DNA of 64,000 nucleotides. Origin: Maricaulis sp. Lineage in GTDB: Bacteria; Pseudomonadota; Alphaproteobacteria; Caulobacterales; Maricaulaceae. The notes beneath the pieces were generated by a model that had not been told where the DNA came from, did not search any database, and saw only the letters and a list, made by a program, of their open reading frames with translations. Positions 1-64,000 of this stretch are shown here, one piece after another. The translations under genes and the position numbers were made by a program. Each line of letters starts with the position of its first letter. Within the stretch, counting starts at the first letter, position 1. The stretch is taken from NCBI RefSeq assembly GCF_017642925.1, contig NZ_JAEPOL010000009.1:1-64000 (forward strand), in the 5' to 3' direction.

Positions 1-2
1 TC

Positions 3-179
3 TCGAAAACTGCAGGCACGGGCCGGTCGAGCTATGTGCCGGTGTCCCCGCAGATGGCCACGCCGGAGACTGATGCTGTCACCCACCAGGAGCGGACGAG
101 CTCCGCACGCTCCCGGGCACAAGGGACTGAGCTCATGCCTCCCATCCCGGAAACCGCTGACGAGCATACGCGCAGTTGA
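3..179 (+). CDS. Possible C-terminal tail of an upstream gene (partial)
   Basis: The third plus-strand frame is open from the window edge to a TGA at 177-179. It encodes about 58 residues rich in Ser, Thr, Pro, Glu and Arg, as in a disordered protein tail, and most codons end in G or C as in the real genes nearby. There is no recognisable domain. I cannot exclude a chance open frame, since two other frames are also open for part of this stretch. Sequence to the left of the window would decide it. Confidence 0.3.
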   Translation, partial: SKTAGTGRSSYVPVSPQMATPETDAVTHQERTSSARSRAQGTELMPPIPETADEHTRS

Positions 180-221
180 GCGGGCGGGGATAAGTTTGCG
201 GCCCCGGCCCCACACTCCGTC

Positions 222-543
222 ATCCTGACGAAGGTCAGGACCCAGATGGTAAAGGGAGATTTTTGCCAGGCGGGCTCAGATCGAATGTCGGCGATGTGCG
301 GGATAAGTGCGCATTCGCGACCACCCAGCTCTATGAACTGGGCCCTGACTGAAGCCAGCGCCCGCGAAAGCGGGTGTCAGGGTGACGGTGCTTGTTGCGG
401 CACTCTCACTCTCTCTTCCAACCGCCTTATTTTTCCCGTACGAAGGCCTGCGCAGGCAGGCCGCAGATCCGGGACCGACCGAAAGTCGTCTCAAGCGATG
501 CGCTTCCCGTAGATCCCGGCGCTCCGCCCGGCCTTCGCCGGGC
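222..543. repeat. Hairpin-rich intergenic repeat stretch
   Basis: The roughly 420 bases before the sterol-desaturase gene hold no convincing gene. They contain perfect short hairpins: CCTGAC-GAAG-GTCAGG at 224-239, CCCGC-GAAA-GCGGG at 361-374 and GCCCGGC-CTTC-GCCGGGC at 526-543. The CCTGACGAAGGTCAGG unit and a nearby GTCAGGGTGAC look like the palindromic interspersed repeats scattered between alphaproteobacterial genes. Open frames crossing the region are short and look like no known protein. Confidence 0.5.
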
Positions 544-597
544 TTTCAGCCGGGAAAAATGGGAGTGTTTAGGGTGGGGGTTGAGGTTTGCGCCCCC

Positions 598-1539
598 CTA
601 CTCCGCAGCCTCAGCGGGCGGCTGGTCGGCCTGGCTGGTCTGGCGGGCCTGCCATTTCGCCAGCAACTGTTTCGATGTCGCGCGCGAACCGTCGGGCGAC
701 CAGCCCGGCGGGGCGAGGAGATACAGGGCGGCATCGCGTAGCGAGCGGGCGTGGCGCATGTCGTCGATAATGCCCCACCATTCATGCAGGCTGATCTTCA
801 GCGGGTTGTAGGTGCCCAGGTTTTTCACGATGCCATAGCGGCATGTCTCATTCTCCAGCTCGGGCTGGAATGTGCCGAACATCTTGTCCCAGACGATAAA
901 GACACCGGCATAATTCCGGTCGAGATAGACCGGATTGGTGGCGTGGTGGACCCGATGGTGCGAGGGCGTGTTCATCACCGCCTCGAACCAGGCCGGGCAT
1001 TTCTTGATCGCCTCGGTGTGGATCCAGAACTGGTAGATCAGGTTGAGCGAGCCGACGAAGGCAATCATCGCCGGATGGAAGCCCAGCAGGATGAGCGCCG
1101 AGCCCAGCCAGAGGAATTTCAGCGTCAGCGGGTTGAGCCAGGGCTGGCGCAGCGCGGTTGTCAGATTGTAGTGCTGGGAGGAGTGGTGAACCACATGGTC
1201 GGCCCAGAACCAGCGCACGGTGTGGGCAAAACGGTGCGACCAGTAATAGACGAAGTCGTCCAGCACGAAGGCCAGGATCCAGGCCCACCAGGCAAAACCG
1301 ATATCGAAAAGCCGGTGCTCGTAGACGAACATGGACCAGATCGCCAGCACGGTACCGAACAGCACGGCCGACACAGTGTTTCCCAGCCCCATCACAAGAC
1401 TGGCCGCACTGTCACGCGCCTCGAACCGGGCACGGCCTGTCGCTCGCGCAAACAGCATCTCGGCGAAAACCGCGATCACGAAGAGCGGGATGGCGATCCA
1501 GATCGGATCGAAGTTTTCCACAAAAGCCGGCACGTCCAT
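598..1539 (-). CDS. Sterol desaturase / fatty acid hydroxylase superfamily protein
   Basis: This is a 313-residue integral membrane di-iron enzyme of the ERG3/sterol desaturase superfamily, which hydroxylates or desaturates C-H bonds of lipids and sterols using O2. The histidine clusters are visible: HRFAH, then HVVHH about 15 residues later, and HHRVHH followed by NPVYLDRN near residue 200. Hydrophobic segments at the N-terminus and between the clusters fit membrane insertion. It begins 3 bases after the stop of the preceding 139-residue protein, so the two are one operon. The substrate cannot be told from sequence. A TGAAC-N3-GTTCA palindrome upstream of the operon links it to the neighbouring receptor locus. 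Confidence 0.88.
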   Translation of the reverse strand: MDVPAFVENFDPIWIAIPLFVIAVFAEMLFARATGRARFEARDSAASLVMGLGNTVSAVLFGTVLAIWSMFVYEHRLFDIGFAWWAWILAFVLDDFVYYWSHRFAHTVRWFWADHVVHHSSQHYNLTTALRQPWLNPLTLKFLWLGSALILLGFHPAMIAFVGSLNLIYQFWIHTEAIKKCPAWFEAVMNTPSHHRVHHATNPVYLDRNYAGVFIVWDKMFGTFQPELENETCRYGIVKNLGTYNPLKISLHEWWGIIDDMRHARSLRDAALYLLAPPGWSPDGSRATSKQLLAKWQARQTSQADQPPAEAAE

Positions 1540-1542
1540 GGC

Positions 1543-1962
1543 TTACCCCTTCAGTGCGTTGAGCCTGTCGGCCCAGGATTGCGCCTCATCGGCCGAACTG
1601 AAACTCAGCCGGGCCGGCGCGAAGGCAAAATCGTTGAGACGCAGCAGCAGGGAGCCGTCTGCACCGGTTTCAGCAGCGCGCACACTGCCCGGGCCGAGAT
1701 AGCGAATGACGAAATCGCTGCCGCGCGCGACCAGCAGGCCGATGGTGCGCCCGTCGCGGGACGGTATGAGCGCACTGAGACCGTCAGGCGTCACCAGTCC
1801 GCCCTCGCCGGCCTCATATCCCACGGAATCGGTATCGAGCCGGGCCACCGCATCTTCCAGATCGCGGAGCCGGGCGGGCTCGGACAGGCCGAGCCACATA
1901 TTCAGCACCACCATGGCGGTAATACCGAGAACGGAACCGGCCAGAACGATGAGCAGCATCAC
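1543..1962 (-). CDS. Small membrane-anchored protein of unknown function
   Basis: This 139-residue protein has one hydrophobic N-terminal segment (MLLIVLAGSVLGITAMVVL) and then a soluble, mostly beta-like domain with many Gly and Asp residues. I do not recognise the family. The start is a GTG at 1962 directly followed by an ATG; a GGAGAG motif lies just upstream and fits either codon. The stop lies 3 bases before the sterol-desaturase-like gene, so the two are probably translated together, and the protein may be a partner or anchor for that enzyme. A strong hairpin at 1981-2006 lies immediately upstream. Confidence 0.75.
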   Translation of the reverse strand: MMLLIVLAGSVLGITAMVVLNMWLGLSEPARLRDLEDAVARLDTDSVGYEAGEGGLVTPDGLSALIPSRDGRTIGLLVARGSDFVIRYLGPGSVRAAETGADGSLLLRLNDFAFAPARLSFSSADEAQSWADRLNALKG

Positions 1963-1980
1963 GCTCTCCGAAACAACAAC

Positions 1981-2006
1981 GGGCGAAGGCTAACCAGCCT
2001 TCGCCC
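1981..2006 (-). terminator. Strong hairpin after the TonB receptor gene
   Basis: GGGCGAAGGCT-AACC-AGCCTTCGCCC is a perfect 11-base-pair stem with a 4-base loop. Read on the minus strand it is followed by GTTGTTGTTT, a weak U-rich tract. It lies between the receptor gene and the next minus-strand gene, so it may end receptor transcription or act as a leader hairpin for the downstream operon. Confidence 0.6.
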
Positions 2007-2023
2007 GCCGTCAAAGTCATTTT

Positions 2024-2036
2024 TGAACGATGTTCA
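2024..2036. promoter_or_regulatory. Palindrome TGAACGATGTTCA (putative operator)
   Basis: This is a perfect TGAAC-N3-GTTCA inverted repeat 62 bases upstream of the minus-strand 139-residue protein and sterol-desaturase operon. The same motif occurs at 5156 and 20046 without mismatch, and at 5006 and 19313 with one mismatch. Its right half overlaps the distal copy of the 14-base direct repeat flanking the adjacent insertion. Confidence 0.6.
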
Positions 2037-2248
2037 CTAGCCGCCACCTTTCTTCCCCACATCGTGGGGAAGTGGGCCGCAGTGAAGCTGCGGGTCGAAG
2101 GGGCCCGGCGCACTGCGCCGGGAGGGCGGTCGAATCTGTCGCTGACCTTCTTCCGCCTGCGCTTCGCTCCGGCGGCCCCTCCACCACGCCTCCGGCGCGG
2201 TCCCCCTCCCCGCTGACGCGGGGAGGAAAGACCCTGTTCACTAGCCGC
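2031..2248. mobile_element. MITE-like hairpin element with 14-bp flanking direct repeats
   Basis: A 190-base body (2045-2234) is flanked by identical 14-mers TGTTCACTAGCCGC at 2031-2044 and 2235-2248, as expected of a target-site duplication. The body has imperfect terminal inverted repeats: CTTTCTTCCCCACATC at the left, and CTTTCCTCCCCGCGTC read inward from the right, matching at 13 of 16 positions. Inside are several perfect hairpins, for example CTTCCCCAC-ATC-GTGGGGAAG at 2052-2072. It encodes no transposase. The right copy contains the stop codon of the TonB receptor gene, so the insertion occurred exactly at the end of that gene without breaking it. Confidence 0.6.
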
Positions 2249-4940
2249 GGATGCGGAGCGTCACACCATAGGTCTGCGGATCACCGGGATAGGCGTTGTA
2301 GCTGGCGCCCAGATAACCCACCGACGGGAAGCCACCCTTGGTGTAATCCTCGTCGAAGATGTTGCGGCCCCAGAACTGCACCGCCCAGCTGTCGCTGTCC
2401 GACCCGATCGTGACCGAGGCGTTGTACAGCGTGAACGCATCCTGGGTCGCGAACGGACGCGGATCCTGCGACGTCGTGTGCTGGAACTCAGAGACGTAGG
2501 TCATCTCGCCGCGCCAGTCGATTTCCCAGCCATTGTTCAGCGGCGTGGTCAGGGTCGCGGTGAGCGAGCCGACCAGTTCCGAATTGCCACGATCGCGGCC
2601 CGTCAGATCGTTGAACAGCGCGGTGACACCGGCATCATTGGTCCGCTCATTGCCCGGTTCGCACAGGGCGAAGTCCGGATCGCCGGCATCCCACACGCCG
2701 GAACCGTCAACATAGGTGTCCGGGCACGGCGCGAACTCGTAATCGCCGTACTTGCTGTCGATCAGATAGGTGAAACCACCCGTGAAGAGCAGGTTGTCGA
2801 CCGGGGACCACTGGCCCTCGAATTCGATACCCGACACTTCGATCGAACCGGCGTTTTCAAGCGCAAAGCCATTGCCGACGAAGTTGTTCGTCTGGAAGTC
2901 CTCGATCTCCTGGTTGAAATAGGCGATCGCATAAACCATGCGGTTGTCGAACAGCGAGCCCTTGGCGCCGATCTCGAAGGAGCGCGAGATCTCTTCCTCG
3001 AACTCGAACACGCCGGTGAAGGCCGCATTCGTCGAGACGTTGAACCCGCCCGGCTTGAAGCCGGTGGCATAGCTACCATAGAGGTTCAGCGTGTCGGACA
3101 CGTCATAGGACAGGATGATATTGCCCGAGAAGTTCGTGTCGGTACGCGAGGTCGGGAAATCCGCCGCGCTGACCGGCTCGAAGTTCTGGAAAGCCGAGAA
3201 TCCCAGCAGCGGATTGAGCGCCGCCATGCGCGCCTGAGCTTCGCTCAGCGGCTGGGTCGGGTCGATCGGCACACCGGCCTGGGCCAACAGCGCCGGCACG
3301 AGATAGGCACACGCATCGCCGCCGATGATCGGGAAGAGCGTCGGATCGCATGTCGTCGGCGTGACCAGGCGCAGATCGCGCGCCAGATCGACGAAGGAGA
3401 AAGCCGACATCGGATCGGGCTGGTCGATGGTGGTCACCATCTCCTTGCTCTCGTCCGAGTAGCGGCCGCCCAGCGTCAGCGTGAAGCGATCGGTCAGGTG
3501 GAAATCAAGCTGGCCGAACACCGACCAGGCTTCCGTGTCATACTGGTAGTCTTCCAGGATGAGGCCGTGCGACGTCGCGATGAAGCCTTCAGCCGGCGTC
3601 GTCGGCAGAGCCGCATTGCCGGATGCGAGCGGGACAAAATTCCCCACACCGGCTGCCTGGTTCATGTTCAGGAAGAATTCCAGCAGATCGACACCGCCAG
3701 ACCCCGGCGGCAGACCGAAGGCCGAAATCAGCTGCTGGGCCGTCGGATCGGCGGCAGACGCCGCATCGAAGAAGTTCCGGGCATCAGCGCCGTACGGCGT
3801 GGAGTTCGAGAAGTGGAGGCGGTTGTTGTAGTAGAAAGCGCCGCCCATCCAGTCCATGAAGTTGTCGCCGGTCGAGGTGACCCGGAACTCCTGGGTGAAG
3901 CTGTCATAACGGTTCTCGATATGACGCAGGCTCACCAGGTCGAGATCCGAGAAGTCGGCGTCGAACAGCTGGTCTTCATCATAGCGGCGAACCGCCGTGA
4001 TCGAGGTGAAGGTGAAGGCTTCGAAGTCGTGATTGACCTCGGCCGAGATACCACTGGTCGACAGCTGGGTGTTCAGGTCGCCGTCGATCGCGATCCGGTC
4101 GCCGCCTTCCGGATCGGCCGGAACCGCCGTACCGCCGAGACCGACAAGCGCGGCCTGGTCGATCGGGTCGTAGAAGGCGAACGGGGCCGCACAGCAATTC
4201 TCGTCGATCCCGCCATAGTCGGCAATGATGCGGACCTCGGTATTGTCGCCCGGATTCCACAGCAGCTGGCCGCGGAAGGTGTGGCGCGAACGGTTATTGG
4301 CATCGCGACCGTCAACGACGTCGATATAGCCGTCGCTCTGGTGCATGGAGCCATCGAGGCGCAGCGCCATCGTGCTGTTGATCGGACCGGTGACGGAGGC
4401 GCGCGCAATGTGCGTGTTGTTGTTGCCGATCGTCAGCTCGCCCACATAGCCGAACTCGTATTCCGGCTGCTGGGTGATGATCGACACCACACCGGCCGGC
4501 GTGTTGCGGCCGAACAGGGTGGACTGCGGGCCGCGGATAACCTCGACACGTTCGATCGAGATCAGGTCGTTGATCGCCGAACCGGAACGCGGACGATAGA
4601 CGCCGTCGATGAAGACACCGACCGACGGTTCCAGACCGGGGTTGAAGCTCGACGTACCGATGCCGCGCAGGTTGAATTCGGTGTTGGTGGACGTGGCGAA
4701 CTCCGCCACGCGCAGGGACGGAACCAGGGTCTGCAGGTCAGCCGCGTCGCGGATCTGCGACTGCTCGATCTGCTCGCCGGTAACGGCCGCAACCGAGACG
4801 GGCGCTTCCTGCAGCGTCTGCTCGCGCTTTTGTGCCGTCACGGTGATGACGTCGACCTGCGCCAGTGCGCCGGACGCACCGATCAGGCCCGACAGAATGG
4901 CGGTCGTGCCCAGAACGGCCGCCTTGTTCAGCTTTTTCAT
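2241..4940 (-). CDS. TonB-dependent outer-membrane receptor
   Basis: This 899-residue outer-membrane transporter imports a substrate with energy from TonB-ExbB-ExbD. I chose the ATG at 4940 because AGGGGAG lies just upstream and the protein then opens with a clean signal peptide (MKKLNKAAVL...SGALA) followed at once by a TonB-box-like segment, VDVITVTAQKR. The plug domain shows GVFIDGVYRPR and the hallmark VEVIRGPQSTLFGRNTPAG; the rest is a beta-barrel rich in aromatic and Asn/Asp residues, with LYGSYATGFKPGGFN and a terminal strand YGVTLRIRG. It resembles the alphaproteobacterial receptors usually seen beside catabolic genes rather than siderophore clusters. It is divergent from a serine hydrolase, and two operator-like palindromes lie in the shared promoter region. 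Confidence 0.95.
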   Translation of the reverse strand: MKKLNKAAVLGTTAILSGLIGASGALAQVDVITVTAQKREQTLQEAPVSVAAVTGEQIEQSQIRDAADLQTLVPSLRVAEFATSTNTEFNLRGIGTSSFNPGLEPSVGVFIDGVYRPRSGSAINDLISIERVEVIRGPQSTLFGRNTPAGVVSIITQQPEYEFGYVGELTIGNNNTHIARASVTGPINSTMALRLDGSMHQSDGYIDVVDGRDANNRSRHTFRGQLLWNPGDNTEVRIIADYGGIDENCCAAPFAFYDPIDQAALVGLGGTAVPADPEGGDRIAIDGDLNTQLSTSGISAEVNHDFEAFTFTSITAVRRYDEDQLFDADFSDLDLVSLRHIENRYDSFTQEFRVTSTGDNFMDWMGGAFYYNNRLHFSNSTPYGADARNFFDAASAADPTAQQLISAFGLPPGSGGVDLLEFFLNMNQAAGVGNFVPLASGNAALPTTPAEGFIATSHGLILEDYQYDTEAWSVFGQLDFHLTDRFTLTLGGRYSDESKEMVTTIDQPDPMSAFSFVDLARDLRLVTPTTCDPTLFPIIGGDACAYLVPALLAQAGVPIDPTQPLSEAQARMAALNPLLGFSAFQNFEPVSAADFPTSRTDTNFSGNIILSYDVSDTLNLYGSYATGFKPGGFNVSTNAAFTGVFEFEEEISRSFEIGAKGSLFDNRMVYAIAYFNQEIEDFQTNNFVGNGFALENAGSIEVSGIEFEGQWSPVDNLLFTGGFTYLIDSKYGDYEFAPCPDTYVDGSGVWDAGDPDFALCEPGNERTNDAGVTALFNDLTGRDRGNSELVGSLTATLTTPLNNGWEIDWRGEMTYVSEFQHTTSQDPRPFATQDAFTLYNASVTIGSDSDSWAVQFWGRNIFDEDYTKGGFPSVGYLGASYNAYPGDPQTYGVTLRIRG

Positions 4941-5005
4941 GGAATTAACTCCCCTCTTCACGCGGTTTGTATGTGCCAACCGATCCGCGTTTCACATTTG
5001 TTATA

Positions 5006-5018
5006 TGAACACCGCTCA
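5006..5018. promoter_or_regulatory. Palindrome TGAACACCGCTCA (putative operator)
   Basis: This TGAAC-N3-GCTCA repeat has one mismatch from the TGAAC-N3-GTTCA consensus. It lies 66 bases upstream of the TonB receptor start in the divergent promoter region. Confidence 0.5.
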
Positions 5019-5155
5019 TGGCGGCTGTCAGCCGGTTTCTCGGATTTGCACAAAATTCTTGTCGGAATTGATGCACGTAATCCTCACCGGCGTTTTCAAA
5101 CACAGCCTTTCCGCGACCTCTTTTCAAGCCGCTCAACTGTGCTTAGGCTGCCGAG

Positions 5156-5168
5156 TGAACAGCGTTCA
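5156..5168. promoter_or_regulatory. Palindrome TGAACAGCGTTCA (putative operator)
   Basis: This is a perfect TGAAC-N3-GTTCA repeat that ends 24 bases before the serine hydrolase start codon. A regulator bound here would probably overlap that promoter or its transcription start. Confidence 0.6.
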
Positions 5169-5191
5169 TAAGGCTGTCACTGGGGAGACAA

Positions 5192-6466
5192 ATGAAAAAA
5201 CTTATCATTGGGTTGGTCGCTATAGTTGGCGTTTTGGCCCTCGCCGCCGCTGGCTGGTTTTTCCGGCCCTGGTCCGAATACTCGCCGGCCGAAATCCAGG
5301 CTGCGACGCAGCCGGAGCATCTTCCGGACACGTTTCGCCACATGGACGAGGTTTTCCCCTATCGCACGATAGAGCCGTCCGAATCGGCAACGCCGCTGCC
5401 GCGGGAAACCGATCAGGCGAATGTCGCCTACACCTTCAACGGGGCCGAACGGACGGTCGATGACTGGCTCGCCGACTCGCGCGCAACCGGTCTGATGGTG
5501 CTGCACAATGGCGCCGTGGTGCACGAGCAATACCTCATGGGTTCGACGCCGGAGAGCCGTCACACCTCCTGGTCGGTCGGCAAGAGCTATGTCGCCACGC
5601 TGATCGCGATGGCGATCCATCAGGGCCGTATCGCCAATCTCGACCAGACCGCCGAAATGTTCGCCCCCCAATATGGCGGCACGGATTATGGCCAGACCAC
5701 GCTGCGTCACCTGCTGATGATGTCGGCCGGTGTGGATTTCGAAGAGGATTACGGCGCCCCGGATTCCGATATCCGCCGCCTGTTCTTCGGCGCCAACATC
5801 TTCGGCCGCGATATCGACGCCATGGTCGCCGAAGTCGAGCGTGACCGTCCGGCCGGTGAAGACCTCCACTATGTCTCGGCCAACACCCAGGTGCTCTCGG
5901 CCGTCGCGCGCGGCGTCTGGAACGCCCCGCTGGCCGATATCGTCGAGGCGGAGATCTGGGGCCCGATCGGCATGACCGGCGAGGCCTACTGGAACCAGAA
6001 TGTGCCCGGCGAGCGCGGCATGGCGATCGGCTATTGCTGCCTCAACGCGACGCTCGAGGACTATGCGCGCTTCGGCCAGTTCTACCTGCAGGACGGGGTC
6101 TGGAACGGTGAGCGCCTTGTGCCCGAAGGCTGGGTGGAACAGGCCACGCGGCCGAACGCCGATTTCCAGGAACCCGGTCCGGACGCGGTCTATGCCCAAC
6201 GCGGCTATGGCCTGCACTTCTGGGTACCGGAGGGCTATGACGGCGAATACTTCATGGCCGGTGTCTACGGCCAGTATGTCTGGGTCGATGAGCGCCGCAA
6301 TATCGTGATCGCCCGCACCGCCGCCGATACGGAATGGGGCGGCCGCACAGCTGAATCGCTTGCCGCGATGCGGGCCCTTGCCGCCCACTACGGCGACCAG
6401 CCGGCCCTGCCGGAAGCACCGGAAGAAGAAGACGCTTCCGAGACCGGGGTGCCGGGCGATGAGTGA
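5192..6466 (+). CDS. Serine hydrolase, beta-lactamase (class C/esterase) family
   Basis: This 424-residue protein is anchored or exported by an N-terminal hydrophobic segment (about residues 3-21). The SxxK nucleophile motif is in TSWSVGKSY near residue 130, and a YVSANTQ segment near residue 230 fits the second Tyr-containing motif. The family includes beta-lactamases, D-peptidases and many esterases that cleave esters or amides outside the cytoplasm. Since the gene is divergent from a TonB receptor and overlaps an alcohol oxidoreductase gene by 8 bases, an esterase that releases an alcohol from an imported compound is a reasonable inference. The last 25 residues are an acidic tail. GGGGAGAC precedes the start. 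Confidence 0.88.
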   Translation: MKKLIIGLVAIVGVLALAAAGWFFRPWSEYSPAEIQAATQPEHLPDTFRHMDEVFPYRTIEPSESATPLPRETDQANVAYTFNGAERTVDDWLADSRATGLMVLHNGAVVHEQYLMGSTPESRHTSWSVGKSYVATLIAMAIHQGRIANLDQTAEMFAPQYGGTDYGQTTLRHLLMMSAGVDFEEDYGAPDSDIRRLFFGANIFGRDIDAMVAEVERDRPAGEDLHYVSANTQVLSAVARGVWNAPLADIVEAEIWGPIGMTGEAYWNQNVPGERGMAIGYCCLNATLEDYARFGQFYLQDGVWNGERLVPEGWVEQATRPNADFQEPGPDAVYAQRGYGLHFWVPEGYDGEYFMAGVYGQYVWVDERRNIVIARTAADTEWGGRTAESLAAMRALAAHYGDQPALPEAPEEEDASETGVPGDE

Positions 6467-8063
6467 TCTGGAATTCGACTATGTCGTCTGCGGCGCCGGT
6501 TCGGCCGGCTGCACGGTCGCCGAACGCCTGTCGCGAGATCCCGGTGTCAGCGTCCTCGTGCTCGAGGCCGGCGGCAGCGACAACAGCCCGATCATCCGCA
6601 CGCCGATGCTGCTGCAATACGCGGTGACCGGCGAGCAGTTCAACTGGGGCTACTGGACCGAGCCGCAGAAGCATCTCAACGACCGCAAACTCCTCTGGCC
6701 GCGCGGCAAGACGCTGGGCGGCTCCTCCTCGATCAACGCCATGCACTACATGCGCGGCGCCAAGGAGAATTACGACGAGTGGGAACAGGTCTATGGCGCC
6801 GAGGGCTGGGGCTGGAAGAACGCCCTGCCCGCCTTCAGGGAGGTGCAGCACCAGACCCGCGGCGAAAGCGAGCTGCATGGTACGGGCGGCCCGCTCTGGG
6901 TGTCGGACATTGCCCCGCTCAACCCGCTGACCGAGGATTTCCTCAAGGCTGCCGACCAGCTGCAATACAAGCGCAATGCCGACTTCAACGGCCCGGCGCA
7001 GGAGGGGTTCGGTCCCTATCAGGTCACCCAGAAGAACGGCAAGCGCTGTTCCGCCGCCGACGCCTTCCTGCGTCCGGCGCTGGAGCGCGAGAACTGCTCG
7101 GTGCGCACCGGCGCCATGGTGCGGCGGGTCGTGCTGGAAAACGGCCGCGCCACCGGCGTGGAAGTCGATCTGGACGGAGAGACCACTGTCATCACGGCGC
7201 GCAAGGAAGTGATCCTGTCCGGCGGCGCGATCAACTCGCCCCAGACCCTGCTCCTGTCCGGCATCGGTCCCGCCAACGAGCTGCGCGAGGCGGGCGTCTC
7301 GGTCGAGCACGACCTGCCCGGTGTCGGTAAGAATTTGCAGGACCATCTCGATGTGACGGCACAGGTCTGGACAAAGTCCGCGACCTCGATCGGCAATTCC
7401 CTGCGCTCCCTGCCCCAGCACATGTACATGGTGCTGCGCTGGGCGCTGCGCGGCGACGGACCATTCACGGTGAACCCGGTCCAGGGCGGGGCTTTCATCA
7501 AGTCGGCCTATGCCGGCGAGCTGCCGGACCTGCAACTGGTCTTCATCCCGGCCATCTCCAACCCGCACGGCATGGAGAAGACCAGCGGCCACGGCATCAC
7601 CCTGCATGTCTGCCAGCTCTATCCCAAGAGCCGCGGCGAGATCACGCTGAAATCGACCGATCCCCACGACCATCCGGCCATCCAGCCCAATTATCTGGAG
7701 GAGGAATGGGATCTCGATGTGATGACGGACGGGCTGGCCAAGGTCCGCGACATTCTCAACGCGCCGGCCTTCGACCATGACCGCAAGGCCGAGCGCTATC
7801 CTGGAGCCCATGTGGCCACGATGTCGGATTTGCGCGACGATGTGCGTGCGCGGGCCGAGACGCTCTACCACCCGACTTCCACCTGCGCGATGGGATCGGG
7901 CGATCTGGCCGTGACCGACAGCCGCTGCCGCGTGAAGGGCGTCGACGGTCTGCGCGTGGTGGATGCTTCGGTCATGCCCCGCCTTGTCGGCGGCAATACC
8001 AATGCGCCGACCATCATGATCGCAACCCGGGCCGCGGCGATGATCGCCGAAGACAATGCCTGA
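6459..8063 (+). CDS. GMC family FAD-dependent alcohol oxidoreductase
   Basis: This 534-residue flavoprotein is of the choline dehydrogenase/AlkJ type and oxidises an alcohol to an aldehyde. The FAD-binding GxGxxG is at residues 11-16 (CGAGSAGCTVAERL). GMC signature 1 is GKTLGGSSSINAMHYMRG and signature 2 is SGGAINSPQTLLLSGIG. The conserved C-terminal active-site His and Asn positions are in LYHPTSTCAMG and GGNTNAPT. I chose the ATG at 6459, overlapping the hydrolase stop, because the FAD motif follows at the usual distance; longer open sequence to the left is a shadow of the hydrolase gene. An aldehyde dehydrogenase follows after 32 bases, giving an alcohol to aldehyde to acid pair. There is no signal peptide. 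Confidence 0.93.
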   Translation: MSDLEFDYVVCGAGSAGCTVAERLSRDPGVSVLVLEAGGSDNSPIIRTPMLLQYAVTGEQFNWGYWTEPQKHLNDRKLLWPRGKTLGGSSSINAMHYMRGAKENYDEWEQVYGAEGWGWKNALPAFREVQHQTRGESELHGTGGPLWVSDIAPLNPLTEDFLKAADQLQYKRNADFNGPAQEGFGPYQVTQKNGKRCSAADAFLRPALERENCSVRTGAMVRRVVLENGRATGVEVDLDGETTVITARKEVILSGGAINSPQTLLLSGIGPANELREAGVSVEHDLPGVGKNLQDHLDVTAQVWTKSATSIGNSLRSLPQHMYMVLRWALRGDGPFTVNPVQGGAFIKSAYAGELPDLQLVFIPAISNPHGMEKTSGHGITLHVCQLYPKSRGEITLKSTDPHDHPAIQPNYLEEEWDLDVMTDGLAKVRDILNAPAFDHDRKAERYPGAHVATMSDLRDDVRARAETLYHPTSTCAMGSGDLAVTDSRCRVKGVDGLRVVDASVMPRLVGGNTNAPTIMIATRAAAMIAEDNA

Positions 8064-8095
8064 CAACACTGACCGACCGGCCGAAGGAGGCTGAC

Positions 8096-9517
8096 ATGAG
8101 CGAAGCCGAAGCCAAGCAGATCGAACGCATGAAAGCGATCCTCGAAGCTCAGAAGACGGCCTTTCGAGGGGAGCGGCACCGGCCGCTCGACAAGCGCAAG
8201 GCCGACCTCGAGCGGATCGCCAATCTGTGCCGCAACAATCCCGACGCGATCGCCGAGGCGATCTCGAAGGATTTCGGCAACCGGGCGCGCGAGGAAAGCG
8301 TGCTGGCCGAGATTGCCTTTGTCATCCAGGACGCCGAGCACACGAAAAAGCATCTCGCCAAATGGGCGAAGACCCGCAAGGTCGGCGTGCCGATGACGCT
8401 GTTGCCGGGCAAGGCGGAAATCCGCCGCGAGCCCAAGGGCGTCGCCGGCATCGTCTCACCCTGGAACTATCCCTTCCAGCTGGCCATGGCCCCGCTCGTG
8501 GCGGCACTGGGTGCGGGCTGCCGGGCGATGATCAAACCGTCCGAATACACGCCCGCCACGGCCGAGCTGATGAAACGCCTGCTGGCCGATGCTTTCGAGG
8601 AAGACCATGTCGCCGTGATCACCGGCGGCCCGGCAGTGGGCGAGGCTTTCACCAAGCTGAAATTCGACCATCTCTTCTACACCGGCTCGACCCAGGTCGG
8701 CCGTCTGGTCGCCAAGGCCGCCGCCGAGAACCTCGTTCCCGTGACGCTGGAACTGGGCGGCAAGTCGCCGGCCATCGTCACACCGGACTATCCGCAGGAC
8801 GCTGCTGCCAAGTCCATTGCCTGGGGCAAGCTGTTCAATGCCGGGCAGACCTGTGTGGCCCCGGACTATGTGCTGGCTCCGAAAGGATCGGAGCGCAACC
8901 TGGGCGAAGCGATCATCAATGTCGCCGCGCACCAGTTTCCCGATGCTTCGAGCGATGATGCCTACACGGCCATTGTCTCGGACCGGCACTATGATCGTCT
9001 CAACGCGATGATCGAGGAAGCCCGCAAGGGCGGGGCCGAAATCCTGCAACCGGAGCATGACGCCCAGGCCGCACAGGCTGCGCGCAAGATCCCGCCCACC
9101 GTGGTGATCAACCCGCCGGTCGATGCCGCGGTGATGACCGAGGAGATTTTCGGGCCCGTCCTGCCGATGGTCGGCTATAGCGAGCTCGATGCGGCGATCG
9201 ATTTTGTCGGCGACCGCGACCACCCGCTGGCGCTTTATGTCTACTCGACCGACAAGACGCTGGCCCAGCGCGTGCTCGACGAGACCATGTCGGGCGGTGC
9301 TGCCGTCAATATCAATCTCCTGCACCTGTCTGTGCCCGACCTGCCCTTCGGCGGCGTCGGCGCTTCGGGCCAGGGGGCCTATCATGGCGAAGCGGGCTTC
9401 CTCACCTTCACCCATGAACGCTCGGTCTTCTCGACCGGCAAATGGCACCCCTCCCGCCTCCTCGCCCCGCCCTACGGCAAGATGTTCGAGACTGTGGCCA
9501 AGCGGCAGATGAAGTAG
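8096..9517 (+). CDS. Aldehyde dehydrogenase, coniferyl-aldehyde-dehydrogenase-like
   Basis: This 473-residue NAD(P)-dependent aldehyde dehydrogenase turns aldehydes into acids. It shows the SPWNYPFQL cofactor-site motif, the catalytic Glu in TLELGGKSP and the catalytic Cys in FNAGQTCVAPD, with the usual spacing. Overall layout, including the C-terminal FLTFTHERSVF segment, resembles the coniferyl aldehyde dehydrogenase and class 3 fatty aldehyde dehydrogenase group, which tolerate bulky or long-chain aldehydes. A strong GAAGGAGG site precedes the ATG. It follows the GMC alcohol oxidoreductase and is probably its partner in one transcript. The true aldehyde is unknown. Confidence 0.92.
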   Translation: MSEAEAKQIERMKAILEAQKTAFRGERHRPLDKRKADLERIANLCRNNPDAIAEAISKDFGNRAREESVLAEIAFVIQDAEHTKKHLAKWAKTRKVGVPMTLLPGKAEIRREPKGVAGIVSPWNYPFQLAMAPLVAALGAGCRAMIKPSEYTPATAELMKRLLADAFEEDHVAVITGGPAVGEAFTKLKFDHLFYTGSTQVGRLVAKAAAENLVPVTLELGGKSPAIVTPDYPQDAAAKSIAWGKLFNAGQTCVAPDYVLAPKGSERNLGEAIINVAAHQFPDASSDDAYTAIVSDRHYDRLNAMIEEARKGGAEILQPEHDAQAAQAARKIPPTVVINPPVDAAVMTEEIFGPVLPMVGYSELDAAIDFVGDRDHPLALYVYSTDKTLAQRVLDETMSGGAAVNINLLHLSVPDLPFGGVGASGQGAYHGEAGFLTFTHERSVFSTGKWHPSRLLAPPYGKMFETVAKRQMK

Positions 9518-9529
9518 TGCAAGCCACGG

Positions 9530-9655
9530 CCTCCCTCTCCCCCGGGAGAGGGATCGAGGGAGAGGGGGAAGACACCGTCTTTGGTGATCGAAGCGCCGGC
9601 CCCGGGGTTCCCCCCTCATCCGCCCTTCGGGCACCTTCTCCCCTCGGGAGAATGG
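9530..9655. repeat. Intergenic hairpin repeat element
   Basis: Most of the 232-base gap after the aldehyde dehydrogenase is a GC-rich element. It opens with the perfect palindrome CCCTCTCCC-CC-GGGAGAGGG and closes with CATCCGCCCTTCGGGCACCTT and a CTCCC/GGGAG arm. Segments of this kind are common between alphaproteobacterial genes. It differs in sequence from the element at 2031-2248 but shares the design of inverted ends plus inner hairpins. No flanking direct repeat is evident. Confidence 0.5.
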
Positions 9656-9749
9656 GTTACCGCGCACCCCGTACGCACTTCGACACCGGACAGCCAACCC
9701 CTGGCCGGTGTAAATTGCCCGGGAATCACACGCAGCAGGATGCCCGCCC

Positions 9750-10508
9750 ATGTCTCTTCCCCTCACCGGAAAACGCGCACTTGTCACCGGCTCCAGTCAT
9801 GGCGTCGGCCTTGCGGCCGCCCATCTGTTTGCCGCCCAGGGCGCCGAAGTCGTGCTGCACGGCAATGCCAATATGGCCGATGCCGACAAGGCGGTTCAGG
9901 ACATCGGACCGGCCGCGCTCGGGGCTGTCCAGGCCGACCTGTCGCGTCCCGGCGGCGGACGCGAACTCTATGATGCCGCGCTGCACCTCGCCTCGGGCCG
10001 GCTCGACATCATCGTCAACAATGCCGGCATTCACCCTGCCAGCCCGCTGGACGCCAGCGACGCGGAATGGGAAGCGGTCTGGGCGCTGACCCTGCAGGTC
10101 AATCTGATGGCGATGGCGGATATCTGCCGCGCCGCCATTCCCGAAATGGCCGCCAGCGGCGGCGGATCCATCATCAATATCGCCAGCCGGGCAGGCTATC
10201 GCGGCGAAGACCGCAATCACATGGCCTATGCGGCTTCCAAAGGTGCGGTTCTCGCGCTTACCAAAACCATTGCCCGCCAATGGGGCGCCAACGGCATCTA
10301 TGCCTATGCCCTCGCCCCCGGCTGGATCGACACGCGCATGGGCCCGCAGCACGAAGCCGACCGGGCCCGCGCCAAGGCCGAGATCCCGATCGGCGATCTC
10401 GCCCAGCCCGAGGAAATCGCCGCCATGTGCGCCTTCCTCGCCTCCGGCGCCTGCCGCAGCGCCACCGGCAGCTGCATCGACATCAACGGCGCGAGCTATG
10501 TGAGATAG
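9750..10508 (+). CDS. SDR family NAD(P)-dependent oxidoreductase
   Basis: This 252-residue classical short-chain dehydrogenase/reductase interconverts a hydroxyl and a keto group. The cofactor motif is TGSSHGVG near residue 14 (TGxxxGxG), followed by NNAG near residue 90, a catalytic Ser in INIAS and YAASK (YxxxK) near 160. The C-terminal GSCIDINGASYVR ending is typical of FabG-like members. It stands alone between a repeat element and a secreted propeller protein, so its substrate is not indicated. No strong ribosome-binding site is seen; an AGGA lies somewhat far upstream. Confidence 0.92.
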   Translation: MSLPLTGKRALVTGSSHGVGLAAAHLFAAQGAEVVLHGNANMADADKAVQDIGPAALGAVQADLSRPGGGRELYDAALHLASGRLDIIVNNAGIHPASPLDASDAEWEAVWALTLQVNLMAMADICRAAIPEMAASGGGSIINIASRAGYRGEDRNHMAYAASKGAVLALTKTIARQWGANGIYAYALAPGWIDTRMGPQHEADRARAKAEIPIGDLAQPEEIAAMCAFLASGACRSATGSCIDINGASYVR

Positions 10509-10566
10509 GCCGGCGCCAATACCCGGCACGCTCACAAAAGCGTTGTCCTGCCGCCCCCTGTCATCC

Positions 10567-10579
10567 AAGGTTGAACCTT
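10567..10579. promoter_or_regulatory. Palindrome AAGGTTGAACCTT
   Basis: This perfect 6-1-6 inverted repeat lies in the short gap upstream of the secreted beta-propeller gene, 20 bases before its start. It could be an operator or chance; no second copy was noticed. Confidence 0.25.
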
Positions 10580-10599
10580 CAGGGTCTGAGGTGCGCGCG

Positions 10600-12699
10600 A
10601 TGAAACGTCAGTGGATGGCACTCACTATCGCTACAGCTTTCCTGCTGGCTTCTTCTTCAGCCTGGAGCCAGGCTGGCCGCTATGCCTATGAAGACCGGCG
10701 TCTTGATGCCCTGCGTTCCGAGACCCTCACCCGGTTCGAGGGCGAACGCGACTTTCGCCGATATCTGCGCACCTTGCGCCGCGAGGCCGAGCGCCGCGGT
10801 GTTTGGTGGGCCGAGGATCTGCCGGATGGCAGCAAGCAGAAATTCGCGCCTGACGCGGCACCGTGCGATCCGGACGAAGTGTGCGAGGCGGACCTGATCG
10901 TTGTTACGGGTTCGCGCATCGCGGCACCCAATCCCGTCATCACCAATAGTCAGGAGGCCGGTGTCGACGAAGGCGACACCGTCAAACAGATCGGCGATCA
11001 CCTCGTCGTTTTGCAGGATGGCCGCCTGTTTTCGGTCGACCTGCGCGGCAATGCCGGGATGCCGATCGCGTTCGCCGACCGGATCGACGTCTATACCGAC
11101 CCCGACCGCGACATCTGGTATGACGAGATGCTCGTCAGCGGCAATCGCATCATCGTCACGGGCTATTCCTATGAAGACAATGCGAGCGAAATCACCCTGC
11201 TCGATCTCGATGCGCAGGGCCGCTTCGTCCGGCTGGACGCATTCCAGATTTCATCGAACGATTATTACGACGTCGACAATTATGCGACACGCCTCGTCAA
11301 TGGCCGTCTTGTAGTCCACGTTCCGCTGTACATCGCCGACCTCGACTTCTCCGAGGATCAGCCATGGCCGGTCATGCGCCGCTGGGAGAGCGCCCCGGAG
11401 CGCCAACAATCGGCCATCCGGCAAATGTTCGGCGCACGGGATATCTTTCGTCCTGTGCAAAGCGTACTGCAGCCGGTGCTGCACACGATTTCTTCCTGCC
11501 GGATCAACGCCCCGGCGGGGGCGCCATTTCTGGATTGTGACACCGCGGCCTTCATCGGCGGCGAAGAGTCAGAGTTCTACGTCTCGCCCGCACACGCCTA
11601 TCTCTGGTCGGCACCGGGGTTTGACGAAACCGACCCCGAGCAATTCATAGCCGCGGTCGAGCGGTGTGCAGCCAAGGACAGCCCGGACGCGCGGGACGTA
11701 TTGCCCGCTGCCGTGTACCGAATGGAGCTGGCCTCCGGAAGGCTGGAAGTGGCGGCTGCCGCCGGCATGCCCAATGACCAGTTCGCGCTCGACAGCGCCG
11801 GCGACCGGTTCCGGGCCCTTGTCTCATGGCGAGATCCACACTGCTTGCAGGCCTGGGCCGACCCGAATGCCCGGACTTTCCTTGCATTCGTCGACATGCC
11901 CGAACACCGGTTCGGCCAGCGTTTGGGCCATCTCTCCCCGCGCGACTATATGCGCCTGCCCGGTATACCCTCACCGTTCGGGCTGGAGAACCGGTTCACA
12001 GCGGATCATCTCGTCTATGGCTGGTCGCGGGGCGGATACAGCTATGTTCCGCACGAGGATTCCCTGCCCCTCAAGACCGGTCGCCTGGCCATCCTGCCCC
12101 TTGATGAGCCCGACTCGGTCATGACGCTCGATCTGACACACAGCCTGTTGCGGCTGGAGGTTCTCGGCGATGGCCTGATTGCGACCGGTTATGTCCACAC
12201 CGAAGGCACCCATCTATCGAGGCTGGAACTCGCTGAAACGCCGCGCATCTCGGACACCATCCTGCTTGCCAACCGGTTCGAAACCGAGGGGCGCTCACAC
12301 GCATTCAACGCAACGGTCCGGCCCGACGGGAGCGCGCTGCTGGGATTGCCAACTGCGATTGTACCTCCGCGCTTTCGCTGGTGGTTCCGCAGCACGCAGT
12401 CCGACATCTCTTTCCTCGCACTCAATACCGATGGCGCGTTCACGCAGCTCGGCGAGCTGTCGGGGGATGGCGAAGCCGAGGCGTATGTGTGTGAGGTCTC
12501 CTGCGTCGACTGGTACGGCAATTCACGCCCGATCTTCACCGGTGACCGCATTTTTGCGCTGTCCGGTTCCGACATCATTGAAGGCCGTCTGTTCGGGGAC
12601 CAGCTGAAACCCGTTGCACGGCTCGACCTGACGGCTCCACAGGACGTTCAACAACCGGACGGCAGTCTGCCGGTCCCGGAGTCCTCCGCATTGAACTGA
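10600..12699 (+). CDS. Secreted beta-propeller domain protein
   Basis: This 699-residue exported protein matches the layout of the family described as secreted proteins with a C-terminal beta-propeller distantly related to WD-40 repeats. The start at 10600 gives a signal peptide (MKRQWMALTIATAFLLASSSAWSQA). The segment NSQEAGVDEGDTVKQIGDHL near residue 125 corresponds to the family hallmark, in which a VDE-x-D-x-VK-x-G motif begins the first propeller blade. Repeated short strands with LFSVDL, ITLLDLD and RLAILPLDE-like ends fit blades. Several Cys residues suggest disulfides. The role of the family is unknown; a surface or periplasmic binding scaffold is likely. It is probably a single-gene transcript. 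Confidence 0.8.
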   Translation: MKRQWMALTIATAFLLASSSAWSQAGRYAYEDRRLDALRSETLTRFEGERDFRRYLRTLRREAERRGVWWAEDLPDGSKQKFAPDAAPCDPDEVCEADLIVVTGSRIAAPNPVITNSQEAGVDEGDTVKQIGDHLVVLQDGRLFSVDLRGNAGMPIAFADRIDVYTDPDRDIWYDEMLVSGNRIIVTGYSYEDNASEITLLDLDAQGRFVRLDAFQISSNDYYDVDNYATRLVNGRLVVHVPLYIADLDFSEDQPWPVMRRWESAPERQQSAIRQMFGARDIFRPVQSVLQPVLHTISSCRINAPAGAPFLDCDTAAFIGGEESEFYVSPAHAYLWSAPGFDETDPEQFIAAVERCAAKDSPDARDVLPAAVYRMELASGRLEVAAAAGMPNDQFALDSAGDRFRALVSWRDPHCLQAWADPNARTFLAFVDMPEHRFGQRLGHLSPRDYMRLPGIPSPFGLENRFTADHLVYGWSRGGYSYVPHEDSLPLKTGRLAILPLDEPDSVMTLDLTHSLLRLEVLGDGLIATGYVHTEGTHLSRLELAETPRISDTILLANRFETEGRSHAFNATVRPDGSALLGLPTAIVPPRFRWWFRSTQSDISFLALNTDGAFTQLGELSGDGEAEAYVCEVSCVDWYGNSRPIFTGDRIFALSGSDIIEGRLFGDQLKPVARLDLTAPQDVQQPDGSLPVPESSALN

Positions 12700-12786
12700 C
12701 CGTTCGCGTCCGTTTTCCGCGAGCGGCGGGCTTTGCGGTTTCCTACATGTCCACCCGGAACTTGCGATTTCGAGGAGGATTGTCGC

Positions 12787-13566
12787 ATGACGCAGGGAGA
12801 TCTCGCCCGCCGCTTTGCCGCGCTGCATGTGAAGGGCACGCCGCTGGTGCTGTACAATATCTGGGACGCCGGCTCGGCGGCGGCTGTGGCAAAGGCCGGG
12901 GCCAAGGCGTTGGCAACCGGCAGTGCGTCCACCGCCGCGGCCCAGGGCTACAAGGATGCCCAGACCCTGCCGCTCGACGCCCTTCTGGCCACCGCCCGGC
13001 GCATTGTCGAGACGAGCGAACTGCCGGTGACCGTCGACTTCGAGGGCGGCTATGCCGAAGCGCCCGACGCGCTGGCCGCCAACACGGCCCGCCTGATCGC
13101 GACCGGCGCGGTGGGCATCAATTTCGAGGACCAGATTGTCGGCGGCGACGGTATCCATCCCGTCGAGGTCCAGGCCGGCCGGATCCGCGCGATCCGCAAG
13201 GCCGCCGACGAGGCCGGCATCCCGCTCTTCATCAATGCGCGGACCGATCTCTTCCTGAAGGAACGCGATGCGGACCGTCAGGCGGCCCTGATCGGTGAAG
13301 CCGGGACCCGCGCCGCGGCCTATGCCGAGGCCGGGGCGAGCGGGTTCTTCGTACCGGGGCTGGCCCGGGAAGACCTGATCGGGCAGATCTACACCGCATC
13401 GCCCCTGCCCGTGAATGCGATGATGATGCCCGGCATGCCGGATCGTGAACGCCTCGCGGCCCTGGGCGTGGCCCGCATCAGTCACGGCCCCTTCCCCTAT
13501 CTGGCGATGATGGACGCCCTCAAGACGGCGGCAGCCGAAGCAATCGGAACACCGGTCCCGGCCTAG
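12787..13566 (+). CDS. Isocitrate lyase / PEP mutase family protein
   Basis: This 259-residue TIM-barrel enzyme belongs to the phosphoenolpyruvate mutase/isocitrate lyase superfamily, whose members make or break C-C or P-C bonds in small 2-oxo or hydroxy acids. The metal-binding region is visible as TVDFEGGY near residue 80, GINFEDQ near 110 and LFINARTDLF near 150. The KKCGH-type loop of isocitrate lyase itself is absent, so it is an oxaloacetate-hydrolase-like or uncharacterised member. The ATG at 12787 is preceded by GAGGAGG; longer forms to the left have no such site. Its last 4 bases overlap the end of the convergent CNNM gene. Confidence 0.85.
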   Translation: MTQGDLARRFAALHVKGTPLVLYNIWDAGSAAAVAKAGAKALATGSASTAAAQGYKDAQTLPLDALLATARRIVETSELPVTVDFEGGYAEAPDALAANTARLIATGAVGINFEDQIVGGDGIHPVEVQAGRIRAIRKAADEAGIPLFINARTDLFLKERDADRQAALIGEAGTRAAAYAEAGASGFFVPGLAREDLIGQIYTASPLPVNAMMMPGMPDRERLAALGVARISHGPFPYLAMMDALKTAAAEAIGTPVPA

Positions 13567-14636
13567 CCCGGCCCGCCATCCGGCATCGAGTCGGGGTCGA
13601 GGCCCATGGCGGTCATCCGGTCGCGCCAGCGCTGGCGGGCGAGGATCTGCATGTCCTCGACCGTGTCGGCCTCGTCGGTGATTTCCAGGCCCAGCAGCGT
13701 CTCGACCACGTCTTCCATGGTCACCAGGCCGCGCAGCGTGCCGAACTCGTCGACCACGACAGCCAGATGCCCTTTCGACCGGGTCAGCCGATCGAAGGCG
13801 GCGGAGGCGCTGATATCGTCGCGCAGGGTGATGATCTCGCGGCTGAACTCGGCAATGTTCCGGTCGAATTCGTCGCGCGCCTGCGCCAGGAGCAGGTCGG
13901 ACTTGAGGACATAGCCGCTGACATGATGCGCGGCGCCGTCGAACACAGGCAGCCGCGAGAACGGCGTCTGGGCGTGCGCCTCGAAGAAGGCGCGCACTGT
14001 CTCATTGCCATTGACCGAGACCATCACCGAGGCCGGCGTCATGATGTCCTCCACTTTGAGCCGGTGCAGGCGCATCAGGTTGGAGACAACCGCCAGCTCC
14101 TTGTCGTCGAGCACGCCTTCGCGGGCGCCGATCTCGGCCATGGCGCGCATCTCGTCGCGCGAGAAGGTGAAGGCGCTTTCACCGGACCGCGCGATCACGC
14201 CGGTCAGCTTTTCGGAGAACCAGACAAAGGGCGTCATCAGCCGGGTCAGCCAGAGCACCATCCGGCCGACGGACGGCGCCAGAGATTGCCAGTGCACAGC
14301 GCCCAGCGTCTTGGGGATGATCTCCGACAGGACGAGGATCAACAGCGTCAGGATCGCCGAGGTCAGGCCGACGAATTCATTACCGAACACCACGATCGCC
14401 TGGGCACCGACACCGGCGGCGCCGACCGTGTGGGCAACGGTATTCAGCGTCAGAATGGCGGCCAGCGGCCGGTCGAGATTGGCCTGCAGGGTCTGCAGGG
14501 CCTCGCTGGCGGGATGTTTCTTGCGCCGCAAAGCCTCGACATGCGCCGGCCGGACCGACAGCAGAACGGCCTCGGAGATCGAACACAGGAAGGACACGAC
14601 AAGCGCGAGGGCCAGATAGGCCAGGAGAAGCGTCAT
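13563..14636 (-). CDS. CNNM/CorC-type transporter with CBS pair (hemolysin family)
   Basis: This 357-residue inner-membrane protein consists of a DUF21/CNNM transmembrane domain (about residues 1-170) and a cytoplasmic CBS pair (about 195-330). Members export Mg2+ or other divalent cations and are historically named hemolysins. Hydrophobic helices include LLLAYLALALVVSFL and a stretch near 90-110. The segment VEDIMTPASVM opens the first CBS unit, and LAVVVDEFGTLRGLVTMEDVVETLLG is the conserved end of the second. There is no C-terminal CorC/HlyC FAD-like domain, so it is shorter than many relatives. Confidence 0.88.
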   Translation of the reverse strand: MTLLLAYLALALVVSFLCSISEAVLLSVRPAHVEALRRKKHPASEALQTLQANLDRPLAAILTLNTVAHTVGAAGVGAQAIVVFGNEFVGLTSAILTLLILVLSEIIPKTLGAVHWQSLAPSVGRMVLWLTRLMTPFVWFSEKLTGVIARSGESAFTFSRDEMRAMAEIGAREGVLDDKELAVVSNLMRLHRLKVEDIMTPASVMVSVNGNETVRAFFEAHAQTPFSRLPVFDGAAHHVSGYVLKSDLLLAQARDEFDRNIAEFSREIITLRDDISASAAFDRLTRSKGHLAVVVDEFGTLRGLVTMEDVVETLLGLEITDEADTVEDMQILARQRWRDRMTAMGLDPDSMPDGGPG

Positions 14637-14725
14637 TTATGGGCCGTCATGGGCAGCTGCAGCATGGATACGCGACCGGTCTAGCCTGTTTCGCGATCCA
14701 TGCCGAGCCTTACCGCAAGGCCGGC

Positions 14726-16450
14726 CTACCGCATCCGCAGCTCGCGCAGGGCGCGAACATTGCGCGCTCGTACGGCTTCACCATTCTCGTCCAGACGCCG
14801 GGCCAGCTTGGCCAGAATGTCCGGTGTCGGCAGGTCGTGCATCGACACCGCGCCGCTCATGAAAGCGCTGGTGCTGGCCTCGGCCGCGACCGCCCAGTGC
14901 GTAGCGCCACCAGCGTCAACCAGACCAGCCGCATCGATCTGCGGCCAGCCAGGTGTCTGCTCCGTCTCCAGCTCCACCCGCACCGTGTCGGGCCGGACGC
15001 CCTCCGGAAGCACAAAACGCACGACCGGCGCACCGTCATCCGAAGTCCGCCGCTGCGCGCCGCGCGCATTGAGAACAATGTCGCCGGGCGCGATCCGGAC
15101 CTGTTGCAACGCGTCGGGGATCTGGGTGAAGTGGATGTCGAGATAGCGTGCATCGGCCAGAGGCTCGAAGCCGAGTTCAAGCCATTCTTCGCCGGCATCC
15201 GCCGTTGCAGGTGCCCACGCATAGGCGGTTTCGCCGACCCCGCCATCGGGTGCGCCCAGGGCTTGGGATGCCGCGGCACTTGCGACCGGCATATCGCTCC
15301 AGTCCAGCGTGTCGAGATAAGCGCTGGCCGCCTCGACACCCTCGTCCTCAAGAACAGCGAATGCTTCCGCCAGCGGTGACGGTGGCACAGCCGCATCGCC
15401 GGGACGGTCGAGCATGCGCGTATAGATCAGCCCGCGCAGCAGGGCGAGCGAGCCGGAACGGCCGGCGCTGGAATTGTTCTGTACGGCTGCAGCGACCAGA
15501 TCGTCCGGGCGATTATCGATCATCAGCACGGAGAGATAGCCATCTGAAGCGCCAGATGCGACCCAGGCCATGGCGTCCTCGCCCAGACCGACCCGCATCC
15601 AGCCCATGGCATCATCGCCGTCGGACCCTTCCGCCGGGATCCCCGCCAGCATGATCTCCAGGCTGGCGGGCGAGATCAGGTCACCGGCTTCCAGCGCACG
15701 CCCGAAGCGCACCAGATCATGGGCCGTCGTGAAAATGCCGCTGGCACCGGGCAGGCCGCCGCGGAAGTCTGTCACGTCGACCGGGACGCGCGTCACAAGG
15801 TCCGGCATGTCGACCCCTGTCGCGATCAGTGCGGGGTTTTCGGGCACGCCATAGGTCGTTGCCTCGAGACCGGCCGGAACCACGATCCAGTTTTCCAGAA
15901 GCGCGGAATAGGTATGGCCCGTCGCCCGTTCGAGAACCAGTGCGAGCAGGGCGTAGCCGGTGTTGGAATAGGTGTAGCGCGCGCCGGGCGGGGTTTGCGG
16001 CCCCACCGCATTGAGCGCCTGCACCATGGCTTCCGGACCGTCCTCGCCGGCCCCGAGTGCCTCGGTATGATCGCGCATCAGTCCGCCCGTGTGTTCGAGC
16101 AGGTGGCGCAGCGTCACATCGCCATAGGACGCCGCATCCAGCTCCGGCACCCATTGCACAAGCGGGTCGTCCAGCGACAGGTCGCCGGTTTCAGCCGCGT
16201 GAAGGACCAGTGTTGCGGTGAAGGTCTTGGTGATCGAGGCGATGTGAAACCGGGTGTCCGGCGTGTTGGCCCTGCTTTCCTCCACATCGGCATAGCCGAA
16301 GGCCCGTTCGAAAACCGGCGCGCTGGCAGTCTCGACCCTGACCACACCTTCGAACTGGCCGCCCTCCGCCATCGCATCGAGAAAATCGTCAAGTGGGGTG
16401 GCGGTCGCGAGTGCTGCCCCCAGCAGCACGCCTGCAATATCGGTAATCAT
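14726..16450 (-). CDS. Exported serine hydrolase (beta-lactamase family) with C-terminal extension
   Basis: This 574-residue protein has a hydrophobic N-terminus (MITDIAGVLLGAALATATP) and a class C-type serine hydrolase domain at about residues 20-345. The nucleophile motif is HIASITKTF (SxxK), the second motif is YTYSNTGYAL (YSN), and WVASGASDGY could stand in for the third. About 200 residues follow that I cannot assign; they look beta-rich. The ATG at 16450 has GGAGGGAGGGATCC directly upstream. It lies 98 bases downstream of a D-aminoacylase-type gene on the same strand. A peptidase or amidase role beside a deacylase is possible, an esterase equally so. Confidence 0.85.
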   Translation of the reverse strand: MITDIAGVLLGAALATATPLDDFLDAMAEGGQFEGVVRVETASAPVFERAFGYADVEESRANTPDTRFHIASITKTFTATLVLHAAETGDLSLDDPLVQWVPELDAASYGDVTLRHLLEHTGGLMRDHTEALGAGEDGPEAMVQALNAVGPQTPPGARYTYSNTGYALLALVLERATGHTYSALLENWIVVPAGLEATTYGVPENPALIATGVDMPDLVTRVPVDVTDFRGGLPGASGIFTTAHDLVRFGRALEAGDLISPASLEIMLAGIPAEGSDGDDAMGWMRVGLGEDAMAWVASGASDGYLSVLMIDNRPDDLVAAAVQNNSSAGRSGSLALLRGLIYTRMLDRPGDAAVPPSPLAEAFAVLEDEGVEAASAYLDTLDWSDMPVASAAASQALGAPDGGVGETAYAWAPATADAGEEWLELGFEPLADARYLDIHFTQIPDALQQVRIAPGDIVLNARGAQRRTSDDGAPVVRFVLPEGVRPDTVRVELETEQTPGWPQIDAAGLVDAGGATHWAVAAEASTSAFMSGAVSMHDLPTPDILAKLARRLDENGEAVRARNVRALRELRMR

Positions 16451-16548
16451 GGATCCCTCCCTCCGGCATCGCGACCACGATGCGGAAGAAAAGCCCCCCG
16501 GATGCAAACCAGCGGATTACATTTCGCTCACATCCGAGGAGATCGATC

Positions 16549-18321
16549 CTACTCTGCCGCGATGGCGGTTTGTCCGGCGCGGTAGAGCGTGCCGGGACGC
16601 GCACCGGTGAGCCGGCCCTTCTCCATCACGATCTCGCCGGACACGATCGTCGCGTCATAACCGCGCGCGCCCTGCAACAGGCGCTGACCGCCGGCCGGCA
16701 GATCCTTCTCCATGTGCGGCGGTTCGGACTGGAGATTGTCGAGGTCGATTATGTTGATATCGGCCTTCAGTCCCGCGCGTAGATAGCCGCGATCGGTCAT
16801 GCCCAGATAGTCGGCCTGGGCACCGGTCAGCATGCGCACGACCTTCTCCAGGGTGAGACGCCGTCCGCGTGTGCGGTCGCGCGTCCAGTGGGTGAGCATG
16901 TAGGTCGGCATGGACGCGTCACACACCGTGCCGACATGGGCGCCGCCGTCGGACAGGCCGTAAAGCGCCTGGGGATGCTCCATCATCTCGAGCACATTGT
17001 CGTAGTTGAGCTCGGTGTAATTGTAGAGCGGCAGGTAGATCAGTTCCTGGCCGTCGCGCTCAAGCAGCGTGTCATAGACCATCTCCATCAGCGGCACGCC
17101 CTTTTCGCGGGCCCGCGCGGCGAGCGAGCGCTCCGGCGGCTGCTCGTAGTCCGGCGGATCGCCGAGCTGGAAGAATTTCTCGGCCACCATCGCGATATGC
17201 TCCATCAGGAGATCGGCGAGCGGTGGCACGGACGAGCCCGGCCCGGACAGCTTGTCGGTCTTTTCCGACAGGATCTGCGCCTTGAAGGCGGGCTCCTTCA
17301 TCTTCGCGACGCGCTGGTCCAGCGGCAGGTGCGCGATGGTCTTGTAGCTGGGATAGCCCATGAAGGGATGGAAGGTGCAGTTGAAGCCGAGGAAAACGCC
17401 GATCGCACGCGGTGCCACCTGCATGCGGGCATCCACGCCCTCACCCTTCAGCTTCTCGGTCAGCCCGATCAGCTTCTTCCACTGATCCGGCGCGAAATCG
17501 CGCTGCATGAGAGAGAAGGAAAACGGCCGGCCCGATGCCTTGGCATAGTCGGCGATGATATCCCACTCCTCGTCGAAATCCTGCTCGCCGCGTTCGAGAT
17601 TGAAATCGGACACCGCCTGCACGACACCGAAATCAAGCCCCTCGAAGGCCCGGGCAATGCCGGTCAGCTCGTCACGCGTGGACTCCGAGGACGGCGTCCA
17701 GTCGCCGTCGGCCGTCTTGTGCACGTCGGAGCGGCCCGTCGCGAAGCCGATCGCACCGGCTTCGAGCGCCTCGCGGGTAAGCCGGCGCATGGCGGCGATG
17801 TCGTCATCATTGGCCGGTTCGGAGAACACCGCGCGGTCGCCCATGACATAAACCCGCAGCGGATCGTGCGGTACCATGGCGGCAATATCGATGGTGCGCG
17901 GCATCTTCGCCAGCGCGTCCATGTATTCCGGGAAGCTCTCCCAGTCCCAGGTCAGCCCCTCGTAGAGCGCCGTGCCGGGGATATCCTCGACGCCTTCCAT
18001 CAGCTTGATCAGCTTGTCGTGATCGGCTTCGCGCACCGGGGCAAAGCCGACGCCGCAATTACCCATCACCGCGGTCGTCACGCCATGATCGATGGAGGGA
18101 CGCAGCTCCTCGTCCCAGCTGGCCTGGCCGTCATAATGGGTGTGGATATCGATAAAGCCCGGCGTGACGATCCGGCCGCTGGCATCCAGCGTCCGCTTCG
18201 CTTCGCCCAGATCGGTGCCGATGGCGGCGATGCGCCCGTCCTTGACGGCGATGTCGGCAACACGCCCCTCGCCCCCCGAGCCATCATGGATCATGCCGCC
18301 CGTGATCTTCAGATCATACAT
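16549..18321 (-). CDS. N-acyl-D-amino-acid deacylase type amidohydrolase
   Basis: This 590-residue metal-dependent hydrolase of the amidohydrolase superfamily is close to the D-aminoacylase/dihydroorotase-like group. The N-terminal beta-sandwich contains MYDLKITGGMIHDGSG, and the metal motif HxH is in GFIDIHTHYDGQ at about residues 60-70. The signature TTAVMGNCGVGFAPV follows, and the C-terminus has SDGGAHVGTVCD with the conserved catalytic Asp. Such enzymes remove acyl groups from N-acyl-D-amino acids or related amides; the exact substrate is unknown. GGGAGGT precedes the ATG. The BASS transporter gene ends 24 bases upstream on the same strand, so uptake and hydrolysis are probably co-expressed. 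Confidence 0.9.
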   Translation of the reverse strand: MYDLKITGGMIHDGSGGEGRVADIAVKDGRIAAIGTDLGEAKRTLDASGRIVTPGFIDIHTHYDGQASWDEELRPSIDHGVTTAVMGNCGVGFAPVREADHDKLIKLMEGVEDIPGTALYEGLTWDWESFPEYMDALAKMPRTIDIAAMVPHDPLRVYVMGDRAVFSEPANDDDIAAMRRLTREALEAGAIGFATGRSDVHKTADGDWTPSSESTRDELTGIARAFEGLDFGVVQAVSDFNLERGEQDFDEEWDIIADYAKASGRPFSFSLMQRDFAPDQWKKLIGLTEKLKGEGVDARMQVAPRAIGVFLGFNCTFHPFMGYPSYKTIAHLPLDQRVAKMKEPAFKAQILSEKTDKLSGPGSSVPPLADLLMEHIAMVAEKFFQLGDPPDYEQPPERSLAARAREKGVPLMEMVYDTLLERDGQELIYLPLYNYTELNYDNVLEMMEHPQALYGLSDGGAHVGTVCDASMPTYMLTHWTRDRTRGRRLTLEKVVRMLTGAQADYLGMTDRGYLRAGLKADINIIDLDNLQSEPPHMEKDLPAGGQRLLQGARGYDATIVSGEIVMEKGRLTGARPGTLYRAGQTAIAAE

Positions 18322-18345
18322 GTCAGACCTCCCGGTTTCGCCCTC

Positions 18346-19281
18346 TTACGGGGCCGTTTTCGTCTCCCGCGCGATTTTCAGCCAATCGAGGCCGCGGTAC
18401 AAGCCGATCAGACCGGTACCGGCAATGAGGTGCCAGATGCTCCACATGCCAGTGATCGCGGCCGCGCCGCCCAGCCCGTCAAACTGGCTGAGCAGGATGA
18501 TCAGGCCGAGACCGGAATTCTGGATCCCGACCTCGAAGGTCAGGGAGCGCCGGCTGGGCGCGTCCAGACGCAGCAACCGGCCGCTCAGCGCACCGAGACC
18601 GAAGGCCGACGCGTTGTGGATCAGGGCGATGGGAATGATGATTGCCCCGATGGCGAGGATGATCGTCCAGTTCTGCACCACGCCGACGACGATCAGAACG
18701 CCGATCCCGGCCAGCGATAGCGGCATCAGGACAGCGCGGATACGGGCGGCAATCCGAGGCCAGCGCGCCGCCACCAGCATGCCGGCCGCCAGCGGCACGG
18801 CCAGCAGGGTCACGGTCTGGGTCACGAAGGGCATGGGCGAGATCTCGAGCTGCTGCACCAGCTGTGCGGTGGGCCCGTAGACCGACGACCAGAACAGGAT
18901 CGACACCGGCGTCGCCAGGGCAGCCGAGACGCTGGAAATGGTCGTCAGCGAGACCGAATAGGCGGTGTTGCCCCGCGCGAAATGGGTCAGCAGGTTGGAG
19001 ACATTGCCGCCCGGACATGCCGCCACGACGAACATGCCCAGCGCGATACTGGCCGGCGGCGCCAGAATCAGCACGAGGCCGAGGGTGAGAAGCGGCAGGC
19101 CGAGGATCTGGACGATAACCCCGCCGATCACGCGTACAGGCTGCTGCCGTACGGCGCGGAAATCCTCGATGTTCAACGCCAGCGCGACGGTGAACATCAT
19201 CCCCATGAGGATAAAGGCCATCGCCAGCCGCGTTTGGTCATCAACTATGACCCGAAAAGAATCTATTTCTGCGCCGGTCAC
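18346..19281 (-). CDS. Bile acid:sodium symporter (BASS) family transporter
   Basis: This 311-residue inner-membrane protein has about nine to ten hydrophobic helices. The family signature CPGGNVSNLLTHFARGN (about residues 90-105) forms part of the sodium-site crossover region of BASS transporters. Members import bile acids, 2-oxo acids, pantoate or other organic anions with Na+. It is first in a minus-strand operon with the amidohydrolase and probably the second serine hydrolase, so it may import the organic acid those enzymes produce or consume. A near-perfect copy of the locus palindrome lies 32 bases upstream of its start. Confidence 0.9.
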   Translation of the reverse strand: MTGAEIDSFRVIVDDQTRLAMAFILMGMMFTVALALNIEDFRAVRQQPVRVIGGVIVQILGLPLLTLGLVLILAPPASIALGMFVVAACPGGNVSNLLTHFARGNTAYSVSLTTISSVSAALATPVSILFWSSVYGPTAQLVQQLEISPMPFVTQTVTLLAVPLAAGMLVAARWPRIAARIRAVLMPLSLAGIGVLIVVGVVQNWTIILAIGAIIIPIALIHNASAFGLGALSGRLLRLDAPSRRSLTFEVGIQNSGLGLIILLSQFDGLGGAAAITGMWSIWHLIAGTGLIGLYRGLDWLKIARETKTAP

Positions 19282-19312
19282 GATTTCCCCGTAAAAACAA
19301 TAATTTAGACTT

Positions 19313-19325
19313 TGAACAGTGTTTA
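19313..19325. promoter_or_regulatory. Palindrome TGAACAGTGTTTA (putative operator)
   Basis: This has one mismatch from TGAAC-N3-GTTCA. It sits in the divergent region between the BASS transporter operon and the HxlR regulator gene, close to the transporter start, where an autoregulated repressor would be expected to bind. Confidence 0.5.
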
Positions 19326-19556
19326 CCGAGCCAGCCTAGGCGAGTTGCGACCAATTGTCATTGGCCTGCAAAGGGTCGCAAAACTCCACCAAATCTGTAT
19401 TCTCCGCCGCCAAACACGGCGCGAATCCAGCCGGGAACGCAACCGGCGGCCGTGTTTTCGGGCGGGAATGAGTCTCCAGAACAGGAGTCGCCATTCCGAT
19501 TTTTGCGTTTTGGGAGGACCGCTTTGGGCAGCGGTCCGGAGTTTGGGGGACCGGAA

Positions 19557-20021
19557 ATGGGCCGGAAACGTTTCGACGAGATGTCGTGCGCAATTGCGCA
19601 AACCCTGAATCAGGTGGGCGACTGGTGGACACTGCTGATTGTCCGCGACGCGATGAAGGGTGCGCGACGCTTCAGCGATTTCCATGAAAGCACCGGCATC
19701 GCCAAGAACATCCTCACCGACCGGCTGAACAAGCTGGTCGAGAACGGCATCATGGTGCGCGAGGAAGTCGGCGTGCGCGGGCAGCGGCAGGAATACGTGC
19801 TGACCGAGCGCGGCGAGGCGCTTTTCCCGATCCTCATGGCGATGCAGCAGTGGGGCGACAAGTGGATCTACGGCGAAGCGGACGCCCCCGTCGAGATGTA
19901 CGATACGCGCACCGGCGATCCGCTGGCTCCGATCCAGGTTGCCAATCATCGCGGCGAGGAAGTCACCCATCGCGATGTCGCCACCCGTGACAAGTCCGGC
20001 AAGATGCGCGAAGCGGGATAA
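19557..20021 (+). CDS. HxlR family winged-helix transcriptional regulator
   Basis: This 154-residue DNA-binding protein has an HxlR winged helix at about residues 8-100. The family opening is seen as CAIAQTLNQVGDWWTLLIVRD, followed by RRFSDFHESTGIAKNILTDRL as the recognition helix region and GRQRQEYVLTERG-like wing residues. HxlR proteins bind as dimers to short palindromes and often respond to reactive aldehydes or oxidants through Cys residues; here the only obvious Cys is near residue 11. The ATG at 19557 has GGGGGA upstream; a longer frame exists but starts far before the domain. It is the only regulator in the first 33 kb, which makes it the best candidate to read the TGAAC-N3-GTTCA sites. 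Confidence 0.9.
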   Translation: MGRKRFDEMSCAIAQTLNQVGDWWTLLIVRDAMKGARRFSDFHESTGIAKNILTDRLNKLVENGIMVREEVGVRGQRQEYVLTERGEALFPILMAMQQWGDKWIYGEADAPVEMYDTRTGDPLAPIQVANHRGEEVTHRDVATRDKSGKMREAG

Positions 20022-20045
20022 TCCCCTCCGGTTTTTGAATCGACA

Positions 20046-20058
20046 TGAACATTGTTCA
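20046..20058. promoter_or_regulatory. Palindrome TGAACATTGTTCA (putative operator)
   Basis: This is a perfect TGAAC-N3-GTTCA repeat between the HxlR gene and the beta-helix lipoprotein gene, 51 bases before the latter's start. Confidence 0.6.
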
Positions 20059-20109
20059 CTCCTAGTCTGACGGCAAAACTGCCGTCATGTCAGGGAGGGG
20101 ACACAAGAC

Positions 20110-21348
20110 ATGAATCGACTCGCTTTTGCCGCGATTGCCGGCGCTGCAGCGTTGACGCTGACTGCCTGTGGCGGCCAGCCGGAACGCGATATCACGACCG
20201 CTGACCGCGATTACCAGAACCAGCTGATCGAACAGCTGATCGATGCGCAGCCCGGCGATGTGATCGAGATCCCCGAGGGCGTGTTCGCCTTTGACCGCTC
20301 GCTCAGCCTGACGGTCGACGGTGTCACCATCCGGGGCCAGGGCGCCGACCGCACCATCCTGTCCTTCCAGAACCAGTCCCAGGGCGCTGAAGGCCTCCTC
20401 GTGACGGCCAGCGACTTCACCATCGAGAACCTCGCCATCGAGGACACGGTGGGCGACGGGCTGAAGGTGAATGAGGGCGAGAACATCGTCATCCGCGGCC
20501 TGCGGGTGGAATGGACCAATGGTCCGGACACGCGCAACGGCGCCTACGGTATCTATCCGGTACAGACCACGAATGTCCTGGTCGAGGACTCCATCGCCAT
20601 CGGCGCCGCCGATGCCGGCATCTATGTCGGCCAGTCGCGCAATGTCGTGGTGCGCCGCAATCGCGCCGAGCGGAATGTCGCCGGTATCGAGATCGAGAAT
20701 ACGATCGGTGCGGACGTCTACGACAATGTCGCCACGGAAAACACCGGCGGCATTCTCGTCTTCAACATGCCCAACCTGCCGCAGCCGGGTTATCGAACGC
20801 GCGTCTACGACAATCACGTCTTCGCCAACAATACCGGCAATTTCGGCCATGAAGGCACGCCGGTCGCCTCGATCCCGGCCGGGTCCGGCATCGTCATCAA
20901 TTCCAATGACGAGGTGGAGATCTTCAACAACACGATCGCCGACAACCGCACGGCCAACATCATCGTGTCGTCGCTGCATTCGACGGGGTATTCGGATTAT
21001 GCCGTCCAGCAGGATTTCGATCCCTATCCCGAAGGCATCCACATCCACGGCAACACCTTCTCCGGCGGTGGCGACAATCCCGACGGGCTGGATCTGCAGG
21101 GCCTGAAAATCCTGGTCGCCGGACCGCTGGGACGCCTGCCGGACGTTCTGTGGGACGGCTATTACGATGCGGACAAGATGGTCGATGGTACGATGCCCGA
21201 CGACCGCCGTATTTGTCTGGACAATGGTGAGGCGGAAATCGTCAATGCCGACGGTCCGAACGGGTATGAAAACCCGGCTGTCGTGACCGACAATCACCGC
21301 TGTTCCCTGCCGCCCCTGCCGGCGGTCGAACTGGCGCTGGCCGAATAG
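20110..21348 (+). CDS. Parallel beta-helix repeat lipoprotein
   Basis: This 412-residue protein is exported as a lipoprotein: the signal peptide ends in TLTAC (lipobox, Cys about residue 19). The body is a right-handed parallel beta-helix of about 22-residue turns, seen in repeated patterns such as VTIRGQGADRTIL, FTIENLAIEDTVGDGL, NVVVRRNRAERNVAGIEIENT and VEIFNNTIADNRTANIIV. It matches the uncharacterised family of beta-helix proteins that occur in two-gene pairs with a diheme cytochrome-like protein, and that partner follows here after 7 bases. A carbohydrate or surface-ligand role is possible but unproven. A perfect copy of the locus palindrome lies in its promoter. Confidence 0.88.
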   Translation: MNRLAFAAIAGAAALTLTACGGQPERDITTADRDYQNQLIEQLIDAQPGDVIEIPEGVFAFDRSLSLTVDGVTIRGQGADRTILSFQNQSQGAEGLLVTASDFTIENLAIEDTVGDGLKVNEGENIVIRGLRVEWTNGPDTRNGAYGIYPVQTTNVLVEDSIAIGAADAGIYVGQSRNVVVRRNRAERNVAGIEIENTIGADVYDNVATENTGGILVFNMPNLPQPGYRTRVYDNHVFANNTGNFGHEGTPVASIPAGSGIVINSNDEVEIFNNTIADNRTANIIVSSLHSTGYSDYAVQQDFDPYPEGIHIHGNTFSGGGDNPDGLDLQGLKILVAGPLGRLPDVLWDGYYDADKMVDGTMPDDRRICLDNGEAEIVNADGPNGYENPAVVTDNHRCSLPPLPAVELALAE

Positions 21349-21355
21349 GCGCTCC

Positions 21356-22486
21356 ATGCTGCGTTTCAGTGTACTGGCCCTGGCCCTCCTGACCGCCGCC
21401 TGCGGCAGACGGGAGGCCGCCACGCCGCAATTCATCGAGACGGGCAATCCGGCCCTTTTGAGCGAATGGGGCATGATGGCGTCGGACGGGCGCTCGCTTG
21501 TCCTGAGTGACGGGGTCGTGCCCTATGATCTCAACACGCCGCTGTTTTCCGACTACGCCCACAAGCAGCGCACGGTCTGGATGCCCGAGGGCGTCAGCGC
21601 GACCTATCGCGAGAACGACGTGCTGGACTTTCCGGTCGGCACCGTCATCACCAAGACCTTCTACTATCCGCGGACCGGTACGCCGGAAGAGGTTCGCAGC
21701 ACGCTGGAAACCGCGCCCGGATGGCGGCCGGACGGTCTTGATCTTGCCGGGATACGCCTGGTGGAGACGCGCATTCTCGTTCATCGCGAAAGCGGCTGGG
21801 TTGCCCTGCCCTATGTGTGGAATGCCGACCAGACCGATGCCGAGCTGCGCCGGGCGGGCGAGATCATCCGCCTGACGGCCAGCGATGCAGACGGCCGCGA
21901 GCAGGACTTTGCCTACGCGGTACCGAACGCCAATCAGTGTGCCGGCTGTCACGCGGTGAACAATACGACGCGGCAGATCCAGCCGATCGGCCCCGCGCCG
22001 CGCCACATCAATCGCGACTATGCCTATGCCGGCGGTACACAGAACCAGCTGGAACGCCTCCACGCGGCCGGTTATCTGGGCGACTGGCCGGGGGCGGAGA
22101 CGACACCGCGCGCGGTCAACTATCTCGACACCACCGCTCCGCTGGATGCGCGCGCACGCGACTATCTCGACATCAATTGCGCGCATTGTCACAACCCGTC
22201 CGGTCCCGCCGACACGTCGGGCCTGCACCTGCAGCACGACGCCCCCACCGGCCCCAATCTGGGTCTGTGCAAACTGCCGATCGCGGCAGGCGGCGGCACG
22301 GGCGGACGGCGCTTCGGGATCATGCCAGGCGAGCCGGAGGAATCCATACTTCTCTATCGAATGGAGACGAATGACCCCGGCGCGATGATGCCCGAACTGG
22401 GGCGCGCAATCCGGCACGAAGAAGGCATTGCCCTGATCCGGCAATGGATTTCGGAACTGGACGCGGATTGCCAGGCGCGCGGCTGA
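21356..22486 (+). CDS. Diheme c-type cytochrome-like lipoprotein (SO2930/HNE_0200 type)
   Basis: This 376-residue lipoprotein has a short signal peptide ending in LTAAC. It contains two CxxCH heme c attachment sites: CAGCH near residue 200 and CAHCH near residue 280. Its conserved surroundings (PYDLNTPLFSDYA near 60, DTTAPLDARARDYLDINCAHC, and GEPEESILLYRM near the end) fit the uncharacterised diheme family partnered with beta-helix lipoproteins. It probably transfers electrons in the periplasm. Heme attachment would use the system I maturation proteins encoded at 36-40 kb. The gene starts 7 bases after the beta-helix gene, so the two are co-translated. The substrate of the pair is not known. 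Confidence 0.88.
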   Translation: MLRFSVLALALLTAACGRREAATPQFIETGNPALLSEWGMMASDGRSLVLSDGVVPYDLNTPLFSDYAHKQRTVWMPEGVSATYRENDVLDFPVGTVITKTFYYPRTGTPEEVRSTLETAPGWRPDGLDLAGIRLVETRILVHRESGWVALPYVWNADQTDAELRRAGEIIRLTASDADGREQDFAYAVPNANQCAGCHAVNNTTRQIQPIGPAPRHINRDYAYAGGTQNQLERLHAAGYLGDWPGAETTPRAVNYLDTTAPLDARARDYLDINCAHCHNPSGPADTSGLHLQHDAPTGPNLGLCKLPIAAGGGTGGRRFGIMPGEPEESILLYRMETNDPGAMMPELGRAIRHEEGIALIRQWISELDADCQARG

Positions 22487-22616
22487 TCTTCGCCTGTCAC
22501 GCGAATTTCGCGAACCGGCATATTGAGAGAGGCGAGCCACAAGGTTAACGTCCCGGCTGGCGCGTCACGATAGCCGGACAATCCAGCAAGGCGCGCCATC
22601 AACGGGGAGATCATCC

Positions 22617-22928
22617 ATGCTTCTGACAACCATCGCCGCCCTTGCCCTGCAAGCCGCACCGGCCGACATGCTGGTCGAGAACGCGCTTCAGGTGTCGACC
22701 GCCCAGGGCAGCTACATCACCTATTTCAATGCCGACGGCACCTACACGTCCAATATCGGTATCGAAGGCACCTGGGAGATCCGCGGCAATGAAGTGTGCG
22801 TCGAGCGTTCGACCGGCGAACACGGCTGTGCGCCGATCCAGGAAAATCTCGAACTCGGCGCCAGCTGGGAAGGCGAGAATGCCGCGACCGGCGAAACGGT
22901 GACCTACACCATCGTCGCACGCGAATAG
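22617..22928 (+). CDS. Small exported protein of unknown function
   Basis: This 103-residue protein begins with a short hydrophobic leader (MLLTTIAALALQAAPA) and continues as a small beta-rich domain with repeated short strands (GSYITYFNADGTYTSN, GTWEIRGNEVCVER). Two Cys residues about 10 positions apart could form a disulfide. I do not recognise a named family. GGGGAGAT precedes the ATG, and a clear terminator follows. It is 130 bases downstream of the diheme gene on the same strand and may be separate. Confidence 0.75.
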   Translation: MLLTTIAALALQAAPADMLVENALQVSTAQGSYITYFNADGTYTSNIGIEGTWEIRGNEVCVERSTGEHGCAPIQENLELGASWEGENAATGETVTYTIVARE

Positions 22929-22951
22929 GCTCGCGCGGCACCGGAAAGCAG

Positions 22952-22984
22952 AAGGGGCGCTCCAGCCGGGCGCCCCTTCTTTTT
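22952..22984 (+). terminator. Rho-independent terminator
   Basis: AAGGGGCGC and GCGCCCCTT form a perfect 9-base-pair stem around a 9-base loop, followed by CTTTTT on the plus strand. It ends the transcript of the small exported protein and lies between convergent genes. Confidence 0.85.
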
Positions 22985-23010
22985 GCTCAAATCCCGGTCG
23001 CGACGGCGCG

Positions 23011-24384
23011 CTACTCGCCGAAGCTCCCGGCCGGCCCCGGGAAGACGACCGGGGTTTCCGAACCATCCGTCGCAACAGCGCTGACGCCGAAATAATAATT
23101 GTCGATCACGACGTTCTCGAGCGTGTACTCGCCCACCCGGCCGACAAACCGGCTCCATTGCCATTGCGGCTGGTCGGTCAGGCGCCAATGGACGCGATAG
23201 CCGGCCAGGTTTCCGGCGGCCTCACCCTCTGCCATATCCCAGCGCAGCGTCGTCGAGGGCTGCACAGCTCCCTCGATCTCGACATTCGCCGGAAAAGGCG
23301 GCGCGCCGGCCATCTGGGCCATCACCGCGACGTTCAGCGCGGTCAGCTTGGCAGCATGACCCGCATCCACACCATCCATCGTATCGCCATAGACGCGACC
23401 GTCCTCGGTGCGCAGATCCTGGTGCTGGCGGTCATAGTGCTCGTTCGTCTCCATGATCCGCACGCCGGGCATGCCCGCCTCGTTGAAGGGGCGGTGATGC
23501 CCGCCGCGGCCGAACCGGTCGAGCCGGTAGACCATCATCACGTCGAGATTGGGGATGTACTGGTCGGCCGTGCGATCGACGAAACGCGCCAGATTGCGTG
23601 ACGGGCTGTCGACCTCGCCACCGGTAAAGCGGCGCTGTCGCGCCTCTTCCTCGGTCTCCACATAACGCGTCCCTTCGGAGAAGACCCGCGCCGTCGTATT
23701 GTCGATCACGCCGTTGATCCCGGCGATGTTGGAGATCATGTCATTGTTCAGCACACCCTTGATGCGCCAGCCCTGCTCCAGCGCATGGGCCGCAACGATC
23801 TGCCCGCCGAACAGGCCCTGCTCTTCACCGGACAGGCCCGCATAGATGATCGAACCGGCAAACTCGTGCTGTGACAGGACGCGCGCCGCCTCGATGACAC
23901 CGGCCATGCCGGACGCATTGTCATTGGCACCGGGGCTGTCGGATGTCCCGTCCAGCGGATCGGAGACCCGGCTGTCGATATCGCCGGACATCATCACGAA
24001 ACGGTCCGGATCCAGCGTGCCGCGCTGGATGGCGATCACGGAGACGACCTCGGTCGGTTCGGGAATGCGCCGCTCGCCGGAAATCGTGTCGGAGACATAC
24101 ATCACCTCGAGGCAGCCGCCGCACTCGGCCGAGATGCGCTCGAACTCGTCATGGATCCAGCGGCGGGCGGCACCGATACCGCGCGTGTCGCTTTCGGTTT
24201 CAGACAGGGTGTGGCGCGTGCCGAAATCCACCAGCGTCTGGATATCCTGCCCGATCCGGTCGGCAGAGACCGCCGCAACATAATCGTGGACGGCGAGGAC
24301 TTCAGCCGGCGGCGCGTGCTCCTGGGCCAGGACCGGCATGGACAGGAGCGCCGCCGCAGCAGCAGCGGTCGTCAGATTACGCAT
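23011..24384 (-). CDS. M28 family metallopeptidase with fibronectin-like C-terminus
   Basis: This 457-residue exported zinc aminopeptidase-like protein starts at 24384, where GGGGAG lies upstream and a signal peptide follows (MRNLTTAAAAAALLSMPVLA). The M28 core at about residues 80-350 shows GANDNASGMA (bridging Asp), SGEEQGLFGG (catalytic and ligand Glu), LNNDMI (Asp ligand) and GRGGHHRPF (last His). The first ligand site, usually GHxDS, reads GDIDSR, so His is replaced by Asp. The last 95 residues (TTLRWDMAEG to VSAVATDGSE) look like a fibronectin type III-like domain. Open sequence further to the right in the same frame lies inside the next gene and is a shadow. Confidence 0.9.
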   Translation of the reverse strand: MRNLTTAAAAAALLSMPVLAQEHAPPAEVLAVHDYVAAVSADRIGQDIQTLVDFGTRHTLSETESDTRGIGAARRWIHDEFERISAECGGCLEVMYVSDTISGERRIPEPTEVVSVIAIQRGTLDPDRFVMMSGDIDSRVSDPLDGTSDSPGANDNASGMAGVIEAARVLSQHEFAGSIIYAGLSGEEQGLFGGQIVAAHALEQGWRIKGVLNNDMISNIAGINGVIDNTTARVFSEGTRYVETEEEARQRRFTGGEVDSPSRNLARFVDRTADQYIPNLDVMMVYRLDRFGRGGHHRPFNEAGMPGVRIMETNEHYDRQHQDLRTEDGRVYGDTMDGVDAGHAAKLTALNVAVMAQMAGAPPFPANVEIEGAVQPSTTLRWDMAEGEAAGNLAGYRVHWRLTDQPQWQWSRFVGRVGEYTLENVVIDNYYFGVSAVATDGSETPVVFPGPAGSFGE

Positions 24385-24479
24385 GAGAGACTCCCCAATT
24401 CGTCTTGCCATCAGTGTGGCGGCGATGCCGCGCGGGTCAAGCGAACTGGGGAGCATGTTGAGCAAAATCGTGCCTTTCC

Positions 24480-25454
24480 CTAGGGAACCAGCACCACCTT
24501 GCCGATCGCCTTGCGGCCGGAGAGCGAGTTGAAGGCGTCGAGGAAGTCCTCGAGCTTGTAGGTGCCCGCCACATAGGGCTTGATCTTGCCCGCTTCGAAC
24601 ATGTCGAAGAGCTCCTGCATGTTCTTGCGGTGCTCCTGCGGCAGCGCCCCGGCCCAGGCGCCCCAGAACACGCCGACCACGCTGGCCACTTTCAGAAGCG
24701 GCAGGTTGAGCGGGAGTTTCGGGATGTCGCCGGCCGCAAAACCGATCACCAGATGCTTGCCGCCGAAGGCGATGCCGCGGAAGGCTGCTTCGGTGTATTC
24801 GCCGCCGACCGGATCGTAGATCACGTCCACACCCTTGCCGCCGGTCAGTTCCTTGATGCGGACCTTCAGGTCCTCGGTGGAGTAATTGATCAGCTCGTCC
24901 GCGCCGTGCTCCTTGCACACGGCCAGCTTCTCGTCCGACGAGGCCGCCGCGATCACCTTCGCGCCCATCGCCTTGCCCAGCTCCACCGTCGCCAGGCCGA
25001 CACCGCCGGCAGCGCCGAGCACGAGAAGGGTCTGGCCCGGCTTCAGCTCGGCCCGCTGTTTCAGCGCGTGATAGGAGGTGCCGTAGACGATGGTCAGGCC
25101 TGCAGCAGCCTCGAACGGCATGCTGTCGGGGATCTTCGTCAGGGCGGGCGCCGGCAGCACGGCCTCGGCCGCAAAGGCGCCCGTCGGCGTATTGAACATC
25201 ACGCGGTCGCCGACCGTGAAACCGTCAACGCCCTCGCCCAGCCCGCGGATCACGCCAGCACCTTCCGTACCGGGAACGAAGGGCAGTTCCGGCTTGAACT
25301 GGTACTGACCCCGCACACACAACAGGTCCGGGAAGTTGAGACCGCCCGCCTTTACATCGACCAGGACATGGCCCGGCTTGAGTTCCGGCGCGTCGATCTC
25401 CTCGACCTTCATGTTCGCTTCGGGTCCGAATTCGCGGCACAGGAGCGCTTTCAT
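24480..25454 (-). CDS. NADPH:quinone oxidoreductase family protein
   Basis: This 324-residue medium-chain dehydrogenase/reductase is of the zinc-free quinone oxidoreductase type. The N-terminal GroES-like domain has GLNFPDLLCVRG and PGTEGAGVI; the Rossmann domain has LGAAGGVGLATVELGKA with the nucleotide-binding loop near residue 150. Zinc ligands are absent. Such proteins reduce quinones or enoyl (including enoyl-CoA-like) double bonds with NADPH. It is the last gene of the minus-strand catabolic run, 37 bases after the HSD17B4-type SDR, a position often taken by enoyl reductases that process unsaturated intermediates. Confidence 0.9.
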   Translation of the reverse strand: MKALLCREFGPEANMKVEEIDAPELKPGHVLVDVKAGGLNFPDLLCVRGQYQFKPELPFVPGTEGAGVIRGLGEGVDGFTVGDRVMFNTPTGAFAAEAVLPAPALTKIPDSMPFEAAAGLTIVYGTSYHALKQRAELKPGQTLLVLGAAGGVGLATVELGKAMGAKVIAAASSDEKLAVCKEHGADELINYSTEDLKVRIKELTGGKGVDVIYDPVGGEYTEAAFRGIAFGGKHLVIGFAAGDIPKLPLNLPLLKVASVVGVFWGAWAGALPQEHRKNMQELFDMFEAGKIKPYVAGTYKLEDFLDAFNSLSGRKAIGKVVLVP

Positions 25455-25491
25455 GGATGTCCTCCCCGGACTGTTCGTGTGGGTTTGAAAC

Positions 25492-26412
25492 CTAACCGAG
25501 CTTCACGCCGTGATGGGCGGCCGCCTTGGTCAGGAATTTGATCGTCTGCTCACCGCCGGCCTGGAATTCCTTCTGGGCGGCGGGATCCTTGATGGCATCG
25601 AACTGCGCCGCGACATTCTCCGGCGTCAGTTCTTCGGGCGGCAGATAGATGCCGTCGGTCTCGTAGATTTTCGTCGCGGCAAAACCGCCGGCGCCGGCGC
25701 ACAGGATGGTGCGCGAGGGACCGTCTTCGGACACGAGGTAGACGAGGCCCGTCGAGACGGTGTCCGGCTTCATCAGCTCGAGCGCGGCCGGCGGCAGCAG
25801 GCCTTCCGTCATCCGCGTCGCCGCAGTCGGGGCCAGGCAGTTGACGCGGATGTCGTACTTCTGGCCTTCCAGATGCAGCGTGTTCATGAAACCCACAACA
25901 GCCATCTTGGCGGCGCCGTAATTGGACTGGCCGAAATTGCCGTAGAGGCCGGACGAGGACGAGGTCATCGCGATACGGCCGTAATTCTGCTCGCGCATGA
26001 TGTCCCAGACCGCCTTGGTGCAGACGACGGAGCCCATCAGGTGCACGTCGACCACGGTCTGGAAGTCCGAAATGTCCATCTTGGCGAAGGACTTGTCGCG
26101 CAGGATGCCGGCATTGTTCACCAGCACGTCGACCCGGCCCCAGGTGTCCATGGCCTGTTTGACCATATCGGCGACTTCGTCGGCCTTGGTGACATTGGCG
26201 GTGTGCGAGATGGCCTCGCCGCCCGCAGCGCGGATCTCGTTGGCCACGTCTTCCGCAGCCGAACCGGTGCCCGTGCCATCCACGGAACCGCCCAGATCAT
26301 TGACCACCACTTTGGCACCGCGTGCCGCCAGCGCCATCGCGTGGCAACGGCCCAGCCCCAGGCCGGCGCCGGTGACAATGGCCACGCGGCCGTCGTAACG
26401 AATCTCACTCAT
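25492..26412 (-). CDS. SDR of the HSD17B4 (3-hydroxyacyl-CoA dehydrogenase) type
   Basis: This 306-residue short-chain dehydrogenase resembles the dehydrogenase domain of peroxisomal multifunctional enzyme type 2. It shows TGAGLGLGRCHAMALA at about residues 14-30, VVVNDLGGSVDGTG after the second strand, VNNAGILRDKSFAKM and the catalytic YGAAKM (YxxxK). A C-terminal extension of about 50 residues, longer than FabG, fits this subgroup. The role inferred is oxidation of a 3-hydroxyacyl-CoA after the MaoC hydratase encoded 30 bases upstream. GGAT and AAGAGAAG stretches precede the start. Confidence 0.92.
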   Translation of the reverse strand: MSEIRYDGRVAIVTGAGLGLGRCHAMALAARGAKVVVNDLGGSVDGTGTGSAAEDVANEIRAAGGEAISHTANVTKADEVADMVKQAMDTWGRVDVLVNNAGILRDKSFAKMDISDFQTVVDVHLMGSVVCTKAVWDIMREQNYGRIAMTSSSSGLYGNFGQSNYGAAKMAVVGFMNTLHLEGQKYDIRVNCLAPTAATRMTEGLLPPAALELMKPDTVSTGLVYLVSEDGPSRTILCAGAGGFAATKIYETDGIYLPPEELTPENVAAQFDAIKDPAAQKEFQAGGEQTIKFLTKAAAHHGVKLG

Positions 26413-26442
26413 AACCAGTCTCTTCTCTTGAACGTGTCCGGA

Positions 26443-26904
26443 TCAGCCGACGATCTGCAGGGTCAGCCAGTGCGCCATCAGGGCTGGCTTGTCCTCACCC
26501 TCGATCTCGACGGTGACGGCGTATTTCAGCATCCATTGCCCCGGATTGCGCTCGGTGGCGTCTTCCAGGACGAAACGGCCGCGGATCTTCTTTCCGGCCC
26601 GCACCGGCTGGAGGAAGCGCACCTTGTCGAAGCCGTAATTGATGCCCATCGCGATACCGTCGAGCACCAGCGTCGTGTTGGCGGCGAGCGCGGACAGCAT
26701 GGACAGCGACAGGAAGCCGTGGGCGATCGTGCCGCCGAACGGCGTTTCCTTCGCCGCGCGCTCCGGGTCGATATGGATGAATTGATGGTCTTCGGTCACA
26801 TCGGCGAAGACATCGATGCGCGACTGGTCGATCTCGATCCAGTCGGACACGCCGATTTCCTGTCCGATATGGTCCTTCAGCGTGTCGGCCTTGATTACCG
26901 GCAT
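26443..26904 (-). CDS. MaoC family enoyl-CoA hydratase
   Basis: This 153-residue single hot-dog domain protein adds water to a 2-enoyl-CoA in the R-hydratase manner. The catalytic motif is seen as DVTEDHQFIHIDPERA (Asp and His of the hydratase-2 signature), followed by GGTIAHGFLSLSMLSAL. Size and motif fit MaoC/NodN-like proteins. Its ATG shares one base with the stop of the acyl-CoA ligase gene, so the two are translationally coupled. In the pathway it would act between the acyl-CoA dehydrogenases and the HSD17B4-type SDR. Confidence 0.93.
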   Translation of the reverse strand: MPVIKADTLKDHIGQEIGVSDWIEIDQSRIDVFADVTEDHQFIHIDPERAAKETPFGGTIAHGFLSLSMLSALAANTTLVLDGIAMGINYGFDKVRFLQPVRAGKKIRGRFVLEDATERNPGQWMLKYAVTVEIEGEDKPALMAHWLTLQIVG

Positions 26905-28616
26905 CAGGCAGTCTCCTCGTCTTTCAGCAGCATTTTGCGCAGGCCCGGCTTGTCGATCTTGCTCGTGCCGCCGCGCGGCAACGGTCCGTCCATGCGCCAG
27001 ATGCGATCCGGCAGCTTGAAAGCCGCCAGGTGCGGTTTCAGGAAGTCGATGATGTCCTGGTCGGAAAGCTCCGCCCCGTCACGCAGCAGGAGCGCCGCGC
27101 CGACGCGTTCGCCCAGACGCTCGTCGGGAATACCGATGACGGCCGCTTCCAGAATGTCCGGATGCTTGGCCAGCGCGCCCTCGACCTCGAGGCAGGAGAC
27201 GTTCTCACCGCCGCGGATCACCATGTCCTTGATGCGGTCGACGATGAACAGGAAACCGTCCTCGTCGATAATCCCGACATCGCCGGTCTTGAACCAGCGG
27301 TCCTCGGTCAGCACGGCCGCGGTCGCTTCCGGCTGGTTGAGATAGCCGCGGAACACCGCCGGCGACTTGATCCACACCTCGCCCGGCTCACCGGCCGGGG
27401 TCTCGTTGCCGGCTTCGTCGACCGTCTTGATGAAGGTGACGGCCGGCAGCGGCAGGCCGCAGGAGCCCGGCTTGGCCTGGTATTCGGAATAGCCGTTATA
27501 TGTGCCCAGTGCATTGGTCTCGGTGAGACCATAGCCGGACGACGACCAGGCTTTGGGGAAGACCTGGTTGATCTTCTCGACATGCGCCTCGGGACGTTTG
27601 GCACCGCCCGTGCCCATGCCCTGCAGCGTGTCCAGCGTGACGCCGCGGCGCTCGGCCTCCAGTGTCAGCTCGTGCGACATGGTCGGCACGCCCACCATGT
27701 CGGTGAGCTTCTCGCGCTGGATGATCTCGACTGCTTCACCCGCATCCCATTTACGCATCAGCACCATCTTGCGGCCGGAGAAAAGCGACAGCAGGAAAAC
27801 GGCATGCGAGCCGGTGCAGTGGAAGAGCGGCAGGCAAACCAGCACGCCCGGATCGCCTTCGGTGAAGTCCTCGTCATTATTGGCCAGACGCAGGGATGCG
27901 CCGAGGAGCGCAAAGGACAGGATCGTCGTCACCGCACCGCGATGGGTGAGCACGGCGCCCTTGGGCGAGCCTGTTGATCCCGACGTGTAGAAGATGGCGA
28001 AATCGCTGTCCGGATCGATGGCGATGGCCGGCGGTTCTTGTCCCGCACAGGCTGCGACCATGGCGTCGAACGTGTCGGCGACATCCTCGAGCTCGCCGCG
28101 GCCGGAGATCAGGGTGAGCCCCAGGCTCGCCTGGTGGGGCCGCAAGCGCTCGATCTGCCGGGCACCGGCGATGACGATCCTGGCGCCGCAATCGGACAGG
28201 CCGAAACCCATCTCCTCGCTGGTCCACCAGCCATTGAGCGGCACCACGACGCCGCCGGCGGCGATGATGCCGAGAAAGGCCGCCATCCATTCCGGCGAGT
28301 TGCGCATCGCCAGGGCGATGCGTGTGCCGGGTGTCACGCCGTGACGCTGGATCAGCGCGTTGGCAAAGGCCACGGAGCGGCCGACCAGTTCACCGAAAGT
28401 CCAGCGCTGATCCTCGAAGATCACGCCTTCCTTCTCGGCGTGCTCCATCGCCTTCATCAACAGAAAGCGCAAATCGCCCGGTGCATTCACATAGGCCGGC
28501 TGGCGAACACCGAGAATCTCGGCTTCGCCAACATTGAGGACTTCCTCGGCCTGGGTGATCTGGCGGGCAATCGCTTCCAGCTGCGCGCGGGCCGGCGCCT
28601 GCTTGCGCTGAGCCAT
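26904..28616 (-). CDS. Class I adenylate-forming acyl-CoA ligase
   Basis: This 570-residue AMP-binding enzyme activates a carboxylic acid to its CoA thioester. The P-loop is [17 protein letters not shown] near residue 215; the [12 protein letters not shown] motif is near 370; [26 protein letters not shown]-type A8 hinge residues are near 450-475; and the catalytic Lys is in [11 protein letters not shown] near 555. It starts 2 bases after the acyl-CoA dehydrogenase stop and overlaps the MaoC start. The family includes ligases for medium, branched and cyclic acids; sequence alone does not name the acid. If the upstream alcohol and aldehyde oxidases feed this run, their product would enter here. 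Confidence 0.93.
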   Translation of the reverse strand: [570 protein letters not shown]

Positions 28617-28618
28617 GA

Positions 28619-29860
28619 TCAGCCCTCCAGGGTTTCGTTGACGTAGCGCTTGAGTTCCTTGCGGGCGATGACCATGCGGTGCACAGCATCCGGTCCGTCA
28701 GCGAAGCGCAGCGTGCGCAGGCCGGTGAACATCATGGCCAGCGGCGTGTCCTGGGAGATACCCGTACCACCATGCATCTGCATGGCCTCGTCCACGGTAT
28801 CCAGAGCGACACGCGGTGCGATCACCTTGATCTGGGAGATCCAGGGCGCAGCCGCGCGCGGGTCGCCCTGGTCCATCATCCAGGCCGCCTTGAGGCACAG
28901 GAGGCGTGCCTGTTCGATCGCCATGCGGCGTTCGGCAATGATGTCGCGATTGGCGCCGAGCTTGGCCAGCGGCTGGCCGAAGGCCGTGCGCGAAACCGAG
29001 CGGCGGCACAGGAGTTCCAGCGCCCGCTCGGCCTGGCCGATAGCCCGCATGCAGTGGTGGATACGGCCCGGCCCGAGGCGGCCCTGGGAGATCTCGAAAC
29101 CGCGGCCGCGGCCGAGGATCAGCGCATCCTTGGGCACGCGAACATTGGTGAACTTGATATGCATATGGCCGTGCGGGGCATCGTCATGGCCGAACACGGT
29201 CATCGGACGCAGGATCTCGATACCCGGCAGGCCGGCCTCGACGAGGAATTGCGAATGGCGGCCGTGACGCGGGGCATCATCACCCTCGGTCTTGGTCATC
29301 AGGACATAGATTGAACAGCGCGGATCGCCGGCACCGGAAGCCCAGTATTTCTCGCCATTGAGCACCCACTCATCGCCATCCAGCTCGGCCTTGAAGGCGA
29401 TATTGGTGGCGTCAGAGGAGGCGACGTCCGGCTCGGTCATCAGATAGGCCGAGCGGATCTTGCCCTCGAGCAGCGGCTCCAGCCATTTCTTCTTCTGCTC
29501 GGCATTCCCGTAGCGCTCGATGACTTCCATATTGCCGGTGTCCGGCGCGGAGCAGTTGAAGGTTTCCGCGGCCAGGTGGGACCAGCCCATTTCCTCGGCA
29601 AGATAGGCATATTCAACGGTGCTGAGGCCGTAGCCGCGGTCGGACCCGGTCAGCCAGAAATTCCACAGGCCGCGCTCGCGCGCCTTCGCCTTGAGGCTTT
29701 CCAGGATCTCGGTCTGACGGTCCGTAAAGGCGAACCGGTCACCCGCCTTGCCGATCTCCGCGTGATACTCCGCTTCCAGCGGCATCACCTCGTCGCGCAC
29801 CATGGCGCGAACCTGTTCCACCAGCGGACGTACCCGCTCCGTCATACCCAGATCCATCAT
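28619..29860 (-). CDS. Acyl-CoA dehydrogenase (ACAD10/11-like)
   Basis: This 413-residue FAD enzyme forms a 2,3-double bond in an acyl-CoA. Conserved ACAD segments include AYLMTEPDVASSDATNIAF (flavin and substrate loop), GEKYWASGAGDPRC, ISQGRLGPGRIHHCMRAIG and MHGGTGISQDTPLA near the C-terminus, ending HRMVIARKELKRY, a tail typical of ACAD10/11-type members that handle unusual or 4-hydroxylated and branched acids. AAAGGGGAG lies before the ATG pair. It is the fourth gene of the minus-strand run and lies 2 bases before the ligase gene. Confidence 0.93.
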   Translation of the reverse strand: MMDLGMTERVRPLVEQVRAMVRDEVMPLEAEYHAEIGKAGDRFAFTDRQTEILESLKAKARERGLWNFWLTGSDRGYGLSTVEYAYLAEEMGWSHLAAETFNCSAPDTGNMEVIERYGNAEQKKKWLEPLLEGKIRSAYLMTEPDVASSDATNIAFKAELDGDEWVLNGEKYWASGAGDPRCSIYVLMTKTEGDDAPRHGRHSQFLVEAGLPGIEILRPMTVFGHDDAPHGHMHIKFTNVRVPKDALILGRGRGFEISQGRLGPGRIHHCMRAIGQAERALELLCRRSVSRTAFGQPLAKLGANRDIIAERRMAIEQARLLCLKAAWMMDQGDPRAAAPWISQIKVIAPRVALDTVDEAMQMHGGTGISQDTPLAMMFTGLRTLRFADGPDAVHRMVIARKELKRYVNETLEG

Positions 29861-29905
29861 TACTCCCCTTTATCGTCCTAGCTGTTGTCGTTTCTCGTTG
29901 AATTG

Positions 29906-30700
29906 TCAGACCGGCCGGCCGCGCTCGGCAACCATCATCCGGCGGAATTTCCGCATCCCGCCGAGCCAGCGGTCACGCTGGGTCGCGCGAGCCGCCTCAT
30001 AGCCGGCGACACTGGCGTGCGGCAGGGCGAGAAAACGCTTCTCCTCGATCGCCGCGATCGCTTCGGCCGCCACATCGGAAGGCTCGACCACGCCATCGGC
30101 ACCGGCGATACCGCCATCGGAGGAATTCTCACCCAGCATGGCCGTGCGGACCGCCTGCGGGCAGACGCACACGACCTGCAACCCGTCATCGCCATGGGTG
30201 ATCGCCAGGCTCTCCGCGAAGGAGACCGCGGCATGCTTGCTGGCGGTGTAGGAGGAGGCCCCGATCTGGGCGAGCAGACCGGCCGCTGAAGCGACCAGGA
30301 TGAACACCCCGCCGCCGCGCGGCTTCATGCGCGGCCAGACCTGGCGCGCACCGCGCACGGCGCCCATCACATTGACCTCGAAACTGTCCAGCCAGTCCTT
30401 GTCCGACGCGCCTGCCGCATCCCAGCTGGGGGCATCGGCGCGCAGGATGCCGGCATTGGAGACATAGATATCGACCGGGCCGAGCTCGGCTTCGGTGCGG
30501 TCGAGAAAGGCCGCGATATCGGCTTCCTTGGTCACATCCACCGTCGCGCCGATCCCGCCGAAGGCCTGGGCCGCCTCTTCAGCGCCCTGAAGGTCGGCCA
30601 GGGCGATCTTCGCGCCGCGGGCGTGAAAGGCTTGCGCCATGGCGAGGCCGATGCCGCGCGCACCACCGGTGATCGCGACAACCTTGTTCGTGTAGTCCAT
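29906..30700 (-). CDS. SDR family oxidoreductase
   Basis: This 264-residue classical short-chain dehydrogenase has TGGARGIGLAMAQAF as cofactor motif, VSNAGILRAD in place of NNAG, SAAGLLAQIG and the catalytic YTASKHA. It is likely to oxidise a hydroxyl on a pathway intermediate. I chose the ATG at 30700, preceded by GGGAGGACAAG, over a start 27 bases upstream that would overlap the preceding gene. It lies 23 bases after an acyl-CoA dehydrogenase gene and 45 bases before the next, so it belongs to the same transcript. The substrate is unknown. Confidence 0.9.
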   Translation of the reverse strand: MDYTNKVVAITGGARGIGLAMAQAFHARGAKIALADLQGAEEAAQAFGGIGATVDVTKEADIAAFLDRTEAELGPVDIYVSNAGILRADAPSWDAAGASDKDWLDSFEVNVMGAVRGARQVWPRMKPRGGGVFILVASAAGLLAQIGASSYTASKHAAVSFAESLAITHGDDGLQVVCVCPQAVRTAMLGENSSDGGIAGADGVVEPSDVAAEAIAAIEEKRFLALPHASVAGYEAARATQRDRWLGGMRKFRRMMVAERGRPV

Positions 30701-30723
30701 CTTGTCCTCCCGGTGGACCGGCC

Positions 30724-31863
30724 TCAATACTTCCGCATGCGGGCGAACTTGTCAGCGTGGTAATTGGCGTCACCGTAGAGCGCCTCCGCCACGCGGACCC
30801 GTTTCATGTAGAAGCCGATGTCGAATTCATCGGTCATGCCCATACCACCATGCATCTGCACGCCTTCACGCGCGGCAAGCTGGGCGACCTGGCCGAGCTT
30901 GGCCTTGGCCGCGCTGACCATCATCGCCGCATGATCCGGCGCGGCATCGAGCGTCTGCAGGGCTTTCAGCACGATCGACTTGCCCAGCTCGACCTCGGAA
31001 TAAAGGTGCGCCGCGCGGTGCTGCAGAGCCTGGAAGGTGCCGATGATCTGGCCGAACTGCTTGCGCTCCTTCAGATAGCCGACCGTGCTGTCGAGGCATT
31101 GCTGGGCAGAGCCCGACATCTCGGCCGACAGGCCGGCCCGGCCCGCGTCCAGAACCGCTTCCAGCGCGCCCAGACCATTGTCGACCTCGCCCAGAACGGC
31201 GTCGGCCGTCACTTCGACATTGTCGAGCACGATGTCGGCGGCATGACGGCTGTCGACCGTATCCTTGCGCTCCACCGTGACACCGGCGGCATCCCGCGGC
31301 ACCAGGAAGAGCGTGATGCCCTCGGCCTCGTTTTCGCTGCCACCGGTCCGGGCGGACACGATCAGCATGTCAGCGACATGACCTTCGGCGACGAAGGTCT
31401 TGCGACCGTTCAGCTTGAAGCCATTGCCCGAACGCTCGGCCGACACCGCCACGCTGGACGGATTGTGCTTGCGGCCTTCGTCGGCGGCGAGCGCGGTGAT
31501 CGCCTCGCCGGCCGCGATCCGCGGCAGCCATTCCGATTTCTGACCGTCCGATCCGAAACGCGACAGCGCCGTCGCGCCCATGATGGCGGTCGAGATATAG
31601 GGCGACGCCGTCAGCGTACGGCCCATTTCCTCGGCGATCACGCCGGCCGCGACATGACCCATTTCCACACCGCCATGCGCTTCGGGCACCAGCACGCTGG
31701 TCCAGCCCATTTCCGCCATGTCGGCCCAGGTCTTGCGGTCAAATCCGTCTTCCGAGCCGCTGTCGCGCAGTTTGCGCAGCTGACTCACCGGCGCACTCGT
31801 CGAGAGATAACCCCGGGCGGCATCCTTCAGCATGCCGGCTTCTTCATTCAGCACCATGGCCAT
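30724..31863 (-). CDS. Acyl-CoA dehydrogenase, probable partner subunit
   Basis: This 379-residue acyl-CoA dehydrogenase domain protein lies 26 bases after another acyl-CoA dehydrogenase gene. Its C-terminus has VQMHGGMGMTDEFDIGFYMKRVR, the FAD-binding HGG-x-GMT-x-E region, but lacks the EGTSE-type segment carrying the usual catalytic Glu that is present in the adjacent protein. In actinobacterial steroid side-chain pathways, adjacent ACAD genes of this kind make an alpha2beta2 enzyme with shared FAD sites; I infer the same arrangement here. AAGGAG precedes the ATG. Confidence 0.9.
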   Translation of the reverse strand: MAMVLNEEAGMLKDAARGYLSTSAPVSQLRKLRDSGSEDGFDRKTWADMAEMGWTSVLVPEAHGGVEMGHVAAGVIAEEMGRTLTASPYISTAIMGATALSRFGSDGQKSEWLPRIAAGEAITALAADEGRKHNPSSVAVSAERSGNGFKLNGRKTFVAEGHVADMLIVSARTGGSENEAEGITLFLVPRDAAGVTVERKDTVDSRHAADIVLDNVEVTADAVLGEVDNGLGALEAVLDAGRAGLSAEMSGSAQQCLDSTVGYLKERKQFGQIIGTFQALQHRAAHLYSEVELGKSIVLKALQTLDAAPDHAAMMVSAAKAKLGQVAQLAAREGVQMHGGMGMTDEFDIGFYMKRVRVAEALYGDANYHADKFARMRKY

Positions 31864-31889
31864 GATGTTTTACTCCTTGGGTGCCCGGC

Positions 31890-33056
31890 TCAAGCAGACG
31901 GCAGTTCGAGAATGCGCTTGGCGATGATGTTGAGCTGCACTTCCGACGTGCCGCCCTCGATGGAATTGCCCTTGGAGCGCAACCACATGCGGGCCACATC
32001 CTCATCGGCATCCCACTCCAGGCCGGACGAACCGGCGCTGTCCATCATCAGCTCCATGCGGCGCTTGTTCAGCTCGGTGCCATAGTATTTCAGCATCGAG
32101 GAATTGGCGCCGACGCCCTGCCCCGCCTTGGCCTCGTCGGCCACGCGTTCCATAGTCGACATGAAGGCGAGCCCGTCGATCTCGGCCCGCACCACATCGG
32201 CGCGCAGGATCGGATCGGCCAGCATGCCCTGCTCGTTCAGCCCGATCTGCTGCACCGCGACATCGCCCATCGGGCGCATCGCGCCGGAGCCCATGCCGCC
32301 GATCATCTCGCGCTCATGGGTCAGGAGATATTTGGCGACCGTCCAGCCCTTGTTCAGCTCGCCGACCAGATTGTGCTTCTCGGCCCGCGCATCGTCGAAG
32401 AAGGTCTCGCAGAAGGGCGACTTGCCGGAGATCAGCTTGATCGGTTTGGTCGTCACGCCCGGCTGGTCCATGTCGACCAGAATGAAGGAAATGCCTTCAT
32501 GCTTGGGCGCCTGGAAATCGGTCCTCACCAGCACGAAAATCCAGTCGGCCTTGTCGGCATAGGAGGTCCAGATCTTCTGGCCGTTGACCAGATAATGGTC
32601 GCCCTTGTCCTCGCACTTGGTCATCAGCGCTGCGAGGTCGGAACCGGCATTCGGCTCGGAATAGCCCTGCGCCCAGCGGATCTCGCCGCGGGCGATCTTC
32701 GGCAGGTGTTCCAGCTTCTGCTCGTGCGTGCCGTACTTCAGAAGCGCCGGCCCGAGCATCCAGATTCCGAAAGACTGGACCGGTGCACGGGCGCCGATCT
32801 TGCGCATTTCCTCGCGCAGCACCTTGGCATGTGCCTTGTCGAGACCGCCCCCGCCATATTCCACAGGCCATTCGGGAACCGTCCAGCCTTTTTCGGCCAT
32901 CCGGTCGAGCCACAGTTTTTGCGGTTCGGTGAAGTTGAACGTCTTGCCGCCCCAGACGACATCTTCCTCGTCCTGGATGGGCTGGCGCATTTCCTCGGGA
33001 CAATTGGCTTCGAGCCAATCCCTCACATCGGCACGGAAGGCGTCTAGATCGGCCAT
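31890..33056 (-). CDS. Acyl-CoA dehydrogenase, probable catalytic subunit
   Basis: This 388-residue protein is the first gene of the minus-strand catabolic run. ACAD segments include WPVEYGGGGLDKAHA, QGYSEPNAGSDLAALMTK, NGQKIWTSYADKADW and near the end SIEGGTSEVQLNIIAKRIL, which carries the usual catalytic Glu region. The start at 33056 has AAAGGGGAGAG upstream; a longer frame reaches 33101 but without such a site. Paired with the following 379-residue protein it probably forms a heteromeric dehydrogenase for a bulky acyl-CoA. The promoter must lie in the roughly 150 bases to its right. Confidence 0.92.
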   Translation of the reverse strand: MADLDAFRADVRDWLEANCPEEMRQPIQDEEDVVWGGKTFNFTEPQKLWLDRMAEKGWTVPEWPVEYGGGGLDKAHAKVLREEMRKIGARAPVQSFGIWMLGPALLKYGTHEQKLEHLPKIARGEIRWAQGYSEPNAGSDLAALMTKCEDKGDHYLVNGQKIWTSYADKADWIFVLVRTDFQAPKHEGISFILVDMDQPGVTTKPIKLISGKSPFCETFFDDARAEKHNLVGELNKGWTVAKYLLTHEREMIGGMGSGAMRPMGDVAVQQIGLNEQGMLADPILRADVVRAEIDGLAFMSTMERVADEAKAGQGVGANSSMLKYYGTELNKRRMELMMDSAGSSGLEWDADEDVARMWLRSKGNSIEGGTSEVQLNIIAKRILELPSA

Positions 33057-33210
33057 GCTCTCCCCTTTATCGATCATTTTCGAGCATTCGGTATGATGCA
33101 CTTGCGAAGACGTTAGCGCCCTTGCAGCAAGGCGTCCATGGGGCTGTGCGGCGATTTCAGGGGAAAATTGGTCGCAGGCCAGATCCGACGCAGCTGCGAA
33201 ACCGGATACG

Positions 33211-33239
33211 AAAAAGCCCCGGCCGTGTGGCCGGGGCTT
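33211..33239 (-). terminator. Rho-independent terminator of the desaturase gene
   Basis: AAGCCCCGGCC-GTGT-GGCCGGGGCTT is an 11-base-pair stem; on the minus strand it is followed by TTT after the stem's own TT. It lies just downstream of the fatty acid desaturase stop. Confidence 0.85.
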
Positions 33240-33262
33240 CCGTTCAGCGACAGGATACCGCT

Positions 33263-34171
33263 CTAGGCAAACTGCGGTGCAATCTGCAGATTCTTGGCCA
33301 GCCCGAGCCGGTGCAGGACCAGAAGCATGGTGCCGTTATAGTCGACAATCCGGTTCCAGATGCCCTTGCGCGGCAGGTGCAGCGCGGACTGCGGGAACTC
33401 ATGGTGATGATCGTGCAGCGCTTCGCCGCCGGTCAGCAGCGCCAGCAGATAGTCGACCCATTTCGGCGTCTTCATGTGGCCATAGACGTTCACGCCCAGC
33501 GTTGTGGCGTGGAACTGGATCGCGCGGCCGATCACGGCGCTGGCATGCAGCAGAGCGGTAAGAATCAGCGAACCGCCGCTCAGCGCCACGATGAGATAGA
33601 TGATCGCGGGAATGATCAGGTGCATCACCAGCGACAGGGTGATGTGGAAACGGTCGGCAAAGCGCACGACGGCGTTTTCCTTGAGCCAAAGCGGCATCGG
33701 GCGGGCGAGGTCCTTCTCGTCGCGCCACAGGATCCAGCCGACCCAGGCCCAGGCCTTGCTTTCCAGCGGATTGTGCGGATCGCCAGGCTTGTCGGCAAAA
33801 CGGTGGTGCTGGGAGTGGTAGTTCACCCAGTCCTTCAGGGAGCCCTGCATCGCCAGGATGCAGTTGAACATGATGATCACCTGGGCCGGCCATTTGATCT
33901 CGCCGGCGCGGTGCTGCCAGATCCGGTGCAGCGGACCGATGCCCTGATTGCACACGAAGATCGACAGGCCGATCACGGCCAGACAGATCGGGGCATACCA
34001 CCAGTGCAGGGTCAGCCCGTTCAGCGCCAGGCCGAGCGCGACCATGGTGATCATCATCGCCACGCCGAGCGCGGGATAGATGAAGGCGGAAAAGGCGCTG
34101 GCCCAGTTCAGGGTACGCCAGGATTTCAGGATGGCCTCGGAACGCGAAAGGATCCGCTGGTCAAGATTCAT
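33263..34171 (-). CDS. Fatty acid desaturase (acyl-CoA/acyl-lipid type)
   Basis: This 302-residue integral membrane di-iron desaturase inserts a double bond in fatty acyl chains. All three histidine boxes are visible: HRIWQH near residue 82, NYHSQHH near 118 and HDHHHEFPQS near 252, which is the pattern of stearoyl-CoA-desaturase-like enzymes. Hydrophobic helix pairs at about 30-75 and 180-215 fit the family topology. It is a single-gene transcript with its own terminator. Temperature or membrane-fluidity adaptation is the usual role. Confidence 0.92.
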   Translation of the reverse strand: MNLDQRILSRSEAILKSWRTLNWASAFSAFIYPALGVAMMITMVALGLALNGLTLHWWYAPICLAVIGLSIFVCNQGIGPLHRIWQHRAGEIKWPAQVIIMFNCILAMQGSLKDWVNYHSQHHRFADKPGDPHNPLESKAWAWVGWILWRDEKDLARPMPLWLKENAVVRFADRFHITLSLVMHLIIPAIIYLIVALSGGSLILTALLHASAVIGRAIQFHATTLGVNVYGHMKTPKWVDYLLALLTGGEALHDHHHEFPQSALHLPRKGIWNRIVDYNGTMLLVLHRLGLAKNLQIAPQFA

Positions 34172-34278
34172 GGGGTCTACTCATCGATAAATGGGGCCCC
34201 CGGAGGGACTCGTCGCGAGGAATGTCTGCATTGCAGCGCGCCGGGTCAATCTCGGAATGGCCGCAGTGCGGTTTTCAA

Positions 34279-35880
34279 TTATTGCTCCGTGGCCGGCAGA
34301 TGGACGTGAAAGGCTGCGCCCTCGCCCGGCCGCCCCTCGGCCCAGATGTGTCCGCCATGACGCTCGACGATACGCTGGCAAAGGGCCAGACCGACCCCCG
34401 TGCCGGGATAATCGCCCCGTGAATGCAAACGGGTGAACACCTCGAAAATGCGCGTTGCGTGCTCGGGCGGAAACCCGATGCCATTGTCGCGAACGCTGAG
34501 AACAGCATTCCCGGCCTCGTCATTCACCAGCGACAACTCGATCCGCTGTGGCCGTTTCGGGTCGCGGTACTTCACCGCATTGCCGATGAGGTTGGCGAGA
34601 AGCTGACGCATCAGCACCGGATCGGCCACCAGCCGGCCCGGCAGGTCCCAGCAGATCGTGCCACCGGTTTCGGCCAGCGCGAGCTCGAAATCGCTGGCCA
34701 CGTCCAGAACCAGCTTTTCCATGTCCAGTGCCTGCCGGGACATCGCGACATGGGCCGACCGCGAATAGCTCAGCAGATCCTGGATCAGCTTTTGCATCCG
34801 CCCTGCCCCGTCGATCATCGTGTCGAGCAGTTTGTGGCCGCGCGCATCGAGCCGGTCGGAATAGTCGCGATGCAGAAGATCACCGAAAGCACGAACCTTG
34901 CGCAGGGGTTCCTGGAGATCGTGCGAAGCCACATAGGCGAAGCGCTCCAGCTCGGCATTCGAGGCTTTCAGGGCCTCGGCATGCGCGGCGGCCATCTCCT
35001 CGGCGGCACGGCGATCCGTGATGTCATGGGCCGAGCCCGCCAACCGGACCGGCCGCCCGTCGGCCCCGCGCAGCGAATCGCCATGCGCATGCACCCAGAC
35101 GCTGCGACCGTCCGGCCGATTCATGCGGTGTTCGACATCAAACGGCACGGGCTCCGAGAAATGCCGCACGATCGCGGCCTGCACGGCCGCCTCGTCGTCC
35201 GGGTGAACATAGGAGAGGAAACTGTCCAGGGAGATGCTTGTCATGGCGACGTCCAGCCCCATGATCTCGAGAAAGCGCGGCGACAGGGTCACCTCGCCTC
35301 GCCGCACGTCGAGATACCAGAAGCCGGCATTCGAGCCCCGCATGGCCAGATCATACCGCTCGTCTGCCCGCCGCAACGCGACATGCTGGCCGATCAGCGC
35401 CACGGCCGTCTCGAACACGCCCAGTTCGACCGCGCTGCACCCGCCAGCGCGCATTTCAGGGGAGACCAGGCAGACCGTTCCGTGCACCCGGCCGCCCGCC
35501 AGCAGGCGCGCTCCGATATAGGTCGCCAAGCCATCAACCGGCAGGCGCGCCAGCACGGCTTCGTCGTCCGGCCGCATCAGCACGACGGGCCGGTCGCTTT
35601 GCATGGATTGCTCGCACGGCGCGCCGGCAATCGGCACGGTAGCGCCCGCGGCTATCTCGCCAGCCTCGCCCGCGACCGTCTCGACCGTTGCAATCCCGTT
35701 GAAAATCTCGCTGACAAAGCCGGCCTGAACGCCGAAATAATCGACAATGCGCGACAACAGGCGCCGAACGGCCAGATCGTGATCCCGGCCGGCATCCGCA
35801 CTGTCTTTTACCAGCGCCAGAACCAGCGCCTGCGCTCGCGCAAGCGCCTCGGCCGGCACGCCCGTCTTGAACTCTGCCAT
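34279..35880 (-). CDS. GAF-PAS sensor histidine kinase
   Basis: This 533-residue protein has no membrane segment. A GAF domain covers about residues 15-165, a PAS fold with PAC tail about 175-300 (NAGFWYLDVRRGEV to GSAHDITDRR), then a short coiled coil, a HisKA domain with phospho-His in FAYVASHDLQEPLRKV near 325, and a HATPase domain with LIGNAVKYRD (N box), VRDNGIGFPP (G1) and GTGVGLALCQRIVERHGG (G2). The H-box form is that of phytochrome-like kinases. No response regulator gene is adjacent, so its partner is elsewhere. The start at 35880 was chosen for its position before the GAF domain; the ribosome-binding site is weak. Confidence 0.92.
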   Translation of the reverse strand: MAEFKTGVPAEALARAQALVLALVKDSADAGRDHDLAVRRLLSRIVDYFGVQAGFVSEIFNGIATVETVAGEAGEIAAGATVPIAGAPCEQSMQSDRPVVLMRPDDEAVLARLPVDGLATYIGARLLAGGRVHGTVCLVSPEMRAGGCSAVELGVFETAVALIGQHVALRRADERYDLAMRGSNAGFWYLDVRRGEVTLSPRFLEIMGLDVAMTSISLDSFLSYVHPDDEAAVQAAIVRHFSEPVPFDVEHRMNRPDGRSVWVHAHGDSLRGADGRPVRLAGSAHDITDRRAAEEMAAAHAEALKASNAELERFAYVASHDLQEPLRKVRAFGDLLHRDYSDRLDARGHKLLDTMIDGAGRMQKLIQDLLSYSRSAHVAMSRQALDMEKLVLDVASDFELALAETGGTICWDLPGRLVADPVLMRQLLANLIGNAVKYRDPKRPQRIELSLVNDEAGNAVLSVRDNGIGFPPEHATRIFEVFTRLHSRGDYPGTGVGLALCQRIVERHGGHIWAEGRPGEGAAFHVHLPATEQ

Positions 35881-36138
35881 CACACTATCCCGACAGATCC
35901 GGGACCCGCCGTACATCCTTGCCCGTCAACACGATAGCAAACGAGCACGAAAACAGAAGCGGTGTGGAGTGATGCTTTATTAGACCGCGTGTGGCCAACG
36001 GTCGCGTCTGCATACCGGATGCGGGATGAGACGGGAATTCGTTGTTATTTGTTCGATTTATCGTTTCTCGGGATAGACCCGCCGTCATTCTTACGTTTTC
36101 GTAAGGATACTCTTTGTTCGATTCCTGTGGGGGACGAT

Positions 36139-36390
36139 ATGAAAGGTGGATTGCTGCTTCTGGCCGGAACTGTCGGCGCCGCTGCGATGGCGCTGAGCTT
36201 TCCGCAATCCGTGCGCGACGATGTCGCGGCGCGCACAACGGTGCCGGATCACGTCTACCTCGAAGCCGAGCGGCAACTGGCCCTGTTCGTCAAATGGGCT
36301 CGCAGCGAAGACGACCGCCCTGCCCGGAGCGATCACCCCGATCGGGATGTCTGGTTGAACCAGGACGATACGGGACGGGACGTCAGCTAG
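36139..36390 (+). CDS. Small exported or membrane protein, unknown
   Basis: This 83-residue protein opens with a hydrophobic leader (MKGGLLLLAGTVGAAAMALS) and continues with a charged, Asp/Arg-rich domain. GTGGGGGACG precedes the ATG at 36139; the open frame to the left lacks such a site. It is divergent from the histidine kinase across a 258-base region that is less GC-rich and contains a TTACG-TTTT-CGTAA hairpin at 36091-36104. Its end overlaps the end of ccmI by 4 bases. No family recognised. Confidence 0.6.
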   Translation: MKGGLLLLAGTVGAAAMALSFPQSVRDDVAARTTVPDHVYLEAERQLALFVKWARSEDDRPARSDHPDRDVWLNQDDTGRDVS

Positions 36391-37220
36391 TTGGCGTCAG
36401 CCGCCGCCGCGTCCTGCGCTTCCCGGATCCGCGTTTCCAGCATTGACCGGTAGCCTGCGTCTTCCGGCGCTTCGTCCAGCATCGTCTGCCATGCCTGGAT
36501 GGCGTCGTCCCGCGCGCCATCCTGATAAAGCGCCTCGGCCAGGAAAAAGCGTGCGCGGACATCCTGCGGATCGATGTCGAGCGCCCGCGAAAACGCCTCG
36601 CGTGCCCGCGGTGACATCTCGCCGCCTTCGGCAAACAGATAAGCCTGGCCCAAGGATGCGAACAGATAGGCGCTGTCCGGAGCCCCGTTGATCGCATTCT
36701 CGAAGGCAATCGCGGCTTCGTCGAACCGTCCGAGCGTGAGATAGGCCTGGCCCAGCACTGCCCAGCCGCGCGGATCGTCCGGATTGGCCATCAGGTCGGC
36801 GGCGAGCGCATCGACTTCATCCAGCACGGCCTGCATCTCGTCCGGAATGTCCGCCATCGGCGCGGGCGCAGCCCGGCCTGTGAGCTGTGGCGACCCGATC
36901 TGCATATAGATCAGCACCGCCCCCATGACGGTAATCATGCTGGCAATGATGATCGCCAGACGCAGCCGCGGGCTCGGCTTGGCCGCCACCTCGCCGGAAC
37001 GCTCCAGCGCGGCCTGCTCGCGGCGGCGGATGTCGAGCTCTGCAGCACGCGCTTCGCCGGGCTCAATCAGGCCGAGATCCACATCGCGGCGCAACTCCTC
37101 GCGCTGGCCGGAAAACACGCTCAGCCCGGACGCGGCATCCGCCGTCTCGCGCCGCATGACCGGCAGGATCAGGCCCAGCGCCACCAGGGTGGCGATCACG
37201 GCAATGAGCAACCAGATCAT
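36387..37220 (-). CDS. ccmI: Cytochrome c maturation protein CcmI
   Basis: This 277-residue apocytochrome chaperone belongs to system I cytochrome c maturation. The N-terminus has a membrane helix (MIWLLIAVIATLVALGLIL), a leucine-zipper-like charged segment with LRRDVDLGLIEPGEARAAELDIRRR, and a second helix near residue 95. The C-terminal half has TPR-like repeats (GWAVLGQAYLTLGRFDEAA, YLFASLGQAYLFAEG, ARFFLAEALYQDG). It hands apocytochrome to the CcmF/CcmH heme ligase. Its start overlaps the ccmH stop by 4 bases; it is last in the ccmF-G-H-I run. Confidence 0.92.
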   Translation of the reverse strand: MIWLLIAVIATLVALGLILPVMRRETADAASGLSVFSGQREELRRDVDLGLIEPGEARAAELDIRRREQAALERSGEVAAKPSPRLRLAIIIASMITVMGAVLIYMQIGSPQLTGRAAPAPMADIPDEMQAVLDEVDALAADLMANPDDPRGWAVLGQAYLTLGRFDEAAIAFENAINGAPDSAYLFASLGQAYLFAEGGEMSPRAREAFSRALDIDPQDVRARFFLAEALYQDGARDDAIQAWQTMLDEAPEDAGYRSMLETRIREAQDAAAADAN

Positions 37221-37690
37221 GACAGGCCCTCCTCGTCGGAGAGGGCGCGGGCACGGGCCTCATCGCCCTCGCCCGTATCGTCACCGGCCACCAACGCCCG
37301 GCGCTGGCCGCGCACAAAGACAAGGATGGCAATCCCGCCGCCAGCAAGCACCACGAGGGGGAACAGCCAGAGTGCGATCGTATTGCCCTGCACCGGCGGC
37401 AGCATCAGCACATAATCGCCATAGCGGTCCCGCAGATAGGCCTTCACCTCGGCGTCGCTGTCACCCGCCAGCAGACGCTCGCGCACAACGGCACGCAGAT
37501 CGGCGGCGAGCGGCGCGTTGGAATCGTCGATGCTCTGGCTCTGGCAGACGACGCAGCGCAGCTGGTCGTAGAGCGCCCGCGCGCGGGCTTCCAGCTGGGC
37601 GTCTTCCATACGCTCTTCCGGCCCCGGCGAGGCAAGGGCGCTGCCGGCCAGCATCAGTCCGGCGAGCATGGCGGCAAGTATCTGCCTCAT
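37217..37690 (-). CDS. ccmH: Cytochrome c maturation protein CcmH
   Basis: This 157-residue periplasmic thiol oxidoreductase with a C-terminal membrane anchor reduces the apocytochrome heme-binding cysteines. The signal peptide (MRQILAAMLAGLMLAGSALA) is followed by the active site LRCVVCQSQSIDDSNAPLA near residue 45 and a transmembrane helix IALWLFPLVVLAGGGIAIL near 115. It overlaps ccmG and ccmI by 4 bases on each side. It corresponds to the short CcmH (CcmL-type) split from CcmI, as in alphaproteobacteria. Confidence 0.95.
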   Translation of the reverse strand: MRQILAAMLAGLMLAGSALASPGPEERMEDAQLEARARALYDQLRCVVCQSQSIDDSNAPLAADLRAVVRERLLAGDSDAEVKAYLRDRYGDYVLMLPPVQGNTIALWLFPLVVLAGGGIAILVFVRGQRRALVAGDDTGEGDEARARALSDEEGLS

Positions 37691-38229
37691 GGCATGTCCT
37701 CCGCCTGCAGGTGTTCGACCAGCGGCAGCAATGTGCGGTCCCAGACCTCTTCCGTGATCACCCCGACATGGCGGTAGCGCACGCGCCCGGCCCGGTCGAT
37801 GATGAAGGTTTCCGGCGCGCCCGTGATCCCCAGATCGATCGCCACGCGGCCCTCGGCATCATTGCCGATGCGGACGTAGGGATTGCCGTTACGCTCGAGC
37901 CAGCGCGTGCCGGCGCCCGGCGGGTCCTTCCAGTCGATGCCATAGATCGGCACCACGCCCGAACGGCTGATCTGCATCAGCATCGGGTGCTCAATCGCAC
38001 AGGGCGGACACCAGGAACCGAATACGTTCAGCAGGCTCACCTCGCCCGCCAGGTCCGCACTTGCCAGTCCGGTCACGTGCCCCTGGATCGGCGGCAGGTC
38101 GAAGGCCGGCAGTTCGCGATCGATCAGCTGGGACGGGATCTCGCCCGGATTCTCGCGCAGCCCGAGAGCGAAATAGGCCGCCATCACGGCGAACAGGGCG
38201 AGCGGCAGGAAAAGGAAAAGCCGGTTCAT
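37687..38229 (-). CDS. ccmG: Thiol:disulfide interchange protein CcmG/DsbE
   Basis: This 180-residue membrane-anchored periplasmic thioredoxin-fold protein keeps the CcmH/apocytochrome thiols reduced. The N-terminal helix MNRLFLFLPLALFAVMAAYFALG is followed by GEVSLLNVFGSWCPPCAIEHP, with the WCPPC active site near residue 80, and GITGAPETFIIDRAGRVRYRH, with the conserved cis-Pro region and DsbE-type GxPETF. The start at 38229 overlaps the ccmF stop by 4 bases; a longer open frame reaching 38355 lies within ccmF and is a shadow extension. Confidence 0.95.
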   Translation of the reverse strand: MNRLFLFLPLALFAVMAAYFALGLRENPGEIPSQLIDRELPAFDLPPIQGHVTGLASADLAGEVSLLNVFGSWCPPCAIEHPMLMQISRSGVVPIYGIDWKDPPGAGTRWLERNGNPYVRIGNDAEGRVAIDLGITGAPETFIIDRAGRVRYRHVGVITEEVWDRTLLPLVEHLQAEDMP

Positions 38230-40214
38230 GACGTCACCTCCCGCGCAGCATCGGTCGTGTCCGCTGTCTTTCGTGCGGTCAGGGATCGCCGGCCGCGATC
38301 GGCAATCGACAGCACACCGCCCAGGGTCAGGATCGCCGAGCCGATCCACAGCCACATCGCGAAGGGGTAGATATAGACATGCACCGGCCAGCCGCGCTCA
38401 CGCGAGGGCTCGCCGAAGGAGATGTAGAGATCGCCAGTGCCGCGCGTGCGGATCGCGCTCTCGGTCGTCGACATCTGGCGCACCGGATAGAAGCGGCGCT
38501 CGGCCACCAGCTCGCCCAGATCGCGCTGCCCGCGGGAGATGGCAAAACGCCCCTCCTCGGCCACATAATTGGCACCGTCAAAGCGTCGGACATCGTCGAG
38601 CTCGACCGTATAGCCGGCGATCTGCAGGCTCTGCCCCGGCATCAGGAAGGCGCTCGTCTCCTGCTTCCAGGCGCTGACGCCGGTAATCGCAAAGACCGTG
38701 ATGGCGAGACCGAAATGCGCCACCGCCATGCCCCAGATACCCAGCGGCAGGTTCATCGCCCGGGACAGCGAGGCTTTCAGCGGGATATCGCCGAGCTTGA
38801 GACGCTGGGCGATATCGATCAGCACGCCAATCCCCACCCACATGGCCAGCGCCGTGCCCAGCGCGCCGGCGATCCGGGTGCGGTCGGCGATCCACAGCGC
38901 CAGCACGCCCGCCGCCAGGGCTGCGACCAGGGCCGGCATCAGCTTGCGCAGCACCGGTTTCAGCTTGCCGCGCTTCCAGGCCAGCATGCCCGACACCGGA
39001 ACCAGGATGAACAACACGCCCATCATCGGGTTGAACGTCGCGTTGAAGAAGGGCGCACCGACGGTGATCGTTTCGTCGGAAACCGTCGTGATGAAGAGCG
39101 GATAGAAGGTGCCGAAAAAGACCAGCGCGCAGGCCGCACCGATGAAGAGATTATTGATCAGCAGCGTGCTTTCGCGGCTGACTTCGGAGAACACGCCGGT
39201 CGGCTTGAGGTGCGAGGCCCGCAACCCGTAAAGCGCCAGCGACCCGCCGATCACCGCGATCAATATGCCTAGGATGAAGACGCCGCGTTCCGGGTCGACC
39301 GCGAAGGCGTGGACCGAGGTCAGCACGCCGGAGCGCACCAGGAAGGTCCCGGCCAGCGACAGGGAAAACGTCATCAGCGCCAGCAGGATCGTCCAGGCTT
39401 TCAGCGTGTCGCGCTTTTCCATCACGCGCAGCGAGTGGATGAAGGCCGTGCCGGCCAGCCAGGGCATCAGCGAGGCGTTCTCGACCGGGTCCCAGGCCCA
39501 CCAGCCGCCCCAGCCCAGCTCGTAATAGGCCCAGGCCGCACCCAGTGCGATACCGACCGTCAGGAAGCTCCAGGCCGCCAGCGCCCAGGGCCGCACGATC
39601 CGCGCCCAGCGCGCATCGACCCGCCCTTCGATCAGCGCCGCCACGGCGAAGGAGAAAGTGATCGAGAAGCCGACATAGCCGGCGTAGAGCATGGGCGGGT
39701 GCGAGGCGAGACCGGGGTCCTGCAGCAGCGGGTTGAGATCCTGCCCGTTCATCGGAGACGGCCAGAGCCGCGCGAACGGGTTGGAGGTGAACAACAGAAA
39801 GGCCGTGAACGCCGCCGTCACCAGCGACTGGACGGCAAAGGTCAGCGAGACCAGCCGCGCCTCGACCGGTTTCGCCGACAGGGCCAGAGCCGCCGTGTAG
39901 GCCGTCAGGATCAGGCCCCAGAGCAGCATCGAGCCTTCATGATTCCCCCACACACCGGTCAGCTTGTAGAGGAAGGGCTTGTCGGTGTGCGAGTTCTCGG
40001 CGACCACCAGGACGGAAAAGTCCGACACGGCAAACAGCACCGTCAGACAGGCAAAGGCCGTCAGCATCAGCACGAATTGCGCGATCGATCCGGCGCGCGC
40101 GAAACCGTGAATGGCCGGGTCTGCGGTGCGCAGCCCGATGAAAGTCAGGACGGATTGGGCCAGCGCCACCGCAAAGGCCAGGATCAGGGCAAACTGCCCG
40201 AGTTCAGCAATCAT
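38226..40214 (-). CDS. ccmF: Cytochrome c heme lyase subunit CcmF
   Basis: This 662-residue multi-helix membrane protein is the core of the system I heme ligase that attaches heme to CxxCH motifs. The tryptophan-rich WWD domain is visible as ELGWGGWWAWDPVENASLM near residue 240, with PMNGQDLNPLLQDPGLASHPPMLYAGY before it. The GNHEGSMLLW segment near 95 and several His residues at helix ends fit heme ligands. It heads the ccmF-G-H-I run. ccmE, which usually precedes ccmF, is not here and must be elsewhere. The diheme lipoprotein at 21.4 kb is a likely client. Confidence 0.96.
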   Translation of the reverse strand: MIAELGQFALILAFAVALAQSVLTFIGLRTADPAIHGFARAGSIAQFVLMLTAFACLTVLFAVSDFSVLVVAENSHTDKPFLYKLTGVWGNHEGSMLLWGLILTAYTAALALSAKPVEARLVSLTFAVQSLVTAAFTAFLLFTSNPFARLWPSPMNGQDLNPLLQDPGLASHPPMLYAGYVGFSITFSFAVAALIEGRVDARWARIVRPWALAAWSFLTVGIALGAAWAYYELGWGGWWAWDPVENASLMPWLAGTAFIHSLRVMEKRDTLKAWTILLALMTFSLSLAGTFLVRSGVLTSVHAFAVDPERGVFILGILIAVIGGSLALYGLRASHLKPTGVFSEVSRESTLLINNLFIGAACALVFFGTFYPLFITTVSDETITVGAPFFNATFNPMMGVLFILVPVSGMLAWKRGKLKPVLRKLMPALVAALAAGVLALWIADRTRIAGALGTALAMWVGIGVLIDIAQRLKLGDIPLKASLSRAMNLPLGIWGMAVAHFGLAITVFAITGVSAWKQETSAFLMPGQSLQIAGYTVELDDVRRFDGANYVAEEGRFAISRGQRDLGELVAERRFYPVRQMSTTESAIRTRGTGDLYISFGEPSRERGWPVHVYIYPFAMWLWIGSAILTLGGVLSIADRGRRSLTARKTADTTDAAREVTS

Positions 40215-40274
40215 GCCGGGGAGGTGTTACGGGAATGGCAAAAGGTCAAGGTGCACGGGTGTCGCAGGGGGCGG

Positions 40275-40532
40275 CTATTCTTGTTCCGAAAGCCGTTCCA
40301 GATGAGAAAGGAACTCCGTACGCAACGCGTCGGCCTCTTCCGACGGAAGCCAGTTCGTCATCTGCGGCACGACCGTGCGCTGGAATCTCAACTCTTCGTC
40401 CGTCCACGGCAACTGTGTTGCCTGCCTCAGTGCGTTCAGGATGCCCTCGACCCGAATTCGAATCTCCTCTTCGCTCGGACGGGCGGGCCGCTGAACGATG
40501 TCGGTACCTGCAAAGAGATCAAATTGTGCCAT
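40275..40532 (-). CDS. Small conserved alphaproteobacterial-type protein
   Basis: This 85-residue soluble, acidic and probably helical protein contains RFQRTVVPQMTNWLPSEEAD. I have a general memory of short alphaproteobacterial hypothetical proteins with a similar P-Q-M-x-N-W-L-P core, but no function. It lies 60 bases upstream of ccmF on the same strand and is divergent from the restriction-modification gene. No strong ribosome-binding site is seen. Confidence 0.65.
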   Translation of the reverse strand: MAQFDLFAGTDIVQRPARPSEEEIRIRVEGILNALRQATQLPWTDEELRFQRTVVPQMTNWLPSEEADALRTEFLSHLERLSEQE

Positions 40533-40630
40533 GGTCGAGATTATGCGCCGATTCGCTTGTCGGCCGACTTCATTTGTTTACGGTTGCACATAGATGATAT
40601 GCACCCGTTTTTGAGGGATTTGAACGCGGC

Positions 40631-43600
40631 ATGCCAACGGCATTCGAACAAGCCATTTCCCGGTTCGGCGCCAACGCGAAAGCCAAGCTGAACAATCCGG
40701 CGGTATCGGGCGGCCCGGAAGATCAGCTGCGCGCACCGCTTGAAACGCTTTTCGCAGATCTGGCCTCGCTTGTCGGTCCGATGGCGCAGGACAGCGTACT
40801 CGTCGGTGAGACGTCGCTGGCCGACATCAAGACACGGCCGGACTACGCCGTGACGTGCCGCGGTGCGCTGGTCGGCTTTATCGAAGTGAAAGCACCCGGC
40901 AAAGGGTGCGATCCCAGAAAATTCACCGACGCTCACGACAAGGCCCAATGGCGCAAACTCCAATCGCTGCCGAACCTGATCTATACCGATGGAAACGGGT
41001 TGAGCCTTTGGCGCAATGGCAAGCGCGAGCGTGAAATTGTCCTCTTCGACGGCGATATCGAAACTGCAGGTGCGGCGCTGACGGCGCCCGATGCCCTCGT
41101 CGGCCTTCTCACCGACTTCTATGGTTGGCAGCCCGTTGCGCCGAAGCGGCCCAGACAGCTGGCCGACATGACCGCGCGGCTGTGTCGCCTGCTGCGCGAT
41201 GAGGTCACGGAACAACTGGAGCGGGGCGAATCCAACCTGCAGGCGCTCAGGGAAGATTGGCGGCAGCTGCTCTTTCCCGATGCGGACAATGCGCAGTTTG
41301 CTGATGGCTATGCCCAGGCCGTGACCTTCGGGCTCCTCATGGCCCGAGCGCGCAAGATCGAACTGACAGACAACCTTGATGCGGTCGCTCGGTCGCTACG
41401 CAAGACGAACACGCTGATCGGAGCGGCGCTCGGCCTTCTCGTGGCCGACAGCGACGAAGACAGCCAGCTCAAGACGTCTCTGAAAACGCTGGTTCGCGTT
41501 CTCGACGTCGTTCACTGGGATACGATCAGCAAGGGCGAACCGGAGGCATGGCTCTACTTTTACGAGGAGTTCCTTGCGGTCTACGACAATACACTGCGAA
41601 AGCAGACCGGATCCTACTACACGCCACCTGAAGTGGTGAACGCGATGGTGCGCCTGACCGACGAGGCGCTGCGGGGTTCCGACCTTTTTGATCTGCCGCG
41701 GGGTCTGGCCTCTCCCGAAGTTACCATCGCCGATCCGGCGGCGGGTACCGGCACCTTCCTGCTGTCCGTTCTGCGCCAGATCGCGCAGATCGAGGAGGTG
41801 GAAACCGGGCCGGGCCAGGTTCCTGCGGCGGTCAAGGCCGCGCTTGCGCGCCTGATCGGTTTCGAACTGCAATTCGGACCCTTTGCGGTTGCCCAGCTGC
41901 GTCTCCTCGCAGAAATCGCCGAACTCACCGGGACCAGCACGCAGGACGCGCTGGATGTCGATCTGCGCCTTTTTGTCGCCGATACTTTGGGCGATCCCAA
42001 TGAGGAAACCCACTATATTCCCACCATCCTCCAGCCGATCGCCGACTCCCGCAAAGAAGCCAACCGGATCAAGCGGGAGGAATCGATCACGGTCGTCATT
42101 GGCAATCCGCCCTACAAAGAAAAGGCGCGAGGCCGCGGCGGATGGGTCGAGAATGGTGCGCGTGGCGAGGCCGGGCCGCTGGCCGATTGGCAACCGCCGC
42201 CGGATTGAGCCGTCGGAGAGCACGCCAAACACCTTCGCAATCTCTATATCTATTTCTGGCGCTGGGCCGCGTGGAAAGTCTTTGGCGACGCAGCCTCGTC
42301 GATGCCGGGCCACCATCCCGGCGGTACGGGAATCGTCAGCTTCATCACCGTCGCGGGCTTCCTTAACGGTCCCGGCTTTAAGAAGATGCGCAGCGAGCTG
42401 CGCCGGCAGGCCAGCGATATCTGGGTAATCGACTGTACGCCCGAAGGGCACCAGCCACCGATCGGCAGCCGGATATTCCAGGGCGTCCAGCAGCCGGTCT
42501 GCATCGTCATGGCGGCGCGCCGCCCCGGGACCGGCGAAAGCACGCCGGCCCGCGTCCACTTTCGCTCCCTTCCAGAGGCCGGCCGGGCCGAGAAGTTCGA
42601 GGCACTCGCGGGAACGTCTCTGCACGACGATAGCTGGACCGATTGCCCATCGGATTGGCGAGCGCCCTTCCTGCCCCGGAGGTCGGCGGAATGGGCCGGC
42701 TATCCTGCACTGGACCAATTGTTCGACTACGACGGATCGGGCGTCATGCCGGGCCGGACCTGGGTGATCGCTCCGGACACCCAATCGCTGGAAGCCCGGT
42801 GGAAACGGCTCCAGGCGGAGACCGATCCGAACAAGAAGGAAATGCTGTTCCATCCGCACCTGCGTGGTGGCAAACCCGGCGACAAGCATCTGAACAAGGT
42901 GGTGAAGGAGGGGCTCACCGGACACCGCCACGCCGCGCTGTCAGTGGCCAATGACAAAGGGCCGATGAACGTGCCGCAGCGGTATGGATTTCGATCTTTC
43001 GACCGCCAATGGATCATTCCCGATGCTCGCTTGATCAATCAGGCCAATCCGAACCTTTGGGCGACAAACTCGCCGCGGCAGATATATGCAACGGCACCTC
43101 ACGACAGAACACCAACAGGCGGCCCAGCTCTGGCGATCACAAGCCTCATCCCTGACCTGCATCACTATAATGGTCGCGGCGGCCGCGTCTTTCCGCTGTG
43201 GGCGGACAGCGAGTCCAAGACCCACAATTTCGCACCGGGCATCATCGCCGAATTGTCTGCGCCCCTGGGTTTTGAAGTCACACCGGAAGACCTCTTCGCC
43301 TATATCGCCGCGGTCGCGGCGCATCCGGACTATACGGCCCGTTTTGCCAAGGATCTCAAACAGCCGGGCCTGCGCATTCCTTTGACCGTCGACGCGGACC
43401 TGTTCGCTCAGGCCGTCAGGCTCGGCCGCGAGATTGTCTGGCTGCACACATTCGGCGACCGCTTTGCCGATCCTGCGGCGGGCCGGCCCGCCGGTGCGCC
43501 GCGCATGCCGGAATATGGCCCCGTCGTCTCCAAGGACGGCACCATTCCGGACAGTCCCGAGCGTTTTCCGCAGGACATCTCCTACAATGGCGACACGCGC

Positions 43601-43945
43601 CGGCTTCACGTCGGAGACGGTTATATCGACAATGTCAGTCCGGCCATGTGGACATACGAAATCTCCGGTGTTCCCGTGATCCAGCACTGGTTCAGCTACC
43701 GGCGCCGGGATCGCGAACGCCCGGTGATCGGCGATCGCCGGCCACCCTCCCCGCTCGGCAGAATCCAGCCCGAGGCTTGGCTGGCCGAATACACCAGCGA
43801 ACTTGTCAATGTGCTTCACATTCTTGGGCGTCTGGTCGCACTGGAGCCGCAACAGGCTGAACTATTGAAACGGATCGTTTCCGGCCCGACCTTGACGACG
43901 GATCGGCTTCGAGAAGCTGGAGTGATCGCGGAAGTCCCCTCCTGA
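40631..43945 (+). pseudogene. Single-chain restriction-modification enzyme (type ISP/IIG-like) split by in-frame TGA
   Basis: The frame runs 1,104 codons plus stop but contains a TGA at 42206-42208 (codon 526). Before it lie a nuclease-like N-terminus with RPDYAV and GFIEVKAPG (PD-ExK pattern, residues about 75-95), a linker, and an N6-adenine methyltransferase with QTGSYYTPPEVV, motif I ADPAAGTGTFLLSVL near 375 and motif IV NPPYKEKARG near 495. After the TGA the same frame continues at once with VGEHAKHLRNLYIYFWRWA and then a 560-residue methyltransferase end and specificity-like region. There is no frameshift, and protein character does not change across the stop, so a single base change, most simply TGG (Trp) to TGA, explains it. 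The two halves could be inactive, or weakly rejoined by readthrough or an internal ATG at 42302. Confidence 0.85.
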
Positions 43946-43964
43946 GAAGCGAAGGATTCGACCA

Positions 43965-45425
43965 CTATCTCCCCCGCCCCAGCCACAGCACCAGGAGCGC
44001 CGGCGCCCAGGGCAGCATCCGTTCCGCCGGGTCCCCCGGCGCCCTCGCCCACTCGCCCAGCGTCGCCATCACCCCCGACAGGCTCTGCGCGTCCACCATG
44101 CCCAGCGCGTTGAAGAACACCGTCAGGCCGAAGCCGAGGCACATCGCCGTTCCGATGGCCCAGGCTTTCGGTTCCAGGCCCAGAACCCGCACCACGATGA
44201 TCGGCCCGAAGGCCGCGCCCAGGGCCGACCAGGCGAAGAGCACACGGGCAAAGATCGTCGCGGGCAGGCTCAGCGTCATCCACACCGCGACACCGGCGAT
44301 CACGGCCATGACGATGCGCGAGACCAGAACTTCCTTGCCGGCAAAGCGCCGCGAGAGGCGCATGTCGTGCGAGACGGCTGCGGAGGCCGAGAGCAGGATC
44401 GAGTCGACCGTCGACATCACCGCCGACAGGACGGCCGCGATGACGAGCCCGGCCAGAACCGGCGGCAGGAGCTGGTCTGCCAGCGTATAGAACAGGGCCT
44501 CGCCATCGGCTGCCCCGCCGACAATGGCCCGTCCGGCCAGGCCCAGTATCGTCATGCCGGTGAACACCGCGACCGCCCAGACAATGGCAATGGTGAAGCC
44601 GCGCATGCGCGCACCCTCGTCCTTCACAGCCATCAGGCGCGAGATCAGTTGCGGCTGGCCCATCGCATTGACGCCCACGCCCCACACGCCGAGGACAAAT
44701 CCGATCAGCACGAAACCGGCCTGGCCGCCGGTGGTGTCGAGATAGCCTTCCGGAGCGGTGGCCGAGAGCGCATCGGCGATGCCGCCGAAACCGCCCGCGG
44801 CGATGAGCGCCGTCACGGGCAGCGCCACCGCGACCACGGCCATCAGCGCACCCTGCAGCATGTCGGTGACACTGACCGCCCAGAAACCGCCGAGCAGCGA
44901 GTAGAGCAGGACGATGGCCGCGCCGATCAGGACGGATTCGGTGATACCCAGGCCGAACTGGGTCTCGAACGCCGCCGCTGCAGCGCCGAACTGGGCCGCG
45001 ATGTAGAAGATGAAGCAGAACAGGATGAAGACCGATGCCAGTATACCGATCAGCGCGCGTGAACGATCCGCCAGCCCGGCGGTCAGGAAGTCCGTCGGCG
45101 TGACATGGCCGCGCTCGGCGGTTTCCGCCCGCAAGCGGCGGCCGAAGAACAGCCAGACGGCGACATAGCCGCCCCAGATGCCCGGCACCATCCACAGCGC
45201 GGAGAGCCCGTTGGCATAGACGAAGCCGGAAAAGCCCAGCAGCACCCAGGCCGAGGATGTCGAGGCGGCATAGGACAGGCCCGCCACCCAGGCGCCCAGC
45301 CCCTGGCTTGCCAGGAAGAAATCGCCTTCGGTGCGATTGCGCCGCGAGGCCCAGACCCCGACGCCCACCAGGACCAGCTTGTAGGCGACCAGCGTCGCCA
45401 GAACGATCAGATTATCCCCGTTCAT
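43965..45425 (-). CDS. Sodium:solute symporter, PutP-like
   Basis: This 486-residue SSS-family transporter has about 13 hydrophobic helices. SYAASTSSAWVLLGFSGFVY near residue 50 matches the first core helix of proline-type symporters, and GQPQLISRLMAVKDE near 245 and SAVMSTVDSILLSASAAVSHD near 335 carry the conserved sodium-site Ser/Thr residues. Its substrate may be proline or another small organic solute. The ATG at 45425 has GGGGAGGGCAGG upstream. It is divergent from the enoyl-CoA hydratase and glutaryl-CoA dehydrogenase pair, with a 16-base palindrome between them, and converges on the split restriction-modification gene. Confidence 0.9.
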   Translation of the reverse strand: MNGDNLIVLATLVAYKLVLVGVGVWASRRNRTEGDFFLASQGLGAWVAGLSYAASTSSAWVLLGFSGFVYANGLSALWMVPGIWGGYVAVWLFFGRRLRAETAERGHVTPTDFLTAGLADRSRALIGILASVFILFCFIFYIAAQFGAAAAAFETQFGLGITESVLIGAAIVLLYSLLGGFWAVSVTDMLQGALMAVVAVALPVTALIAAGGFGGIADALSATAPEGYLDTTGGQAGFVLIGFVLGVWGVGVNAMGQPQLISRLMAVKDEGARMRGFTIAIVWAVAVFTGMTILGLAGRAIVGGAADGEALFYTLADQLLPPVLAGLVIAAVLSAVMSTVDSILLSASAAVSHDMRLSRRFAGKEVLVSRIVMAVIAGVAVWMTLSLPATIFARVLFAWSALGAAFGPIIVVRVLGLEPKAWAIGTAMCLGFGLTVFFNALGMVDAQSLSGVMATLGEWARAPGDPAERMLPWAPALLVLWLGRGR

Positions 45426-45505
45426 CCTGCCCTCCCCGGCAAGATGTGCGGCGCTCGCGCAAAATGCAGCCCGCACATTTCAACTCCCCCGTGAGCCGGT
45501 TTAAG

Positions 45506-45521
45506 CTGGTTTGCAAGCCAG
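45506..45521. promoter_or_regulatory. Palindrome CTGGTTTGCAAGCCAG (putative operator)
   Basis: This 16-base inverted repeat with one mismatched pair lies in the 144-base region between the divergent symporter and enoyl-CoA hydratase genes. It could be the site of a regulator controlling both; no regulator gene is adjacent. Confidence 0.4.
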
Positions 45522-45569
45522 TACAAAGCCGCCGGACGGCGGCGCTCCTTATCGACTGCAACAGGCCCG

Positions 45570-46375
45570 ATGGAAACCGAACCGCTCCTGATCCGGCATG
45601 ATGGCGATATCGCCGAACTCGTGCTCAACCGCCCGGGCAAGCGCAACGCCTTTACCGAAGCCATGTGGGCCGGTCTGCCGGACCTGCTCGATACGCTCGC
45701 CGAGCGCTGCCGCGTGCTGATCGTGCGCGGCCAGGGCGACCATTTTGCCTCCGGCGCCGATATCTCCGAGTTCGAGGAAATCTACGCCACCCGCGAGCGC
45801 GGCGAGGCCTATTCGGCCAGCATCGCCCGCGCCCTCGATGCGCTGGCCGATTTTCCCCATCCCACCATCGCGATGATCCGCGGCTCCTGCATCGGCGGCG
45901 GCTGCGGCCTGGCGCTGGCCTGCGATCTGCGCTTTGCCGACGACACGGCGCGCATCGCCATCACCCCCGCCAAGATGGGGCTGCTCTACCCGTTCAACGA
46001 CACCAAGCGGCTCGTCGACGCGGTCGGCGGATCGATGGCGAAGGACATGCTGTTTTCCGCGCGCCAGCTCGATGCGGCCGAGGCGGAGCGCGCCGGACTT
46101 CTCGACCGCCACTTCGAACCGGCGCGGCTGGAGCCGGAAACGCGCGCCTACTGCACGCGTCTTCTGGACATGTCGCCCCTGTCGGCGACATACACCAAGA
46201 AGATAATTTCACGCGTCCTGGAAGGCCAGGACCATGACACGGACGAAACCCGCGCCTGGTTCGCCAACGCCTTTACCAGTGCGGATTTCAAGGAGGGCTA
46301 TCGCGCCTTCCTCGACAAGCGAAAACCGGACTTCTCGCAAGGAGGAGCCGACATCCACAAGGGGACGGACGAGCG

Positions 46376-46379
<4 letters not shown>
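45570..46379 (+). CDS. Enoyl-CoA hydratase/isomerase family protein
   Basis: This 269-residue crotonase-fold enzyme acts on acyl-CoA. It has [15 protein letters not shown] near residue 20, the oxyanion-hole region [13 protein letters not shown] near 65, and [21 protein letters not shown] near 110 with the second oxyanion Gly. The usual catalytic Glu positions are not obvious (KMGLLYPF replaces the typical E-x-x-x-G region), so isomerase or other crotonase chemistry is possible. Its stop overlaps the glutaryl-CoA dehydrogenase start by 4 bases, so it probably takes the crotonyl-CoA or related product of that enzyme. Confidence 0.9.
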
Positions 46380-47596
<1,217 letters not shown>

Positions 47597-47776
47597 TCGC
47601 GCGACACCGCGGCTCGCAGCGCCAAGACTGGGTCCTTAAGCGGGGGGCCAGTTACCCGTCCACGTGCGAGCCGCAAACCGCGAAGGCTTAAAAGCCGCGC
47701 GACCAGATGTACTGGGATGCACACCAGCCGCACCTCGCACTTGATGCCCCGCTCCGCGCCCTTTAAACCGGCACGT

Positions 47777-47867
47777 GGAGAGGTGGCCGAGTGGTCGAAG
47801 GCGCTCCCCTGCTAAGGGAGTATACGTCAAAAGCGTATCGTGGGTTCGAATCCCATCCTCTCCGCCA
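47777..47867 (+). tRNA. tRNA-Ser(GCT)
   Basis: The acceptor stem GGAGAGG pairs with CCTCTCC, followed by G and an encoded CCA. The anticodon stem CTCCC/GGGAG holds loop CTGCTAA with anticodon GCT at 47811-47813. A long variable arm (ATACG-TCAAAAG-CGTAT) and the T-arm GTGGGTTCGAATCCCAT confirm the serine type. The integrase gene follows about 90 bases downstream, so the 3' end is the likely attachment site of the island. Confidence 0.97.
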
Positions 47868-47955
47868 CTCCTTTCATGGCGGATAGAAATCAATATCTTA
47901 CTGATATTGCAGGGTGATTGCTTCTAGCTGGTTCAATGGACTGGTACAGTGGAGC

Positions 47956-49683
47956 ATGGAATCAGTGCCCGGACATCCCCGACTACATCGCCGTGTAGCG
48001 ACGTACTATCACCGCGCGGCAATCCCCAAAGATATCAAAGCGACGTATCCGAAGACGGAAGAAAAATCTTCGCTCCGGACAACGGATTTCGAGGAAGCCA
48101 AGCGGCGGGTGCGCATTGAGGCGGCGCGAGTCGACCGCCTATTCGACGACCATCGGAAGATGCTCCAGCAAGCTAAGGCACAGGCGCTTCAAGAACTTAC
48201 GGACAATCAAATCGCGGATATTCGCGAGGTCTACTATCGGCATTTGCTTGAAGAGGACGAAGAAACCCGGCTGGAAGGCTTTTATGATGACGACGAGCCG
48301 CTTCCGGATGCCCCAGCTTTGAGCTTTGAAGAATACGCCGAACTCGACGCAACAGTCGATGATGCAAACCGGCAGCGTCGGGCTCGCGGCAAGGTCCACG
48401 CTTTTCATCTGGACGAGGCTGAAGAAGTTCTGTCTTGGGAAGGCATCGACCTGAAGCTCGCCAAGGATTCTCCGAGCTGGCCAAAGCTTGCCCGAGCGCT
48501 ACAAGCAGCCTCAATCGAAGCAGCTGATGCTAAGAAGCGCCGCAACGCGGGTGACGTGGTCGATACCCCCAAAGCCGCGCCATCGATCAATTCTGGCTCT
48601 GCCCCCAAACTCTCCACGGTCATTCGCGAATGGTTGGATGAGAAGTCTCGTAGCGCATGGGACAAAAAAACAGCGGACGCTCACCGAGCTTGGATCGATC
48701 GGTTTCTGGAGCTGGTGGGCGACCGCCCCATCGACACCTTCAAGAAAGCCGATGCGCGGAAATTCAAGGGCGTCCTTGTCCACCTTCCGGCAAACTGGAC
48801 CAAGTTCGATGCGCTGAAAGGTTTGAGCTTCGAGAAAGCCTCCGAGAAGGCCCGGAAGGAAGGCTTGGCGCCCATGTCAGACCGGAACATCAACAAGATA
48901 CTGGGCTTTGTCGGCTCTTTCTGGATATGGGCGGAAAAACAATATGACGAGGCCCCGGGCAATCTCTTTAGAGGCCTGAAAGTCGACATCAGTAAGTCAG
49001 CCAGGGAAGAACGCGATCCATTCTCCATATCGGAGCTGGAGCGGATATTCGCGGCGCCTCTCTTTACGGGCTGCAAATCCATCCGGTCCTACGCCCAGCC
49101 GGGAGATACCGTTCCAAGGACCTCCGGGCACTTCTGGGTGCCCCTTGTCGCCCTTTTCAGCGGGATGCGGTTGAACGAGATCATCCAGCTTCGGGTCGCA
49201 GATATCTGTAGCGAGAACGGCATCGCTTACTTCGACAACAATCTTGTTGGACCAAACAAGAAACTGAAGAACCCAGCAGCAAAGCGGAAAGTCCCGCTTC
49301 ACGCGGCGTTGCGTGACCTTGGATTCATGGACTTCGTAGAGGCACAGAAGGAGGCTGGCGAGGAACGCCTGTTCCCGGATCTGCCGCTTGGGGAAGATGG
49401 CTACTATTCCTCCCCGTTCTCAAAGCGTTTCGGTCGCTTCCTTAAATCGGCGGGTGTGAAGAAGCCCAAGAACGCCTTTCACAGCTTCCGGCACTCGTTC
49501 AAGGACGCCGGGCGGAATAGCGGCGTTCCGATCGCCATCATCGACGCCATACAGGGACACACAGAGCCTGGCATGGCGGGACGATATGGCCACGGGTATA
49601 ACCTTGAGACACTCGCCGGTGCGATGAACCAGATTTGCTATGACGGCCTCGATCTGAGCCATCTCTCTCCGAAAAGAAGCTAA
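47956..49683 (+). CDS. Tyrosine-type site-specific integrase
   Basis: This recombinase of about 575 residues inserts the island at the tRNA-Ser gene. The N-terminal arm-binding domain begins RVATYYHRAAIPKDI, as in integrases of the DUF6538 type. A SAM-like core-binding domain lies near residues 215-300, and the catalytic domain has LFSGMRLNEIIQL (first Arg), FHSFRHSFKD (HxxR), GHTEPGMAGRYGHGYN (His and probable Tyr nucleophile). GTGGAG lies just before the ATG at 47956; a GTG at 47914 in frame is an alternative start. Its last 4 bases overlap the end of hsdR on the other strand. Confidence 0.92.
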   Translation: MESVPGHPRLHRRVATYYHRAAIPKDIKATYPKTEEKSSLRTTDFEEAKRRVRIEAARVDRLFDDHRKMLQQAKAQALQELTDNQIADIREVYYRHLLEEDEETRLEGFYDDDEPLPDAPALSFEEYAELDATVDDANRQRRARGKVHAFHLDEAEEVLSWEGIDLKLAKDSPSWPKLARALQAASIEAADAKKRRNAGDVVDTPKAAPSINSGSAPKLSTVIREWLDEKSRSAWDKKTADAHRAWIDRFLELVGDRPIDTFKKADARKFKGVLVHLPANWTKFDALKGLSFEKASEKARKEGLAPMSDRNINKILGFVGSFWIWAEKQYDEAPGNLFRGLKVDISKSAREERDPFSISELERIFAAPLFTGCKSIRSYAQPGDTVPRTSGHFWVPLVALFSGMRLNEIIQLRVADICSENGIAYFDNNLVGPNKKLKNPAAKRKVPLHAALRDLGFMDFVEAQKEAGEERLFPDLPLGEDGYYSSPFSKRFGRFLKSAGVKKPKNAFHSFRHSFKDAGRNSGVPIAIIDAIQGHTEPGMAGRYGHGYNLETLAGAMNQICYDGLDLSHLSPKRS

Positions 49684-52600
49684 GGCTGCTCGCCGCGGTT
49701 TTCCGAGCGCCCTTCATTCGCGTGACGCAGGGCAATCGAGAACAGCCAGTCGAACACCCGCGATCGCGCTTCGGCATCGGTGAGGATGATGCTCTTCATA
49801 TCGTTGTCGCGCTGAAAGGCACGAATGATCTCGGGATAGACTGCCCGTTCATATGTACCCCGAGACACGTCCGGCGGATTGTTCCTCAGAGTCGCCAGCA
49901 TCGCCGGGTCTTCCATCACCTTTTCCGACGCGGCGACGAAACGCCGATAATCATCTTCCGAGAAGTTGCCCCCATAACGCTCGTTGAACGCGTCGATGAT
50001 CTCCTGGAGGGTTTTGGCCTCCCTCTCGGTGAAGGGTTTGGCGGCGAACTCGCTGATCGGTTTCAGCTCAGTTCGTTCGCCGGCTGTCAGAGAGGCACTG
50101 CCCTCGTCCTTTTGCTCAACCTTGAACGCAACCAGCCTGAGCATGTCGTCGGAAATGTCCGGATCGGCGGGCTGTTCGCGGTCGGGAAGCTTCCGGTCCA
50201 GCCATGTCGCGTAGACGTAGAGCTTTTCCAGCCCACTGTCTTCGAGCGCCATGATCTGCGCCAGGAAGACATAGAAGCGCTGGTAGCTCTTGAGCAGCTG
50301 CCGGAACTCCTCACGGCGCCCTTCATCATCTTCGGCGCTCCACCGGTCGACGGCATTGCGGACGATCGCCTCCAGGGTGGGGCGGTCGTGAGTGGTGACG
50401 CCTTCGGGTTTGAAATAGGTCTCGCAGAAGCGGTCGATCTCGGCCCGGTCGATGAAGCCGTACCCGATGATCTTCTGTTCCAGCTCGTAGATCTGGTTGG
50501 GGTCCGACCGCTCTTCCAGCGTCGTGGTCTCGAAGAAGGGCTTGAAGGCCTCCTGGATGTCCTCGATCGAATTCTGGAAGTCGAGAATGAAGGTCTTGTC
50601 CTTGCCGGTCTTGGTCCGGTTGAGCCGTGACAGCGTCTGCACGGCCTGGAGCCCCGCAAGCTTGCGGTCGACATACATGGCGCACAGCTTGGGCTGGTCG
50701 AAACCGGTCTGGTACTTCTCGGCGACGATGAGGAGATGATAGCCCTCGCCGTCGAACTTCCGGGTCAGTTCGGTCTCGGCGAACCCGTTGAGATCGGGCT
50801 CGGTGACCTCGCCGCCAGCCCCGTCCGGCAATGCGCCGGAGAAGGCGACCAGGACACCCATCTCGGAATAGTTCTTGGACGCCAGATACCGCTCCATCCC
50901 GCGATAGTATTTCAGAGCCGCTTCCCGGCTGGCCGTGACAACCATCGCCTTCGCCTCGCCGCCCAGCTCGTGCATCACGTGACGGCGGAAGTGCTCGACC
51001 ATCACCTCGACCTTCTTGTCGATGGCGTCGTCGTTGAGGTGGGCGAACTTGGCGACCTTTCGCTGGGCCTTCGTGCCCTCGAAGCGCGGATCGTCCTCGA
51101 TCGTCTTTTCCAGCTCGTAGTAGGCCTTGTAGGTCGAGTAGTTCTTCAGCACGTCGAGGATGAAGCCCTCTTCGATCGCCTGGCGCATGGAATAGAGATG
51201 GAAGGGATGCGGCTTGCCATCCTCACCCGTGTGCCCGAAGCGCTCCAGCGTCACATTGCGCGGTGTCGCGGTGAAGGCGAAGTAGGAGATGTTCTCCTGC
51301 GGTCCGCGTTCGTTCTGCTGGGCCAGGATAATGTCTTCCAGCGAGCCGCCCGCATCCTCCACCTCGCTCGCCGTCAACGCTTTCGAGACCGCCTCTGCCG
51401 CCTTGCCGGACTGCGAGCTGTGCGCCTCGTCCATGATGACCGCAAAGCGCTTGTGCGCCTGGGCCGAGAGCGCCGCGAGATGATCAGTTCCGAACTTCTG
51501 GATGGTCGAGACAATGATCTTGGCCCCGGCTTCCAGCGCCTCCTTGAGCTGGCGTGAGGTGCCGTCGATCGCCCGGACAACGCCGGGGGTCTGCTCCAGC
51601 TCGGTCACCGTCTTCTGAAGCTGCCGATCTAGGACGCGCCGGTCCGTGAGAATGATCGCCGTATCGAAGATCGACCGGTCGTCCTCGGTATGAAGCTTCA
51701 CAGCCTGGTGCGCCGTCCAACCGATCGTGTTCGACTTGCCCGAGCCGGCCGAATGCTGGATCAGGTAGTTCTGGCCGCATCCATGCTCGCGGGCGTGCGT
51801 CATCAGCTTGCGCACCGCATCCAGCTGCTGGAAGCGCGGGAAGATCATCACGCCGTCATCATTGAGGTGGATGAAGCGGCCGATGATGTCGAGCAGCACC
51901 TCGCGCGAAAAGATCGCCCGCCCCTCGGGCAGGTCCCGGTAGAGATAGGCGATGCGAAACTCGTCGGTCCCGTCCGGCAGGGTCACGTCCGGATTGCCCG
52001 CCCCGCCGTCGCGCCCCCGGTTGAAGGGCAGAAAATAGGTCTGCCCATTGGCCAGCCGTGTGGCCATGGAGACATAGTCCTGGTCGAGCGCGAAATGGAC
52101 CAGAGCCCCGCGCTGAAAGGTGAGCAACGGCTCTCCGACGGGTGAGCGGTCGCGCTTGTATTGCTTCTCGGCCGCCTTGTAGTTCGTGTTCGTCAGCGTG
52201 TTCTTGAATTCCAGGGTCGCAACCGGAATGCCGTTCACATACAGGACGGTATCGATCCGGTTGCTATGCCGGGTGGAATACTCGACCTCCTGTATCACCG
52301 ACAGGATATTGGCCTCATAGAGCCGCACGAGGTCCGGATTGATCGACGAAGCGGGTTTGAAGGCGCAGAGCTGGAAGCGGATGTTCGGCACCAGCCGGAT
52401 TCCCTGACGCAACACGTCCAGCGTACCGGTCCGCTTGAGCATCTTCGCGAGATGCTCGATCAGGGTGCGTTGGGCCGAGCCGGGATACTGGGCTTCCAGC
52501 GCAGCCCAGGCCTCCGGCTGGGATGTCTGCAGAAACTCAACGACCAGCTCGATATCCAGCGCCAGCGGCTTGTCATGATGCTCGGGGCGGCGCTCGCGAT

Positions 52601-52685
52601 AGCCCTGGTGGGCGACCAGCTGCTCGACGAAGTGCTCCTGGACGGCAATTTCGCGGTGGAGGGAGGAGGCTGAGAGCGTGTTCAT
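49680..52685 (-). CDS. hsdR: Type I restriction endonuclease subunit R
   Basis: This 1,001-residue motor and nuclease subunit cuts unmodified DNA after translocation. The N-terminal nuclease motif is seen as RIDTVLYVNGIPVATLEFKN (D...ExK, about residues 145-162). The SF2 helicase has Walker A HSAGSGKSN near 315, DEAHSS near 415, FAFTATPR near 475 and later YQTGFDQP and LSRLNR. The length is typical. It is last in the hsdM-hsdS-DUF262-hsdR run, its start overlapping the DUF262 stop by 4 bases, and is convergent with the integrase. Confidence 0.95.
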   Translation of the reverse strand: MNTLSASSLHREIAVQEHFVEQLVAHQGYRERRPEHHDKPLALDIELVVEFLQTSQPEAWAALEAQYPGSAQRTLIEHLAKMLKRTGTLDVLRQGIRLVPNIRFQLCAFKPASSINPDLVRLYEANILSVIQEVEYSTRHSNRIDTVLYVNGIPVATLEFKNTLTNTNYKAAEKQYKRDRSPVGEPLLTFQRGALVHFALDQDYVSMATRLANGQTYFLPFNRGRDGGAGNPDVTLPDGTDEFRIAYLYRDLPEGRAIFSREVLLDIIGRFIHLNDDGVMIFPRFQQLDAVRKLMTHAREHGCGQNYLIQHSAGSGKSNTIGWTAHQAVKLHTEDDRSIFDTAIILTDRRVLDRQLQKTVTELEQTPGVVRAIDGTSRQLKEALEAGAKIIVSTIQKFGTDHLAALSAQAHKRFAVIMDEAHSSQSGKAAEAVSKALTASEVEDAGGSLEDIILAQQNERGPQENISYFAFTATPRNVTLERFGHTGEDGKPHPFHLYSMRQAIEEGFILDVLKNYSTYKAYYELEKTIEDDPRFEGTKAQRKVAKFAHLNDDAIDKKVEVMVEHFRRHVMHELGGEAKAMVVTASREAALKYYRGMERYLASKNYSEMGVLVAFSGALPDGAGGEVTEPDLNGFAETELTRKFDGEGYHLLIVAEKYQTGFDQPKLCAMYVDRKLAGLQAVQTLSRLNRTKTGKDKTFILDFQNSIEDIQEAFKPFFETTTLEERSDPNQIYELEQKIIGYGFIDRAEIDRFCETYFKPEGVTTHDRPTLEAIVRNAVDRWSAEDDEGRREEFRQLLKSYQRFYVFLAQIMALEDSGLEKLYVYATWLDRKLPDREQPADPDISDDMLRLVAFKVEQKDEGSASLTAGERTELKPISEFAAKPFTEREAKTLQEIIDAFNERYGGNFSEDDYRRFVAASEKVMEDPAMLATLRNNPPDVSRGTYERAVYPEIIRAFQRDNDMKSIILTDAEARSRVFDWLFSIALRHANEGRSENRGEQP

Positions 52686-54532
52686 TGCTGCGCCACCTCA
52701 AACAGTGCCTCGGGTCTCCATACGTGCTTGGCGATTTTCCGGTACAACTCGCCTCGCTCGTCGATACTCTTTCGGGTGAAAGTCTCAACAGGCTCGAACG
52801 ACAGCTTTTCGCGCGCCTTGAAGTTCACGAAACCGGGGTTGTGATCGTAGCAACCCGAATGGAGTGATCTGGCGAGTAGATTCTGCGACGCGTAATGCGG
52901 GAGCTTTTCGGCGTACGGAAGAGCGCCGTAGCTCGCATTGAAAGGCTTGGGAAGAAGGAGCAGTCCGCCAAGCCTGTTTCGAGTGTCTCTGAAGTCTGAT
53001 TCATGATCGAACTCATCTGTGTGGCGCTCATATTTGTCAGCCCAGATGTGCTCTACTTCATACTTCACATTCCGATAACCCATAAACTCGTCGAAGCGTG
53101 AAGTCATGCCCGATTGGGTCTCCATGTAGTCTGTGATGCGAGCGAGAAACTGATGAATGAACTTACGGTTTTGTTGGTGCAAATACAGTCCAACGCCGTC
53201 CCAACCATAGTGATTGTCGTCAAAATTCTCTTCTTCAGCGCGAAGCTTTTCAACCAGGACCTCAGCGAGAGAGTGCGTGTCCAAACCGCGAATGTCCCGC
53301 ATAACCAAAAACATCGCGTACTGCATTGTTGAGTACGATATCCGTCGGAAGTTCCATTGCCGCCATGTCAAAAGAATGTCGACATACATCGCCGTGACGC
53401 GAATCTTGCGATCTATCTCATCGGGCGAGTCAGTGACCCTGAGCGGAGCCAACAAGAGCTGGAATTGCTGCGTGAAGCCGCTCAGCGAGTTGTAATAAAC
53501 GTGCTCAAGGCCCTCAACTTGCCCACGTGCAGCTTCGAGCAATTGAAGATAATGCTTCGAATAGAACTCAAAGTCTTGCTCTAAGAATCGTTTGAAATCG
53601 GCCGGTCGATTAAGCTCAATCTGATTTCGGGCATCGCGAACCCATCGATGATACTCTGTTCCGATGCGGTCAAAGTCTTCTTGCTTTGCGCCTTTCTTTC
53701 TCTCTCGAATCTTCTGGGCGTACTGACTCCGCAGCCACGCCTTGAAAAATTCGGAGTCGACATCCTTGCCCCGGTCTTCAAACGCACGAATTCGTTCTTT
53801 CCAACGCTCATTCGTAGAGGCTCGATCCGATACCTCAATATTGGCAAGAAGATAGCCCTTCAGCATGTCCGTTGGGCGCAACGACAAGCCGCGATCATTC
53901 ATCGTCTCGAAGATCGTGTAGGCATCGTCGTCGGAATAAGCAGTAATTTCTACAAGGTGCACATTCTCAAGAAGCCAATCCGCAAAAAATGGCAACGCGT
54001 CGTCACTCAGTTCTGCTGGAAAAGCGCTCGCAATATCTTGGTAACGCTCATAGAGGTTTCGGACCGCTTCAGGGGCTTCGGAAATGTCAAAGTTTTCTTC
54101 TTTAAATAGAGCCTCCAGGCATGGCGTTCGCTCAGCGACGTCGAGGTTGAATGACTTCTGCCCGTACTTCACCGAGAAGATGAGATCGCTGACAGCAACG
54201 CGGTCGTCCTCACCCAACCGCTTCTGCAAATTGTGAAGCAGAATCAGAAGTAGGGTGAGGCTAGTCAGTCGCTGCTGCCCATCAACGATAAAGCTCCCAT
54301 CCGACTTCTTGCTGATGATGACAGATCCGAGGAAGTAGTGCGGATAATCGCTAATTTTCTGGCGATCATGGCTTGGATCAAACTCTTCTAGGAACTTCGC
54401 AGCCAGGTCATTCACAAGATCCGTGACCTGTTTCTCACCCCACTTGTACTCGCGCTGATAGTAATCGATCGAGTACTTCGCTCCGTTGAGCATTTCACGG
54501 ACTGTCTTCGCCCTACCGACGATCTCTCTCAT
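52682..54532 (-). CDS. DUF262/DUF1524 (GmrSD-like) protein inside the hsd operon
   Basis: This 616-residue protein has the DUF262 ParB-like nucleotide-binding fold at the N-terminus: YSIDYYQREYKWGEKQ near residue 22 and the hallmark SFIVDGQQRLTSLTLL near 80. The C-terminal DUF1524 HNH-type region has YEVEHIWADKYERHTDEF near 500, with a later NRLGGLLLLPKPFNASYG. GmrSD-type proteins of this kind are NTP-dependent nucleases against modified phage DNA, and DUF262 proteins also occur in other anti-phage systems. The gene is joined to hsdS and hsdR by 4-base ATGA overlaps. It is much less GC-rich (near half) than its neighbours, a sign of separate acquisition. Confidence 0.9.
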   Translation of the reverse strand: MREIVGRAKTVREMLNGAKYSIDYYQREYKWGEKQVTDLVNDLAAKFLEEFDPSHDRQKISDYPHYFLGSVIISKKSDGSFIVDGQQRLTSLTLLLILLHNLQKRLGEDDRVAVSDLIFSVKYGQKSFNLDVAERTPCLEALFKEENFDISEAPEAVRNLYERYQDIASAFPAELSDDALPFFADWLLENVHLVEITAYSDDDAYTIFETMNDRGLSLRPTDMLKGYLLANIEVSDRASTNERWKERIRAFEDRGKDVDSEFFKAWLRSQYAQKIRERKKGAKQEDFDRIGTEYHRWVRDARNQIELNRPADFKRFLEQDFEFYSKHYLQLLEAARGQVEGLEHVYYNSLSGFTQQFQLLLAPLRVTDSPDEIDRKIRVTAMYVDILLTWRQWNFRRISYSTMQYAMFLVMRDIRGLDTHSLAEVLVEKLRAEEENFDDNHYGWDGVGLYLHQQNRKFIHQFLARITDYMETQSGMTSRFDEFMGYRNVKYEVEHIWADKYERHTDEFDHESDFRDTRNRLGGLLLLPKPFNASYGALPYAEKLPHYASQNLLARSLHSGCYDHNPGFVNFKAREKLSFEPVETFTRKSIDERGELYRKIAKHVWRPEALFEVAQQ

Positions 54533-55839
54533 CCCGCCATCTCCTCCTGGATCTGATCGAGGCGCTTGTTGCCCTCGCCGGTCCGGCCCCAGCGGGTCAC
54601 GTCGATCTGGCCTGTGACGGCGGCTGTGATGAGCGCCGAGCGGTATTCCTTGAGGCGGTCGATGGAGACTTGAACATGGTCCGCCAGGCTCCGGTGCGAC
54701 GCGATAAGACGATCAATCTCGTCAGCGATGCTCTCTTGCTCATTAGAGCTTGGCAGATAGATCGACGTCGCGAGAAAGCGGTCAACTTCTAGCCGCCATT
54801 GATCGGGCCGGATGCCATTCGAGATCGCGCGGTAGAAATCAGGCATAGGCCGCGCTCGGAGGAGATGGTTGATATATCGATTTTGCATCCGTCGCGTAGG
54901 CACCATCACGACATAGTCGGGACTGGTGATGCCTTCGTGGTCAGAAATGCCAAGCGAACCCTGCCAGGCTTTCATCTTGTTGATTACCAGGTCTCCTGGC
55001 TCGACAAGCTGATAGCTCGACACATCCATCGGCACCTTGTTGATGTTGTCATCGCGAGAGTTGCGAACGACTACACCATGCTCGCGATAAACCGACAGTA
55101 TAGTCTTCTCTTGGAAACCTTGGCGCTTCGCGAGCCGGAAAAGTGTCTTGATCGGCGTTCTCTCCAGCTGCTGGTCGTTTCCAACCGACTGACCCAAGAG
55201 GCCCTGGAGGACCATTCTGCCGCTCGGGATGAGGTCGCTCGGCACAGACTTTTCCCGCTCCCCCAACAGCTCCACCAGGCGCTGTTTCTTCTCGATCAGC
55301 TGGTCGATCCGGGCGGTTTCCTTGTCGAGGAAGTCCGCGATGGCCTTCTGGGTGTCGAGGTCGGGCTTGGCGATCCAATCGTTCGGAAAGTCCGTGAACT
55401 TGATGGACTGCCTCACCCCTCCACCGAGCGAGTAGTAATATTTGGCCATGTCTAGCGCGAGCAACGCATACGCCCAGAAGCGGGCGTCATCGTCACGTGA
55501 CACATGTAGAGCGTCGTAAGCAGACGTGACGATGCCGCGCTCTTGCACAAGACCTTGGCGGAGGCTTCGCTTGTCGTTCTGAAGGTCGGTTAGGCGCATC
55601 ACGATGTCGCCCGGCTCGACGACCTGATAGGTCTCGAAGCTTTCGGGCAGCAGACCATCAGCGGTGTTGATGTCCTTCCTTTTGATACGCCCATAGCTCA
55701 ACGAGAGAAGGTTGCGCTCCTTCATCCCGTCATTCTTATTCTTACGGCGCACCTTCAGTGTCTGATGCAGCTTCCCAAGCTGCCAAGAAGATGGGCATCG
55801 AGCACCATGAACCCGTTCTTGGAGCGTCATTGGGGTCAC
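54529..55839 (-). CDS. hsdS: Type I restriction-modification specificity subunit S
   Basis: This 436-residue DNA-recognition subunit has two target-recognition domains, each followed by a conserved helical spacer. The first spacer is DTQKAIADFLDKETARIDQL with EKKQRLVELLGEREK near residues 180-215; the second is NEQESIADEIDRLIASHRSL with a terminal LITAAVTGQIDV near 415. The two domains begin with different sequences (about 25-160 and 240-360), so the recognised site is bipartite. Coupled by 4-base overlaps to hsdM and to the DUF262 gene. Confidence 0.94.
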   Translation of the reverse strand: MTPMTLQERVHGARCPSSWQLGKLHQTLKVRRKNKNDGMKERNLLSLSYGRIKRKDINTADGLLPESFETYQVVEPGDIVMRLTDLQNDKRSLRQGLVQERGIVTSAYDALHVSRDDDARFWAYALLALDMAKYYYSLGGGVRQSIKFTDFPNDWIAKPDLDTQKAIADFLDKETARIDQLIEKKQRLVELLGEREKSVPSDLIPSGRMVLQGLLGQSVGNDQQLERTPIKTLFRLAKRQGFQEKTILSVYREHGVVVRNSRDDNINKVPMDVSSYQLVEPGDLVINKMKAWQGSLGISDHEGITSPDYVVMVPTRRMQNRYINHLLRARPMPDFYRAISNGIRPDQWRLEVDRFLATSIYLPSSNEQESIADEIDRLIASHRSLADHVQVSIDRLKEYRSALITAAVTGQIDVTRWGRTGEGNKRLDQIQEEMAG

Positions 55840-57851
55840 GCCGCGACCTCCTTAAGAAGCCCGGCAATCTCCGCCTCCAGCGCCTTTAACTCCTTGTCGA
55901 TCTCCTCCAACGGGCGCGGCGGGACGTATTCGTAGAAATACCGGTTGAAATTGATCTCGTAGCCGACCCGGCCGACTTCGCCATCCTTGGCGTCCGTGTG
56001 GCTTTCATCCACCCAGGCGTCGGGCACGAAGGGTTTGACCTCGCGTTCAACGTAAGTCTCCCAAGCCTCGCCCAGGGGGACGAGTTCGGTATCGCGCAGA
56101 TCGCTGTCCGGCTCCGGCTGGCCTTTCTTGTCCCGACAGACCTCGGCCTCCTCGTCACGTTCGCAGAGAGCCGACAGCACCGCCTTCTTCACGGGCGCGG
56201 CAAGCTTCACGTCCTGGCCCTTCAGAGCGGCCGCCAGGGCCTTTTCGAAGGCCGGCCGCGCGGTCCAGCGCTGGGCGGGCAGACAGCGCAGGGCGAGGAT
56301 GGCCCTGTCCTGCTCGGCTTCCTCCAATTTGGCAAAGGCCCGCTCGGCTTTCAGCGCCTCGATCCGCGCATCGGTCACCTCGAAGGCCAGCTTCAACGGC
56401 CGCTCCACCCGGATTTCGCGATAGCCGAAATCGGTCGTGTCGAAGACCTTGGAGACCTTCTCGTCCGCCTTATCAAACGCGGTGTAGAGGCCGACAATCT
56501 CTTCACGGGCCTCGTCGGGGATTTCCCGCCGTTTCGAGCCCAGCGATTTGCGCATGGAGCGCCAGAAGCGCTCGCCGGAGGCATCGATCAGCTGCACCTT
56601 TCCGCGACGGGCTGCGCTCTTGCGATTTGTGAGGATCCAGACATAGGTCTGGATGCCGGTATTGTAGAAAAGATCGGTCGGCAGGGCGATGATCGCCTCG
56701 ACCCAGTCATTCTCCAGCATCCAGCGCCGAATCTCGCTCTCGCCCGACCCCGCCCCGCCAGTGAAGAGCGGCGAGCCGTTCATGACGATGCCCAGCCGCG
56801 AGCCGGCCTCGTCCGGCCGCATCTTGGAGATCATGTGCTGCAGGAAGAGGAGCTGGCCGTCCGATACACGCGGCGTGCCCGCACCGAACCGGCCCTCCTC
56901 GCCCATCTCGTCGCGCTCGGTCTCGATATCTTCCTTGTACTTCTTCCAGTCCACGCCATAGGGCGGGTTAGACAACATGTAGTGGAACTGGCGCCCCTTG
57001 TGGGCATCCTGGGTGAGCGTATTGCCATAGGCGATCTGCTCGGGATCGTGGCCGGTGACCAGCATATCCGACCGGCAGATGGCGAAGGACTCGCCGTTCA
57101 GCTCCTGACCGAACAGCTCGACCCGCATCTTGTCATTGATCGCCTTGAGCGCTTCCTCGGTCAGCGCCAGCATGCCGCCCGTGCCGCACGCCGGGTCATA
57201 GACTTGGCGGATGACGCCTTCCCTCTGAAGGCCGTCCCTGTCCGGCTCGACCAGGAGGTCGACAATCAGCCGGATCACCTCGCGCGGGGTGAAGTGTTCC
57301 CCGGCCGTCTCGTTGGAGATTTCCGAAAAGCGGCGGATCAGCTCCTCGAACAGATAGCCCATCTCCAGACTGGAAATCTTCGAGGGGTGAAGGTCGATCT
57401 CGGTGAAGCGCTCGAACACCTTCCAGAGCAGCCCGGCATCCTTGAGGCGCTTGAGCTGGTCGGTGAAGAGGAATTTCTCAAGGAAGACGTCCTGCACATC
57501 CGGCGAGAAGCCCATGATGTAGTCGATCAGGTTCTCGTGGAGCTGGCCGGCGTCCTGCTGCTTCAGCTTGGCGAAGGTGAAACGCGAGGTGTTGTAGACC
57601 TTGATGTCGCTGCCGACGGCACCGAGCAGCATCATGCGCCGGGTCTCGTCATCAATGTCCTCAGGCAGGTTCGCAGCGGCCGAGAGAACAGCCTCCTTGG
57701 TCGGCTCCAGGATCAGGTCCAGGCGCCGCAGCACGACGAAGGGCAGCACCACCTTGCCGTATTCGGACCGCTTGAAATCACCGCGCAGCAGTTCCGCGAT
57801 CGACCAGGCGAAATTCGCCAGGCTCTGCACATTCGATGGTGTTGGTGTCAT
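55836..57851 (-). CDS. hsdM: Type I restriction-modification methyltransferase subunit M
   Basis: This 671-residue N6-adenine methyltransferase starts at 57851 (MTPTPSNVQSLANFAWSIAE), where GGGGCGGGG lies upstream; a longer frame to 57920 is possible. The N-terminal helical domain has LVKDLRR-type residues KVVLPFVVLRRLDLIL. The methyltransferase core has HFTPREVIRLIVDLL near 200, motif I DPACGTGGMLAL near 230 and motif IV LSNPPYGVDWKKY near 300. About 150 residues after the core form a C-terminal helical region, longer than minimal HsdM. It heads the hsd run. Confidence 0.95.
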   Translation of the reverse strand: MTPTPSNVQSLANFAWSIAELLRGDFKRSEYGKVVLPFVVLRRLDLILEPTKEAVLSAAANLPEDIDDETRRMMLLGAVGSDIKVYNTSRFTFAKLKQQDAGQLHENLIDYIMGFSPDVQDVFLEKFLFTDQLKRLKDAGLLWKVFERFTEIDLHPSKISSLEMGYLFEELIRRFSEISNETAGEHFTPREVIRLIVDLLVEPDRDGLQREGVIRQVYDPACGTGGMLALTEEALKAINDKMRVELFGQELNGESFAICRSDMLVTGHDPEQIAYGNTLTQDAHKGRQFHYMLSNPPYGVDWKKYKEDIETERDEMGEEGRFGAGTPRVSDGQLLFLQHMISKMRPDEAGSRLGIVMNGSPLFTGGAGSGESEIRRWMLENDWVEAIIALPTDLFYNTGIQTYVWILTNRKSAARRGKVQLIDASGERFWRSMRKSLGSKRREIPDEAREEIVGLYTAFDKADEKVSKVFDTTDFGYREIRVERPLKLAFEVTDARIEALKAERAFAKLEEAEQDRAILALRCLPAQRWTARPAFEKALAAALKGQDVKLAAPVKKAVLSALCERDEEAEVCRDKKGQPEPDSDLRDTELVPLGEAWETYVEREVKPFVPDAWVDESHTDAKDGEVGRVGYEINFNRYFYEYVPPRPLEEIDKELKALEAEIAGLLKEVAA

Positions 57852-58000
57852 CCCCGCCCCGCACTCTTTAAGTTGAGCAAACCCGATCTGCCCGCCAAAG
57901 GCAATCCGCGCCCGCTTCAACGTCTTGATTATCCAGTGGATAGCCCGACAGGCCCGCCACCGGTGTGATACTCATCATACCCAGGTGTCAGAAGCTGTCG

Positions 58001-58690
58001 TCAGGCCACCGATGCGACATCAAGAAGCGTCTCGCACGCCCGCGCGATGTCCTCACCAAGATACCGCAGCACCTTGCCACGCGATCGGGGGTAGACGTCG
58101 AGCCGCTCGATGCGGGTCTGTCCTTTTCCGGTATCGACAACCCACTGCTTGTGCGTACCGGACGCGAGGCGATGGATCAGCTTGGCGGCCTGGACCCGCT
58201 GGAATTCCGGCCGGGTGTCGGCCTCCGGGTCTGCAGCTGTCGCGAAGGCAAGCGCAAGCCAGGCTTCAAGGACACGGTCGGGCGCAACACCCGCCTCTCT
58301 CAGACGCGCCCAGGCCTTGCGAGCCCGTTCCTTCGGCCCCAGTCCTTTCAGGCGAAAAGCTTCCACCTGCGGCCCCGCAGAGCGGTAGAGTATCCGGACG
58401 CGTTTCCTCGCGGCCTTCACAGCCGGATGATCATCATTCTCGCGAAGCCAGGTCCGCGCCTTGTCCCGATGGGGCTTCAGCGCTGCGGCCGTGTAGGACT
58501 TGCGATAAGGGCTTCCATGCACCGCATATTGCTCGGCATGACGACGACACAGACGCCGGTCAAACCCTTCACCTGCAGCCGCGCGGGTCGGGTTGCTGCA
58601 TTCAAGGACGATGCAGCGAGAGAGTTCAGACGCTGGACTCGACAGACGACGGGCGATGTCGGCCCGGCGGGCTTGTTGTCGTGACGACAT
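58001..58690 (-). CDS. Zinc-finger-like island protein, unknown
   Basis: This 229-residue basic protein is of unrecognised family. Near the N-terminus C-x5-C, then C-x2-H and a later His (CIVLECS, LCRRHAEQYAVHG, about residues 25-65) form a plausible zinc-binding knuckle like those in phage and mobile-element proteins. The rest is helical and Arg/Lys-rich. Two starts are plausible: ATG at 58690 after GGGGGGAGCTGG, or a GTG at 58717 after AAGGAGG. It lies 149 bases upstream of hsdM on the same strand and could be a regulator or accessory factor of the island. Confidence 0.65.
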   Translation of the reverse strand: MSSRQQARRADIARRLSSPASELSRCIVLECSNPTRAAAGEGFDRRLCRRHAEQYAVHGSPYRKSYTAAALKPHRDKARTWLRENDDHPAVKAARKRVRILYRSAGPQVEAFRLKGLGPKERARKAWARLREAGVAPDRVLEAWLALAFATAADPEADTRPEFQRVQAAKLIHRLASGTHKQWVVDTGKGQTRIERLDVYPRSRGKVLRYLGEDIARACETLLDVASVA

Positions 58691-58760
58691 CTCCAGCTCC
58701 CCCCTTACGAGGCCCACTATAGGGTTCCTCCTTGTAGGCCAAAATCCTGATCAATTATTC

Positions 58761-59176
58761 CTAGAAATCATAAACCGAAGAGTGGCTTACGGTGACCTTG
58801 GCCCTATTCCCCGTATGTTCGAGGAAGGAGGCCTCCATCGCCTCCCGAGCCTGTCCTTCACACCCTTCTGCAACCAAGATTGCGTCATGTATCGGCAAAG
58901 CCGTGACACCCTGGGCCATAAGGCGCTCAAGCACGCCTAGAAGGATATCGCTCTCGGTTCGCATCAGTTCGAGCCCCGCTCCGGTTTCCATGAATGGAGC
59001 GATTACGTCGTGTCGATCTCGAACGGCCGAACGAACTTCCTTCCATTTCGGAGCCTCACCGGTCTCGGGGTCGCGAAACATATCGATCGTGTCTTTCGGC
59101 CATGTCCGCAGCGGACTGGCTGCATAGAGCAACGCATTGAAAACGCGCTTCAGCCCTTTTCTCGGGTAGTCGAACC
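58761..59176 (-). pseudogene. C-terminal fragment of a family-A-polymerase-like protein
   Basis: About 138 residues are open with no true start. FDYPRKGLKRVFNALLYA contains R-x3-K-x7-Y, the spacing of family A DNA polymerase motif B, although the following Gly is Ala. ALPIHDAILVAE near residue 97 fits motif C (His-Asp). MRTESDILLGVLERL between them resembles the helix before motif C. The distance between B and C is shorter than in Pol I. The fragment is joined at its 5' side to the middle of an IS481 transposase sequence, so the front of the gene, including motif A, is lost. The polymerase reading is an inference from these two motifs. Confidence 0.5.
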
Positions 59177-59344
59177 CCGGCACACATCGCTCATACGCTC
59201 GCCCTCAAGCAGGCGCGCCACAAAACGCAGACGTTCGTCCATAACCGAACTCTCCTTCCACGGCATCAACACCCCCGGCGCAAAACCAAAAGTGTTACCC
59301 ATGTGTCCGGTACGTTCCGTCACCTATCTCTCAGGTCGCTCACA
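59150..59344 (-). mobile_element. IS481 family remnant (left end and transposase N-terminus)
   Basis: On the minus strand, MPWKESSVMDERLRFVARLL begins at the ATG at 59266 and continues EGERMSDVCR. This is the start of IS481-type transposases, which would go on with a SRKTGYK helix-turn-helix. At about 59176 the match ends, and the frame stops at 59150 after nine unrelated codons. The leader to its right, with GGGTAACACTTTTGG and an end near TGTGAGCGACCTGA (59331-59344), fits the left end of such an element. More than 85 per cent of the transposase is missing. Confidence 0.75.
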
Positions 59345-59424
59345 CGGCGGAATGGTCGGTCGGCTCAGCGTCCGTAACTGGAACCACGTCGACGTGTCGG
59401 CGTTGATTCCGGTGGAGAAACGCA

Positions 59425-59598
59425 ATGCCGGACGACCCGAAATCCTCTGATCGCAAGCGCAACACCCATTCTGCACAGGATGTGCGGCAGGCAGAGATCA
59501 ACCTGCGCAAACCCTGGCAGAGATGGGTGTTTTTCGGCGGGCTGGGGGCGGTCGTGCTTGTCATCGCCATCGCCACACTGGCATCGCGGACCGGCTGA
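59425..59598 (+). CDS. 57-residue membrane protein
   Basis: This short gene encodes a charged N-terminal half (MPDDPKSSDRKRNTHSAQDV) and a C-terminal membrane helix (WVFFGGLGAVVLVIAIATLA). GGTGGAG lies 6 bases before the ATG, and codon use (mostly G or C in third positions) fits the core genes. It stands just outside the island and is convergent with the CBS gene. The function is unknown. Confidence 0.65.
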   Translation: MPDDPKSSDRKRNTHSAQDVRQAEINLRKPWQRWVFFGGLGAVVLVIAIATLASRTG

Positions 59599-59630
59599 CC
59601 GGGCGCGACACCTGCCGCGCAACCGCCGTG

Positions 59631-60059
59631 TCACTGCTGGCTGTGCAGCCCGCCCTGTTCGCTGACCGCGCGAAATGCGGCTTCGCCGGCCCGGCCGTCG
59701 GCCCGGGCGATATCACCCAGCGAGACGATACCAACCAGACGCTTGTCGCTGTCGACGACAAGCAGACGGCGCACCTTCTGCTCGGCCATGTTGCTGGCGA
59801 CGCTCTCCAGCGCATCGTCTTCATAGCAGTAGAGAATTTCCGGGCTCATTGCTTCGCGGGCCGGCGTATCCGGTCCGCGGCCTGCGGCCACGGCGCGCAC
59901 GGCGATATCGCGATCGGTGATCACGCCGACCAGGCGATCATTCTCGCCGAGCGGGATGACGCCGCTGTCGAGCTGCCGCATCCGCGTCGCGATGGCGGAG
60001 ATCGGCTCCTCGGGCGAGGACACGTCGACCGTACGGCTCATGCATTCCGAGATTTTCAT
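59631..60059 (-). CDS. CBS domain pair protein
   Basis: This 142-residue cytoplasmic protein is made of two CBS motifs (about residues 1-62 and 70-130) that together bind adenine nucleotides or similar ligands. MKISECMSRTVDVSSPEEPI opens the first, GVITDRDIAVRAVA ends it, and LLVVDSDKRLVGIVSLGDIAR ends the second. Stand-alone proteins of this shape are common stress-related proteins in alphaproteobacteria. The ATG at 60059 follows AAGGAGCCAGCT; a longer frame starting further right has no such site. Confidence 0.9.
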   Translation of the reverse strand: MKISECMSRTVDVSSPEEPISAIATRMRQLDSGVIPLGENDRLVGVITDRDIAVRAVAAGRGPDTPAREAMSPEILYCYEDDALESVASNMAEQKVRRLLVVDSDKRLVGIVSLGDIARADGRAGEAAFRAVSEQGGLHSQQ

Positions 60060-60193
60060 AGCTGGCTCCTTCATTGCCGGAGCCGGGTGGAACGAGGCGG
60101 ACGGTTTGCGGCCGCTCTGAAGCGCTCCGGCATGAATGCAACGGCACCGCACGGGCAATCGTTCCGGCTTCCCGGCAGTCGGACAGCCGCCCG

Positions 60194-61105
60194 TCAGCGC
60201 CTTTCCAGCAGCAGCACCGAGAAGAGGTCACTCGCATCGCGATAATTCTCGGCAACGCGCCACGGGCTGGCCGCCAGCAGACGCTCGATCTGCGCCGGGT
60301 CGAACTTGCGGGAGTTTTCCGTGTGGATGGTTTCGCCGGCGGCGAAATCGAAGCGCTTGCCGCATATGGTCACGCCCTGGTCGGCAAGGCTGACGAGATG
60401 CATCTCCATCCGGCTCTCCGCCTCGTTCCAGCGGGCTTCGTGGCGGAAATTGTCCAGGTCGAAATCTGCGCCCAGCTCGCGGTTGAGGCGGACCAGGAGG
60501 TTGAGGTTGAAGTCTGCGGTCACACCCTGGGCGTCGTCATAGGCCGGGATCAGGATGTCGGGGCTTTTCTTCAGATCGACGCCGAGCACCAGAAGCCCGT
60601 CCGGCCCCAGTTCCTCGGCGGCCCCGGCCAGGAAGGTCTCGATATCGGCATCGTCGAGATTGCCGATGGTTGAGCCGGGGAAAAAGCCGACACGGCGCGC
60701 CCGCGGGTCGATGTCCGGCAGCGGGGGCGGCACCAGGAAATTGCCCACGACAGGATGGATGGGCAGTTCGGGATAATCCTGCTGCAGCAGCGGTTTCGTC
60801 TTGGCCAGCATGTCGTCGGACACGTCGATCGGCACATAGCCGGCCAGCGCCTCAAGGGCGTCGAGCAGGATCCGCGTCTTCACCGAGGCTCCGGCTCCGT
60901 ACTCGACCAAGACGGCCCCCTCGCCGATCCGCCGCGACAGATCAGGCGCTGCAGCGTTGAGGATCGCGGTCTCGGTGCGTGTGGGATAATATTCCGGCAA
61001 CGCCGTGATGTCCTCGAACAGATCCGAGCCGCGCGCATCGTAGAGCAGGCGCGAGGGCAGCGTTTTCTGGCGGCCGGAAAGGCCTTCGAGAACATCGTCC
61101 AGCAT
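60194..61105 (-). CDS. egtD: L-histidine N-alpha-methyltransferase EgtD
   Basis: This 303-residue SAM-dependent enzyme trimethylates histidine to hercynine, the first step of ergothioneine synthesis. Family segments include PSRLLYDARGSDLFEDITALPEYYPTR-type N-terminal residues (about 17-43), LVEYGAGASVKT as the SAM loop near 67, FFPGSTIGNL near 140, and the histidine-site region AAYN/FNLN-like as ADFNLNLLVRLNRELGA near 195. It lies 54 bases after egtB on the same strand. Confidence 0.95.
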   Translation of the reverse strand: MLDDVLEGLSGRQKTLPSRLLYDARGSDLFEDITALPEYYPTRTETAILNAAAPDLSRRIGEGAVLVEYGAGASVKTRILLDALEALAGYVPIDVSDDMLAKTKPLLQQDYPELPIHPVVGNFLVPPPLPDIDPRARRVGFFPGSTIGNLDDADIETFLAGAAEELGPDGLLVLGVDLKKSPDILIPAYDDAQGVTADFNLNLLVRLNRELGADFDLDNFRHEARWNEAESRMEMHLVSLADQGVTICGKRFDFAAGETIHTENSRKFDPAQIERLLAASPWRVAENYRDASDLFSVLLLERR

Positions 61106-61159
61106 GATTTCTCCGCTTGGGGTTCTGGATGAAAAGGGAAGACGGGATGGCCGGCCGCG

Positions 61160-62437
61160 TCAGCGTGTGTCGCGGGCCAGCCGGAGGCCCGAGAACTGCC
61201 AGCGTTTCGCCGGGTGAAAGAAATTGCGGTAACCGGGGCGCGCATGGCCCTCGGCCGTGACGCAGGAGGCACCGCGCAACACCATCGTGCCGCTCATGAA
61301 TTTGCCGTTGTATTCGCCGATCGCGCCGTCCGGCGGGCGATAGCCGGGATAGGCCGCAAAGGCGCTGGACGTCCATTCCCAGACATCGGCATAGAGCCCG
61401 TCCAGCGCGCCCGGCACCGCCGTCCGCGCCGCATGCTCCCATTCCTGCTCGGTCGGCAGGCGGGCCCCGGCCCAGCGCGCGAAGGCGTCGGCTTCATAGT
61501 GGGAGACATGACAGACCGGCGCATCGGGATCGACCGGCTGTGCACCGCGCAGCGTCATCGTGTGCCAGCCGTCCGGTTTGGAGAACCAGTAAAGCGGCGC
61601 CTGCCAGCCTTCGGCCTGGCATTGCGCAAACCCGTCCGACATCCAGAAGGCCGGGCGCGCATAGCCGCCATCGGCGATGAATTCGAGCCACTCACGATTG
61701 GTCACCACACGGCTGGCCAGTTCGAACGGGTAAAGGCGGGCCTCGTGCACCGGACCTTCGCAATCATAGTGGAAGCCGTCCGCATCGCTGCCGATTGCAG
61801 CCAGCCCGCCCTCGAACGCCACCCACTGCGTCTCGCCCGCGACAGTCCGCGGCTGCGGTGCATCTGCGTCGTAAACCGGCTTCAACGGGTTCTGGGCAAA
61901 CAGGTGGAGAATGTCGGTCAGGAAGAGTTCCTGATGCTGTTCCTCATGGGCCAGGCCCAGTTCCAGCATCTCCAGCGCCCGGGCATTACCGGCCGACAGC
62001 AGCGCGTGCATGTGCCGGTCGACATGCCGGCGATACGCGAGCACCGCCTCCAGCGTGGGCCGGGTCAGCAGGCCGCGATGCGGCCGGGCATGCCGCTCGC
62101 CCACCGCGTCGTAATAGGAATTGAACAGGAAGGCATAGTCCGCGTCGAACCGCGCGGCCTCGCCGAGCTCCGGGGCGATCACAAACGCCTCGAAGAACCA
62201 GCTTGTATGCGCCAGATGCCATTTCGCCGGACTGGCATCGGGCATCGACTGGACCGTCGCATCGGCATCGCTCAGCGGTGCGGCAAGCGCCATCGTCCGC
62301 TCGCGCACGCGGGCAAACAGGTCGATCACGCCACCGGCCTCCGGCGTCCTGGCCAAGGCCGGTTCACCGGTCTCGCCGACAACCGGCCGGAGGGCCTGGA
62401 TACGGTCTTCGATCGTCTCGGAGATGTCGTGTGCCAT
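61160..62437 (-). CDS. egtB: Ergothioneine biosynthesis protein EgtB
   Basis: This 425-residue non-heme iron sulfoxide synthase couples a thiol to hercynine. The N-terminal DinB-like domain provides iron ligands: [11 protein letters not shown] near residue 75 and HEEQH (HxxxH) near 164. The C-terminal formylglycine-generating-enzyme-like domain has [38 protein letters not shown] and [21 protein letters not shown] chose the ATG at 62437, preceded by GGAG; a GTG at 62494 is possible. With egtD the pair allows ergothioneine synthesis; an EgtE-like lyase is not in the window. Confidence 0.95.
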
Positions 62438-62680
62438 CGCCTGCTCCGTCGCGCTCGTTGCGTCCGCATAGCGGAGCGCCGGAGGGATATCCACCCCCTT
62501 GCAGGCCGCGATGCCGGGATCGGTCTACACAAACAGGTGAAGTCGCGGCGTGCAACCGCAACCTCCCGCAAAGCGGGCCTTGTCCGGACTGTCCCGTCAC
62601 AACGGTGTCAGGAGGTTCCGGTTCCGCGTCCACCGCACGGCAGCGTCGCGCCCGCCCATGAACGCCGCTAAACAGATAGC

Positions 62681-63805
62681 ATGAGCACGGACGAGACTTT
62701 CGAGATATTTCTGGCGACCGCCCCCGGTCTGGAAACCGCCCTCGCGGCCGAGCTGGACGCTGGCGGCTTTGCCGGGGCCACGGCCTCACCGGGCGGCGTC
62801 ACCCTGCAGGGCGGTTGGCCGGATGTCTGGCGGGCCAATCTCGTCGTGCGCGGTGCCAGCCGTATCCTGGCCCGCATCGGGGCTTTTCGCGTCGTCCACC
62901 TGGCGCAGCTGGACAAGCTGTCGCGCAAGTTCGACTGGGGCCGGGTCCTGCGCAAGGACGTACCGGTGCGTGTCGAGGCCAGCTGCCGCCGCTCGAAAAT
63001 CTATCATGCAGGCGCGGCGGCCCAGCGGGTCGAGACCGCGCTGCGCGAAAGCTTCGGCGTGACGGTCGAGGACACGGCGCCGGTCTGCGTGCGGGTGCGC
63101 ATCGAGGACAATGTCTGCACGCTCAGCGTCGACACGTCCGGCGAACTCCTGCACCGCCGCGGTCAGAAGGAAGCCGTCGCCAAGGCACCGATGCGCGAGA
63201 CACTGGCCGCCCTCTTCCTGCGCGAGTGCGGCTATGACGGACAGGAAGCGGTACTCGATCCGATGTGCGGCTCGGGCACGTTCGTGATCGAGGCCGCCGA
63301 GATCGCGGCCGGTCTGCCGGCCGGGCGTTCACGTGAGTTTGCCTTCGAACGATTGGCCACGTTCGATCCTGCTGCGTGGGACGCAATGAAATCGCAGGCC
63401 GTGGCCGCAGCATCCCCGCCCGGCAGCCTGCGCTTTACCGGCTCCGACCGCGATGCCGGTGCGATCCGCATGGCCACGGCCAACGCCGCCCGCGCCGGGG
63501 TTGATGGCTGGACGGCCTTCTCTCAATGCCCGGTCGCCGACCTGCAACGCCCGGACGGCCCACCCGGTCTGGTGATCGTCAATCCGCCCTATGGCGGCCG
63601 CATCGGCAAGAAGGCGGCGCTCGTGACCCTGCACGGCACGCTCGGCCAGGTCCTGCGCAGCCGGTTTTCCGGTTGGCGGGTCGGCCTGATCACGACCGAT
63701 CCTGCGCTGGCGCGCGCCACACGCCTGCCCTTCGGGCCGCCCAGGCGGCCGGTGGATCATGGCGGACTGAAAGTGCGTCTCTACACGACCGGCACGCTTA
63801 AATAG
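62681..63805 (+). CDS. THUMP-domain class I RNA methyltransferase (RlmL N-half type)
   Basis: This 374-residue SAM-dependent rRNA or tRNA guanine N2-methyltransferase has a ferredoxin-like and THUMP region at about residues 1-150 (FLATAPGLETALAAEL; DVPVRVEASCRRSKIYH; DTSGELLHRRGQ) and a Rossmann methyltransferase. Motif I is VLDPMCGSGTFVIEAAEIA near 190, and the catalytic motif is LVIVNPPYGGRIGKK near 305. It corresponds to the N-terminal half of bifunctional RlmL (23S rRNA m2G2445) found as a separate protein in alphaproteobacteria; a tRNA target cannot be excluded. Confidence 0.9.
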   Translation: MSTDETFEIFLATAPGLETALAAELDAGGFAGATASPGGVTLQGGWPDVWRANLVVRGASRILARIGAFRVVHLAQLDKLSRKFDWGRVLRKDVPVRVEASCRRSKIYHAGAAAQRVETALRESFGVTVEDTAPVCVRVRIEDNVCTLSVDTSGELLHRRGQKEAVAKAPMRETLAALFLRECGYDGQEAVLDPMCGSGTFVIEAAEIAAGLPAGRSREFAFERLATFDPAAWDAMKSQAVAAASPPGSLRFTGSDRDAGAIRMATANAARAGVDGWTAFSQCPVADLQRPDGPPGLVIVNPPYGGRIGKKAALVTLHGTLGQVLRSRFSGWRVGLITTDPALARATRLPFGPPRRPVDHGGLKVRLYTTGTLK

Positions 63806-63869
63806 TCGCGACCATCTTCCCTGCCCCCGGCCTTGGCGGATAATCTGCCCTGCAAAACGGGAGGGGCGC

Positions 63870-64000
63870 ATGCGCTTTGCCATCATCATCGCAGTCATAC
63901 TGGCTGCCATCACCGGTCTGGCCGCCTGGGGTCCGGGCTCGCTCAATGCGATGCATTTCGAGCCGCCACAGCCCGACCCAGCCCTGGAAGCCCGGTTCGA
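63870..64000 (+). CDS. Start of an exported protein, cut by window edge
   Basis: An ATG at 63870 after GGGAGGGGCGC begins MRFAIIIAVILAAITGLAAW, a signal peptide or membrane anchor, then about 24 further residues rich in Pro before the window ends. The family cannot be told. Confidence 0.65.
   Translation, partial: MRFAIIIAVILAAITGLAAWGPGSLNAMHFEPPQPDPALEARF

What the first reader, a model, noticed from the sequence alone, without database searches (positions are those of the whole stretch)
2024..20058. A private TGAAC-N3-GTTCA regulon around the TonB receptor, hydrolase, transporter and beta-helix/cytochrome genes
Perfect copies lie at 2024, 5156 and 20046, and one-mismatch copies at 5006 and 19313. 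All five are in intergenic DNA, upstream of the sterol-desaturase operon, the TonB receptor, the first serine hydrolase, the BASS operon and the beta-helix pair. A fixed 10-base pattern is expected about 0.06 times in 64 kb by chance, so three perfect copies in promoters are not random. The only regulator gene in this part is the HxlR protein at 19557, with one site in its own divergent promoter region. This would tie uncharacterised genes into a single response.
Basis: partly seen in the sequence, partly recalled or inferred. Interest (0 to 1): 0.75.

Follow-up and report, generated by a model that had tools for sequence, protein, structure and literature searches.

The report
TetR-controlled efflux and oxidation regulon
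The repeated DNA word found in front of five genes is most likely the landing site of a drug-pump repressor encoded elsewhere in this marine bacterium's genome, which seems to switch uptake, oxidation and export genes together, so the regulon is real but the neighbouring regulator first suspected is probably not its master.

Summary
In detail: three perfect TGAAC-N3-GTTCA copies (2024, 5156, 20046) and two one-mismatch copies (5006, 19313), all intergenic; about 0.024 perfect copies expected in 64 kb. The genome groups with Maricaulis (Caulobacterales). The fuller motif is GTGAAC-RNY-GTTCAC. In the 8 Maricaulis genomes examined all 54 perfect RNY sites are intergenic, 53 within 160 bp of a gene start.

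The HxlR assignment is not supported: relatives without HxlR keep the motif before some of the same genes. Instead the motif tracks a TetR repressor that heads an RND efflux operon on another contig (C6:121069-121719): 70 of 80 orthologue loci have a 0-1-mismatch site within 200 bp of tetR, against 0 of 80 for the reversed control. Of 24 tetR genes tested in this genome only this one has such a site.

Likely mechanism: a TetR repressor, released by an unknown (perhaps lipophilic) ligand, derepresses pump, TolC, TonB receptor, AurF-like diiron protein, ferredoxin and GMC/aldehyde dehydrogenase genes. Binding and ligand are untested. A new member of a known kind.

The parts
2024..2036 (.). operator TGAACGATGTTCA, 65 bp upstream of the 138-aa/sterol-desaturase operon
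   Evidence: perfect match; rank 2 of a matrix trained on TetR-linked sites of other genera; perfect site at the same gene in 7 of 8 Maricaulis genomes
5006..5018 (.). weaker operator TGAACACCGCTCA, 66 bp upstream of the TonB receptor
   Evidence: one mismatch; rank 5 by the matrix, score 6.1, no better than simulated background; TGAACACCGCTC kept in 7 of 8 aligned Maricaulis promoters
5156..5168 (.). operator TGAACAGCGTTCA, 24 bp upstream of the serine hydrolase, 216 bp from the TonB receptor start
   Evidence: perfect; matrix rank 1, score 24.0; invariant in 8 of 8 Maricaulis promoters while the flanks vary
19313..19325 (.). operator-like TGAACAGTGTTTA between the BASS gene and hxlR
   Evidence: one mismatch, matrix rank 4, score 18.1; among five other Maricaulis HxlR loci only a degenerate possible counterpart, TGAACTTTGTTTA 24 bp before BASS in L125, score 1.4
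20046..20058 (.). operator TGAACATTGTTCA, 52 bp upstream of the beta-helix/diheme cytochrome pair
   Evidence: perfect; matrix rank 3; same gene preceded by a perfect site in G001, G012 and Hyphobacterium G032; absent before the gene in G015 and G003 (L124, L126)
598..1539 (-). sterol desaturase/fatty-acid hydroxylase-like protein (313 aa), second gene of the 2024 operon
1543..1959 (-). 138-aa protein, no Pfam family at E 0.001
2241..4940 (-). TonB-dependent receptor (899 aa)
   Evidence: NCBIfam TonB receptor models, below cut-offs
5192..6466 (+). beta-lactamase-fold serine hydrolase (424 aa)
   Evidence: PF00144, 118.7 bits
6459..8063 (+). GMC oxidoreductase, choline-dehydrogenase-like (534 aa)
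   Evidence: NF002550, 609.8 bits, cut-off 605
8096..9517 (+). aldehyde dehydrogenase (473 aa)
   Evidence: NCBIfam aldehyde dehydrogenase models, below equivalog cut-offs
18346..19221 (-). bile acid:sodium symporter family transporter (BASS)
   Evidence: TIGR00841, 161.8 bits, below its cut-off
19557..20021 (+).
   Evidence: PF01638, 80.8 bits; comparative tests
20110..21348 (+). parallel beta-helix lipoprotein-like protein
   Evidence: TIGR03805, 452.8 bits, cut-off 141.5
21356..22486 (+). SO2930-family diheme c-type cytochrome
   Evidence: TIGR03806, 397.7 bits, cut-off 313.3

Best explanation
The motif GTGAAC-RNY-GTTCAC is the operator of one TetR-family repressor. In this genome the repressor lies on another contig (G000:C6:121069-121719, 217 aa), first gene of a TetR - membrane-fusion protein - RND pump operon, with an operator between tetR and the pump genes. 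The window holds several trans targets: TonB receptor, hydrolase-GMC-aldehyde dehydrogenase operon, the 138-aa/sterol-desaturase operon, the beta-helix/cytochrome pair and possibly BASS. Other targets in this genome or its relatives are an AurF-like diiron protein, a [2Fe-2S] ferredoxin, TolC, a nitronate-monooxygenase-like enzyme, an alkyl sulfatase and FMO-type enzymes. Shown (comparatively): the motif, its conservation, promoter placement and linkage to this tetR. Inferred: that the protein binds it, that it represses (the sites sit close to start codons, as expected for a block), and that a lipophilic or amphiphilic ligand, perhaps a fatty-alcohol or fatty-acid-like compound, releases it so that uptake, oxidation and export rise together.
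For: Regulator-operator linkage: 29 of 30 TetR loci examined, of 33 matches in 100 order genomes, and 70 of 80 loci from the genome collection (the two sets share species) carry a 0-1-mismatch site beside tetR; reversed control 0 of 80. In Hyphomonas/Henriciella loci with a site it is 5' of tetR, in Maricaulis between tetR and the pump. 68 of 69 loci where a pump gene was called downstream have the site. Specificity: of 24 tetR genes tested in this genome only the C6 one has a high-scoring site within 250 bp (15.6; next best 1.7). Cross-validation: the matrix from 28 distinct non-Maricaulis TetR-linked sites ranks the five reader sites 1-5 (24.0, 18.8, 18.3, 18.1, 6.1). Co-distribution: TetR-positive genomes 4.52 sites (n=33, control 0.12), TetR-negative 0.72 (n=67, control 0.48); within family f1, 13 vs 7 genomes, 6.62 vs 1.00. 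Genomes whose tetR has neither pump nor site beside it still have sites elsewhere: 7 Robiginitomaculum/Emcibacter-titled genomes 1-8 sites, controls 0-1. All 9 genome-wide TRAACRNYGTTYA sites lie in my called intergenic DNA (control 1). TetR_N domain and fold.
Against: No binding or expression data. Relatedness is not corrected for in the counts. G033 has three sites before an AurF-like gene, a fusion-protein gene and an aldehyde-dehydrogenase-like gene, but no TetR orthologue was found (best E 1.5e-12). L203 has the pump but no site. G043 (no TetR orthologue) has 4 sites, control 1. The own tetR-linked site has one mismatch (TTAAC). The beta-helix site is missing in two Maricaulis that have the gene, 19313 is at best weakly conserved, and 5006 scores no better than simulated background. 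The ligand class is inferred only from target genes; the best fold matches include proteins of unknown function and DarR, not only lipid sensors.
Confidence: 0.87

Rival explanations
1. The local HxlR protein (19557) is the regulator.
For: It is the nearest regulator gene; one site lies in its divergent upstream region and one just downstream. HxlR, BASS and beta-helix genes stay together in 5 of 6 Maricaulis loci, BASS and HxlR in 6 of 6.
Against: Close orthologues only in Maricaulis in the sample, but four related genomes without any hit have 2-8 sites; no 0-1-mismatch site in the fetched flanks of L124 and L126, and only a degenerate one in L125; the TetR linkage is independent of it.
Confidence: 0.04
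2. Another, unlinked regulator (a second TetR, an IclR-type protein or other) binds the motif everywhere, including the pump promoter; the tetR linkage reflects pump control only.
For: G033 has sites without a found TetR orthologue. Similar palindromes exist for other families: a passage of PMC13273656 gives an IclR group-2 consensus TGRAACAN1-2TGTTYCA. A BioQ-like candidate, the TetR of a bio-like locus (cl77), has sites beside it in G015.
Against: TetR-negative genomes are near control level; tetR without a pump beside it still coincides with trans sites; none of the other 23 tetR genes tested in this genome has a strong site, the cl77 relative included, and cl77 in G018 has none.
Confidence: 0.08
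3. Chance palindromes in AT-rich intergenic DNA.
For: With two mismatches allowed the excess in the window is small (23 vs 16.2); 19313 is at best weakly conserved and 20046 is missing in two relatives.
Against: 54 of 54 genus sites examined are intergenic and stand beside recurring gene families; reversed-pattern controls 0-1 per Maricaulis genome; invariant 5156 footprint.
Confidence: 0.01

Closest known systems
BioQ (actinobacterial TetR repressor of biotin genes)
   Same: TetR family; predicted operator TGAAC-N3-GTTCA, the same core and spacing (passage of PMC3398298)
   Different: Different phylum and targets: biotin genes there, efflux/oxidation/uptake genes here. A TetR beside bioDFA-like genes in G015 (gene names by recall) is another protein; its 64.9% identical relative in this genome (L349) is only 25.7% identical to the C6 TetR and has no such site
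TipR-AcrAB-NodT of Caulobacter crescentus
   Same: TetR-type repressor of an RND pump, inverted-repeat operator, a few trans targets by ChIP-Seq (section 9 and passages of PMC10754441); same order by recall
   Different: Consensus WTGaGWMtGAWC, divergently encoded, four chromosomal sites; the present TetR has no match at E 1e-30 in the 20 f3 genomes sampled
PheR of Sphingobium (IclR family)
   Same: One repressor affecting TonB receptors and hydrocarbon catabolism together (passages of PMC13273656)
   Different: IclR family, different operator, phenanthrene operon
Acyl-CoA-sensing TetRs (FadR, KstR2, FasR, PvrA)
   Same: Same fold; among the listed Foldseek matches, TM by query length 0.59-0.71
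   Different: 14-22% identity and not the top matches (those are 3on2 of unknown function and DarR); ligand of the present protein unknown; ligand classes recalled. By sequence the nearest solved chain is 3he0, E 7.8e-14

Membership tests
TetR-family repressor with local operator | TetR_N helix-turn-helix and TetR fold | tested here: met
   PF00440 50.2 bits; AlphaFold model pLDDT 88.5; most of the 50 listed PDB matches are named TetR-family
TetR-family repressor with local operator | palindromic operator beside its own gene or operon, conserved across genera | tested here: met
   29 of 30 and 70 of 80 loci
TetR-family repressor with local operator | distribution of sites follows the regulator | tested here: met
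   33 TetR-positive vs 67 negative genomes, 4.52 vs 0.72 sites; exceptions G033 and G043 stated
TetR-family repressor with local operator | purified protein binds the operator and a ligand releases it | not testable with these tools
   no bench data
   G031, G032, G052, G057 have sites but no HxlR hit at 1e-15
   of 5 other Maricaulis HxlR loci 4 have no 0-1-mismatch site there and L125 a degenerate one, 24 bp before BASS
BioQ regulon | TetR with TGAAC-N3-GTTCA operator | tested here: met
   same core
BioQ regulon | operators upstream of biotin genes | tested here: inconclusive
   no biotin gene among the assigned targets in 13 genomes; 20 of 89 sites unassigned; one site near a bio-like locus in G015
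TipR-AcrAB-NodT | TipR orthologue and consensus WTGaGWMtGAWC | tested here: not met
   motif differs; TetR profile has no match at 1e-30 in 20 f3 genomes, taken (not shown) to be Caulobacteraceae; TipR itself was not aligned

The most novel reading that the evidence does not exclude
One TetR repressor joins import (TonB receptor), oxygenation (AurF-like diiron protein with a dedicated ferredoxin; FMO/P450 in relatives), alcohol-to-acyl-CoA conversion (GMC oxidase, aldehyde dehydrogenase; acyl-CoA-ligase-like protein in Robiginitomaculum; alkyl sulfatase here) and RND-TolC export of the same unknown lipophilic compound class in marine Caulobacterales, making the AurF-like protein a new lipid or hydrocarbon oxygenase.
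Probability: 0.3. Interest if true: 0.62.

Novelty: new member of a known kind. Interest (0 to 1): 0.45.

Why it matters
It gives a regulator, an operator and a testable target list to several uncharacterised gene families (AurF-like diiron protein, beta-helix/SO2930 cytochrome pair, 138-aa protein) in Maricaulis and its relatives, and suggests that uptake, oxidation and efflux of one compound class are switched together. It also shows that the nearest regulator gene can be the wrong one.

Tried and rejected
Rejected: HxlR as regulator. The TetR of a bio-like locus (cl77) as regulator: sites beside it in G015, none in G018 or at its relative in this genome. LexA-like box: the alphaproteobacterial spacing differs (recall), not pursued. 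7471 as a site: coding, not among the best 25 matrix hits. The TGAACGCAGTTCA copy at C18:97234: non-RNY centre, low score 7.5. A sigma-70 promoter scan of the TonB/hydrolase region gave nothing. The four perfect RNY copies of G027 outside its TetR and TolC loci and the two of G019 outside its TetR locus are all inside called genes, so the motif alone is noisy in family f2. For G033 I looked for a similar recognition helix in its two best TetR loci with a crude filter that returned no protein at all, so it settles nothing. Paper searches for the AurF-like and beta-helix families showed no regulator in the listings. Target counts start from perfect RNY sites, so genes with degenerate sites are missed; one search left 20 of 89 sites unassigned to a named family, G052's pump site among them, and G098's pump site was not in that set (it is). 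Gene calls in other genera use a codon model from this window. In one search some targets are counted through a shared promoter (tsaE with ferredoxin, a DEAD-box gene with PF10118).
Full report
OBSERVATION. Perfect copies are at 2024, 5156 and 20046, one-mismatch copies at 5006 and 19313. A further one-mismatch copy at 7471 lies in coding sequence. By my codon-based gene calls the five are intergenic and 24-92 bp from a called start codon. From base composition 0.024 perfect copies are expected in the window and 1.4 in the genome; 3 and 7 are found, the reversed pattern giving 2 in the genome.

ORGANISM. The genome (3.61 Mb, 35 contigs; window = C9:1-64000) belongs with Maricaulis: the orthologue of its TetR in a record titled Maricaulis sp. 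SAT23 is 97% identical. Contig lengths of G018 and G003 equal those of records titled M. maris DSM 4734 and M. salignorans DSM 16077, and G032's that of Hyphobacterium indicum 2ED5.

MOTIF IN RELATIVES. With the centre restricted to R-N-Y, the own genome has 5 copies and the 18 same-genus genomes of that search 4-10 each, reversed control 0 (1 in G014). I fetched every such copy in 8 Maricaulis genomes (the own and G001, G003, G010, G012, G014, G015, G018; 54 sites): 54 of 54 are intergenic and 53 lie within 160 bp of a gene start. In five further f1 genomes (G032, G052, G057, G062, G098) 34 of the 35 sites fetched lie outside called genes. They recur before the same families. Genomes with a perfect site at the gene, of these 13: AurF-like diiron protein 12, serine hydrolase 9, TolC 9, 138-aa protein 8, TonB receptor 8, ferredoxin 8 (it shares its promoter with tsaE), RND fusion protein 6, nitronate-monooxygenase-like protein 5, beta-helix protein 4, PF10118 protein 4. 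Targets in other genera include FMO-type flavoproteins, a penicillin amidase, an esterase-like hydrolase and a glycosyltransferase.

CONSERVATION OF THE WINDOW SITES. In aligned TonB/hydrolase promoters of 8 Maricaulis genomes the 5156 site is invariant amid variable flanks, and TGAACACCGCTC of the 5006 site is kept in 7 of 8. 20046 has a counterpart at the same gene in G001, G012 and Hyphobacterium G032, but the gene stands beside hxlR without a 0-1-mismatch site in G015 and G003. 19313 has, among five other Maricaulis HxlR loci, one possible counterpart: TGAACTTTGTTTA, 24 bp before BASS in G002, with a non-RNY centre and a score of 1.4.

FINDING THE REGULATOR. No TetR_N match was found on contig C9. 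In L038, L064 and L069, fetched for their sites, the site lies between a tetR gene and the fusion-protein gene of an RND pump operon. In this genome the same operon is on C6, with TTAACGCCGTTCA between tetR and the pump. A profile of this TetR matches 33 of 100 genomes drawn from the order at E 1e-30. Of the 30 loci returned, 29 have a 0-1-mismatch site 25-86 bp from the match; the exception, G057, has no pump gene beside tetR (L264) but keeps four sites elsewhere. In the named genome collection 70 of the 80 loci kept (96 relatives found) have the site within 200 bp, the reversed pattern 0 of 80. Where a pump gene was called downstream, 68 of 69 have it; where none was called, 2 of 11. Several of these pumpless loci are from Robiginitomaculum-titled records; their genomes still carry sites elsewhere (G113-G118: 2, 6, 5, 8, 6, 3; controls 0, 0, 0, 0, 0, 1; G119, titled Emcibacter: 1, control 0; G120: 7, control 0; G121, the genome of L203: 2, control 1). 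In G116, G120 and G114 (8 of 8, 7 of 7 and 4 of 6 sites fetched) the sites lie before AurF-like, nitronate-monooxygenase-like and fusion-protein genes by BLAST, and before genes that I name only by eye as GMC, aldehyde dehydrogenase, AMP-ligase and FMO. In that of 22 sites (G033's three included in the 22) fell inside an uncurated longest ORF.

CROSS-VALIDATION. A 17-bp matrix made from 28 distinct TetR-linked sites outside Maricaulis (55 before removing duplicates) was scanned over the window. In 100 simulated windows (first-order Markov) the mean maximum was 8.0, the largest 18.9, so 5006 alone is not significant and rests on its conservation. In this genome 24 tetR genes were examined within 250 bp: only the C6 one has a strong site (15.6, next 1.7); a 25th, weak TetR match on C22 was not examined. 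TRAACRNYGTTYA occurs nine times in the genome (control 1), all in called intergenic DNA: four in the window, and before the nitronate-monooxygenase-like gene, a TPR protein/LysR pair, the AurF-like gene, an alkyl sulfatase and the ferredoxin.

CO-DISTRIBUTION. In the 100-genome sample TetR-positive genomes have 4.52 sites on average (n=33, control 0.12), TetR-negative 0.72 (n=67, control 0.48), Mann-Whitney P 2.4e-14; within family f1, 13 versus 7 genomes, 6.62 versus 1.00, P 2e-4. These P values ignore relatedness. A close HxlR orthologue exists only in the Maricaulis genomes of the sample. Four f1 genomes with the TetR but no HxlR hit have 2, 8, 8 and 4 sites.

EXCEPTIONS. G033 keeps three sites before an AurF-like gene, a fusion-protein gene and an aldehyde-dehydrogenase-like gene (the last named by eye), yet no TetR orthologue was found (best E 1.5e-12). 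L203 has the pump without a site. G043 has four sites without the TetR. In G027 and G019 (family f2) the perfect copies outside the TetR and TolC loci are coding and look like chance.

MECHANISM. Shown: the operator, its conservation, its promoter placement and its linkage to this tetR. Inferred from the family: a dimer binds the palindrome and blocks transcription, and a ligand in the C-terminal domain releases it. In Hyphomonas and Henriciella loci with a site it precedes tetR (autoregulation likely); in Maricaulis it lies behind tetR, so the pump is controlled but tetR perhaps not. TetR-pump-TolC is common to both families; in f1 the regulon holds oxidative and uptake genes as well. Alkyl sulfatase, GMC oxidase, aldehyde dehydrogenase and, in Robiginitomaculum, the AMP-ligase-like protein would form a chain from alkyl sulfate or alcohol to acyl-CoA. 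Fatty-acyl-sensing TetRs are among the fold matches, but at 14-22% identity and below proteins of unknown function and DarR. This suggests, without proving, a lipophilic inducer.

LITERATURE. A search of the full-text library for six spellings of the motif found one paper, PMC3398298, whose passage gives TGAAC-N3-GTTCA as the predicted site of BioQ, an actinobacterial TetR. TipR of Caulobacter has a different consensus (section 9 of PMC10754441). Searches for Maricaulis/TetR/efflux, TetR regulons in Caulobacterales and Hyphomonas/Maricaulis/Henriciella/TetR/regulon showed no description of this regulon in the listings, which is all I saw of them; most subscription papers are not covered.

VERDICT. 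The regulon is real and conserved; its regulator is most likely the efflux-pump TetR on another contig, not HxlR. It is a new member of a well-known kind, of moderate interest because of the uncharacterised oxidation and uptake genes it ties together.

Noticed in passing
window 2031-2046 and 2233-2249: The string GTTCACTAGCCGC, which overlaps the 2024 operator, recurs at the 3' end of the TonB receptor gene; between the copies lie GC-rich inverted repeats by eye, perhaps a small inserted repeat element.
   Followed up: no
window about 48000-58000: Lower-GC stretch (0.55-0.59 at its lowest) whose proteins look like a type I restriction-modification or defence island (by recall of sequence only).
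   Followed up: no
L070:6001-6741 (G015): A TetR next to bioD/F/A-like genes has a perfect TGAACAATGTTCA and a one-mismatch copy upstream, reminiscent of BioQ; its 65% identical counterpart in this genome (L349) has none.
   Followed up: partly
G000:C4:195012-195800, C23:13514-14278, C31:15587-16372: Three open frames with two TetR_N domains each; likewise two frames with two HxlR domains (C1:195019-195747, C4:206067-206804).
   Followed up: no
G033 (L324, L325, L326): Three perfect sites before AurF-like, pump fusion-protein and aldehyde-dehydrogenase-like genes although no TetR orthologue was found.
   Followed up: partly
L010:4659-5747 (C22): AurF-like diiron protein (PF11583, 78.5 bits) is the most widely shared target, 12 of 13 genomes; its substrate is unknown.
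   Followed up: partly
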